Source of the DNA: Cinnamomum chago
Taxonomy: Eukaryota > Streptophyta > Magnoliopsida > Laurales > Lauraceae
Reading direction: 5' to 3'
Assembly (NCBI GenBank): GCA_038049695.1
Contig: CP142456.1
Location: 23,036,501-23,100,500, forward strand
DNA: 64,000 nt
Part shown: piece by piece, positions 1 to 64,000 of the stretch
How the letters are laid out: every line of letters starts with the position of its first letter
Numbering within the stretch: the first letter of the stretch is position 1
The notes under the pieces: generated by a model
Database searches by the model: none
What the model saw: only the letters and a program-made list of their open reading frames with translations
Told to the model about the DNA's origin: nothing
Position numbers and translations under genes: made by a program

Positions 1-1187
1 TGGCAGCGCATTTATGGCTGAATGACAGGAGGCCGAGATCAGGCTAAGACCGAGACCGAGGTGAGCACCTGCAGACGTGGCCACTGAGATGGGCTCCGTG
101 CTTCCCCGAGCTAGCGCTTCTGCCAAGCTGGGCAACACCGAGCCTAGGGACAATCTTGAAATTGGGGAGTGGTCCCACATAAATCCGTAATTAGAAAGTG
201 ACCCCACACACTTATAATAATTGTTTTATGCCTATTATCTATTTCTTTTGTTCAGTTTAGTAAAACCATTTCTATTACCCCATTCAAAAGAAGATAATGT
301 TTGTGTTTGTTTGGGATTTGCATTGAGATGCAGTTGATTTGCAGGGAAAGGGTTGTGTCTCAGTTGAAAGGAGTATTTGTTGAATGTGAATTATTTAGTT
401 GAAGTTTCAAGGAGGATGGAATTTAATTAAGTTGTTGTTGTGTTGTTTGTCATTTGGAACTTTGATTTGCAGGGAAAGGGTTGTGTCAACGTCCAACCAA
501 CGCGAAACATTAACCTGGTGAAGAGGTACTGCCTTTATGTTGATATATAACTGGATTTCTCATGTGAGGTTATTCATTGTCTTCTGTTCAATTTCTCATC
601 TGAAGATATTCCATCCATCTGTTCTGGTGCTTGCTTTGCATTGTCGGCTCATCCTTTATTTGGCCAACATGAATGTCACAAAATAACTTGTGAAACCTAT
701 GATGCCTACACACACATGGACATGGATGACAAGATGGACAGAGTTATATGGAAATGGGTATCCTATCCCCAAAGTTCTATAAGTATTTATTATTACAAGT
801 TTTATCAGAAAAAAGTACATGTGCTGCTAGATTGCAATTAACTTAAATTTTTTTTAAATGTGTATATATACAAAGCACTCTCTGTTTTTTTTCTTTCTCC
901 ACATTAAATTGCACCAAAAGCCTACCATATAAACTTCAGTGTCATGGAAAGTTAGATAGAAATGAAAATTAAAGAAAATTGACAAAGAGCCAAGAATCTA
1001 TGTTATTCCTATGTCTACTTCAAGCATACTAATAAAGAAGTCACTCCCAGTTCTGTATTTCAGTTGAATTATATGTTCTAATACTGAGATGTTGTACAGT
1101 CATTGCAAAATAGAGGGCAACAAGTTAAAAAAGATGGAGAAAGAGGAAAAGCCAACAAGAACTATACTAGGGTGCAAGAGGGGTGGG

Positions 1188-1253
1188 GCTTCTCTTCATT
1201 ATTTTGTATATTCAGCCCTTTCATTTGGAAATATATACCTATCTTTTCCAAAA

Positions 1254-1295
<42 letters not shown>

Positions 1296-2095
1296 TTTGT
1301 TAAGGGATTGGTTGCATTTTCATTTTCCATATGACACTCCAAACATGAAAGACTTGCCAGCTTCAAAAATTAAATTTGATTGATGTTCCAAAGCTTATTA
1401 TTTCACTTCATTCCTCATGTAGAAAGGTTGTGAAGAGAATGAATATGATGTAACCTGTTTTCTTTAGATGCACTTATGCTTCATTTTTTTCAGGCTTGAT
1501 GGTGAGTGCCAAATCGGCATGATTTCTTCGTCACATCCATCCAGTCCATTACATTTGTTCTTATGTAAGATCTTTGAGTTTAGAATCTTGATGACTTTAG
1601 AGATGGCGTATTTAGATTTTTAAGACCAATAGAATCAACAAAAGGAAGAATGTCTTCAAGACATGCATCTCAAAACACTGCTTTTCAAAAATGTTTCAAA
1701 GGTATGCCATCAGCAAAATTCTTAGTCAGTTGTCAAAAATCAGCGGTTGTTTTTGTAACATTTTTCAATAAGAGCATATGAAATTATCAATAGAGTCATG
1801 GTGTTCAAACTTGATTCTCATTTTTGGGAGGTACAACTCCACCTTGGTTGTGTCTCTATGATATGAGTGCTAGTGGGTTGGACCTGCTCCTCATTATTTT
1901 GTAAATTCAGCCCTTAACTTTGGAAATATAAACTTATTTTTCATCCAAAGGTCAGCTCTCAACTTTATGTTAATGGATTGGTTGCATTTTCATTTTCCAT
2001 ACACTCCAACCATGAATGACCTGGTAGTTGCAAAAGTCGAAGTTGATTGATGTTCCAAAGCATATTAGTTCACCTCATTCCTCCTGCTTGGGTTT
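1188..2095 (+). repeat. Pair of diverged direct repeats (about 210 bp each)
   Basis: Roughly 1188-1420 and 1880-2095 are related copies in the same orientation. Both carry cattattttgta.attcagccc, then ggattggttgcattttcatt, then gattgatgttccaaagc and a closing tcattcctc. The first copy contains the AAT microsatellite, the second does not. This may be an old tandem duplication or two copies of one dispersed repeat. Confidence 0.6.
1255..1294 (+). repeat. (ATA)n microsatellite
   Basis: About thirteen ATA/AAT units in a row, without interruption. It gives spurious poly-Asn and poly-Ile reading frames that are not real genes. Confidence 0.95.
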
Positions 2096-2437
2096 AGGCT
2101 ATAGAAAAATGCCACCTTGGGAAAACTCATAAATGGACTAAAGTTTTCCTTTTAATTCTATGAGATTGAGATTCTGCATTTTACAGTTTTTTTATTTTTT
2201 ATTTTTTATTTTATTTTTTATTTTTTTTGTGTATGCCTATTGCAAAGTGCCATTTCTCATTATCCTGTAGTGAATGAACTATGATATTGTATGAGTTTTG
2301 TATGATCTTTTATCCTTTCTGGTGGTGATTTTGGCTTATGAATTCATCTTCTTTTATCTAAATATGGATCTTATTAAATGCATCCCCATTAAGCTCATGT
2401 GGGCATAAGAGTTTCCAATTTCAAAAATTGTATTCCA

Positions 2438-2728
2438 TGTTAAATGGGTCAGTGGGTCACAACCCAATGGGTTAATGGGTCACAACTGATGACAAATAAA
2501 GCCCAACTTGTGGGACAAAACAAGTCACGTGTGTACAACAATGTAACTTTATTCTTTGCCTTATTAGGAGATCTTATTAGATTATAATTAGATTAGAATG
2601 GTTGTAATCTAGATGACTACTACAATCACTGTAACTTGTATAGCAACAATGTATCTATATAATGAAGCACCGTGACCCTCAAAAGGGATCATCGAATTCA
2701 CAAAGCAATTCATCTCTTCTTCCTGACA
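2438..2728 (+). repeat. 5' LTR of the copia element
   Basis: Starts TGTTAAATGGG and ends TTCCTGACA; 291 bp. It carries a TATA-like tatctatataatgaag about 70 bases before its end. It is followed without gap by the tRNA-iMet type primer-binding site at 2729-2741. Confidence 0.95.
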
Positions 2729-3465
2729 TGGTATCAGATCCCTGAGTGAAACTAAACTCTATACAAATTTTCTGAGTGGATCTTCTTCATCTTCCAAGTA
2801 TTGGAAGACATCATAGTGTCTGCGTGCTTCTCCTTTATCTTCCAAGCGTAGGAAGTCGTCAGATCAGGGTGTGATCATACGTGGCCCACCCCAGATCTGC
2901 ACCATCAAACCTGGAAATTGCAACCACCCTAGTCGCCTGAATATTTTGGTGTTTATGAACATTTTTGGCGGACTTTTTGCATCTCAGAGGTAGGCGCTTT
3001 GATCCATCTTGTGATTATTCACTTTCTTTAAATAGTTTTCATCACAGCCGCACAAAGTCCTTGATTCTGATTGGATCTAGATGAAACTTGTACTACTGGA
3101 AAGGGAATTTGATACTAGTCTCTAACTATTGATCTGATCACCATTCAGATACCTCTGCGGTCCCCACGCAAGGATCCCACCTCTTTTTTCAGTTCGTCTG
3201 GACCTTTTTAGTGCAATTTTTGCACTCTGTGTGTTTTGTTTCTGCATGGAAGCCTCTGCTACTTCTCTAGTCTCTTCTACTATTGTTGCTATGTGCTGTT
3301 GTTGCTGATTGTTATTGATTAAGGCTGATTAATCACCGATTAGTGCTGGTCCATGCACTATTAGTACACTGTTTGGGTTGCTGTTGCTGTTGCCTTACAA
3401 AATAGGGCACCTGAGTTGATTCATCTCAGACTACTACTGCTACTTGCTGTTGCTGTGGCTAGTTT

Positions 3466-6400
3466 TTGATAACCCATAAATCTACTGGTTCTTTTGAATC
3501 TTTGTTACCAATGGAGAAATCTGAAATCAACTTAATCAAGTTTAATGGTAAAAATTATCCATCTTGGGCCTTTCAATTTGAACTTTACCTAGAGGGTAAA
3601 GAATTATGGGGCCATATCTCTGGAACTGATCCAAAACCAACTGAAGATGAGAAGAAAATTGTGTCCAGGAACACAAAAGATGCTAAGATCAAAACTTGGA
3701 TTCTCGGGTCCATGGAACCACAATTTTTCATGAATTTGAAACCATACAAAACTGCCAAAGATATGTGGGACTACCTGAAAAAAATGTATCACTAGGGGAA
3801 TTCTACTCGACAATCTTAGTTGGAATTTGAAATTTCCAATTATATACAAGGAACTTCCTCCATTCAGGAATATTATTTTGGTTTCCAGAATTTATGGACA
3901 GAAATAGATGAAATAAAATATGCAAATATCTCTGCACAGGCTCTTCCCGAATTGCAAATAATCCTAGCAACTAGTCATCGGGATTAATTTCTCATGAAAT
4001 CAAGGCCTCAGTATGAATCGGTCAGATCTAATCTCATGAGTAGAGTGCCTTCTCCATCACTAGATGAATGTCTCAATGAATTACTACAAGAGGAACAGAG
4101 ACAATTAACTCAATCTGGTGTGCTCCAACAAGCCACTCTGGTGCAATTGATGTTGCCTATAGTGTACCCACTCAATCTCAACCACCGAACTCACCAGTAA
4201 ATGTTGCTTATGCTACCAAGGGAAAGCAACCAAGCAGAGATATCAGTAAAGTGCAGTGCTACAAGTGTTAGCATTTTGGCCATTATACAAATCAGTGCAA
4301 GTAGAGGATCTGCAATTATTGCAAAGCATCTGGACATTCAATCAATGAATGCCGCAAGCGTCCTCAGAACAGAAATCCAAAAGTTTACCAGGCTATTACT
4401 GCTACTTCTAGCACTATTGATTCATCTTCCATATCTTCTTCTGCTGCTCCAGTCACCCCTAACATGATCCAACAGATGATCCTCCAGGCCTTTTCCACTC
4501 TTGGTATATTTGGTAAAAATCACTCACTCTCTCTCTCATTGGTATTTTGATTCTGGTGCCTCCAATCATATGACATCATCATAAAAAAACTTCTCCAAAA
4601 TTAAACCATATGATGGAAGGATTCAGGTCCATGCTGTTAATGGTACAACAATACCAATTACCTTTGTTAGTGATATTTCTCATTCTCTACCCTTACACGA
4701 TGTTTTTTGTTCACCAAATCTTTCTACCAATTTAATCTCTGCCGGTCAATTGGTTGATGGTAACTGCAATGTTTCTTTTTCCTCCTCTGGTTGTGTAGTG
4801 CAGGATCAGGAGACGGGGAATGTGATAGCGAAGGGGCCTAAGTGTGGGCTTTTGTTTCCTTTTCACATAGCAACACTGAATCCAGATATGTCTTTGTTTG
4901 CTTCAACAATTGTCTCTAAGAATAATGTGCAATTGTGGCACAATAGATAAGGCCATCCCAATTCCAAAGTTCTATTATCTTTGTTAAATGCTGGTCACAT
5001 TAATAAAATGAAGTTTTTATCATCAGATCTTGATCTTGATTGCAAAAAACTTTGCCTTTTCCATTACATGTTTCTTCTGCTACCAAATGTTTTGATTTAG
5101 TACATAGTGATGTTTGGGGTGTTGCTCCAATTGTTTCTCATTCACAGTATAAATATTTTGTGACTTTCATTGATGATTATAGTCGTTTTACATGAGTTTA
5201 TTTTCTACATGCCAAATCTGAAGTCTTTGATGTGTTTAAAAAATTCTTGAATTATGTTCAAAATCAATTTTCAACATGTATTAAAGTTTTCCGTACAGAC
5301 TCAGGGGAGGAATATGTGTCCGACAAATTTCAAGCATTTTTACAAGACAAAGGGATTATATCCCAACGGACTTGTCCCTACACCGCCCAACAGAATGGTA
5401 TTGCAGAACGGAAAAATCGTCATCTTCTAGACATGGTCAGGTGTCTGTTATTAGAACCCTCAGTTCCACCTAGATTTTGGCCAAAAGCATTAACCACTAC
5501 TACTCATATCATCAACCGTCTTCCTTCTCCAAAACTTCAAAACACCTCTCCACATTTTCGTCTTTTCAAAACTGAACCACAATACACACATTTACACACT
5601 TTTGGCTGTGTTTGTTTTGTTCATCTTCCCACCCATAAACGTTCAAAGTTATTCGCACAATCTGCAAAATGTTCCTTTCTTGGTTTTACTTCCCAACAAA
5701 AAGGTTTTATTTGTTATGACACCACATCCAAGCGTATTCAGATTTCTAGAAATGTTGTCTTCTTTGAACACAAGTACATCTTTCAGTCTTATCCTGATTC
5801 ATATCCAGAAATCACTTTTTCTAAAGTACCATCCTTTGATGATGAATGCCTTCCTACACCTCTGCGATTTCATCCTGACAAGGTGTATGTTCGTCGACAA
5901 GGAACAAATGCCACTACTTTGTCTCCTCTGTAAGAGCCAACCCAAACCTCCTCCAGCATTAGATCCACCTCAACTTGTTATTCGTCGTTCTTCGCGTATC
6001 TCTCAACCACCGGATCGATACGGTTTCTCTCATTCTTCATATTTAGCTACCTTATCATCCGTTTCCATTCCCACTTCCTATTCCCAAGCAGCGAAGCAGG
6101 AATGTTAGAGACAGGCTATGGAAGAAGAGCTTAATGCTTTGCAGCAGAACCAAACATGGGATGTTGTTCATGCCCAGCCTTGGTTAAACCTATTGGGAAT
6201 AAATGGGTTTACTCTATCAAATTGAAGGCATATGATACTTTGGATAGATACAAGGCAAGGCTTATAGCCCTTAGCAACAGACAGGAATATGGCATCGACT
6301 ATGAAGAAACTTTTGCGCCTGTCGCAAAGATGACCATTGTTCGCACTATCCTTGCCATAGCTGCATCCCAATCTTGGCCCCTTTTCCAATTTGATGTAAA

Positions 6401-7598
6401 AAATGCATTTCTTCATGGTGATCTTAAGGAGGAAGTTTACATGCAACTGCCTCAAGGTTTCCCAAAACCATCAGAAGGACAAGTTGCTCATTTGAAACTG
6501 TCTTTGTATGGGCTAAAACAAGACCAAGAGCATGGTTTGATAAATTCAAGGATGCCTTACTCAAGCTGTAGTTTCAACAGAGTCCTTATGATCCATCATT
6601 GTTTTTGCATAAGAAATCAACGGGAATCGCCATTCTTCTAGTTTATGTGGATGATATCATAATCACTGGCACAGATACAACCATGATTCAAGATCTCCAA
6701 GTTTCTCTACATCAATCTTTTCAAATGAAGGATCTGGGCCCTCTGAGATATTTTTTGGGATTGGATGTTCATCAATCTGAGAAGGGGTTGATTCTGCATC
6801 AACATAGTATACTATGGATTTAATTGAATCAGCAGGCCTCTTAAACTCCACTCATGTGGATACTCCTCTTGAACTGAATCTTAAACTCCATAGTGACAGT
6901 GGTGATCCCCTTCCAGATCCGACATATTATCGACAGCTTGTCGGTAGTCTTATATATTTGACTACTACTCAGCCTGACATCATTTATGCAGTAAACTTGA
7001 TGAGTCAGTATATGACCAAGCCTCATCATCTTCATTTAGCAGCCGTTCGACGAATTATTCGTTATCTTCTTGGCACTTCTCACAGAGGCTTGTTTTTTTC
7101 TGTTGGCTCTCCAATGACATTAACTGCCTATTTTGATGCTGATTGGGCATGTTGCCCTAATACTCGTCCGTCCACAACAGCTGGTGCATGTTCTTAGGTG
7201 ATGCTCTTATTTCATGGAAAGTGAAAAGGCAGGACAAAGTTTCCAAATCATCAACTGAAGTAGAATACCGGGCCATGTCTGCCGCATGCTCAGAAATTAT
7301 ATGGCTTCGTGGTCTCCTTGATAAACTTGGCTTCTCACAAAAATCTCCCACACCCTTCCATGCGGATAACACTAGTGCCACTCGGATTACAGAAAATCCA
7401 GTGTTTCATGAGAGAACTAAACACATCGAGGTTGTTTGCCACTTTATCAGGGATGAATATCTATGTGATGTTATTTCTCTCCCGTTCATCTCCTCCAGCC
7501 TCCAAATTGCTGATATTTTTACCAAAGCACTTCCTCGACCGCGTCATCAGTTCTTGACAGACAAATTGATGCTTGTTAACTCATTGACATCAATTTGA
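3466..7598 (+). pseudogene. Copia gag-pol fossil
   Basis: Parts in order: a gag domain of the UBN2/retrotran_gag type at about 3500-4100 (NLIKFNGKNYPSWAFQFELY); a zinc-knuckle region near 4250-4310; a retroviral-type aspartic protease region near 4550; a GAG-pre-integrase region near 4900; an integrase core at about 5080-5600 (FRTDSGEEY, TAQQNGIAERKNR); a reverse transcriptase at about 6160-6800 (FDVKNAFLHGDLKEEVYMQ, LLVYVDDIIITG); and RNase H at about 7100-7570 (YFDADWA, STEVEYRAM, KHIEV). The coding region is broken at about ten places and is treated here as a fossil. Confidence 0.93.
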
Positions 7599-7611
7599 GG
7601 GGGGGGGGGGG
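7598..7611 (+). other. Polypurine tract of the copia element
   Basis: A run of G residues (GAGG followed by eleven or more G) that touches the 3' LTR. This is the usual site from which plus-strand DNA synthesis starts in this family. Confidence 0.85.
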
Positions 7612-7908
7612 TGTTAAATGGGTCCGTGGGTCACAACCCAATGGGTTAATGGGTCACAGCCCATGACAAATAAAGCCCAACTTGTGGGACAAAACAAGTC
7701 ACATGTGTACAACTATGTAACTTTATTCTTTACCTTATTAGGAGATCTGATTAGATTATAGTTAGATTAGAATGGTTGTAATCTAGATGATTGCTACAAT
7801 CACTGTAACTTGTATAGAAACAATGTATCTATATAATGAAGCACCATGACCCGGGATTATCGAATTCACAAAGCAATTCATCTCTTCTTCCTCCTTCTGG
7901 CTTTGACA
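7612..7908 (+). repeat. 3' LTR of the copia element
   Basis: 297 bp, starting TGTTAAATGGGTCC and ending GGCTTTGACA. It matches the 5' LTR apart from about 14 substitutions, a missing 6-base segment and an extra 12-base segment just before the end. Confidence 0.95.
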
Positions 7909-7913
7909 TTCCA

Positions 7914-9394
7914 TCCTAAGAACTTCTTTTAGATTGGAAATTTGCTTTGCAGTACTTGGTTATGGCAAAGAATAAGAGCAACTGTTGTCCAAGATTTTAT
8001 TAACATCTATTTGTATTGATATATTTGGACTAGACATGATTGTGCCAAGTTGTTCTGATTGGGTAAAGGTTTTGAGAAAATTTGTTGGGGGGCCCATAGG
8101 ACTGACCAATCTTCTCTGTAGAACCTTTGTGACTACTGATCAGTTTACCCCACCAAAGAGATTCCTATTCCCTTGGCTTGAATATCATCATGGCATGTGT
8201 ACCCATCTTCTTATGTGGTTCCTTTAGATGCTTTTGTTTATCAAACATTGGGGTTTTGGGTTGGTGGCTTACTCTGGGCCCTTATGATCTTCTGAACTCT
8301 ATAAGTTGATGGAGGGTTGTTGGCCATATACTTGTGCTTTCTATCTGTAAGGGTTGCCTACACAGTTGAGTTGGTTCAACTCCATGGGTACCCTGGTTGA
8401 GTTAGTCCTCTTCTGAACTCTATAATCTAATTAGCTGCTGATCTTTGTTATTAACTTGTATGTTTCTAAAAAAAAAGAAAAAAACAATGTAAATATGTGG
8501 TTTTGTACTACTTGCAAATGGAGAAAGGTGGCTTCATTTGTTTCAATCTTCTCTTTGTTGCTCTATGCCACATGTCAAATGAAATTAATGGATTTCACTG
8601 GGGCAACATTCCCTTACTTTTATTCATGTTCATATTGCTATATTTTTCTGTAGTTTCTATCTATCAACTCATTCAAATCAAGGAACCGATTGTTTGAAGA
8701 TTTCTGTCAGGTAGTAGATATATAAATTGTCCAAATGGTGTTCCCTAGCAAGATTGATAGAGCTTCAACTAAAAGCTTGTTGAGATTTGTTTAAATGCCA
8801 AAACCAACAATTCTCACAAGTCTAAATATTTATAGCTTCATTGATAAAATATGGAACTTCAAATGTTGCGGCATTGTGTTGTTTATTGTGCTGTTTTGTT
8901 TTGGTAAAATCTGATTGTGTTGTTATTCAAGTCCTGTTACTGTGATTATCAGTTTATCATTGCTATGTCGGTTGGTATTGATAATTCAACTAGTGTGGTT
9001 GCAGCAACCTTTCTACTTACTAATGATACTTGGATCTAAACAATATTAGCCATGCAATCAGATCATTTGATTTTTAATGGGGGTTTGCAACTTGCTTTTT
9101 TTAATAGTAAACCTAAGCTCTTAGAAAAAGTGGGAAATGGGTTCTATGCATTGTGCTTCATTTGATTTTTTTGTGCTTCATTCGGAAATAGACTCTGTGC
9201 ATTGTCCTTTATATTAAACTTGTCTCATTAGAGGATCCATTCATTTTATGTAGTGGTATTTAGAGGTTCCGTTTTCAACAAATTATGTACGCTATTGATT
9301 CTTTAAAGTTGATTTTTTTCTTGTAGAAATGGTAACATTGCTTTGATTGTATAATATCCTTATTCTATTCGTTTTTCTTTTTTTCTGGGTTCAG
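7914..9394. other. Spacer without recognised gene
   Basis: AT-rich, with no reading frame of recognisable family. It continues the sequence interrupted by the copia insertion, so it may be intronic if the candidate terminal exon at 9395 is real. Confidence 0.5.
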
Positions 9395-9449
9395 ATGCCA
9401 TCAAGTTGGATTCACAATGAGTTTGACGACGATGATATAGAGGAGTGAT
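9395..9449 (+). other. Candidate 3'-terminal exon of an unidentified gene
   Basis: A T-rich tract ending in TTCTGGGTTCAG is followed by an open segment coding for MPSSWIHNEFDDDDIEE and a TGA stop. The acidic tail and the acceptor in front look like the last coding exon of a gene transcribed to the right. About 200 bases on, at 9651-9656, there is AATAAA, a possible polyadenylation signal. If so, the copia element sits in an upstream intron. I do not recognise the protein, and no convincing upstream exon was found, so this stays tentative. Confidence 0.25.
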
Positions 9450-9659
9450 ATGAGTCTGATCAACTTGAATATTGGTTTAATGTCGGTTAAACCCTCTACT
9501 GCATTTTGCGACACCGAAGTCACTTGTTGCAGACGAAGCATTAGCAGTAGCATGAAGGAGCTCGTTACCTTGCACCTCAGCTTTCCTGATTTAGTTCATA
9601 CAACTTATTTCTTACATATTTCTGATGGTAGAGTCCACAATGTCAATTCTTAATAAAGA

Positions 9660-10887
9660 AATTGGGAAGAGATGATAAGATGTTCCTCTAATAGTCTCAA
9701 GGCTGGGTATACAAGCAGGGAAAAATTGAATGTATTTTTTATATGTTCTGTGAGAGACTGATTGTTTAATATGTACTACAGTTTTTTGTTATGTTTAATA
9801 TGCTATGTTAAGTGAACACATGTAAGGTTTTCTAATTGAGTGATGTGTGTTCCTTTTGTTCATTGATCTTGGCAATGTTTATCCTTAAGATATCATTTTT
9901 CATTTATTTTTTTCCTCTTCTAATTGAACCTCAACTAGCCATGAGTAGAATGCCAATCACCGAATGCACGGGAAATCTTATAGCATGTTATACACTCGTG
10001 GCAATGTTAGATGCTTAGAAATGGCTATTATATGATATTAAACACCTTGAAACAGGGGTGTGTTCCTTGAGTGGAAATGTTACTCAACTGTAGGATGCTC
10101 CTTGGAAGTTACTTATATCCACTTAGAAGATCATGCTCGTGTTTAAGATTTCTGCAACAACTGTTAGAAGAAACCAACATCAGACATGTTAGGACTTAGA
10201 TCACAATTAATATATTAGCTTCAAGCTCTCTCCAATCTTTATCATCCACATTATAGGCCCCATAAAAAAAATGAAACATTCTAATGATTTTTACAATTAT
10301 TCATCTTCTTCTTTTTTTTCCAAAAGTTGGCCGTTAATGGTTTTGGACAAACAATTATACAAATGATAGGCGGGAAGTTTCTTTTGGACAAACCACTACA
10401 CATACAATATATAGGAGTAAGGAGACACTGAAACCATTACACAAACCATATGGGACGCAAGTTTTGGCGACATCGTATAGTAGACATCTACATAATATAC
10501 ATGCACTGAAACTATTACACACAATCAATGAAATGTAGATTGATGAAAAAAGGCTCTCCTGTTAAATGGTAACTATTACACACACAACATAAATACAGAT
10601 CAATGAAAAAGAGTTCTCCTGTTAAAGGGAGACGCTGTCAAAATTTTCATAAATTCTTTTTGTATATAAAATAATTTTTGTTAGGATGGATTAGTGGATA
10701 TGGAATATTTTTTGGGTTAATGGATTTGAGATGGAGAAATTCCTTCATTTTTTTTTTTTTTTTTTACGGATTCCTCTCACGCTACTAAACTTGTATCCGA
10801 AGGAATCATCGTAGATTCCTCTATGCTCACCAACATGGAATGTGATGAATCCTCTTCCTCGGTAAATCCTTTGACAAGAAAGTCTAA
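9660..10887. other. Spacer without recognised gene
   Basis: AT-rich and unremarkable. It includes two related short segments near 10500 and 10570 (ctattacacac.ca..aatgtagat and aaggctctcctgttaaa / gagttctcctgttaaa), a small tandem duplication of about 70 bp, and a T-run at 10749-10765. Confidence 0.5.
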
Positions 10888-11769
10888 CGGCACGTTTGGT
10901 AAACGGTGAAGAATCATATATTTAGAGGATTCTCTCCATCTCCAAAGAAAGCCACAATCCTCAAGTAGAAATCCAAATGAAAGTTCCATGTTTGGATGGA
11001 GGGAGGATTCTTATAAGTTGTAGAATGTATGATTCAATTGATGTTTATACAAATATCTCAAGATAAAGTAATGATCAACGGTTGAAATTTGGTCACCTTA
11101 CCGTGTTTGACCGTCCAGAACTAATGACCGGTTTTGATCTTGATCGTGGACCCCACATAAACCCAAAAATGAGAAACAAGGACTGTTTTCAATAATAGTT
11201 TGCACAGTAAGACATTTTGGCACATATCTGGAGATTTAAGATGAATTAACGGCTGATATTTGGTGAAGTGGCCGTTTTGGAGTTTTTAAAGATGACTAAC
11301 GGTTTGGATCTTGATTAGGGAATCTAAAAAGTACATTTCCAAAGCAAAAACTTATTAGGGCCACATTACTACTTACCTTCACTGTCACTTATCGTCACTG
11401 TCCCTCACGGTTTTGCAAATATCTCAAGATCTAAGATGAATCAACGGCTGAAATTTTGGGACATAGCCGTTATGGACCTTCTTAACACAATTAACGGTTC
11501 AGATCTTGATTTTGGGCCCCATAAAAACAAAAAAAAGGCAAAAACCGGTCTGCCCTATATTATCGTCCAGAAACACTGTAGCTCCGCAAATCCTTCATAG
11601 TGATGATTCCACGGATCCGAGGGGGGGAGGTGCGACGCTTAAAATATTCAAAAGAGAGGAAGTCTTCAGTCCATCCTAGTAAAATCCACGCTGAACCAAA
11701 CATGAAAATCCGCGCTAGAGTGGATTTTGGGCGAGGAATCCGACCCTCAGACCGTTGCCAAACGTTCCC
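10888..11769. mobile_element. Harbinger-like MITE next to the aldo/keto reductase gene
   Basis: Inverted ends: cggcacgtttggtaaacgg at 10888-10906 and ccgttgccaaacgttccc at 11752-11769. The sequence TAA lies on both sides (10885-10887 and 11770-11772), the 3-bp target duplication typical of PIF/Harbinger elements. No transposase is present. The inside holds three diverged copies of one motif (see the next entry). The element ends 75 bp before the start codon of the reductase gene, so promoter and leader of that gene probably lie within it or were displaced by it. Confidence 0.65.
11048..11540 (+). repeat. Three diverged internal repeats of the MITE
   Basis: Segments starting near 11050, 11222 and 11416 each contain atctcaagat-like sequence, then atcaacggctgaaatttgg, then a gccgt...ctaacggt.. 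half, then gatcttgat.... about 100 bases later. Spacing is about 170-195 bp. The paired aacggctgaa / taacggttt words are common in plant non-autonomous DNA elements. Confidence 0.6.
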
Positions 11770-11844
11770 TAATTCTCCAAATGGAATCGGAGGGCAGAGA
11801 AAGCTGATAGAAAGTTAATTGGACAGTGTCTCAGTGCGGAGGAG

Positions 11845-19970
<8,126 letters not shown>

Positions 19971-20359
19971 TTCATGATACAATATTTGCCTCTGAAACAC
20001 AGTATCGGATATGCCTCTTAGAATTCTGTAGTCTGTAAACATAATTCAGGTTAGCCTACATTGTACTTCTCTTATGAAGCATAAGAATTAGTTGAAGATA
20101 ATTTTGTTTTGTCTTACACTGATGACTTTGGCCCTTTCTTTCTTTTTTGCCTTTATTTTTTTAAATTGCTACCAATGCCCGGGTATCTAGTTAATATGCT
20201 TATTATGTCAATTATCAATGATATTTTTCTGGACTTCTCTGGGTATTTATTGGCCTTCATGGTGACATTAAGACAACCACACTTAGAACTGATTATTTAA
20301 TTGGAATGGAATTCTTACATTTCTAAACAATGTCTTCCTATCAAATGGGCTAAGCCTAA

Positions 20360-22165
20360 TGGATCAAAGGTTATCCCGCCCATCTCATCGTTGTCATCAA
20401 AGCCTTAACCATGTTGGGGTTAGTTATATGAATTTTGTTTCGCCATTCCAGTCTTATCCTAGGACAAATCCTCGAATAAGTTGTGCTTTTTTGGATCTAT
20501 CATTTCTACCTCCATCCATGTCTTATTTGGCCTACCCCTTTTTGTTGAATGATTTTCAACTTGTAAAGAAAATTTTTTCCTCATTGTTGACGTCGTTGGC
20601 CTGTGTCGGACAGGTCTATACCATATCAAATGAGCCTCTCTCAATGTATCACCCATTGATGTTATCCCTAAATGCTCTTGAATGCGCTCTATCCTAGGTT
20701 TACCAAATAGTTATCTCAACATTCTCTCCTCTGCTACACTTGGTTTTTGCACTTACTGTTTTCCAATTAGCCAATATTCTGCTCCATTATTGGTCTAATC
20801 ATTGTCTTGTAAGACTTTTCTTTCAGTCTTGTTGGTATGTGTGGATCACAAAGCTCTCCACTTCAACCATCCAACTCTAATCCTATGTTTGACAATGTGG
20901 ATCACAAAGCACTCCACTTCAACCATTCAACTCTAATCCTATGTTTGACAAACTCTCCATCCTCACTAATTATTAGAGCGAAGGTATCAAAAGGAACTTC
21001 TTTGTGCCATCTCTTGAACTTCAATTCTTACTGTAGTTACATCTCTTTGTTCATCCCTTTTGAAGTTGCAATTCATATTTTCTATCTTTTTATGACTTAT
21101 TTTGAAGCCTTTAGATTCTAAAGTCCCTCTCATCATCTCTCAAGTTTTGCATTTACATCATCTCTTGATTATTCCACTAACACTATATTATCTGCAAATG
21201 ACATGCAACAAGTTACCACCTCTTGAATATGCGAACTTAGCTTATCCATAATCAATGATAACGTCTTAGAGCTAATCCCTTGATGTAAACATATGGTCAT
21301 TGAAAATTCACATGGCTCTCTAGAGGTAGTTTTCACACTAGTTACCACTCCTTCATACATGTATTTAGGGGTTGTTTGTTTGGAGTTGTTTTCATATGTA
21401 AATGATTCATGTGTAATGGTTTCACATCATAACATTTGTTTGAGCTCATTTACACATGTAATGCGTAAATGAGGTGTAAAAATGGTGTGTAACTAAGGCG
21501 ACTTTCACATGAAAATTTCCACACCTAAATAGTTGTGAAAATCACTTTTCCGTCTCCCACTTGCTTAAGGTGCTTGTACAATCTCACATGGCAATTGCAT
21601 TTGGTCATGGCATCAAAACCTATCAACCACTCTTTTATCTTTTCATTTCTTTGGGCTCCATATTTATAATTTGAACCGAATTTGTTTATTTAACTAATAA
21701 GCCCTAAGACGATTAATTTAGATAAATATAGTTAGGTTTTGAAAATTTTATGAAAAGCATCCCAAAAACCCTAACTATATATAGATCTGAATTTCTGCAC
21801 TTCTATGACCCCCTATTCATGATCCAAACCATTTAATATTCTCATATAAATGATAACCAACAAAACATTTAGTTTCATATCTTAAATCTTCATGGATTTT
21901 GAGAAATTTATGAAAAACGTCCAAAACATTTAAACAAATCTAAGACTATTCGATGCACTCATTTACTCGTGAAAATGGTGATTTTGATAGACATGTTCAT
22001 GTGTTTCATATGCATAACATTTGCATATGTAACATTTATGTATGTAAAATCCATTGTTGCATCACATGCGAAAAAGGCAAATGATCCCTTATTGATGTCA
22101 ATATAGCTTCTTGGGTACCCCTTTTATCTGAAATTCACCAAATGAGATCTGTAGGTTGCTTGTTT
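20360..22165 (-). pseudogene. L1 LINE reverse transcriptase relic, split by a MITE
   Basis: Read on the minus strand, 22165 to 22092 gives KGYPRSYIDIN-like sequence, and 21364 to 21170 continues with KYMYEGVVTSVKTTSREPCE, then ICLHQG and CCMSFADNIVLVE. This is the plant L1 pattern …YIxxIKDMYxGVxTSVRT…LHQGxxLSPxLF…LFADDIVLV, the last being the catalytic box. Further down, 20700-20459 gives the C-terminal HLIWYRPVRHRP…KRGRPNKTWMEVEMIDPKK and LFEDLS, then a degraded tail to about 20360. Many stops and frameshifts, so long dead. The reading resumes across the MITE at 21368-22088. Confidence 0.85.
21368..22088. mobile_element. Harbinger-like MITE inserted in the LINE
   Basis: 721 bp with inverted ends ggggttgtttgttt and (reverse complement) gggatcatttgcct, and TTA on both sides (21365-21367 and 22089-22091). 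The LINE protein match is continuous on either side of this segment, which fixes the borders independently. The inside is AT-rich with subterminal inverted words such as catatgtaaatg / catttgcatatg; no coding content. Confidence 0.85.
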
Positions 22166-23571
22166 GGAGGCAGTTTTCAAACACTTGCTAGGTTTTTAGG
22201 TTTAGTTGTCTCATTTCTTAATACCTGATGGGTTTCCTGACGGTGAAAGGTTTCTTGATAGAGTTGGTACCTTTTTTATGAGTGTTTTTATGGCCAAGCT
22301 TCAGGCAGGTTGGATGGATGGATGGATTTGGGTTTTAGATTCTAGAGGGTGATGTTTTTGGAATGTTGTCGGGGGATAAGGTTCTAGCCGTACAAGTGTG
22401 TGTAGGTGGGTAGGAGAGTTGAATGTGTGAATGAAGGTTGAGGACCAAAGTTTATGATCTAAAAGGGCGTAGGTAATAGAATGGTTGGATTTGAGAATTT
22501 AGATCTAAGCTATTAGAAAAAAGGAAAGGAAATTGGCTGGTAATTCATTTTCCATCTTCTTTTGATTCAAATTTCTTAAGAGGAAAGGTGATTTGATGCT
22601 ATTTTATAAAATTTACATTGATCTTCATTTTTAACTAGTAATGGTATAAATTCTATATATATTCAATTGATATGTATTTTAAAGCAAACAAACAAGCTCT
22701 CCAACAAGAAAGAACATGGAAAGGCCTCACACAAGGGACATCACAAATAATTCTTTTTCTTCTCATTTGTCAGCTCTTACAAGCTGGCAACACCACATCT
22801 TTAAATAAAAAAAGGCAATAAGAAACAAAACCCTTAAACCAATCTTGACCCTTTATGCTAAAGTATTGAACTACAGCCACAATTTTTTACCAAACCAAAT
22901 ATAGAATAAGGAAAACTTGTATTAATTAAATATAAAGGCTTTATCATATGAAGATGCCAAAAATCAGTAGCTTGCCCAAGTCCTTCAAATGAGGCCCATT
23001 GTCATGTGTGAGTGTTACGAAGATTCCGTGGTGGACATGAAAAGGGCTTTGACTTTGGGGACGTTTGTGCAAGGGAAGTTTCCATGAAAGCTAAACTCTC
23101 CTCTTTCCTTGCCTTGACAAAGTTCGTTGGTGCAGTATTAAAAAACTCTGTAGAAAATGTAATTTTTAAATGATTTTCATTTGTTAGAGAGAAAAGTGGA
23201 GTCCAATCCTCTTCCTATGGAAATTCGTTTATGTGGTTATGCAATGTTACCTAACGAGCCATTTAAAATAGTGCATGTGGCTGAGTTCGTAGGTTTAGGG
23301 TTTAATGATCCTATTAAAGAAAAACTGTATCTACCATAGATTAGATCAATTGCTTATTGCGAATGATTTAGTGTAAGGCGATGAACTGTCCAGTTCATGA
23401 CTTCATGAACTTGTGTTTTATAAGTGATTTGATTCGTAAACTCTCTCTTATATTTGATAAGGCTAATAAATTCATAAAACTCTTCAATAGATCAACTCAC
23501 AGAATGTATACTAAGCTTGTAATAGAGATAATGGATGGATAAAAGAAACTTCACTCTTTGAGTTCATTGTT
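22166..23571. other. Spacer without recognised gene
   Basis: AT-rich. It includes a short (GGAT)n at 22310-22326 and a segment from about 22680 to 22930 rich in AAACAAACAAGC/AACAAGAAAG. No reading frame of known family on either strand. Confidence 0.5.
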
Positions 23572-24090
23572 GACCTCCTACCATGGTATGATGGTAGGAG
23601 GTCTGCCTCTCGACTCTCTTTCGCAGCTCTCTCTCTCGGACGGCGACTCCCTCTCGGACGACGATCGCCGCCTCTCGGACGACGACGGCCAGCCTCTCGG
23701 ACGACGACGATCGCTCCCTCTCGGACGACGATCGCTGCCTCTCGGACGTCTCTCTCTGCCTCTCGACTCTCTTTCGCAGCTCTCTCTCTCGGACGGCGAC
23801 TCCCCTGAGATCTCTCTCCCTCATGACAACGATCTCTCTCGCCTGACTCTCTCTCTCTGCGAAGCTCTCTCGTTCGCTGCCGTGTCTCCCTCGCCTGATC
23901 TCTCTCTCTCAGCTCAGGTCTCTCCCTCGCTACTGTCTCTCCCCCGCTGCTGCTCATCTCTCTCTCCCTCTCTGCGGCGAAGCCCTGCTGCTGCTGCGCA
24001 CATCTCCCTCTCTCTCGCCGATTGACAGGCCTGCAGCTGAATTGCTGCTCCCTCGCCTGATCCCTCTCACCCCCCTCTCTCTTGCTGCAG
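23572..24090 (+). other. Hairpin tip plus CT-rich leader exon of a MULE-like element
   Basis: A perfect 13-bp stem (GACCTCCTACCAT at 23572-23584, loop GGTATG, its complement to 23603) is followed by about 480 bases of CTCTCT- and GGACGACGA-rich sequence that ends in a strong donor, CTGCAG/GTAAGAAT at 24090/24091. The same arrangement (hairpin, CT-rich transcribed leader, donor) begins the two FAR1-related units in this window. No transposase follows here, so this looks like the surviving end of a lost or rearranged relative. The long Arg/Glu- and Ser/Leu-rich frames across it are composition artefacts. Confidence 0.5.
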
Positions 24091-24129
24091 GTAAGAATAG
24101 TTCCTTCTTGAGTTGAAATATGAGAATGC

Positions 24130-25030
24130 TGATGTTTTTTTTTTTTAGTTCGTTGTATGGAATGGATGGAATTTGTGAAAATGATTGGAATGGAATGGCA
24201 GACTTGTACCAATGAGAATTTTTATTTTGGGATGTGTTCATTGTACCAATGTATCACATCCCAATTTTTATCCCAATGTTCATTGGCACAAAAGAGAATT
24301 TTTTTTTATTTCAATAAATATTACTCTGTACCAATGTATCCCAATGAACATTGGTACCAAGGTTTTACCTAATGAAAATGTACCAATGAACACATCCCAA
24401 TTTTTATCCCAATGAAAATAATATGGTTGGACAGATATTTTTATTCTCCCTTGTCCATTAAGAAAACCTTTCTATCTACCGTCCTCCCATTGATAGGCAT
24501 TCATTTGAGTGGGCTCCATGAACTGGACGTCATATAACCAATATGCAATTTGCTCATAGGAGAACATTCTCCTTCAATAAGACAACAAACATCTATTATA
24601 GTCTAAATCCTAAAATATATTGTAACTTAATTTGAGCTCCCATTATATTCTATTATGTTATCCATTCACACTAAGATACCCTTAAAGGGCAATAAAAAAA
24701 CAGACATTCTCAATAAGGAAAAAAAAAAAAAACCAGACATTCTTTTTATAATATATACATATAGATAGATAAAAAGAGCTAGAGAGAAAGGGCGGAATTT
24801 TATAAAATGCCATCTCAAAAAGGGACATTTCTATCCCATGTATCATCCAATCAAAGCAAGCTTGCCTTTCCATTTGAAATTAAGTACAAGTAAGTCAATT
24901 GTAACTACCATAGTCCTGGAAATCCTCAACAATCAACACTAATGCATGATAGTGAGGCCAAATTAAATTACTCCTATTACAAGCACGGAAGGGATTGAGT
25001 TCAATCTAATAGTAGAGACTTTCTTGACTA
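24130..25030. other. Spacer with small inverted repeats
   Basis: 24170-24420 contains several copies, in both orientations, of the words ccaatgtatcccaatg and acatcccaatttttatcccaatg, suggesting a small palindromic MITE remnant. 24430-25030 shows only AT-rich sequence with an A-run at 24719-24731. Confidence 0.45.
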
Positions 25031-25114
25031 TCTAAAAATAGATGGGCTATTTATTTTGATCGATTTGGATTTTCCATGAGTAGGCCCTACCAATGATTTC
25101 CGTGTGTGTGGACT

Positions 25115-26222
25115 CTCTTTGGGAACTCGAAGTCCATATGATGAACTTAAAATCTGCATTTTTTGGTTTAAAAAAAATATTGTTTGCCTAGCATTACAGT
25201 CGCGCACTTTTGGAACCCAGTCATTCAAGTCGGCCAAAAACCAATCTGAGTAGCCCTGTTTAGGTCACCGTTTGGCCCACTTCCGGAGGGTATTTTTTCG
25301 TGAAAATTGGAGAACTCGAAGTCCATATCATGAACTTAAAATATGAATTTTTCCGTTAAAAAAAATTTGCGTCTGCATAGTGTTCCAGTTGCGCACTTTT
25401 GGAACCCAGTCAGTCAAATCTGCCCAAAACCAATCTGGCAGATTTGACTGACTGGGTTGGAAAAGTGCACGACTGGACCGCTAGGCAGACGCTATTTTTT
25501 TTAAACCAAAAAATGTAGATTTTAAGTTCATGATATGGACTTCGAGTTCCCCAATTTTCATGAAAAAAATCCCTCCGGAAGTGGGTCAAACGGTGACCTA
25601 AACAGGGCTACTCAGATTGGTTTTCGGCAGAATTCACTGACTGAGTTCCAAATGTGCGGGACTGGGACGCTAGGCAAACAATATTTTTTTTAAACCAAAA
25701 AATGCAGATTTTAAGTTCATGATATGGACTTCGAGTTCCCCAATTTTCATGAAAAAAAATCCCTCCGGAAGTGGGTCAAACGGTGACCTAAACAGGGCTA
25801 CTCAGATTGGTTTTCGGCAGAATTCACTGACTGAGTTCCAAATGTGCGGGACTGGGACGCTAGGCAAACAATATTTTTTTTAAACCAAAAAATGTAAATT
25901 TTAAGTTCATGATATGGACTTCGAGTTCCCCAATTTTCATGAAAAAAAATCCCTCCGGAAGTGGGTCAAACGGTGACCTAAACAGGGCTACTCAGATTGC
26001 TTTTCGGCAGAATTCACTGACTGAGTTCCAAATGTGCGGGACTGGGACGCTAGGCAAACGCGGTTCTTTTTTAACGAAAAAATTCAGATTTTAAGTTCAG
26101 TATATTGACTTCGAGTTCCCAGATTTTCATGAAAAAATACCCTCCGGAAGTGGGCCAAACGGTGACCTAAACAGGGCTACTCAGATTGGTTTTTGGCTGA
26201 CTTGAATGACTGGGTTCCAAAT
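25115..26222. repeat. Foldback array of 190-bp units
   Basis: Four units run on the plus strand (25441-25630, 25631-25820, 25821-26010, 26011 to about 26200) and about two run inverted on the left (25115-25440), so the axis lies near 25438. The period is 190 bp, measured from aattcactga at 25631, 25821 and 26011. Each unit holds ttttaagttcatgatatgga, cttcgagttccc, ccctccggaagtgggtcaaa and acggtgacctaaacagggct. Units two and three are almost identical, so the array expanded recently or is being homogenised. It has no coding content. Confidence 0.9.
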
Positions 26223-26803
26223 GGTGCTTTCATTGCTGTGCTCATGATTTAAAATCCATTTTACATTGCTTATCACAGATGTGTACAAAATTATTGTGGA
26301 GTCTTTCTAAATTTCATACACACTGCATGATTTGAGAGAAATGGAGAGAAATGGGTGACTAGAACTGAAATAGAAGCACAAATGCAAATTACACTCATTC
26401 AAACAACATCCATTCAAAACAAATAACCCCATAACAAAATGGTAAGGTTTCTAGTCATTCAGAATCTAGAACAAAGGGTCCATGCAGTCATCATCAGAGT
26501 ACTACAAGATCACCAACTCAAAGCTTCATACGATTTACAAATAACATGTGACATGATAAACGAAAGTAGCCAGATTCAGATTCTTGCAAATACAACGAAC
26601 ATCTGACTTCAGCAACTTAAGCATAAATTGAAGCATTGAGTCTCGATGAAAACTTCTCTAGAGACACCGTCTTGATGGAACCTTCACTGCACCTTCTCTG
26701 CAAAAATTCAACAACTGAATCAGAAATTGAAGCATTGCAGGGTTTTTCATAATGCAGTAATTGGATCTTAATGGGAAATCAATAGACATGCAACATAAGA
26801 TAA

Positions 26804-27017
26804 AATATAAACCATGGTCAAAGCAGCTCCAACCTGCATGAGAGTTCATGAGAGTTCATGTTATGTTAGATGGTGCCCAAAATTCTCACATCCATCATGA
26901 TTTGCTTGCACCTCTACCCAAAAGTCAGCATACCTTGTCATCAGTGGTATCAAAGTTTGTGAGCAAGATGCCGTCAATCAATCTCGCATTAGAGTCAGTT
27001 GAGAGATCCGCTAATTT
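26804..27017 (-). pseudogene. Fragment of SRP receptor alpha subunit (SRalpha/FtsY-like GTPase)
   Basis: On the minus strand, exon 27017-26934 lies between TGTGCAG and GTATGC and codes for [20 protein letters not shown] followed by NFDTTDDK. A second piece from 26833 (acceptor CATGCAG) codes for VGAALTMVYI and then loses all similarity. These match the end of the NG GTPase domain of the plant signal recognition particle receptor alpha subunit (family text …KLADLS…[26 protein letters not shown]…). Neither the upstream GTPase exons nor the final VMFVGCGQSYTDL segment was found, so this is an orphan piece and not a gene. It may have been captured or left by a duplication. Confidence 0.85.
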
Positions 27018-27067
27018 CTGCACAGCATAAGAGAAGTCATGGTTATTTATCCCCCAGAATCTATAGC

Positions 27068-27165
27068 ACATGGTTCTGTTCACTTCCTCAGCCAATCAAA
27101 ATTACAATTTACAACGGTCTCCAATACATTTGGTTCTGTTCACTTCCTCAGCCAATCAAAATATA
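27068..27165 (+). repeat. Short tandem duplication
   Basis: The segment tggttctgttcacttcctca followed by gccaatcaaaat occurs twice, starting near 27071 and 27130, a period of about 59 bp. Function unknown. Confidence 0.8.
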
Positions 27166-27179
27166 ATCCAGTTGGCTAC

Positions 27180-29377
27180 TGTTAAGTACGATGAAACTCA
27201 ACCTAAAAAGAGTCATAAATCCCAAGTGTCATTCAAAATAAAGGTGACTTTTCATTCACTCCCTGTTCTTAGTCATCTATCTAATGGCATTAGTGCCGTC
27301 AGCTTTCCACTAACAATCTCTCAGAGAAAATGCCTTGAAAGATCCTTGGTGCCTCCCTCATGGCTAAAGCTTTGCCTCATTACAATCTTTCAGCCCAAAT
27401 GGTCTGGAGAAAGCCAGTAAAAATGGATTCTTACTTTTCAAAGAAAGCCTCATCAATGCCCTCAAAGACATGGTTTGCCTTAAAACATTGAACTTGGGAG
27501 GGACCAAGCAAAGGGGGACTTTAAGTGTTTCTCCTTTGGCTTTCTACCTTGCATACAAGCTTCCCAAGAGAGAATTAATTCAACCAAAGCTAATTCATTA
27601 AAAGGCTTCAAACAGCCAAACTGTTGTTTTTTTCTTAATGATGCATTATCCTTTATATAATTGCGCACCATGCATTAGGTGATTGGAACACCCTGCTTCA
27701 TGCCTCATCGTTTCAAAACATTTAGTTTACAAAACTAGTTGCATCTTTTTCATTTCCTGGGCATCATCTATAATAAGAAATTCCTTTAGCAGATATGCTC
27801 CAATTTCTTCCCCGGAAGTACCCGAATCATAATTAGAGACATGTAATACACAGGCAGGTTAGAGAGTTTAGCTGTAAGTGTAACGCAAACACCCACAGAA
27901 CAATATTGCCTTCTTCATATAAAAAGTTCATGCTTATATTTTTAAGACCAGTAGAACTATGCATTTCAACCTGTTAATTATAGAACCTTCATATACCCAG
28001 AAGAAGCCAAACAAACATTCCATGGACAATTTCAAGAACCATTCATAAAATTCTTCCATTCAGATTGTTACCATAAATTATTCCATTGAGATCATTCTAT
28101 CTCATCCACTCATGAAACTCTAACCAACCATCTAATAAAAAAATTACTATACAGAAGTAAATTAACAAAAACTCATCAGAAACAAAAGAAATTGCATCCA
28201 CCATCATATTTTAATTCAAATTTCAGAGTGACTATTATTCCAGTTTGTTCGAAATTATTAAATCCTCAATATCAACATCATAACATTAAAACCATATGTA
28301 TAAAAAAATTCCTCCTCAGACAAAGATCATTGTGATGCATTTGTTATACAACAACAACAACATAGCATAGATTGAGATGAGATCCAAACCATTCTAGATC
28401 TATAGCAGACACTTTGCAAGTTTTCACCAATCAACAGAAAGCCTCCACTCTAGGAAGGGCTAAACCAAGCTAAGATAAGCATCACAAATGTGAAGCAAAG
28501 CCTTAAAATAAACACATATATCAAGAAAAATAGCACATAAAAATTTCATAACTAAATTTCATCCTATAGCATCGAAGCAAAACACAGTAGCTCAAAGAAG
28601 AGGCATTTTTGTCTAAAGCTTAGCATTCACTAAAAGATAACTCATTAGGCATTTATGGCTCCAGTGATCAAATATAACCAGTAACATAAATTCTAATATT
28701 TTATAATGCAGAAAAGGATCCATGCTAACCGTTTGATCATATCTCTCAATTTATTGAGTGCATTTCATGTCTCTTCATCTGTTGTCTCTGCTAGTATTTG
28801 TTTGTGCAAATATTAAATTGATCTTTTAAGTGTAGTGCTAAAAAGGATAGCCTTGAATTGGATGTTTGCTCAAATCTGTAACTATCTTCAATAGTCATCT
28901 TGTTTCAGATGATGTTTTATTACATTAGGCATATTTGAACTTGATGGGAGTTTTTTTCTTTCTTGTTGAAACTTAAGATTCAATTGAGATCAGTCCTTTA
29001 CTCTTCCTTCTTCCCCTATTATCACCATCTTCCTTATATTTCAGCTTGATTTAATGGAAAAATGGGTGATCTCTCTTCATAGTGGTTGGTTTTCTTGATA
29101 TGGGTGTTGTGTCATTGCATCAGATCTTTATTACCCATCTGGGTCTTTTTGTTTTAGTAGATGAAAGTCACTCAACTGACCCAAAGCTCTATTCCATCCT
29201 ATATTGTACTCAGATTTGGCCTTTGAGCATGACTAAATTTGAAGACAGTGAAATTTAAAGACTTAAGAAGCTTATTACAACGAACTGAAACAATTTAATG
29301 AGGTGAGTTATGCATGGAAAAGGCTTATGAAAGGATTTTTTTTATCATAAACAATCTTAAAGCAACAAATAAATTAC
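27180..29377. other. Spacer downstream of the FAR1-related gene
   Basis: No gene recognised on either strand. It may contain the last non-coding exon(s) of the minus-strand FAR1-related gene, because a donor at 29377 points into this region, but I could not place the next exon. 28340-28360 holds a small (ACA)n patch. Confidence 0.5.
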
Positions 29378-31715
29378 CATGATTAGTGGCTTGGATATCT
29401 TCATCAGAGCTTTCTCCACTTTCATCGATAGAGGCCAATGACTGGCTTGGATTAGCATCAACTAACCTGAATTTTTTTTTTATAAATATTAGACTTATAT
29501 GAAATTGTGTATAAATATTAGACTTATATGGGGGATAACAACATAAATCAAATTAAATTGTCTACCTGTTCAACAACACTGGACAATTACGTTTGTCATG
29601 TGATACACCGCGCTTGTTGCAGCCCTTACATAGACGGCCTTTTGTTGCCTTTTCCTTGGACGACTTGAGTCTCTTCGCGCGTCCTTTCGTCACAACATGA
29701 CCTGGCTCATTATACTCAACCACATTGCTATCCACAACTGCCTTCCCATTATCAATGGTTGAATTGGATGGATTGTTTAACATCAACTGCTTTAATTTCA
29801 TTTCCAATTCATTATGACCACTGATTAAACATCCAAAACCTTCTTTAGATTGACTAGCTGTGTCAATAAGCCCTGCAAACATACAAGACAAGTGACTATG
29901 TCTAGCCAAGCATGGGTCAACACCTTCTGATCCACACGACTCCACCATGTCTACAAATGCATCTCTTCTAACACCCTTCGTCCATCTTCTCAATATGTAA
30001 CGCTCAGGTAAAAAGAATATAGCATATCTCTTCAAGACACACAAAACATGACAACAGGGGATGCCTTCAAATTCAAACTTGTGGCAAGAACAATATGCGT
30101 GCTTCTCGTCTTTTTTCCATAAAACCTCTCTTTCAATTTCCTTTTCGTCGGAATAAGTTTTCACAACTAACTTACAACTGACATCATCCTCGTAAACCAT
30201 ATTTTCTGCAACTGACATGGTGGTTAATAACTCATCTTGAAACTCATAAAATATGTTCCTTGTGTATACTTCGGCCATTTGCTTTTCCATTGGTGAAAAT
30301 GTCTTGGTTTTAGGCCTCCCATTACTATTTTCAAAATCCTCCTTCTTTTCAAGATACCTTAAACGTTCCACCCCGGCATCAAAACGCAGGATGAAATCAA
30401 GAAGGGAATTCTTGTACTCTACGTATTGCTTCACAAATGCATTCATGCTTTCACTTCGTTGAGTCGTCGACATGCCACCAAAGAAATTTTTCTTTAAATA
30501 TGTCGGAACCCACATATGACGAATGCTAAATATATCCGCCAACCAACCATTCTCCGTAAGCTCATTCTCTGTTATGATCTGATTCCAAAAACTGTCAAAT
30601 TGATCAGTAGTGCCTGAGTTATGAACACATTGTTTTATCTTTTCTATTAAACCCTCATTGTGAATATGAAGCCCTCCCAAATTCGTCGGCAACTTATCCA
30701 AAATGTGCCATAGACAATATCGATGAACAGTATTTGGCATGACCTTTTTAATGGCTTTTGTCATAGCCAAGTCTTGATCTGTTATAATACCCTTTGGTGG
30801 ACTATATGACATGGCTTGAAGCCATGTGTTAAACAACCACTCAAATGACTCGGTTTTTTCATTTGGTAGAAAGCCACATCCAAATAAAGTAGTTTGCCCA
30901 TGATGATTGCAACCTACAAATGCGGCAAAAATAAGTTCATAACAGTTGGTCTTATAGGTTGTATCAAATGTCACCACATCACCAAAGACTTTGTAAGCGG
31001 AACGAAATGATCCGTTTGCCCAAAACACATGCGTTATCTTTTTATCTGCATCTCGCTCAATGGTATATGTGAAACCATTCCCCATTTCTTTCCGGTTTTC
31101 AAAAAGTTGAAATAGCAACTGTCCATCTAGCCCCTTTTTCTTTTCCTTTTCATTCCTACAGTGATTCCTGGCATCCGTATCTATAAATCCAATTTTGTCC
31201 AATCCCCCAGACTGCGATGCAAACACTTGCATTTGCTGTTTGCTTCGCACATTTGCAGCATCATATGCATTTATAAGTCTTCTCTTTGATTCTGGCACTT
31301 CACGATGCGACCTCAACATAAATCTCTTACTTGGAGTAGCGGGGGCATGAGAGTGTTGAGGAACAAACTGGGACACCACATAACCACCTGATTTATCTAA
31401 TTTCACTTGCAACTTAGCCATACAATCGAATCTTGTTTCCATTCGACGTCTTTGAACCACTTCCTTACCAATCCAGTGTCTCTCATCTGTTTTACCCTGC
31501 TTTGAACATACAAATCTTTTCCATACAACCTCCCCATCTTTACCTCTATTACTAGATTCTTTTCTCACACTAAATCCAGCAAGTTTACCATAAGCATTGT
31601 AAAAGTTATATGCCTCCTCTAAATCATCAAAATGCATGCCCAATCTTGGTGTCATGTTTTCATCTACAACCGGACAGTGGCAAATTGGTGATGAGGAGCA
31701 TGAGGTCATATCCAT
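29378..31715 (-). CDS. FAR1-related sequence (FRS) protein, FRS5-like; MULE transposase family
   Basis: Nuclear DNA-binding protein of the FHY3/FAR1 family, which arose from Mutator-like transposases. Exon 31722-29566 holds the start codon (ATG 31715, just after a CCAG acceptor; the same place as in the second copy) and 717 codons; a second exon 29466-29378 adds 29 more (LVDANPSQSLASIDESGESS…), then a donor GTAATT leads to an unplaced exon. If the first intron is retained the protein ends at a TAG straight after residue 717. Domains: FAR1 zinc finger at about 27-125 (C70, C98, H121, H123), MULE transposase domain at about 245-340 (D251 in VTFDTTYKTN, D313 in IITDQD), SWIM zinc finger (C542, C544, C554, H556) and a C-terminal CCHC knuckle (C696, C699, H706, C711). 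No lesion seen. It could be a domesticated FRS gene or the transposase of a recent element. Confidence 0.9.
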
Positions 31716-32942
31716 TTGCAATCTGGATGACAAATAATTAAAATTGGACATGAATAACGGACCCAAAAAAAGAAATGGGCATGTTGTTTTTTTTTTTTGA
31801 ACAATTTTGCTACCTCTTACAATTATCATGTCTCTAAAATGACAATAGTATCAAATATTTAAGAAAACCTATCAATCAACCATATGAAATGCAATGGGAA
31901 AGAAAAGATTAAAAAGCATTTGCCTATTAATTCAACAAGGAATTTTGGATATATTAGTTCTAACTCAAAATCTACCACCCAACACTAGTTTATGCAAAAA
32001 ATCAAGGTTCATTCATTAGGATGACCCGAGTCACCTATAAAACTGCCATTATTACACATAGAGAGAAACTTGTGGTTATGGTTGAATCAAATAATAGACT
32101 TTGTTATTGATGCTTGCCTTTATTTGTATCTTCTCTCAATCGTTTTTGGGTAGAGAAAGCAGGAAAAGAGAACCCTTTGTATTGCGGTTTCCCTTTTCTT
32201 TGTTTCAAACACACGGCACTACTCATCAGCATCACTGTTTGCACTTGACAAATCCCAATTCCCAAATTAAGGTTGCATCCAAACACACCCCAAGTTTCAG
32301 TATGAACATGTAATACTTCTATTCCTATGCAGTTACATACTTAAGGCACAAGACCATTTATTCTGTTTCTGAAAATTGGTGGTTGGTATCAGCTCATGGT
32401 CAGTCAACAGGCCATTTGGCTGTTGATCTTTCAATTATTTAAGACGCTGATACGGACATACTACCCTGTTTTATTATTTCATAGTACCGTACCACATAAT
32501 TATGCAATAAGCAAAGTTCTGATAGCTAAATTCCTTTCTTAACAGCCCAAAAACTATCAGCTTCCTTACTCAAGTCAGGAAAAAAAAAATTTGAATAAAT
32601 AAACGATCATCAATACTATCTCTACTCAGAGATTTTGAGCCTCAATGGGAAGTGAATGCAATCCAAATAAACGACATTATGACCTTAGCATGTCCAGGAG
32701 AACAAGGAAATCCACAACCTCATCAGCAAACTATTCTGATCAAAATGGTGAGTTCGTGGGCTCTGGTGATTAGGGTATTGCAAAAAACTCAACGATAACT
32801 CAAAGAATACAAATCCATTATATGGAGTAAAAGATAAGGTATTGGGCTCTTTGGCACCTGATCGTTTCTTTTTTTTTTTTTTTTTTTAGCCCCTTTCATT
32901 TCAACCATATTTGAGTCACAAGATATTAAAAGGAGTTCATAC

Positions 32943-33485
32943 CTGAGATGAAAGACCTGATTCAGACCGGCGAGGGAGGGAGAGAGCTTCGCTGGGAGAG
33001 GGTTTCGTCGCTTTCAGACAGAGAGAAGCAGCAAGGGAATCGTCGTCGTCAGATACAGAGAGCAGCCGGTGGTCGTCTCTGCCGCATCGTTGACTCAGGC
33101 GAACAGGCGATTCGATGAGAGAAAGGGAGAGAGACGAGAGACAGAGGAGAGGAATGAGAGCAGCCGGTGGTCGTCTCTATCGCGTCGTTGACTCAGGCGA
33201 ACAGGCGATTCGATGAGAGAAAGGGAGAGAGACGAGAGACAGAGGAGAGGAATGAGAAAGGGGGAAAATGAGAGATGGAGGGCTGGTGGTCGTCGATGCC
33301 TCTCGTTGTCGTCCGAGAGAGAGAGGCGAGAACAAACTCAAGCGACGATGATGAGAGAAAGGGAGAGAGACGAGAGACAGAGGAGAGTGATGAGAAAGGG
33401 GGGAAAACTTTTGCATGTGAGCGGGAATCTCTTGCTGGGGTGAATTTTAGTCCGACGATCCGTTGGGCCCTCACGTGTGCAGCTT
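32943..33485 (-). other. Non-coding leader exon of the FAR1-related gene
   Basis: Read on the minus strand this is CT-rich (…tctctcgtctctctcccttt…), with two internal near-copies of about 110 bp (33125-33260 and 33340-33400 share gagagacgagagacagagga). It ends at a donor CATCTCAG/GTATGAAC (exon end 32943), and the intron 32942-31723 leads to the CCAG acceptor in front of the start codon. The second copy of the gene has the same leader-intron-start design. The transcription start is not known. Long frames across this stretch are low-complexity artefacts. Confidence 0.6.
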
Positions 33486-33517
33486 GGGATAACACAGGCT
33501 GCAGCCTGTGTGATCCC
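33486..33517. repeat. Terminal hairpin of the first FAR1-type element
   Basis: A 16-bp inverted repeat without loop: GGGATAACACAGGCTG then CAGCCTGTGTGATCCC, with one mismatch. It sits between the leader exon of the minus-strand FRS gene and a (TA)n tract at 33523-33537. By analogy with the neighbouring elements it marks one end of the MULE that carried this gene. I found no matching end beyond the 3' side of the gene. Confidence 0.6.
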
Positions 33518-33818
33518 TTCCCATATATATATATATAGCAAGGCTTTCCTAAGCTCAAGTTTAGGATAAACTCTTGTAAGCTCATGCTTGTAGGGTCCAC
33601 CTTTGATCCATCCAAATGAATCAAACAAACGACCCCTCTAAATTGCACATGTCCACCAACTTTCGGTCAGATCCGAATTTACTGGACCGTTGGATCGACT
33701 ATGTATCGATCTGAATGGACTATTAATCATTAAACTTTTGGGCCCATATGGAGATGATAGAAATCACGGCTGAGGCTGGTTTTTGCAGAGAAGAAGATCC
33801 AATATATATATATATATT

Positions 33819-34000
33819 GGGGGTATTCAAGTGAGGGATTCCCTTACCATGTGTGGTGAGTGACTCCTTTTTGGAGAGGTTTCAAGTACAAAATTGTGTA
33901 CTCCCTTCAAGTACAAAAGCCGTTTTGTACTTGAAACCTCCCAAAAAAGGAGAATCCCTCACCACACATGGTGTGGGAATCCCTCACTTGAATATTTCCC
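33819..34000. mobile_element. Palindromic MITE B in TA microsatellite
   Basis: 182 bp. The ends gggtattcaagtgagggatt and the reverse complement of ccctcacttgaatatttccc match, and inside ccatgtgtggtgag / accacacatgg repeats the symmetry. TA tracts lie on both sides (33803-33818 and 34001-34014). The copy at 44078-44259 is inverted relative to this one. Confidence 0.8.
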
Positions 34001-34014
34001 TATATATATATATA

Positions 34015-34199
34015 GGGAAAGTTTCAAGTGCATCTATCCCTCACCATAGGGTGAAAGACACTTCCCATTTTTGCACATGAAGACAAGGATGTGTACCTCA
34101 CCCTATGTCGTTGAAAAGTAACTTTTGTACTTGAAAATGCCCAATTATGAAAGTGTCCCTCACCCTATGGTGAGGGATGGATGCACTTGAAACCTCCCC
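34015..34199. mobile_element. Palindromic MITE C in TA microsatellite
   Basis: 185 bp, from gggaaagtttcaagtgcatc to gatgcacttgaaacctcccc, so the two ends are inverted copies of each other. TA tracts lie on both sides (34001-34014 and 34200-34215). No counterpart in the right arm, so it entered after the arms formed or was lost on the right. Confidence 0.8.
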
Positions 34200-34215
34200 A
34201 TATATATATATATAT

Positions 34216-34462
34216 GGGAAATGTTCAAGTGTATCCATCCACTCCCCATAAGGTGAGGGATGCTTCCATAAATGGGGGATTTCAAGTACGAAAGGGGGAT
34301 TTCAAGTACATAGGGTGTAGTACAAAAGGGGGATTCATGTGCAAAAAAGGAAAATGTCCCTCACCCTAAGGTGAATAGGGTGAAGTACAAAATGGGGATT
34401 CATGTGCAAAAAAGGAAAATGTCCTTCACCATAAGGTGAGGGATGGACGCACTTGAACTTTC
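34216..34462. mobile_element. Palindromic MITE D in TA microsatellite
   Basis: 247 bp, from gggaaatgttcaagtgtatc to ggatggacgcacttgaactt. It holds an internal direct duplication of about 70 bp (aaggggg.attcatgtgcaaa, aaaaggaaaatgtcc..cacc). Its inverted relative at 43896-44058 lacks the duplication. TA tracts flank it. Confidence 0.75.
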
Positions 34463-34488
34463 ATATATATATATATATATATATATAT

Positions 34489-35225
34489 GGGAGAGGCTCT
34501 CCTCAACTGCTTCAACTGCAGTTGAGGAGAGCCTCAGCTGCAAGCGTGCATTTGAAACGTGTGGATTTAAAAGAGAGATGGGTCAAACTGCTGCCTCGTC
34601 TGGATATATATGGAATGAGTGAAATTTCGCCCGCCCGCCCAAAATCGATCGTTTCCCACCTTCCTCTCCAGCCCTAATCGATCGCTGCGACCAGACCCAT
34701 CTCTTCCCTGCGATCTCTCTCTCTCTCTCCCTCCCATCGCTTCTCTGCACTGCGAAGAGTCCACCTTCCTCTCCAGCCCTAATCGCTCGCTGCGACCAGT
34801 GGTGTCTCTTCCCTGCGATCTCTCTCTATCTCCCTTCCATCGCTTCTCTTCCTTGCGCAGAATCCAGCTCCGCTGTCGCTGTTCCGTTGCTGCGTCTCTA
34901 CTGCAAAGTCGATCTCTCCTGCTGCATTTCCTCTTGCGTCGTCTCTCCCGCTGGACCTCTGCAGAGGGTTTCGAGTTGCTTTCATCTCTCCTGATCTCGT
35001 CGAGCTCTTCCGCCCTTGCTGCTGCTCTCCCTCTCTCGTCGATCTCTCTCATCGTCTCCCCCACTGTAGTCTCCCTGAAGTCATCTCTTGTTTCGATTTC
35101 CCTACAACGGACCAAGCCCCTCCCTCAGCAACTCTTCTACACAAAACAGAGTAAGAAAACACTTCTAGCCTGCGCAAAAAAAAAAATTTCTTTTTTTCCA
35201 ACTTTGCATTTGTTTCAGATCTGCT
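34489..35225 (+). repeat. Left terminal inverted repeat of the MULE
   Basis: Begins with the hairpin tip, then tgcaagcgtgcatttgaaac, gggtcaaactgctgcctcgt, a GC-rich CGCCCGCCCGCCC stretch, then CT-rich leader sequence with an internal near-duplication (accttcctctccagccctaa occurs twice), a donor ACAGA/GTAAGA at 35150/35151 and ttgcatttgtttcagatctg. The right repeat holds the same features in inverted order. Confidence 0.9.
34600..35150 (+). promoter_or_regulatory. Promoter and leader exon of the second FAR1-type gene
   Basis: The likely promoter lies inside the terminal repeat: tatatatggaatgag at about 34606, then the CT-rich leader that ends at the donor 35150/35151. The intron 35151-35794 leads to a CCAG acceptor 13 bases before the start codon. 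The right terminal repeat holds the same promoter in the opposite direction, which would send a transcript outward to the left into the 3' part of the gene. Confidence 0.5.
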
Positions 35226-37599
35226 CCTTTGCTTTTACTATTGCATTTCCAACCATGGATGAGCCACTCCCTTTCTTATGTAAGACACCTCTCTGTCATC
35301 TCCCTCATGCATTTTTAATTGTTTTGTGATCCTGGCCATTGATTTGGTACCCCATTATGGACTGATTTTAATTATTTCATGATCCTGCCCATTGCACTAA
35401 AAATTCCAAGTTCAAAAGGCTCAAATTATTTTCAAAATCATGGAACCATTTTCAAATTTCATGAAAATATTCAACTAGCCCCTTCCAGATCAGTTTTCAT
35501 GTAACCCCAATTGAATTCGGCCTTCTCCATGGTTGCCACTTTAATGCATATATTTTGAGCTAATGGTCTGGATTGAGAGCTGAAAGCCAAATTGCCCCAT
35601 TGCACTAATAATTTAAACAGAGATAACTCATGCCTATTGCACTATAATTCCCACAGAAAATAGGGTAATTTATTTGGGGTTTTTGTCTTTTGTTCATGTT
35701 ATTTGGGGTTTTTGTCTTTTATTTAGTCATGGTTTTATAACTTATGAATTTGGGTTTGTTATTCATGAATATGATTTAATTATTTGTGATCCAGATTGCA
35801 TCTGGATATGACCTCCTCCTCATCACCAGTTGTCCATTACCCGGTTGTGGATGAAGCCATGACACCAAGATTGGGCGTGCATTTTGATGATTTAGATGAG
35901 GCATATAACTTTTACAATGCATATGGAAAACTCGCTGGATTTAGTATAAGAAAAGAATCTAGTAATAGAGGCAAAGATGGGGAAGTTGTATGGAAGCGAT
36001 TTGTCTGTTCAAAGGAGGGTAAAACAGATGAGAAACACTGGATTGATGAGGAACTTGTTCAAAGACGTCGAATGGAAACAAGATTCGATTGTAAGGCTAA
36101 GATGCAAGTGAAAATAGATAAGTCAGGTGGTTATGTGGTATCCAAGTTTGTACCACAACACTCTCATGCCCCCGCTACTCCTGGTAAGAGATTTATGCTG
36201 AGGTCGCATCGTGAAGTGCCAGAATCAAAACGGTAACTTATAAACACATATGATTCAGCAAACGTGCGAAACAAACAACAAATGCAAGTGTTTGCATCTC
36301 AATCTGGGGGACTAGACAAAATTGGATTTACAAATAAGGATGCCAAGAATCACCGTAGGGATGAAAAGGAAAAGAGAAGGGGGCTAGATGGACAGTTGTT
36401 ATTTCAACTTTTTGAAAACCGCAAAGAAATGGGAAATGGTTTCACATATACCATTGAGCGAGATGCAGAAAAGAAGATAACACATGTGTTTTGGGCAAAT
36501 GGAGCATTTCTTACGGCTTACAAAGCATTTGGTTATGTGGTGACATTTGATACAACCTACAAGACAAACTGTTACGAACTTATTTTTGCCGCTTTTGTAG
36601 GTTGCAATCACCATTAGGCAAACTACTTTATTCGGATGTGGGTTTCTACCAAATGAAAAAATGGAGTCTTTTGAGTGGTTGTTTAACACTTGGCATGAAG
36701 TCATGTCCTTTGGTCCACCAAAGGGTATTATAACAGATCAAGATCTCGCAATGACAAAAGCTATAAAGAATGTCATGCCAAATATCATTCATCGGTATTG
36801 CCTATGGCACATTTTGGATAAGTTGCCTACGAATTTAGGAGGGATTCATATTCACAATGAGGGTTTAATAGAGCAGATAAAAAAATGTGTTCATAACTCT
36901 AATACTACTGATCAATTCGTGAGTTTTTGGAATCAGATCATAACAGACAATAAGTTTATGGAGAATAATTGGTTGGCGGATATATTTAATATTCGTCATA
37001 TGTGGGTTCCGGCATATTTAAAGGAAAAAAAAATTTGTGGCATGTTGACCACTCAAAAAAGTGAAAGCATGAATGCATTTGTGAAGCAGTATGTAGAGTA
37101 CAAGAATTCCCTCCTTGATTTCATATTGCGTTTTTGTCACGCCCCCGAACCGGAACCTCGGGGGCGGGAAATGGGATTAACATAAATTATACATTTCTCC
37201 CAAGATCCGCGTGTGTGAAGACAACACATACCAACACATTCTGAATATTTTGAGGAAGCTTTCGTGGCGTTGCAACCCGGAGTCCGTGGCCATCGGATTC
37301 CGCGTCGCACTCAACCTTTAGCATATAGCTATCATATCGAGAATCATCTCAGACTGGAGTAAACCATCACAATAAATTACAGAGCTGACAGTAACAAGAT
37401 ATTACATTCCCATATATGTTCCAGTTACAATTAACAATGTACATTAATTAAGAATCCCAAGAAAACGGCTAATAAAAGCCATACAACAATAAGCTATAAC
37501 CACTACCCCATATATGACGTAGCTCCGATGTCAAGCTCAATGTCTACGTGACATAGCCGACAAACCAACCTGCAAAGCATGGCTCCACAGCCATTAAAC

Positions 37600-38340
37600 G
37601 GGTGCAAAATTGTGGATCTCGGGCAAAACATGTATTCGTTTCAAGCATGGGTAAAACATGAATATCTAATAAAACATGTGTTCATTTACATCATCTATAA
37701 TCATAGATATTTGACAATTGGGTGTTCGTCTAAAACATGTATAAATATAGTGGTTTGACAAAACAAACGTTCATTTGAGACTTAGGTAAAAACATAAGTA
37801 TACAACAAACCAGGTATTCATAGCAGTCTTGGCAAAACCAATGTCCATTTGAAACATATGTAAAAATACGGATATTTAACAAACCGGGTGTTCATTTAAA
37901 ACAGGTGTAACCAAAGAAATCTGACAAGACTAATGTTCTTTTAAACATATTTCAAGTATGGATATTTAACAAATCGGGTATCATTTAAAAACAGGTATAA
38001 ACATAGGAATCTGGCAAACCAAATGTCCTTTAAAACAAAGCACGGATATTTAACAATTCGGGTATTCCTTTAAAACATGTGTAATCATATAAATCTAACA
38101 AAATCATTGATCGTCTGAAACATATATAAAAGCATGAGTATTCACCCAACCGGCATTCATTTAAAACATGTGCGTGTACAAGGAACAGAAAACAATATAA
38201 TAATAATTGAATTTACATTGGAGAATATGAACACTTGTTTAAATAACAACTTTCATAAAGGAAACGAATCATTTATCGGGAAGCAAGTAAGCAATATAAA
38301 ACGTGTCGGGTATCCAAGGAATCGGGAACTGGCAAGATGA
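37600..38340. repeat. Degenerate tandem repeats in the solo LTR
   Basis: Eight or so units of about 65-75 bp built on tatttaacaaa.cgggt.ttc followed by atttaaaacatgtgtaa. Further on, 38455-38525 has cgggacgggaccacgg twice with aaccgggtatcggg. These are typical LTR-internal satellites. Confidence 0.75.
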
Positions 38341-39059
38341 CAATCACAAGAAGCTAAGTCCTCTATCACCGAAGTGACAAGAGTATAACGGGACGTTGGT
38401 CTCAGTCACACAAGGTGAGGAGACTCAAAGCAATCATATATACAATATAAATATACGGGACGGGACCACGGTAGCGAACCGGGTATCGGGACGGGACCAC
38501 GGCAATAACCGGGTATCGGGATCCAAACTGCAGCTGGCGGGACGGGAGGGATCTCCAAGTCAGTGGATCAGACTGACAAGGTTATCCAAGCTTAGTGATG
38601 CCGACTCATAGGTCAAATAACAAATCGAGACATATGCGAGCAAATCAAGTACAATAAATAAACGGGTAAAACGGGGGTGCTCAAGGGCACACTGTCATTT
38701 CATGTCGGGCAATACATTTCGGGACAATAACTGTTACTAGTGTAACTTCAATGCTTTCGGGAAAACAAGTCATGTGATACAAATCTTGGAAATGAGGTGA
38801 AACAATGAACTATTACAATTTCGGGAAAAATATTGATTTCAAGATCTATTTAAGTGAATAGGGGTCCCGTATGTCGATTATTGAAATGATTTGGTACTCC
38901 TTGAGTTTGAAGACATTCCGGGCTCCTTATACACTTTGAATTTTCAAAACTTCGAATGACATCCTTGTGATATGGTTTCTTTCTCAGATGGCCTCATACA
39001 ATGCCTAGTGAGTCTCCTTCGACCGACAAAGCTCAGCGCTCAGCGCTCGTTCGAGCGAG

Positions 39060-39400
39060 GAGCTTTTCGAAATCTGGGGAATTTCGGTTACCTGGCGGTC
39101 AGCTGGCGGTCAGCCGCCGCTGGGATGGGCGGCTAGCCGCTGGCTGACCGCGCAGCTGACCGCGGTTGGGCTGCAAAAATGCAGCTTACTGGAAATCTGA
39201 CCGCCAAGTGCGGTTATCTGGCGGTTAGCCGCCGATGTGTTCGGCGGTTAGCCGCTGGCTAACCGTGGAGCTGACCGAGTTTTCAGGCGGAGAAGTGTGC
39301 TCTCTGGAAAAGCAACCGTGACATTTCGGCTACCTGGCGTTTAGCCGCCAGTCACCAGGCGGCTAGCCGCCGGGTGACCGCAGGCTGACCGCCAGGTGCG
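39060..39400. repeat. GC-rich palindromic stretch in the solo LTR
   Basis: Repeated words ggcggtcagc, ggcggctagccgc and gctggctgaccgc, many of them self-complementary, in a region far richer in G and C than the surroundings. It probably folds strongly. No coding sense. Confidence 0.75.
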
Positions 39401-42237
39401 GGAATCACCCACTGTGTTCAGATTTAAGCCCTTTCTCCCCCTCAAAACCATTCTCCTCACTTCCACTTAATCCTTGCCACAAAACTGAGCTAAAAGCTCC
39501 TCCAATGCAACTATCTACACTTCTCCACAACTCCAATATGGGTTCATTCCATCACCTCATCCATCAATATCAAATCCAATGCAATTAAAGAAAGAAGGAA
39601 ACCATTTCACAATGGGTACATTTGATATAAGCAAGAAGAAATTAAATGACATTCACCAATACACTTATAAGACATAATGCACTACCATGAATGCACTACC
39701 AAAGCTCTATCATGGGCATTTATTTCAAACCAATGTAATAAATAGGCATGAGTGGAAAATACCAAAATCATTGAAAGCTTATAAAATCAAAACATCCACT
39801 TGCCTTAAGTCCAAGCTAGCCAAAAATCTAGAGATAAATAAGGACTATTGGTTACATTTCCATAACAATAGATGAGTTAGCAGAACTCTTTAAATGAGCA
39901 TCTACTTCCAATCAATGCAAGCTAATAAACATAAATATGAATGGAATAACCAACCCCATTCATTATAAAACCATATGAGCAAAACTTTGACCAAATGAAA
40001 TGCCTAATTTCCAAGAGATTTAACAAGAGAGCAAGACCCATTAATATGCATTTTCGAGATCAATAGAAATGTGGCAAGAACACATGTGAAAACATATATC
40101 AAATTATCAAAAACAAGTAATAACATTTAGGATTTCTCATAAAACTTTGATAACATTCAAACCATCCATTCATCCACTTGCCTTGGGTTCCAATTAGCTA
40201 GACCAAGCCTCTAATCACTTCTCAAGCTCAAGATCAACAATCTCTACAAAAACCCCCAAAACAAACCCTAAAATGGGTTAAACAATGAAAGACAAGGAAT
40301 GAGCTCAAACCAAGCTAGGAAATAGAACCTAAGGGAGAGCCATAGCACATACAAGGAAAATGGGAAGGAGTCTTTACCTCTAAGGCCATGAATGAACAAG
40401 AAGAAGCTTGCAATAGGGGCTGCCCACCTTGGTTTTGCACAAGAATCACATCCATGGGAAGCTAAAGAGATGGGGAAGAAGATGGCATGTTGGGGTTTCC
40501 AAATGGCAAGAGTTTCTTCCAAGAAATGAGAGGAGAAAGCAAGAAGAAATGGAAGAAATGAAGAAGAGGGGTTGCTGGCACTGTAGCTGGGAGTTGCAGC
40601 CGATGGAGTGGAGAAAATGAGGGAGAAGAGAGAGTGGAGACATCTTATAATGGGTGGGTGTGGGCCCCATCACACTTAAAACTTGCCAAAGGGTAAAACA
40701 TCTATTTGTGGGCCTCGGATGCGATCGACGAAGAAGAGAAAAATGTTTCTCATAAAATCTAGTTTTCAAAAAGTACAATTTTGGCATGGTTCTGAGATCT
40801 CGAAATTTGGGTCCAGATTCAATGTGAAAAGACCGATTTTGCCCTCAGGGCTGGAAAAACTGATTTTCGGAGCTTCGAATGGGTACGGAGTGAACACGAA
40901 AGTTGTAGAGAATAACAAAACGAGTCAAATGAGGCTAAAACAAGAATTATCGGGAATTTTGAATAACCTCCCAATCACGCGCAAAGTCACTAAAAGAACC
41001 CCCAAAGGGTCCCACTAATCACAAAGGCCCTCAAAATTCCCCAAAACTAGAGAAAAACCATTCTAGCTCACAAACTCAACCCAAAAAAACTAATCCCACT
41101 AAAAGAAACTAATCCACAAATAAAACAACACTAATCCAAGAGATTAGGGGTCGGGTTCTCACAGTTTTGATGCCGGGGTTGAATGTCTAAAGTATCTTGA
41201 AAAGAAAGAGGATTTTGAGAATAGCAATGGGGGGCCTAAAATGAAGACATGTTCACCAATGGAAAAGCAAATGGCCGAAGTATATACAAGAAACTTATTT
41301 TATAAGTTTAAAGATGAGTTATTCAACACCATGTCAGTTGCAGAAGTTATTGTATACGAGGATGATGTCACCTGTAAGTTCGTCGTGAAAAATTATTCCG
41401 ATGAGAAGCAAATTGATAGAGAGGTTTTATGGAAAAAAGACGAGAAACATGTATATTGTTCTTGTAAAAATTTTGAATTTGAAGGCATCCCTTGTTGCCA
41501 CATTTTGTGTGTCTTGAGGAGATGTTCTATACTATTTTTACTCAAGCGTTTCATTTTGAAGCGATGGATGAAGGGTGTTACAAAAGATGCATTTGTAGAT
41601 GTTGAACCGGGTGGATCTGTCGGTGTTAACCAATGCTTGGCTCGACATAGTCACTTGTCATGTATGTTTACAGGGCTTATTGACATAGCTAGTCAATCTA
41701 GAGAAGGTTTTGATTTTTTAATCAGTAGTCATAAGGAATTGGAAATGAAATTAAGTCAGTTGACATTAAACAATCCATCAAATACAAGCATTGATAAAGG
41801 GAATGGACTTGTCAATAGTAATGTGGTTGAATACCATGAGCCGGCGCATGTTGTAACAAAAGGACGCGCGAAGAGACTTAAATCATCGAAGGAAAATGCA
41901 ACAAAAGGGCGTCTTTGTAAGGGTTGCAACAAGCGCGGTGTATCACATGACAAGCGAAATTGTCCGGTGTTGCTGAACAGGTAAACGATTTAATATTAGT
42001 TTTCTTATTATCTCCCATGTTTCATATATAACTATTACTTATAAAAAAAAATATTTCAGGTTAGCTGAGGATGATCTAGGGAAGTCACTAGACTCTAACT
42101 TTGGAAGTAGAGAAAGCTCCGATGATGATACAGGTAAATAATTTATTTCTTATTTTTATGATGACGAATGTTGATGTTTTTATTTCCCTCCATAATTTAT
42201 CACAAGTTGCATGTCTATTGCAGCTCAATTACTATAA

Positions 42238-42943
42238 TGCAGATATGAGACATGAAGACTTTATGCAGCGAATGAGACATGGAGACTCCAATCATCTTCT
42301 TTGTTATGCCCACCTTTTGTTCCTGTAGTTTTGATGAAGAAAAACATTTGAAGCAAGAATTTAGAACTGCAACGTTAAAACCCCGTCTCAAGATCGAATC
42401 AACATACAATGGCATACAAAGGCATAAAGTTGTTTCATTCATCAAATTAAGTACATGAAAGGTTTAATAATAGTAAACAACATACAATGACATCCACAAC
42501 CACATGTATATACAAGAAGAAATTTATCCATTCGTATAATTTATTCATCATCTATCCATGCTTCTCCACAACAACATGTCTAAGTATACTAAATCCATCC
42601 ATATAAAACATTGTTCATCCACAGCCACAGCCATATACTTCCATTAATACCTAGAGATTTCACTATCATTAAAAAAGGCTCATAAAAAAGTAAAGAGTGG
42701 CTGCTATAATGCAGGATCAACTGATGGCATTTGGAGCACCTTTATCTTGAAGTATAAATTCTCTTATGCAAAAACATGGATGAAGATTTAATACAGATGG
42801 CCTACTTATAGTATTTCCATTTGAGAAATTCCACAAGGATGCTCCTCTCCTTTAGTTGGTGGGCTACGGTTTACAATCATGTCAATGATCTTTGTTTTTA
42901 CGGTTTACAATCATGCCAATGATCTCTGTTTTAATTATTAAAA
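42238..42943. other. MULE interior beyond the transposase gene
   Basis: AT-rich 3' part between the last FRS exon and the right terminal repeat. No second gene seen. A short duplication ggtttacaatcatg.caatgatct occurs near 42867 and 42901. Confidence 0.6.
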
Positions 42944-43877
42944 CAGATCTGAAACAAATGCAAAGTTGGAAAAAAAGGAACAGATCTTAAACAAATGCAA
43001 AGTTGGAAAAAAAAACACAATTTCCATCTCACATTCCCGGATCTAAAACAAATTAAAGAAACAGTCCTAGGCCAGAAGTGTTTTCTTACTCTGTTTTGTG
43101 TAGAAGAGTTGCTGAGGGAGGGGCTTGGTCCGTTGTAGGGAAATCGAAACAGAGAGATGACTTCAGGGAGACTGCAGTGGGGGACACGATGACAGGCAGA
43201 CACAGCTGCAGCAAGGTCAACGTCCGAGAGCGAGCGATGGAGGCACCTTCTTGTCAAACTCGCCCCTAGGCAGAGCGCCAGCGGCAGAGACGATGCGAGA
43301 TGGAAAGCAGTAGCGCGAAAGAGATCGACGAGAAAGGGAGAGCAGCAGCAAGGGCGGAAGAGCACGACGAGATCAGGAGAGATGAGAGCACCTCGAAACC
43401 CTCTGCAGAGGTCCAGCAGGAGAGACGACGCAAGAGGAAATGCAGCAGGAGAGATCGGCTTTGCAGCAGAGACGCAGCAGCGGAACAGCGACAGCGGAGC
43501 TGGATTCTGTGCAGGGAAGAGAAGCGATGGGAGGGAGATAGAGAGAGATCGCAGGGAAGAGACACCAGTGGTCACAATGAGCGATTAGGGCTGGAGAGGA
43601 AGGTGGACTCTTCGCAGCGCAGAGAAGCGAGGAGAGGGAGAGAGAGAGAGAGAGATATCGCAGGGAAGAGTTGGGTCTGGTCGCAGCGACCGATTAAGGC
43701 TGGAGAGGAAGGTGGGAAACGATCGATTTTGGGCGGGCGAGCGGGCGAAATTTCACTCATTCCATATATATCCAGACGAGGCAGCAGTTTGACCCATCTC
43801 TCTTTTAAATCCACACGTTTCAAATGCACGCTTGCAGCTGAGGCTCTCCTCAACTACAGTTGAGGAGAGCCTCCCCC
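42944..43877 (-). repeat. Right terminal inverted repeat of the MULE
   Basis: Mirror image of 34489-35225. It includes a duplicated caaatgcaaagttggaaaaaa at the inner edge and an extra segment near 43170-43300 that the left repeat lacks. It ends with the 14-bp hairpin and TCCCCC before TA repeats. Confidence 0.9.
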
Positions 43878-44257
43878 ATATATATATATATATATGAATG
43901 TTCAAGCACGTCCATCCCTCAGCTTAGGGTGAGGGACATTTTCCTTTTTTGCACGTGAATCCTCATTTTGTACATCACCCTATGTACTTGAAATCCCCCC
44001 ATTTATGGAAGCATCCCTCACCCTATGGTGAGGGGATGGATACACTTGAACATTTTCCATATATATATATATATATAGGGAAATATTCAAGTGATGGATT
44101 CCCTCACCATGTGTGGTGAGGGACCCTCCTTTCTGGGGAGGTTTCAAGTATAAAAGGGCTTTTGTACTTGAAGGGAGTACACCATTTTGTACTTGAAACC
44201 TCTCCAAAAAGGAGTCACTCACCACACATGGTAAGGAAATCCCTCACTTGAATACCC

Positions 44258-44297
<40 letters not shown>

Positions 44298-44690
44298 GCA
44301 AGGCTCTCCTAACCTCAAGCTTAGGATAAAGTAAGATCAAGTGTGTAGTGGGGCCCACCTGGAGACCCACATGGGGATGGGGATTGGGGGGATTTCAAGG
44401 ACTCCCTTGGATCTTCTTCTCTGCAAAAAACCAGCCTCAGCCGTGATTTCTATCATCTCCATATGGGCCCAAAAGTTTAATGATTAATAGTTCATTCAGA
44501 TCGATACATAGTCGATCCAACGGTCCAGTAAATTCGGATCTGACCGAAAGTTGGTGGACATGTGCAATTAAGAAGGGTCGTTTGTTTGGTTCATTTGGAT
44601 GGATCAAAGGTGGGCCCTACAAGTATGAGCTTACAAGATTTTATCATAAACTTAAGCTTAGGAAAGCCTTGCTCTATATATATATAAATA
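43878..44690. repeat. Right arm of the 11-kb inverted repeat (outer part, nested MITEs)
   Basis: Blocks D (43896-44058), B (44078-44259) and A (44296-44674) separated by TA tracts (44059-44077, 44260-44295, 44675-44686). Block A is complete here: its ends gcaaggctctcctaacctca and the reverse complement of aggaaagccttgc match. The left-arm A lacks about 120 bases of this. The order mirrors the left arm exactly apart from block C. Confidence 0.85.
44296..44674. mobile_element. MITE A, complete copy, hairpin-tipped
   Basis: 379 bp with inverted ends (gcaaggctctcctaacctca / tgagcttacaag…ttaggaaagccttgc); each end holds a small stem TCCTAA…TTAGGA. Flanked by TA tracts on both sides. The inside (ggcccatatggagatgatag side) is shared with 33538-33802 in the opposite direction. 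Confidence 0.8.
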
Positions 44691-44850
44691 ATTGCGTGGG
44701 AGAGTACTAATTGCTTGCCAAGCAAGGTTGGATTTACTTTGACTGTGCCCTATAATGTATTGCGGCTTCCTCAGCAACTTCTCAGGGTGCTGTAGGTTCC
44801 CAGCTGCTTCTTGGGTCATGGAAGGAGTCAGATACGTTAAGCTAGAAAGT
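44690..44850 (-). promoter_or_regulatory. Promoter remnant of the small-gene family (copy 0)
   Basis: The stretch tatatataaataattgcgtg, then ggagagtactaattgcttgc and caagcaaggttgg, matches the upstream region of the small gene at 52460-52621 (tatatatataactgtgtggg, attaattgcttgccaagcaa). It includes the near-palindrome TGCTTGCCAAGCA at 44712-44724. The coding body that should follow to the left is absent: the TATA tract leads straight into MITE A. So the element complex sits in, or right at, this TATA box. Confidence 0.65.
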
Positions 44851-45199
44851 CCAGCAGCCAAATAGACGTGGTCAGCAAATGGAAGTACCTGGTTGGATTT
44901 CACCACCTCTATTGCTATTGGATGGGCCCACAAATTTCTCATTCCTTTCTCAGTCTACTGCAGTTGGACTTTCCTCAGCATTGCTGGAAATCTAAGACTT
45001 TTTACCCGGAGAAGATTGTAAATTCTCCAAATGTTATTACTACTGTCTTTTTTTTTTTTTTTTTAAATCAGCTTGCAATCCTAGCATCTGAATGCTGAAA
45101 TTTGAAGAATTTGAATGGTTGAATTAACATTTTAAATGGTTGGGATTTTAAAATTCCACTTATCAAAAATGTTTTTTTTTTTAAATGAAATTCGTTTGA

Positions 45200-45737
45200 G
45201 AGGATATTGCTATCAAAAGTTTCCACATTCAGAATTTCTTCTCTTTCAAGGAGAGGGCTCCGATAGCAACCCTTCGCGATGCTAAATGTGATTGGAAAAT
45301 GTGATTGGAAGGGAAGGAAGGGAAGGATGGGTAAGGATCTGCACTATGAAGGTGAACAAATCAGCTAGATATATATAGGTTATTCTTAGATCTTGATTTT
45401 TGGTCCTAAATGTTAAATCACTATATTTGACAAATTTATCTAGATAAAAAAATCAACCCTGGAAACTGTACAGGTAGGTGCCAACTCAAGCATGGGTAAG
45501 TTCTTTTTCTCACAGTCCCATGTCCTCTATTTGGAATCGATTGCTCGTGGATGACGCCCAATTAGTAAAATTTGAAACTCTCAAAATTGAAATCCCCACT
45601 TTGAATGAGCTCTCCCCCAATTTCACTTCAGTAGAAAGTGTTTTATATGTTATTAGACTTCCATAGAAATTTCACTTTAAATGACACCGCCTCTTTTGAA
45701 ATTTTACGGGCCACGTAGTGGAGCCTTGATCACCGAT
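45200..45737. other. Spacer without recognised gene
   Basis: No gene or element ends seen. Short homopolymers at 45049-45065 and 45171-45182 lie just before it. Confidence 0.5.
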
Positions 45738-45747
45738 GATACGAAGC

Positions 45748-46942
45748 ATGGTTTAAAATCTCGGTCTCGGTCGCGGTATCGGCCGGGCCGAAAAACCGAT
45801 ATGATATCGGTATCGGTCGCGGATATCGGTCTGTCGCGGTCATCGGGGTGTGAATTTTTTTTTAATAAAAAAAAAATCGCAAAAATATCCAAAAAATCCA
45901 GAATATTAGAAAATACTGGAAAACTATATTTGTTTCCATTAATAACAACAATAAATCAAAATCTCGGTCACCTTAAGTTATGAGTCCTGTCTTTGTCGCA
46001 GACTCGCAGTTCACTGTCTTTTTTCCAGTATTTCATATAATGCAAACATTATTGATGCTCTGCTCATGATCAATTTATAAGTGTCAAATATAAGAAGATA
46101 AAGATAACATATCAATCATCATTTAATATTAACTTAATCATCAAATAAAGTTGTGAAATTCAAGACCCTAAAGATTAGTGAATGAGATAGTGAGTTAGTG
46201 ACTGAGATAGATAAATCATAAAGCACTTGGGCATCAAATTTTTTGGAAAACAAAAATTAATAAAATCATTTTCAAAATCCTAAATATATAGATCTAACAT
46301 AAAAGTATGTAGATCTATCATTTACACACCATACAATGATCATGAATCATTAAAACAACATATTTATGATGAAATCCTCAAAAAATGATATATTATAATT
46401 CAAATATTAAAAAATCCGAAAATAAAAAAAATTGAAAAAAAATTTCAAAATCATGTGTATGAGTAGATCTAGCATGAAAGTATATAGATCTAACTTCTAA
46501 ATGAAGAAAACAACACAATTACACAAGTGAGTAAGTGACAAACCTCTATGCTTCATCTATAAAAAAAAAAAAAAAAAAAAAAAAACATAATATGCTTTAA
46601 GTTGATTTCCTCTTACCTTAGATAATATTTTCTTCAAAAAATAGAAGTGAGATTTGAAAATATGAAAGAGAGATGGTAGATGCTGCTATTGCCAGTAAAG
46701 GCATTGAGAAGAGAGGAGAAGAAGATGAAGATGGGAGAAGAATCATAAAAATTAGGGTTTTTATGCTTTTTATACATCTCGCCCGATATAATGGTCATCT
46801 CGGCCGATATATCGGCCGAGATATTGAAAATACCGAGATAATGGTCATCTCGGCCGAGATGGGCCGAGATAATGGTGAAAACAGCCCGAGACCGATATCT
46901 CAGTGAGATATCGGCCCGATCTCGGCCGAGATTTTAAACCAT
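45748..46942. mobile_element. Non-autonomous MULE with 9-bp target duplication
   Basis: About 1.2 kb. Ends atggtttaaaatctcgg and ccgagattttaaaccat are exact inverted copies, and GATACGAAG (9 bp) lies on both sides (45738-45746 and 46943-46951), the hallmark of Mutator-like elements; one extra C sits at 45747. Both ends are rich in tcggccgatatcggtc-like words; the middle is AT-rich with repeated atatagatctaac.taaaagtat. No transposase. It lies 10 bases beyond the stop codon of the small gene at 46961-47140. Confidence 0.9.
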
Positions 46943-46960
46943 GATACGAAGAACTTGTGC

Positions 46961-47140
46961 TCATAAAAGCGGCAAAATTCTCCACGTCTTTTCAAGGGAA
47001 CTGACAGCGTAGTAGGAGACTACAATTGGGGGCTTTGATTTGGGGTTGCTTTTGGTTTTCACTTTCTTTTTGTGTCCAGTATCATTGGAAAGTCGCCAAC
47101 GAGATCCAAGACAACAGAAAACAGCAGATAAGAGGCCCAT
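46961..47140 (-). CDS. Small plant protein, 59 aa (copy 1 of a local family)
   Basis: Starts ATG at 47140 (MGLLSAVFCCLGSRWRLSND) and ends TGA at 46961. It has a hydrophobic, Cys-containing N-terminus, a Lys/Pro-rich middle (KKKVKTKSNPKSK) and a PPIVVSYYAVSS motif that matches SPIPVSY in the copies at 52.5 and 57.8 kb. These features resemble small plant-specific proteins of unknown function ending in a PI(P/V)VSYFP-type tail. Upstream, a long TATA-like tract lies at 47268-47292, and TGCTTGCCGAGCA at 47310-47322 corresponds to the palindrome of the other copies. The C-terminus differs from copy 2 (…EKTWRILPLL), perhaps altered at the end. No lesion seen in the frame. Confidence 0.55.
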   Translation of the reverse strand: MGLLSAVFCCLGSRWRLSNDTGHKKKVKTKSNPKSKPPIVVSYYAVSSLEKTWRILPLL

Positions 47141-47599
47141 TGTATTTCTTTTGGTTTCTAGAACTGGTTCTGGAAGAAATGCCTTTCTCAAATATTCTAT
47201 AGAGAGTCGCCAGGACTCTTAAGTTTTTTCTTCTAAGATGATGTGCACAGCATAAAGCAAGGGACTATCTATATAATATTATATTATATATGCGCGTGAG
47301 ACTATTTCATGCTTGCCGAGCAATGAAGATGGACCAAGACTTTGGCCGTCTGAGTCCAATTAGTCTAAAATCTATTGATGCTTCCTTCCTCACCAAGACT
47401 TTGACCATCACACACAAACCATCTCACACAAATTGTCTAAAATCTATTGATTCTTCCTCAGCAATATTTTGGGTTGGGGGTTGGGGGGGAAGGACTCCCC
47501 TGTTTGGACCAAACAGGCCATTTCCTTTGGGTGCTGCCTCTTGTCAGCTTACGGATGGAGAAAACTCAGCTGTCAAATAGGCGACCATCATAGAAATTT

Positions 47600-48265
47600 G
47601 AAAGGGGCTCGGTTAGCTATTTGTTTTGAAAAAACCGTTAATTGAACCATATTTTATAGTTTTCAGTTTTTAAAAAACCGTAACAGTAATTGTATCCTAA
47701 AAAACCGTTTAAAACCGAGCTGCAGTTAACCGCATTAGACAGTTCGATTATAGTTAATTATCACTTAAAAAAATCTATCTTTGCCCTTTGACTTTGCATG
47801 CAGAACAACACTATCATTTTTCACATACCAAATAAAACAACACTATCATTTTTCACGTAAAAACACAACTAAAAGTGTAAAATGATACTACAAAACATCT
47901 ATCGTGAAATACAATTCTAGGAAATATGAGACAAGTATAATCCAACTCACAAAATAATTGTATTCTCAGAATGAGAAAGGGTTTTTGTTTTGGCAGAATG
48001 GGAAAGGGCGCTTAATTTAAGTCATTTTATTTCGTTTAGGCCCTTTAGTTTTTTTTATTAGTGTAACGGTTGGGTTAACGGTGAGTTTTGGGAAAACGGA
48101 TACGGTTTGGGTCGATTAATAACAGTGAGTCAAGATTGAAAACCGTAATCAAACCGCGAAGTACGATTTTAATAATCGTAACCGTAACCGAACCGTAAAA
48201 CATGGTTATTAACCGTTGGTTCTGTTTGGTCGGTTAGACGGTTTTTTTTTTTTACACCCCTAGCC
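47600..48265. mobile_element. Probable DNA-element remnant rich in AACCGTTAA words
   Basis: Bounded by gctcggttagctatttg on the left and ggtcggttagacggtttttt plus acacccctagcc on the right. Repeated words aaaaccgtt, aaccgtaac and ggttaacggt occur in both directions. The right edge aggggtgtaaaaaaa (reverse complement) is common at ends of plant DNA elements. No clean target duplication or transposase, so the family is open. Confidence 0.4.
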
Positions 48266-48488
48266 AACGACCCACAGTCATGATGGAAAACTGACTTTCG
48301 AAAATTCTGATAGCCTCTGTGCGACGAGAGGGAACTGTAGTTGAGAAGAAAATTATTTAGATTCTTTCGGTGGGCTTTTTGTTTGGTGTGACACACTTTT
48401 GAACATGAAAAAGGAAACAATAAACTAATTTCCTTGCACCTAGAAGCTTTCAATTTCGTATTGCTAGGGTAGGAACGAAAATCTGTTT

Positions 48489-50701
48489 TGTTAGGGTTTT
48501 TGTAGATTGCAATTTGATGGATGCATAATCATTCTAGCATCATTTGATTCACACACTTGCATTGTTTTAGATAAACTTGAAATCTTGTTTTATTCATGCA
48601 TTGCTTTTAAGATTTGTAAAAGTATCAATTTATGCATGATTTGCTTTAAAACTTGGATGCATTTGATTTTGAAAAGAGTTTTAGAAATCAAGCTAGCCTT
48701 TGGTTTTAAAGTTTTGAATCATTTTAGGCTTTGTGTGTTTCATGTTTTTAAACATCTTAGAATGATTTAAAACATGTTTTTAAGCTTGATTATATGGCCC
48801 AAATAGTTCCACAAAGAAAAACTTTGAAATTGCAAAATATTGAAATTTGGGGTCCCGGCAGTGTCGCCGGTCGACCGGCGCAGAGGTCCCGGCCGACCGG
48901 GAACACTGCAGGCAGAAAGTTGGCCTGATGCACCAACGGTCAGAATTATGACCGTTGTGTGATCCCGGTCGACCGAGACCTGTTTGCAGGTCGACCGAGG
49001 ACTAGCCGTTGGGCACTTTTTGCTATAAATATAGTTCTTTCCTTTGCCAAAAGTTGGGAATTTTAAGCCCCTCCTTTAGAGGTTTTGAGGCATATTCAAG
49101 GGAAATGAACTAAGGGATGAAGAAGAGCATTAGGAAAGCTAAAGCTTGGATTAATGAAGTTAAATATCCAAGTAGGCTTTACTTTCCTTAATCATATGTT
49201 TTCATGCTTTGTTTTATTTTTGGTAAATCATTTCTAGCATGTTAAACTATGTTTGTGTTGTGTCCTTAACATGTTTTTTTGTTTTGAGTTGATTTATTGT
49301 TTTGGATACAACACCATATGATTCAATCCAAGTAGTACTTAATCTTTGGTAAATCTAAGTAGATCATGTTAATGAAAGAACCTTTGAAATTATATGTAAC
49401 ATGATTCCTATACTTGGTTGAATCTTTGGTTGTTGTTTTCCATCATAAGAAAATCACTTTCAAAACTATCTTATGTTTTGGACTCATCTTCTTTACAAAT
49501 CATATGTTTTCATGTTTTGTTTTATCATTGGTAAATCTTTAGTAACATGATAAACTATGATGTGTTGTATCCTTAGCATGTTTTATACTTTGAATAGATC
49601 TATTGTTTTGGATGCATCACCATTTGATTCAATCTAAGTAGTACTTTATCTTTGGTAAATCTAAGTAGATCATGTTAATGGAAACATCTTTGAAATTAGA
49701 TGTAACATGATCCATATACTTGGTTGAATCTTTGGTTGTTGTTTTCCATCATAAGAAAATCTCTTTCAAATGTATCTTATGTTTTGGATTCAACATCTTT
49801 ACAAATCATATGTGTATTATTGTTTTAAAGTTTCACAACTTGCCTTACTTTGATAGGTATATCACTTTCAAGTTGTATTTATAACTACATATGATTTGTC
49901 CCCTCTTTTCAATCAAATCTATTTTTATGTTTTGAGCTACATGTTGATTTGATTGACATCCCTATGCTTCACATGTTTAGAGCTAATTAATTTCATACAA
50001 CTTGTAAATCTTTGATCTCATTAACAAGTTGTTACTTTTAACATGTGATTAGCATTTCCTCAATCATAAATGTTTTTGAGCTAAAACTTTCAATAGCCTT
50101 AGGCATACATTTATGAGCTTTCATTTTCAAAATGATTGAGGACCACACACACACACTTCATGTACTTTCATCTTTGCATTCATAGTGTGAGTGTGTATTA
50201 GATTTTCACTTCCATATCCGCCTAATTAAGAGGCATTGTAATGAGCTTAATTGAATCTCCATCAAGTGTTTATAGACACTATCTTAGTGAGATAACCAAC
50301 CTTGTGGTTGAAGAGGTTATTGCTTAGCCTATAAAAGCATAATGTATAGGTTGATGTTAAGCCTTTAAAAACATCAATGTAAAGGTTATTGCTTAGCCTT
50401 GAAAAGCATATTGTAAAGGTTATTGCTTAGCCTATTGAAAAGCATAAATAGTGGAAATCCGGTGGGGTGTTGGATCACAAGCCGGTAGTGGATGTAGGCA
50501 TTGAGGCCGAACCACTATAAATACTTGTGTGATGGTGATTGCTTTGTGGTGATTCTTTTGTTAGCTTCCGCATCTTGTATGATTAATCATCACATGTGAC
50601 TAGTTTGTTTTAAAGAAGTTAAAATTGATTAAAATTGGTCATAATTGAAGCTCACCCTATTCACCCCCCCCCCCCTAGGGTTCGGATCCCCTGGACTTTC
50701 A
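48489..50701 (+). mobile_element. Solo LTR (2.2 kb), copia-like
   Basis: Starts TGTTAGGGTTTTTGTAG and ends CCCCTGGACTTTCA; TGTTT is duplicated on both sides (48484-48488 and 50702-50706). A TATA box lies in gctataaatatag near 49022, after a GC-rich block with repeated ggtcgaccgg words (48850-49010). The 3' end has the C-run and ctaggg typical of the ends of some large copia LTRs. No coding domains inside, so it is a solo LTR. Confidence 0.85.
49190..49800 (+). repeat. Tandem duplication of about 305 bp in the solo LTR
   Basis: Two copies, about 49190-49495 and 49496-49800, each beginning aatcatatgttttcatg.ttt and containing aagtagtactt.atctttgg and gaatctttggttgttgtttt. They are about 90% alike by eye. 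Confidence 0.85.
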
Positions 50702-50767
50702 TGTTTCTCTTGTGAAAAAAAAAAAAATATGAGGAGAGTGAAATCCTCTTATCATACAAAGAGGTCT

Positions 50768-51105
50768 TAAAAGGGCGTGTTTGATAATAGGTGACAAATA
50801 CATGAGGAGAAGATTTGAGGATTCCTCACTGCCATAAATTTAAAAACTTATTATTAAAGATTTGTGAAGCTGAGGAATTCACATTGATATGGGTGTGTAT
50901 TTGTATGTATAGATGAGAAGAATTGACATCAGCGTGTAAATCTGCAAAACTATGAATTCTCGAGTCCTATGAGGGAAGGCCAGACTTGAAAAATCCTCAA
51001 ATGATGAGGATTTCCACGGACCCACATGCGATTGTCAACATGGATTTATTAAATTCGTGAGGAAAACTGATGAGGTAACCGAAGAATTTGGCAGTCAAAC
51101 ATGAC
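50768..51105. mobile_element. Possible Harbinger-like MITE
   Basis: The left end aagggcgtgtttgataa and the reverse complement of the right end (ggtcatgtttgactgcc) match over the core catgtttga/cgtgtttga; TAA-like triplets lie on both sides. The inside carries gatttgaggattcctcact and gaggatttccacgg. About 340 bp, no coding sense. Confidence 0.4.
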
Positions 51106-51109
51106 CTAA

Positions 51110-52100
51110 CGCTTTCAAAACCTAGTGATTGGGCTTGCTAATTAAACATAAGACCATCCCAAAAAATCATGTTTTTGATGATGGTTTTGCATTAAAAATA
51201 TATCGCTTGATTGTAACCCAATTTCAACTTATGCACTTCTTAGACTTCGTTACTAGAGAGTCCTGTTCAAGAGTCCCGCATGATACATCAGATAATGTTG
51301 AAAAGAAAATATCATTTATATATGTTTACTTGACGGACCTTATTAAGTTGGATTGCCTAGTCATGTTTGATTGTGGACAAATTTGGTGAAAGAGAATATC
51401 TTAGTAAATTTTGGCCCTCCCTCAATGTTTAATTATTATTTTCTGTAGATTTATTTTCACGAAACCTAGTGAAATAATATATTTGTGGATCGGTGCAAAA
51501 TTAAGAATAGTATCAATCCAACTGAAGACTTGAGCCACCACTTATTCATGTAGGGGTATTTGATATTAATGCCTAGAGAGTAAAAAAAAAGGGAAACTCC
51601 AAGGAGACTCAAGTGCCATTTGGAATTTCTGCTTTTTGTGTATATTTGATTTAAAACTAATTCAAATAGATGTTTCAATATTTTAGTGTATATATATATA
51701 TATATATTTTTGGTTTGCCCTCTTGGATCCCAGGATAATTCTGTGATACCATGATGCCAACACTTGTCAACTAGGAGTGTGTTGCCCCTTTATTACATTT
51801 AAATTTCAGGTGCTTCATACAGGTCTTATAACTGGACCAATGGTTGGTCTGGACCACTGGTCCGGGTTGGAGTTTCACTCCGTAACATGCATCCCATCAA
51901 CCCAAAACGAATTTAGGTTTCAACGTATATCCAACTAGAGGTTAAAAGACCCAAGCCCAATATTTACAAGTTCGGTTGGCACTTGGCAGGTCAATTAGTA
52001 AGTTCGGGAAATGCACTCGGGCTAACAGACGGAACGTCAACTTGGTTCAAAACTCAGAAGTCACAACTTGAACCAAACACATTTCATAAGAAAGCAGTAA
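51110..52100. other. Spacer without recognised gene
   Basis: No gene seen. (TA)n at 51689-51708. A segment with ctggaccaatggttggtctggaccactgg (51834-51862) is internally repeated. Confidence 0.5.
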
Positions 52101-52766
52101 AAGTCAACCCAAAATCACTATTAAATAAATAAGGTTTGATTGGTGCTCCTACCTTCCCAGACCAGACTCTTGGAAATGGTCCCAAGTCCAGTCCTGGAGG
52201 TAAGAACAAATCTCAATCTATACATATCTACATGAAACAACAGCATAAAAACATACATATTCCATTCATAGTACCCCCATAAGCTTGCCTTACAACACAG
52301 TTAGAGAGTCTCGACTTCACAGCAATGAATCAATCAATCACACCCCCTTCAAAACCCAAGTTCTGGCCCTTTTTTGTATTCTCCATAAGCAGGGAAATCA
52401 CATGAGCTCTTGAGAATCAGATGGAGCGTTTGCCAGATGAGAGAGAGATATATCTGATCCTACAAGAGAGACAAACGGGAATTGGCAAGGAAATAAGAAA
52501 CTGGAATTGGGGACTTCGATATGGGCTTGCGTTTGGGTTCAGCTTCGTTTTTCTGCCCATCATCACATGAGACTTGCGAAGGAGATCCAAAACAGCTGAA
52601 AACAGCTGACAAAAAGGCCATCTTTGTTTTCTTTTGATTTTTGGGAACTGGTTCAAGAATATCTCTTTCTTTTCCCTAGCTTTGTGGAGAGAGCTGCAAA
52701 TAAACTTGATTTGTATTCCTGCTTGTGATGAATTGCAGAGCAGAGAGGCAAGAGCCTATATATATA
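52100..52766 (-). repeat. Inverted segmental duplication, copy at 52 kb
   Basis: This 0.67-kb segment and 57660-58305 are inverted copies of each other, about 5 kb apart. They share the small gene, its leader, and about 350 bp downstream (cattgctgtgaagt.ga.act, tactatgaatggaatatgta, ggactt.g.accatttccaa and ttatttatttaatagtgatt-like text). So a whole gene unit was duplicated. Confidence 0.9.
52460..52621 (-). CDS. Small plant protein, 53 aa (copy 2, intact)
   Basis: ATG at 52621 (AAAGATGG context) to TAG at 52460. The protein begins MAFLSAVFSCFGSPSQVSCD, has a charged Lys/Glu/Pro middle (QKNEAEPKRKPISK) and ends SPIPVSYFLANSRLSLL. The layout (short hydrophobic Cys-containing N-terminus, basic linker, PIPVSYF tail) is that of small plant-specific proteins without known function; I recognise the pattern only loosely. 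The N-terminus could be a membrane-association or signal segment. A TATA box (52757-52766) lies 136 bases before the ATG. The neighbouring copies at 47 and 57.8 kb show that this coding frame, and not a longer one across it, is conserved. Confidence 0.7.
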   Translation of the reverse strand: MAFLSAVFSCFGSPSQVSCDDGQKNEAEPKRKPISKSPIPVSYFLANSRLSLL

Positions 52767-52825
52767 ACTGTGTGGGAGACTATTAATTGCTTGCCAAGCA
52801 AGGAAGGATTGACTTTGACTGTGTC
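52757..52825 (-). promoter_or_regulatory. TATA box, palindrome and W-box cores upstream of copy 2
   Basis: In gene direction: two TTGAC/GTCAA cores (GTCAAAGTCAA, 52809-52822 on the plus strand as ttgactttgactg), then the near-palindrome TGCTTGGCAAGCA (52788-52800), then TATATATA at 52757-52766. The palindrome is kept in the remnant at 44.7 kb and nearly in copy 1. WRKY factors bind TTGAC-type W boxes, so pathogen or stress control is possible but inferred. Confidence 0.5.
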
Positions 52826-53639
52826 AAAAAATGTATTGCTGCTTCCTCAACAAGTTCTGAGGGTGCTAGCGGTAGGTTCCCAGCTGCTTCATGGGTGATG
52901 GGGCTTGTTAGGCAATTCTACTATTTGAGTGAAATAAGGTAAAGCCTCCTTTATGAAAAAAAAAATTTCACTAAAAGCACTTTAATTCAAATTTTTTACT
53001 ATAATTTTTTCAAAAAGAAGTAAAAAAGTAACTTCATTTCTCCACTAAAAGATAAAAAAATTCTACTTTTCAATAAAAAAAAAACAGTAAAAAAGATTCT
53101 ATAAAAAACAACTAAAATCAAAATACTATCATAACCCACTGATATTTTATTATTTCTTCAAAATAACTTTTACTCCACTCAACTTTATTAGTAAAGCCCC
53201 TCCATGGTTGCACTTTTAGGCCCTATTTCTTTAGTGAAATTTTTATCAGGAATTCATCATGTCCAGGAATTCATCCGCTCACCACGTGTGGATGTTTCAA
53301 CGAAAAAAAGTCATTTAACTCTTTCCGGGTCCCGTTTGTCTTGGAGACGAAAAGAAGTAACGAAAATTGAGCTTTTCATTTCCCTCCATCGCCCGCCCTT
53401 TTGGTTTTCAAGCCCTATTTCTTTTCAGAGAGAGACGGAGAACGCCCAATTGAGTGACATCAATCTGCGGCACAGTTGAGAACGAGGCATCGCCCAGTTG
53501 AGTGACTTTTTTTCTTCTTTCATCTGCGGCACCGTTCGATCATCTGTAAGTACGTCAATCTGCGGCACCGCTTGAAAAGATCTGTCTCTCTCGCACAGTT
53601 GAGAACAAGGCATCCTATCCTCTTTTTTTTCTTATTGTG

Positions 53640-55780
53640 CTTCTGATCCTTCGGCCAGATCGAGCTCGACATCTCTCTATTTCTGGCACGACAAAGAGGG
53701 AGAATCTGAAAGTTATTTTTGTGTTAATGATATTTTCTATCTGAAGTTTCAGAGATGGCTCTTGGTTTTAAGTTTAGGGCTTTCAAATTGGGGGTTTTAG
53801 GGTTTAATGATTAGGGCTTTCAAATTGGGGGTTTTAGGGGTTTATAATGATGGATTTGGAACAGAGGATCTTTGGGTTTAAGCATTGCAATCTCTAGATA
53901 CGTGATGTGGGTTCACGTTATAAGAATTTATGTTTTCTGAAACTTTGTGTTTTTAAAATTGTAGAGGTCTGAAAGATAATGAACCCTGGAGCATGTTTGA
54001 GAGAGGGGGATTTGAATGCAAATGAGTGCTTCATTCACATGGAGTACTGTGTTCTGATAGTGAGATTGTCTTTGATTCGATAGAGTTCAAGAGATGGAAG
54101 AGGCCATGGAATAGGAATTAAATGATTTAAGAGAATAATTTATTTCTGTTGTTTCTTTTTTTATCTGGTTGCAAACAACATTCTCAGCTTTGCGCGCGAC
54201 ATTCTTGTTTTCGGTTGGACTGTTGGTATCGTCTTCACGTTATGTAAAAAAAATGAAAATTTATTTTGGGTGGATTGATGGCATATTCCTCATGCTAGCA
54301 TAGCACTCAAATGCTATGGTCATCCATGATCCAACCATCCCAAAGTATCTTTCATCCAAGATACTGAAGGCTAAGTCGAATTGTAAGGTCCTTATGTATC
54401 ATTTGCAAGACCACCACCAGTATTTGATCATAAAATCAAAATTATTTTTTTCATGATATCAACGGGATTCAGCAGTTAACCATTTTTTCATCATAAAGAT
54501 CAAACATTTCTAACAAGAAATTGTGCTACCTGTAATGCCACATTTGATTAGACCACAAACATATTTATATGTAAATGATCATCATATTCATATTAAGGGA
54601 TTATAAGATCAATTGCTTCAGGAGCTGTTTGTTGCAATCATCCAGGACCAGGAGACGTCCTAGTACCAAAATTTGACATTAAACGTTGATGCATTGACAA
54701 GATACTGTGACATTTTGTGATCTTAGCTAGGTTAAACAAAATCTGAGAAAATCTGTATCAATTCACATTTCTACAATCCACCAGGTTGCAAATAAAATCC
54801 ATGTTAAATAGAAGCAACTTACATTTCTCGATGAGCTGCAATTTGCAGTGATAACGTTTGGATGCACAACATCAAAGCCAAAAGCTCATATAAAGGTCCC
54901 AGATTGATATCAAGTGAATGCTACAGCTAGATTCAATCCATTTGCCCTACAGAAATATTCATGCTCTCCGATACACCTAATAAGCAATCTGAAACATCAT
55001 CACCTACATGTGTCAATGTCATTATTTGAGTTTTTCGAAAAGATCGGGTTTACGTAGTGGCTAAATATACCCACTGAACCATCAAGTGTGCAAGTTCTCT
55101 GTTGGATGCATACTGAAATTTAATTTTGAACACCTTTTTAGTTCTGAAAATCTGAAAATCCCAATTTTTTCCTCTTTAGAACTTTCCATAGATATAATGA
55201 ATAACTCGATATTTTGAAATCCATTTTTTGCTAAATCAAAGATAGAACAGTAGATTTCACTATTAGTAATATCAGATAGCAAAGAGGGCCCCTTATGACA
55301 TCTGATCATTCTGATCAAATAGACCCAGGTCATGAAATATACTTATTTCTTCAAACAGAAGTCTTACAATTTTTCTATCATAAAATCTCTTATAAACATC
55401 TGATAAAATAATTACAACTATACAAATTGAAAGTATCAAATGGAGAAAGACTCTCTTGGAGAAAGGATTCCATCTCTTCGTAGTTTGTAAGGTACGATCA
55501 GTTGGGTCCCAACAGGTCAAGAACATCACTTTCATCAATGATTCTTCTAATTTCTAGGAAGAGAATGAAATAAGAGATGTTAAAATTCTATTCAGTTGTG
55601 GAGAAGTACCCATGTTCTTCTTTGCTCGCTGAAGTAGAGATCTGCCGACAGAATAATTCCATTAGAAAAAAAAAAAGAAAAAACCGAATTGAAAATACTA
55701 CAACTTGCCTTAACACGGGCAGAGGTCCCAATAAAAACAATCTCAGACGAATATCAATTTAAAAGTGATTAAACTAATAG
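53640..55780. other. Interior of the MULE-like element, no gene
   Basis: AT-rich. Two near-copies of agggctttcaaattgggggt lie at 53796 and 53814-53833, a short tandem duplication. No reading frame of known family; the few longer frames are short and unconserved by eye. Confidence 0.5.
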
Positions 55781-56720
55781 TTAACCCTAATCCAGATTAA
55801 GCAATCAAACCACAACAGAGAAGGACACGCAAATTTATTCATGGAAAACCTTGCTCGGGAAAAAACCACGGGCCTTACTGTCTAGGCCAACAGACAACCA
55901 AGCACTATGTAAAACTTGAAGATTACAAGACACTTACAACCCTTGCAAGTTGCTGACTCAACCTAAGGACTGCTTCAGTTCTTATTGACTGCTCGTCATG
56001 AATCTTCACCGTGCTTGAACAAAGGAGTCTTCGAGAAAAGCGATGGAATCAGACCAAGACTTGAATCATCAGCATAGCAACAGAATTGGCAACCTTGGGG
56101 CAGAACAATGGATCTCTCAAACTCTCACATGAGAGGATTTCTTCTAATTCCGAGTCCTAGTGAGAGGAGAGACAAAAAGCCCTTTTATAGAGAGTATTTC
56201 GTTTAAGAAGGGCTACACCAAACAAGTATCTTCCTTCAAAGAAGTTAGAAAGAAAAGATCGTCAAAAAATAGAATTCCTAAGTTCGCTCGAGTGGTCAAG
56301 AGGTTCGCTCGAGCGAACTGCTTTCTGGAAACAAACTTTTAGTGCAATGCTTCATCGGTCGAGCGAAGGGAGATATGCGGTCGAGCGAACAATTCTCTGT
56401 TTAGGGTTCGCTCGAACAAACATCAAGCGAACCTTTTGTTTGTCTTTAAATTCTTTATTCCAGAACCTAGATGGGTTGAGCGCACGCAATGATGGGTCAA
56501 ACGAACTAGCTTCTGGTTGGTCCGCTCGAGCAAAGGAAGGGTCGCTCATTGTAAATCTACAGTATCTGGACTCTTTGGAAAACTTTCTATTTAAAACTCT
56601 TGCAGTCCTTTCCTAAACTCAATACATGGTTAAAGAATCCCAGTTTTGCCCAATAACCTATGAATTAGCCAACTAAAAGACTTTACACGAATCATGTTCT
56701 GGAAAAACAAAACCCAAAGC
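55780..56720 (-). mobile_element. LTR-like segment of a copia-type element
   Basis: Read on the minus strand: gttcgctcgagcgaac-type palindromes, a TATA box in ctataaaagggctttttgtc (56176-56195), then a transcribed-looking tail with gcaagggttgtaagtgtctt, ccgtggttttttcccgagca, aggttttccatgaataaat, which is the usual R-U5 layout of plant copia LTRs. Exact ends and target duplication could not be fixed. No coding domains next to it. Confidence 0.6.
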
Positions 56721-57414
56721 TGAGTGTGTTTTCCCACTTGCAAAAAAAGTACTCGAGAGTTTATCACCCTCTTTCTATCACATAGTTATTATGATAAAAG
56801 AAACCATTGAAAATAAGAAAGAAGAAATGACATTTTTGCAAACAACCGAGAAAGATAGAGAGGGCATTAAAAAAGCATTCAGGAAAAAAGAGAGTTGAGA
56901 GAGAAAGCGAAACATAGGGAGAGAGAACGAAACCTTCAAATAATCCCAACGCACCTACCCTTTATTTCAGCCCAAACCTTCAAAATCCCCGCCCTAAACC
57001 CTCCATTTCAACCCAAACCCTCAAAATCCCCAAACTCTTAAAAAAAAAAGAAGAAGTTAAAGTGAGAGGGAGAACCTGTCGGGCGGGGCCAAATCCTCCT
57101 TCCTCTTCATTCCTTTTTCTCCATCTCCCTGTGGGCGTTTCATCTTCTCCTTCTTTCTCTCCGTCTCTCTCTTCTGAAAACAAAAAAGAGCTTGAAAAAC
57201 GAAAGGGCGGTCAATAGAGGGAAATGGAAAGAATATTTTCGTTACTTCTTTTCATCTCCAAAAGTTAATTCTTTTAAATTTAAACAAAACAAGCCAGACC
57301 CGGAAAGAATTGAGTGACTTTTCTTTGTTGAAACATCCACACGTGGTGAGTGGATCCTCTCCTCAGCGTTAGCTCAGGAGAGGCCTCCCCTATATATATA
57401 TATGTATATATATA

Positions 57415-57656
57415 GGGGATGGCTCTCCTAAGCTGCAGCTTAGCTTATCCTAAGCTGAAATAGGGCTGGTCCCACAAATCAAAGTCGATTATGTTGTTTT
57501 TGCATGATGATGGTCTCCAAAGTCAAGATAAATCCAATCAGAACTGAATTTTTCAGTTCCATCATGCAAAAAACATATATAATTAACTTTGATTTGTGGG
57601 ACCATCACTATTCTAGTTTAGAATAAGCTAAGTTGTAGCTTAGGAGAGCCCTACTC
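57415..57656. mobile_element. Palindromic MITE E in TA microsatellite
   Basis: 242 bp with arms of about 100 bp that mirror each other: ggctctcctaagctgcagct at the left, agttgtagcttaggagagcc at the right, then ggtcccacaaatcaaagt on both arms. Each tip is a small hairpin (CTAAGCTGCAGCTTAG). TA tracts lie on both sides (57391-57414 and 57657-57673). Same tip design as the elements at 34-44 kb. Confidence 0.85.
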
Positions 57657-57659
57657 ATA

Positions 57660-58305
57660 TATATATATATATAGTCTCTTGCATTGTTTAATTGCAGCTC
57701 TCTCCAGAAAGCTAGAGAAAGAAACAGAGATGCTTGAAACCAGTTCCCCAAAAAGGAAAAAAAAACACGAAAACAAAGACGGCCTTTTTATCAGTTGTTT
57801 TCAGCTTTTTTGGATCTCCTCTAGGAGTTTCATGTGATGATGGCCAGAAAAAGGAAGCTGAACCCAAACCCAAGCCCAAATCAAAGTCCCCAATTCCAGT
57901 TTCTTATAGATTTCCCTCTCAATTCCCGTTTGTCTCTCTTGTAGAATCATTCATCTTTCTCTCTCTCTGCCAAATGCTCCATCCAATTCTCCAGAGCTCA
58001 TGTGATTTCTCTGCTTATTGAGAATACAGAAACCGGCCAGAAATTGGATTTTGATGGGTCTATGATTGATTGATTCATTGCTGTGAAGTTGAAACTCCCC
58101 AACTGTGTGTTGGAGTGAGGCAAGCTTATGGGGTGGGGTACTATGAATGGAATATGTATGCTTTTATGCTTTTGTATCATGTATGTATAAATTGAGATTT
58201 GTTCTTACTTCCAGGACGGGACTTGGAACCATTTCCAAGAGTCTGTTCTGAAAAGGTACGAGCACCTATCAAACCTTATTTATTTATTAGTGATTTTGGG
58301 TTGAC
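57660..58305 (+). repeat. Inverted segmental duplication, copy at 58 kb
   Basis: Partner of 52100-52766. The shared part begins right after MITE E: the TA tract at 57657-57673 corresponds to the TATA box of copy 2, so the MITE entered that TATA box and cut the copy off from its upstream promoter. The TA tract next to the gene is kept. Confidence 0.85.
57779..57944 (+). pseudogene. Small plant protein, copy 3, probably broken
   Basis: Aligned to copy 2, the start codon has changed to ACG (57779-57781) in AAAGACGG. The frame continues AFLSVVFSFFGSPLGVSCDD, then QKKEAEPKPKPKSKSPIPVSY, so most of the protein is conserved. After SY a small insertion shifts the frame (RFPSQFPFVSL instead of the expected tail), and the TAG matching copy 2 at 57942-57944 is out of frame. 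A non-AUG start cannot be excluded, but with MITE E in the promoter the copy is likely dead. Confidence 0.75.
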
Positions 58306-58469
58306 ATTTGGGAGTTTCTTATGGGCATGTTTGTGTAAATGCTGTGGAAAACCAATTCTGCAGAAAATCTCCTCCTTTGCTGAATTTTTTTCCTACCATG
58401 CCCTCTAGGAATTTATTTTCTGAAAAACCGCAGAGAACTTAGCCCATTTTTGTACTTTTCTACAAGAAA

Positions 58470-59110
58470 AAGGCAGCCACACCAAATATAAATTTTACTA
58501 TAGTGCAGAACTCAATTCCCGCAATCTCCACTTTCTCTACGTAAAATTGGGGACACAAACATGCCCTTAAGGTGAGAAGTTTGCCGGAGAACAAGTGAAG
58601 GCCCACCCTTCCATACCCGACCGGCCACTTTAGAAGTGGACGGATTTCCCATGTATAATTCATGGCCATCTCCTTCATTAACAAATGTTTTGAATTGTCT
58701 TATCATAGGAGACATGATGAGTAGCCCCAGTGTCAAATATCCACCACTCATTATCATTTCCCACCATATTAACTTCAGAAATGACTGCTACAAAATTTTC
58801 TTCAGTCATATGTGCTTGATCTTTAGTACTTTTCTTAGATTTAGCCTGTTTCTCTCGTTTGAGAATCTAACAATCCCATTTAAAATGGCCCGGTTTGCCA
58901 CAATGGAAACATTCACCATTCTTAGGCTTAGATTTCTTAAAATCCACCTTAGACTTCTCAATAATATCAATAATTTTCTTCTTTTTCTGCTTGTTTTTTG
59001 AATGAAAATTTGATTCCAATACCTCTTTGAAATTATGAATTCTAGATTCCTCCTCAATTCTGAGATTTTGTAACAAATCTTGCATTAACTTAGATTCCTT
59101 CTGCTTTAAA
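58470..59110 (-). pseudogene. Copia gag/protease fossil
   Basis: On the minus strand a gag C-terminal part with the zinc knuckle CFHCGKPGHFKWDC (59085-58867) is followed by Lys-rich linker and the protease region with WWIFDTGATHHV (about 58745-58780), then GAG-pre-integrase-like sequence (HELYMGNPS). Only about 640 bases remain; no LTR is attached. It is broken, with at least two breaks. Confidence 0.85.
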
Positions 59111-59703
59111 TTTTGGGGGCTTTGGTCGGAGGTCCCTCAACTCCTCACTTTATTGCGAACAGTCCACGATAAAAAAACATCCAGCCAAAGGTCCCTCACA
59201 CACAATTCGGTACCTAAAAGGTTTGATTTGCCCTTACATTCATTATGTCTTTATTAAGATAAGGCCAAAGAAAGCGTTACAATCATATCTCAAAAAGAGT
59301 TTCGAATATTCTGAAAGAGGAAAGACACGACGAAGAAGGCGACATTCTCGTCTCTGTGGCTGCATGCAACGAATAACAGCAGGTTAGATAAAAATTTCAA
59401 AAAATTTCCTTAGATTATCTGTTTCATTGCAAGTTAGAGTTTGTATCAAAGATATCTTCGATTTCGACAAGAGGAGATACAAGAAAAACGACATACAAAC
59501 CCTAGTTGCAGACGACAGTTTCACAACTGCATAACTGTTTCCGAAGGCATAGAAAGACAGTTCAAAATACTCATTTCCCTTGTAAGTTCAAAGTTTCTCA
59601 CTCTTTTTGTTTTGAAACCCTATCTTACTATTAATCGCCGATTTGAATGATTTTCTACCATTCTTTCTGGTTCCTCTTCTAATAACGAAAACCTAATCAG
59701 GAA
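59111..59703. other. Possible element end and 5' region of the next coding unit
   Basis: gggggctttggtcggaggtccctcaactcc at 59114-59143, with a second gccaaaggtccctcac near 59194, could be the terminal repeat of a DNA element that carries the following coding unit; its other end would be outside the window. The stretch from 59330 to 59700 looks like a leader with aaaccctagt- and aaaccctatc-type words. Confidence 0.35.
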
Positions 59704-62700
59704 ATGGCGAGAACGAAGTCATCAATACTTTCAGAAAGCCAGAAGCAAAAGGAACAGAAAGTTGAAGGTATCCAGATAGATTTTTTTTTTTTTTTTTTTT
59801 TGCTTATAATGTCTGTCATTTTTGTATAAATTAGAAATGTTGAACCAAATGTATAACATTCATTACTACTTTGTCAGTTTCAAGTAATTTTATCTTAGAT
59901 TTTTTCAAAAAAATATCTGAATTTAAGATAAAATATTTATCTGTCTTGTGCAATTTATTTGTGTTATGTATTCACTTATCTTAATCAATGTCTATTGGCT
60001 TTATTCTGAGTTCTTGTTGAATTTAATTCAATTACTATTCTCTTTATCTTATATTGCTTGCTTGGAATGAAAATGAATCTGAGTTTGGCATGAAAATCAC
60101 TATGAATTATAATGAATGTATGTGTCCATGTGATGCATTTAACTGTTCTTGATGAATTGGCCTTAATTTATCTCAGTATTTAAGTGAGTTTCTACTGCCT
60201 TCAAATTAAGTTTATCTGATTTTAATTGGGTTTGTGATTGAATGACACCAATATATGAGTTTATTCCAGTATGTAACCAGTTGCTAATGTTTTTATCTGA
60301 GTTTTATACCAAACTTATCATTTTTTTGTATCACTGAAAAGATTGTATCTGTGTTCTGTGTGATGTTGAATCAATGTCTCTTGACTTTATCTGAGATTAA
60401 AAGCAAGAGAGTGTGACTTTGGAATGAAAATTCAACAAACCTTTTGTCTATTTCATGAATTATTCTGAGTTTAAGATAAATTTATCTGTGTCTTGTGCAA
60501 TTTATCTGTGTTCTGTGTGATGTTGAATCAATGTCTCTTGACTTTATCTGAGGTTAAAAGCAAGAGAGTGTGACTTTGGAATGAAAAATCAACAAACCTT
60601 TTGTCTATTTCATGAATTTATCTGAGTTTATATCAAATTTGTCTGACTTTATATAAACTTTATCTGAGTTTAAGATAAATTTATCTGTGTCCTGTGCAAT
60701 TTATCTGTGTTCTGTGTGATGTTGAATCAATGTCTCCTGACTTTATCTAAGGTTAAAAGCAAGAGAGTGTGACTTTAGAATGAAAATTCAACAAACCTTT
60801 TGTCTATTTCATGAATTTATCTGACTTTATATAAACTTTATCTGAGTTTAAGATAAATTTATCTGTGTCTTGTGCAATTTATCTGTGTTCTGTGTGATGT
60901 TGAATCAATGTCTATTGACTTTATCTGAGATTAAAAGCAAACGCATATGACTTTGGAGTGAAAATTCAACAAGCCTTTTGTATTTTTCTTTAATTTATCT
61001 GAGATTATATCAAATTTATCTGTCTTTATAAAACTTTATCTGAGATTATAATAAATTTATCTGTGTCTTGTGCAATTTATCGTTGTTCTGTATTCAGTTG
61101 TCTTAATCTTTTGGTGATATGAATCTGAGTTATTTTACTATATGCAGGAATAAAACAGAACAAGAGAAAAAGGGTAGAAGAGAAACCATCAAACAAAAAG
61201 GAAGTCAGTAAAGAAAAAAATGCTGAGAAGACTAACACTCATTACCAGTTCAGATCGAATTTGGTCTCAACTGTGTCACTAGTCCAAAGCATCAAACAGA
61301 TGGTCACTGAAGTACATAGAGTTGAATTAAGAAAGACTCCATTCTGGAGCCTGATAGAATGCATGCTGGACAACAAAATCTCTGAACATATGTGCAGAAA
61401 GTATGACAAGGACATTATGGTGATCCTTGATGCATACAACACCCAAAGAAGGCAGTTCAGACTAGGAAGGTCCGACGTGCCATTCACTGCAAATGACATA
61501 TCACTGATATTCGGCATACCAAATGGAACAAGAGTGCTTGATCTAAAGTATTCAAAAAGGAAAACAACTGAATTCATATTTAGAAGATTCCAGGCTGTTC
61601 AAGGGTGTCGGCTCCACAAATAAAGCAACAGCTCCTTCTAGCATTGAATGGAGAATCAGAAACTGACATTGCTGATGTTGCTAAGCTACCGTGCCTGTTT
61701 ATCCTTGTCGTACGCATTTTTGCAACCCACAGAAACACAATAGGATGGGCATATGTGGGCTATGTTGAAAACTACATGGATATGAAGCACTATGCCTGGG
61801 CAGAAGAGATTTCAAAATTTCTCATGGAGTCTATACACACCAGAAGTCGTGGTTCTTATAGAGCAATTGGGTGCCTTATTGCATTACCGGTATGATATAC
61901 AATTACAAATTTACAAATTTGAATTTCAATATACAAAGAATTATTGACATACATATATGTTTTATGATTTTGTAACAGTATTGGTTGTGTGAGCATACGA
62001 CGATTATCACACCAAATAATTCAGTGCATTTCCCACGAATACTAAAGTGGAATCTAAGGACAGTGAGTATGGCACTTAGGAAAATGCCCCTTCATTCACT
62101 ACTAGCTACTGAGGTATTTTTCACAATTTTCACTATCTAATTTTATCTAAGTTTTTAATCTAACATGTTCTGTGTAACATTGGTATCAAATGCAAGTCCT
62201 CGGTAACGAATTAGATAACACTGCTTGAAGTGCAGCGATTGCAGTCCTTATTGGACAGTGGCGCTTGTGACAAGGGGGCCGTGATGGAGATAGAAGGAGA
62301 GCAACAAGTTACAGAAAAAGAAAACAATGATGGAGAAGACACGTCGGAAGAATATGAACATGATGATGGCGAAACACACGAAAAACAAGGAGATGGGGGG
62401 AGACATTGCAGTAGAGGTAGAAGGAGAAAATGTGGATCAAGGAGACGATCAAGAGGATGGAAATGAAAAAAGCGAGCATGAATTGGAAGAAGGAGAGCAG
62501 GGAGAACAGAAAAAAATGATTAAAGTCACCCAACCAGATACAAACATACTGACAGACACATTGGTTGTATCCGAGTTGGAAGAGCAGCTGCAAAATAGTA
62601 ACAGCGAAGAAACAAATTTCCCTGCTGTGGCAACACAGTCTATTGTGTTTGGTGCAGAGATGGCGGGCTATGAACAGACGTCCCTGCAAACAGATCTGCT

Positions 62701-63517
62701 GGTTGCAAACATCTTAGCTGACATAATTGGCAACACCAGCAACATAGTATATGAAGAGCCATCTGAAGCACACTCTGGATCGGTACCAGAAGCTGGTGAT
62801 ACAGTGCCTAGTCTTAGACAACAATCACAAACTGCAGAAAACAGCGAGATCAAAACTCTTACTGAGGAGCGTGACAGGGCAAATTCATTAGTCATCTAAC
62901 TCACTAAGGAGAAGACAGAATTACAAGCGCAGATCCAACGGATGGCTATTGAATTTGAAAGGACGTCGGCCGAAAACAACATCATAAAAAAGCAGCGGCT
63001 TGAAACTGAACAAATGATCACCAGCTTGCTAAGAGAAAGGGACGATGCTCTATTGTTGGTTGAGCAATTGACAAAGGAGAAGACTTCGCTTGAAACACAT
63101 AGTGTGGACAAAAATCAAACCTTAGAGGAGTCAGCTCGAATGGTCAGCTCCTTCAAAGAGCAGCTGAAACACACCATCAGAGTGTCAGATGTACAGTCCT
63201 CGAGAGCTACAAATGTAGAAAATGAGGTAAAAGGATTGAAGAAAAAGTTGATTAATCTGGAATCAAACAACTTCAAACTGCAGCAGCTCTTAAGGGAAAT
63301 GACAATTGATTATACAGAGAAAGGATTACAATGGGCTGGAAAGACTCTAGATGATATCTTCGAGCCTACAAGAAAAACTAATACACGACAAAAAGGGTTT
63401 AGAATGGCAGAGAAAGCAGCGAAGGAGGCTGCAACTGATCGTAATGTTGGAGAAAATGTACCTGAAGTAATTCATTTACACGACCATGCTTGTTTAGATA
63501 ATTTTTGTTTGCATTGA
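59704..63517 (+). pseudogene. Broken multi-exon unit: plant transposon-associated protein with coiled coil
   Basis: Exon 59704-59767 (MARTKSSILSESQKQKEQKV), exon 61148-61889, exon 61979-62113 (YWLCEHTTIITPNNSVHFPR…), then 62170-63517. Exon 2 holds RKTPFWSLIECMLDNKISEH, FRLGRSDVPFTANDISLIFG and FATHRNTIGWAYVGYVE, the type of domain found in front of Ulp1-like proteases in some plant MULE-related proteins (my inference; no protease is in the window). Then an acidic segment and a long coiled coil (62840-63350). Lesions: a missing base near 61600 shifts the frame before SAPQIKQQLL; a shift near 62225 before LLEVQRLQSLL; one in the G-run near 62396; a TAA at 62897-62899. So it is not functional as it stands, unless the assembly is wrong. 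It may continue past 64000. Confidence 0.55.
59880..61100 (+). repeat. Minisatellite in intron 1, built on TTTATCTGA
   Basis: Four main units starting near 60352, 60508, 60706 and 60884, with spacing 155-200 bp, each holding gttctgtgtgatgttgaatc, aatgtctcttgactttatct and gattaaaagcaagagagtgt, then short tttatctgagttt units. A looser zone with the same words lies before. The word ATTTATCTGA or TTTATCTGTG recurs many times. Confidence 0.9.
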
Positions 63518-63534
63518 ATTCATGTTTTGCATAT

Positions 63535-64000
63535 CTATCAAATTTATCTGACTTCTGTATGAACACTTAACAATTCTCTTTAAATTATCTGACTTCTTTG
63601 TCATTTTATCTGACTTTCTAACAATTGATTTGATCTTATATTAAATTTATCTGATTTCTGTATCAACTTATAAAACTTTTCATTAAATTTATCTGACTTC
63701 TGTATGAACTTTTAACAATTCTCTTTAAATTATCTGACTTCTGTGTCATTTTATCTGACTTTCTAACAATTTATCTGATCTTATATTAAATTTATCTGAC
63801 TTCTGTATCAACTTATAAAACTTTTCATTAAATTTATCTGACTTCTGTATGAACTTTTAACAATTCTCTTTAAATTATCTGACTTCTGTGTCATTTTATT
63901 TGACTTTCCAACAATTTACCTGATCTTATATTAAATTTATCTGACTTCTATATCAACTTATAAAACTTTTCAGATAAATTTATCTGACTTCTGTATGATT
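63535..64000 (+). repeat. Second TTTATCTGA minisatellite, running off the window
   Basis: At least three units of about 147 bp (anchors aattctctttaaattatctg near 63572, 63718 and 63867), each with ttatctgacttctgt. at several places. It shares the core TTATCTGA with the intron-1 array 2.5 kb upstream but not the longer unit. Confidence 0.9.

Follow-up and report, generated by a model that had tools for sequence, protein, structure and literature searches.

The locus raises the question of why the ends of several repeat elements meet TA microsatellites within a single stretch of Cinnamomum chago DNA (the window, 64,000 nucleotides, to which all counts below refer), and whether these elements form a transposon system of their own. 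The sequence-only reading had described related element ends that share TA microsatellites as their setting, and had taken a FAR1-type MULE for the probable supplier of their transposase. Both points were supported, by Pfam domains and by the tip sequence GGCTCTCCT carried by the MULE designated M. We consider it very probable that Mutator-like elements which target microsatellites, of the same kind as MuTAnT and the SaTars, make up the array at this locus; this judgement covers the array reading only, and the copying route proposed below for the mirror order is graded apart.

Modules and TA tracts of the array

The array was composed of MITE-like modules and a 9.4-kb MULE (M) with a broken transposase gene, arranged from left to right in the order A-B-C-D-M-D'-B'-A'. 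These modules, together with a further MITE (F), were as follows.

33538-33802, module A, lacking one end through truncation and flanked left and right by (TA)7; matches part of 44295-44674 in inverted orientation
33817-34000, module B, TIR 92% over 79 bp; inverted copy at 44078-44260
34015-34200, module C, present on the left side only, TIR 84% over 63 bp, TA on both sides
34215-34463, module D, internal 65-bp tandem duplication; inverted copy at 43895-44059
34488-43878, + strand, MULE M, 9391 bp, long terminal inverted repeats and hairpin tips
43895-44059, module D', inverted copy of D
44078-44260, module B', inverted copy of B
44295-44674, module A', inverted and longer copy of A with both ends present
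57415-57657, module F, a MITE with TA at either end, TIR 88% over 89 bp, and tips that resemble the related ones of A and M

Tracts of (TA)5-17 adjoined 18 of 18 ends of these nine modules (A, B, C, D, M, D', B', A' and F), a count that is partly circular since TA tracts helped to set the module borders, and that includes the right edge of A, which is a truncation border. Two larger elements, E and G, adjoined a TA tract at one end each. The earlier claim of TA on both sides was not confirmed for every element: in those tipped at 33486 (E) and 57356 (G), TA was found at one end only. Altogether 14 tracts of at least five TA units were present in the window, compared with 0-1 in each of 20 simulations, and 12 of them touched module ends (those at 57391 and 57405 being counted apart); of the remaining two, that at 52757 was unoccupied and upstream of a gene, and that at 51689 was unrelated. 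Modules of different families were joined end to end with no module interrupting another, as in SaTar arrays. Target site duplications (TSDs) of 8-11 bp were not readable for M and the MITEs, being masked by the flanking TA repeats.

Transposase genes and hairpin tips

The transposase genes, the element G and the hairpin tips of the larger elements were located as follows.

35749-42130, + strand, broken transposase gene of M, interrupted at 37135-41163 and matching the gene of E in two blocks
37135-41163, insertion in the transposase gene of M, TG...CA ends and 5-bp direct repeat GTTTT (by eye)
29562-31850, - strand, transposase frame of E, uninterrupted from stop to stop, 762 codons, with FAR1, MULE and SWIM domains
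53273-57390, element G, about 4.1 kb, hairpin tip at its right end
33486-33517, right hairpin tip of E, 16-bp stem with 1 mismatch and no loop, 7 bp from (TA)7
34493-34535, left hairpin tip of M, 18-bp perfect stem with a loop of 7, 9 bases longer than the right tip
43840-43873, right hairpin tip of M, 16-bp perfect stem with a loop of 2
57356-57383, right hairpin tip of G, 12-bp stem with 1 mismatch and a loop of 4

M carried the long terminal inverted repeats expected of a MULE, with arms of 0.7-0.8 kb (34534-35170 and 43072-43841) and 98% identity across the 141 positions that align within the first 150 bases. The first block of its transposase gene contained two in-frame stops, and Pfam assigned MULE or SWIM to the two pieces of the gene. 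M itself was interrupted by the 4-kb insertion, which is of another type and, judged by its ends only and with no LTRs identified, resembles an LTR retrotransposon.

Pfam analysis of the frame at 29562-31850 revealed MULE (3.5e-31), FAR1 (2.1e-20) and SWIM (1.7e-06) domains. This frame is probably the transposase gene of E, being linked to the hairpin tip of E by its position and by the layout of M only, and it may encode a working transposase. The two blocks of the broken copy in M matched it at 88% and 83% DNA identity, and over 731 codons the pair differed in 105 synonymous and 161 nonsynonymous codons, with a dN/dS near 0.5 by a rough hand estimate. In the Jittery sub-group of flowering plants, the N-terminus bears FAR1 and the C-terminus either SWIM or CCHC (PMC6446971, in the passages drawn on here); the E frame had the same architecture, with FAR1 N-terminal, then MULE, and SWIM C-terminal, as a comparison of domains rather than of phylogeny. 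No relatives of the E protein were confirmed in viral contigs, and it matched no solved structure at E 0.01.

The right end of E reached about position 33523, with the remainder of the element to the left, and its left end was not found in the window. The alignment of the 5' ends of M and E was no better than chance (its score was reached by 126 of 200 shuffles). A CT-rich, low-complexity stretch at 23560-24160 aligned with the right end of E at a score of 31, as high as none of 200 shuffles (maximum 30), and with the left end of M at a score that 17 of 200 shuffles reached. A perfect 13-bp hairpin at 23572-23603 lies beside this CT-rich DNA, 9.9 kb from a TA tract; it is a candidate left end of E with a tip that differs from E's. 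Element G had an inverted repeat (53273-53441 and 57158-57355) of 73% over 199 and nine frames of 73-141 aa, and its left end had neither a TA tract nor a hairpin at the search thresholds.

A search for hairpins with a stem of at least 12, at most one mismatch and a loop of at most 10, arms of very low complexity being left out, detected 21 in the window, as against 0-5 in eight first-order Markov simulations. Eight of the 21 were situated within 30 bp of a TA tract, a zone making up 1.6% of the window; four of these are element tips, and the other four are formed by the ends of two elements on either side of a TA tract. The four near-perfect hairpins named in the earlier reading were all recovered, each 6-8 bp from a tract of at least five TA units. 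The tip sequence GGCTCTCCT occurred eight times, with 0.26 occurrences expected, and the tips of M, A, F and G could be aligned with one another, the tip of E being left out of this alignment. The tips of A were shorter and imperfect, and B, C and D did not have this type of tip (by eye). The last 81 bp of E matched both ends of F at 68-70%, with the TA tract included and the low-complexity filter off. These hairpins appear to represent TIR modules of the foldback type and not an established recognition signal.

Mirror order and an apparently split gene

The array was largely a mirror image, A-B-D on one side of M and D'-B'-A' on the other. Inverted homology was collinear but gapped between 33538 to about 35248 and about 42956 to 44672, with no recognizable homology outside these arms, and it ended inside the TA tract outside A. 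No counterpart in the opposite arm was seen for module C, for a portion of A', for the central part of D or for about 100 bp near 35049. With C, the central part of D and the unpartnered sequence of A' excluded, the array arms differed at 32 of 591 positions (5.4%) and the TIR of M at 27 of 668 (4.0%; Fisher P = 0.29); divergence across seven segments was not uniform (chi-square P = 0.036, the tip of M being left out). As the outer arms and the repeats of M are similarly diverged, they were probably copied or homogenized together. Neither the mirror order nor the split gene described next figured in the earlier reading.

A small gene family, with a TA tract about 130 bp upstream of the start codon, was present beside and to the right of the array.

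44687-44821, - strand, loc1, upstream (promoter-side) half of a split gene; 16 of 129 positions differ from the upstream region of loc2
46964-47140, - strand, loc4, paralogue of 59 aa, with a TA-rich unoccupied stretch at about 47266-47291
52463-52621, - strand, loc2, open paralogue of 53 aa
52757-52766, unoccupied (TA)5, located 135 bp upstream of the ATG of loc2
57674-58323, + strand, loc3, body half of the split gene; 73 of 615 positions differ from loc2

In loc3, ACG stood at the start-codon position and the frame was changed near its end. The loc1 and loc3 halves each differed from loc2 by about 12% and each terminated at a TA tract, which suggests that one gene copy was split into the two by an inversion. 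A search of the window for a third such body to the left of the array, which could belong to loc1, gave no convincing match with tblastn (two peptides) or blastn, the best hit outside the gene family having E = 0.042. The loc2 paralogous site has (TA)5 without an element, but it is not a clean empty site, since the array may have met the gene by inversion: loc1 and loc3 may have joined the array in that way and not by insertion.

To account for the modules, TA borders, related tips, transposase gene and mirror order observed here, we propose that MULEs with FAR1, MULE and SWIM domains would direct both their own insertion and that of derived MITEs into (TA)n. As TA would remain on either side of each insertion, the site could be targeted again, and modules would accumulate side by side with none interrupted by another. 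For the mirror order we tentatively favour, at somewhat less than even chance, outward copying from the inverted repeat of M itself. M would have lain beside D-C-B-A when a break occurred at its other end, and repair synthesis, copying outward from M's inverted repeat, would have run on across D, B and A and stopped in a TA tract, thereby adding D'-B'-A' and homogenizing the repeats of M simultaneously; C would either have been lost on the right or have inserted later on the left.

The same order could also mean that A-B-C-D-M-D'-B'-A' is one composite MULE, with TIRs of about 1.7 kb that absorbed MITE modules, and that it moved as a unit into the TA tract where it now lies. The collinear gapped homology that stops at the arms, the similar divergence of outer and inner parts, and published MULEs with tandem TIRs, in which acquired sequence can join extended TIRs (PMC3310237, in the text drawn on), are all compatible with it, but the inner modules retain their own termini and TA tracts, the left A is minus one end and C occurs on one side only, and we regard it as unlikely, at perhaps one chance in a few. 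Less plausible still is an accidental mirror, produced by independent insertions of copies from the same three MITE families to the left and right of M. Although growth by adjacent insertion is the rule described for SaTar arrays (PMC5907723, as excerpted) and the modules resemble repeat-family members, the order and three orientations would arise by chance in about 1/48 of cases given the same three families (our own arithmetic), and the array arms are about as diverged as the TIR of M. B and B' also differ by 5.5%, somewhat less than the two halves of B itself (92% identical over the best-aligning 79 bp, 82% over 217 columns with gaps and TA), a weak argument against an accidental mirror.

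The sequence-only reading had further suggested that the hairpin tips can extrude as cruciforms, a structure that the FAR1-type transposase might recognize. Among eight related tips chosen by us, E being left out, the six inner pairs were kept in 91.7% of cells, two of the six showed changes on both sides, and 75.0% of cells paired overall, against 30-48% when slid by 1-3 columns. The outer helix, however, paired in 65% of cells, the number of pair types was no higher than in shuffles (290 of 500 reached the same), B, C and D (by eye) and the left end of G are without the tip, and palindromes can persist by templated repair or mutation without recognition; we consider the idea improbable. That the TA tracts are part of the elements and carried along, rather than the target, would agree with TA at the ends of every delimited module, but is very unlikely: the (TA)5 upstream of loc2 and the TA-rich stretch at loc4 hold no element, an argument weakened by the inversion reading, and empty sites in Medicago average nine TA units (PMC4486113, in the passages used). 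On the favoured reading, TA would belong to the target and not to the element.

Relation to described elements

The claim of a distinct system did not survive comparison with the literature, where MULEs with foldback ends in TA microsatellites are already on record, as are a Jittery-like autonomous partner and arrays joined end to end; we rejected a new transposon system because MuTAnT, the SaTars and the pineapple mMITEs have been published (PMC4486113, PMC5907723, PMC8449440; all comparisons below refer to the portions of these reports drawn on here). MuTAnT is a TA-microsatellite MULE family of Medicago truncatula with modular foldback TIRs and a putative autonomous copy, AutoMuTAnT, encoding a Jittery-like protein (PMC4486113). 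By description, it shares with our array (TA)n MULEs with modular foldback TIRs, distal GGGG/CCCC ends, and short non-autonomous copies alongside a large copy with a Jittery-like transposase. The MuTAnT transposase ORF has five exons, whereas a single uninterrupted frame was found here, and the portions cited mention no mirror arrays such as that described above. The SaTars form end-to-end arrays that include TA-flanked autonomous or defective autonomous MULEs (PMC5907723). As here, the SaTars and AgS/ArS-MULEs of guayule and rice are joined end to end through TA tracts across different families, no family interrupts another, and defective autonomous MULEs sit in the same tracts; in contrast, a mirror order around a MULE is not described in the text cited, and most guayule SaTar families have some copies with 10-bp TSDs, none being readable here.

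The Ac-mMITEs of pineapple are likewise MITEs of Mutator origin that lie in (TA)n and form clusters through adjacent insertion, but their authors found no autonomous partner (PMC8449440), whereas a FAR1/MULE gene lies in and beside our array. MULEs with multiple long TIRs also stack extra terminal-repeat sequence at their ends, mostly as tandem additional TIRs (PMC3310237), unlike the different MITE families split by TA tracts seen here. Galileo of Drosophila is a transposon found at inversion breakpoints (PMC2775673), though it is another transposon in another host and acts by recombination between two copies, while the breakpoints here are in TA tracts. Among the matches listed, judged by titles and the beginnings of abstracts, no mirror arrays of MULEs appeared, and the matches listed held none joining TA-microsatellite MULEs with inversions or TATA-box hits. 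The type of array is, as far as these sources go, already described in other plants; at this locus it is in large part mirror-ordered, and a gene nearby looks split at a TA repeat.

The locus is a further example of stacked TA-targeting MULEs, and its targeting is testable since a candidate uninterrupted transposase gene adjoins the array. Both the mirror order and the apparently split gene hint that TA tracts serve as points of rearrangement as well. Outward copying from one terminal repeat, with a stop in a TA tract, would yield a mirror-image terminal repeat of several families; the full proposition, that a TA-targeting MULE enlarges its own ends in this way through a MITE array and that TA tracts also invert flanks and cut promoters from genes, is speculative and we hold it rather doubtful. 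If true, microsatellite targeting would be an engine of local rearrangement and not only a safe landing place.

TA tracts and hairpins at the element ends

All counts and alignments refer to this window, with published papers for comparison. The four hairpins that the sequence-only reading had placed at the tips of elements inserted in TA microsatellites were confirmed at 33486–33517, 34493–34535, 43840–43873 and 57356–57383, each lying 6–8 bp from the nearest (TA)≥5 tract. The window contains 21 such hairpins, as against 0–5 per simulation in eight simulated sequences, and 14 (TA)≥5 tracts, as against 0–1 per simulation in 20 simulated sequences; 12 of these 14 tracts touch module ends. TA was found at 18 of the 18 ends of nine modules, a count in which one end is a truncation and which is partly circular because TA helped to set the module borders. 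A perfect 13 bp hairpin at 23572–23603, followed by CT-rich tandem repeats and without a TA tract, is possibly the far end of the larger element E or another Mutator-like element (MULE) end.

Eight related tips (both ends of the MULE M, both ends of the MITE-like module F, three of modules A/A' and the right end of the larger element G) were aligned and scored using a pairing structure drawn from the M hairpin. Pairing held in 75.0% of 128 cells, compared with 30–48% when the structure was slid. The inner six pairs were retained in 91.7% of cells, with two-sided changes at two of the six, and the outer ten in 65%. Among 500 shuffles, none matched the tips in paired cells, two-sided-change cells or covariation score, 23 matched the number of pairs with a two-sided change and 290 the number of further pair types, a comparison in which related sequences can beat shuffles without any structure. 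The aligned tips suggest that their inner palindrome tends to persist, which is separate from the proposed recognition by the transposase.

The mirror array around M

From left to right, and with TA between neighbours, the array consists of the right end of E, A, B, C, D, M, D', B' and A', where D', B' and A' are D, B and A inverted and in reversed order. The elements concerned are:

~33523: right end of element E, which opens the array on the left
34488–43878, + strand: M, a MULE of 9391 bp
~53273–57390: G, followed by TA, F, TA and the small-gene body from 57674; second cluster, further right

To the right of A' lie TA and then gene-upstream DNA from 44687. The last 81 bp of E matched both ends of F at 68–70% (TA tract included, filter off).

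Counted as mismatches in the alignable parts only, divergence amounts to 32 of 591 aligned positions between the two array arms and to 27 of 668 between the terminal inverted repeats (TIRs) of M, with a Fisher P of 0.29. When seven segments were taken apart, divergence was not quite uniform (P = 0.036), ranging from 1.7% in the repeat beside the tip of M to 10.2% in one part of D. Module C occurs on the left side only, the left A is shorter (∼115 bp of A' are missing) and ∼100 bp near 35049 are without a left-side partner. Module D carries a 65 bp tandem duplication (34310–34439) that is not present in D'. Outside A, recognizable homology ends in a TA tract on both sides. On this sequence comparison, the mirror can be read as a single inverted duplication about M or as a single composite element. 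Independent insertions would be the least likely of the three explanations, as given the same families the order and orientations would arise by chance in about 1/48 of cases by our own arithmetic.

Within the first 150 bases of the long TIRs of M, 141 could be aligned and these are 98% identical. The transposase gene of M is broken, being split by a 4029 bp insertion. This insertion (37135–41163) has TG...CA ends and a 5 bp repeat, GTTTT, detected by eye. On the side of E, a reading frame that runs from stop to stop through 762 codons without interruption carries FAR1, MULE and SWIM domains, and matches the M gene copy in two DNA blocks that are 88% and 83% identical. Of the changes between the two copies over 731 codons, 105 are in synonymous and 161 in nonsynonymous codons; by a rough hand estimate, changes per site appear to be fewer at nonsynonymous positions, as expected if the gene once worked.

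Elsewhere in the window, retrotransposon polyprotein fragments were found at 5196–6641, of which 5196–5933 gave a Pfam SH3_retrovirus match (with an integrase core match below cut-off) and 6135–6641 is reverse transcriptase-like by eye. A 190 bp tandem repeat of ∼4 copies occupies 25437–26223, with an inverted partner copy on its left (region 25118–26223).

A small gene probably divided at TA tracts

Two paralogues of a small-gene family, loc2 (52080–52905, 53 aa) and loc4 (59 aa), are accompanied by two half copies:

44687–44821: loc1, upstream side only, ending at a TA tract
57674–58323: loc3, body side only, ending at a TA tract

In loc3, ACG occupies the start-codon position and the frame is altered near the end. 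In this family, a TA tract or a stretch rich in TA precedes the start codon by 125–135 bp, roughly the position that a TATA box might occupy. In loc2 this is a (TA)5 tract with no element in it, and the TA-rich stretch of loc4 is likewise without an element.

Compared with loc2, loc1 differs at 16 of 129 positions (12.4%) and loc3 at 73 of 615 (11.9%). The corresponding differences between loc4 and loc2 are 24% upstream and 29% in the body, and loc4 differs from loc1 by 32% and from loc3 by 27%. When joined at their TA tracts, loc1 and loc3 aligned to positions 4–821 of the 826 of loc2 with 68 gap columns; the joined alignment scores 488, less than the two halves together when aligned separately (94 and 422), because of gaps adjoining the TA tract. 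No convincing candidate for a further body or upstream half was found within the window, and three flanks compared directly for the missing gene halves gave no match. The simplest reading of these alignments is that loc1 and loc3 were once a single gene copy that an inversion separated, its two breakpoints falling in TA tracts; the left one may be any one of the array's TA tracts. Alternatively, they may be two separate half-lost copies. The array may thus have come to lie beside the gene through an inversion rather than an insertion, which makes the empty-site argument weaker.

Relation to known TA-associated elements

A FAR1-type MULE with hairpin-tipped, TA-inserted partners had been proposed as a distinct system. 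MuTAnT elements are TA-microsatellite MULEs with perfect (TA)n at all but 14 of 218 copies, foldback TIRs and a putative autonomous copy encoding a Jittery-like protein (PMC4486113). SaTars are described as arrays joined by TA in which the elements are uninterrupted, the tracts also containing autonomous or defective autonomous MULEs, and 10 bp target site duplications occur at some copies (PMC5907723). Pineapple mMITEs are Mutator-derived and lie in clusters within (TA)n (PMC8449440), and the flowering-plant sub-group of Jittery has a protein with FAR1 and SWIM or CCHC (PMC6446971); TAFT of maize and Micron of rice are cited in these papers. Given the MuTAnT, SaTar and pineapple mMITE precedents, the array described here is a new member of an already known kind; what a specialist might not expect is the arrangement of its modules as a mirror image, together with the split gene bounded by TA.
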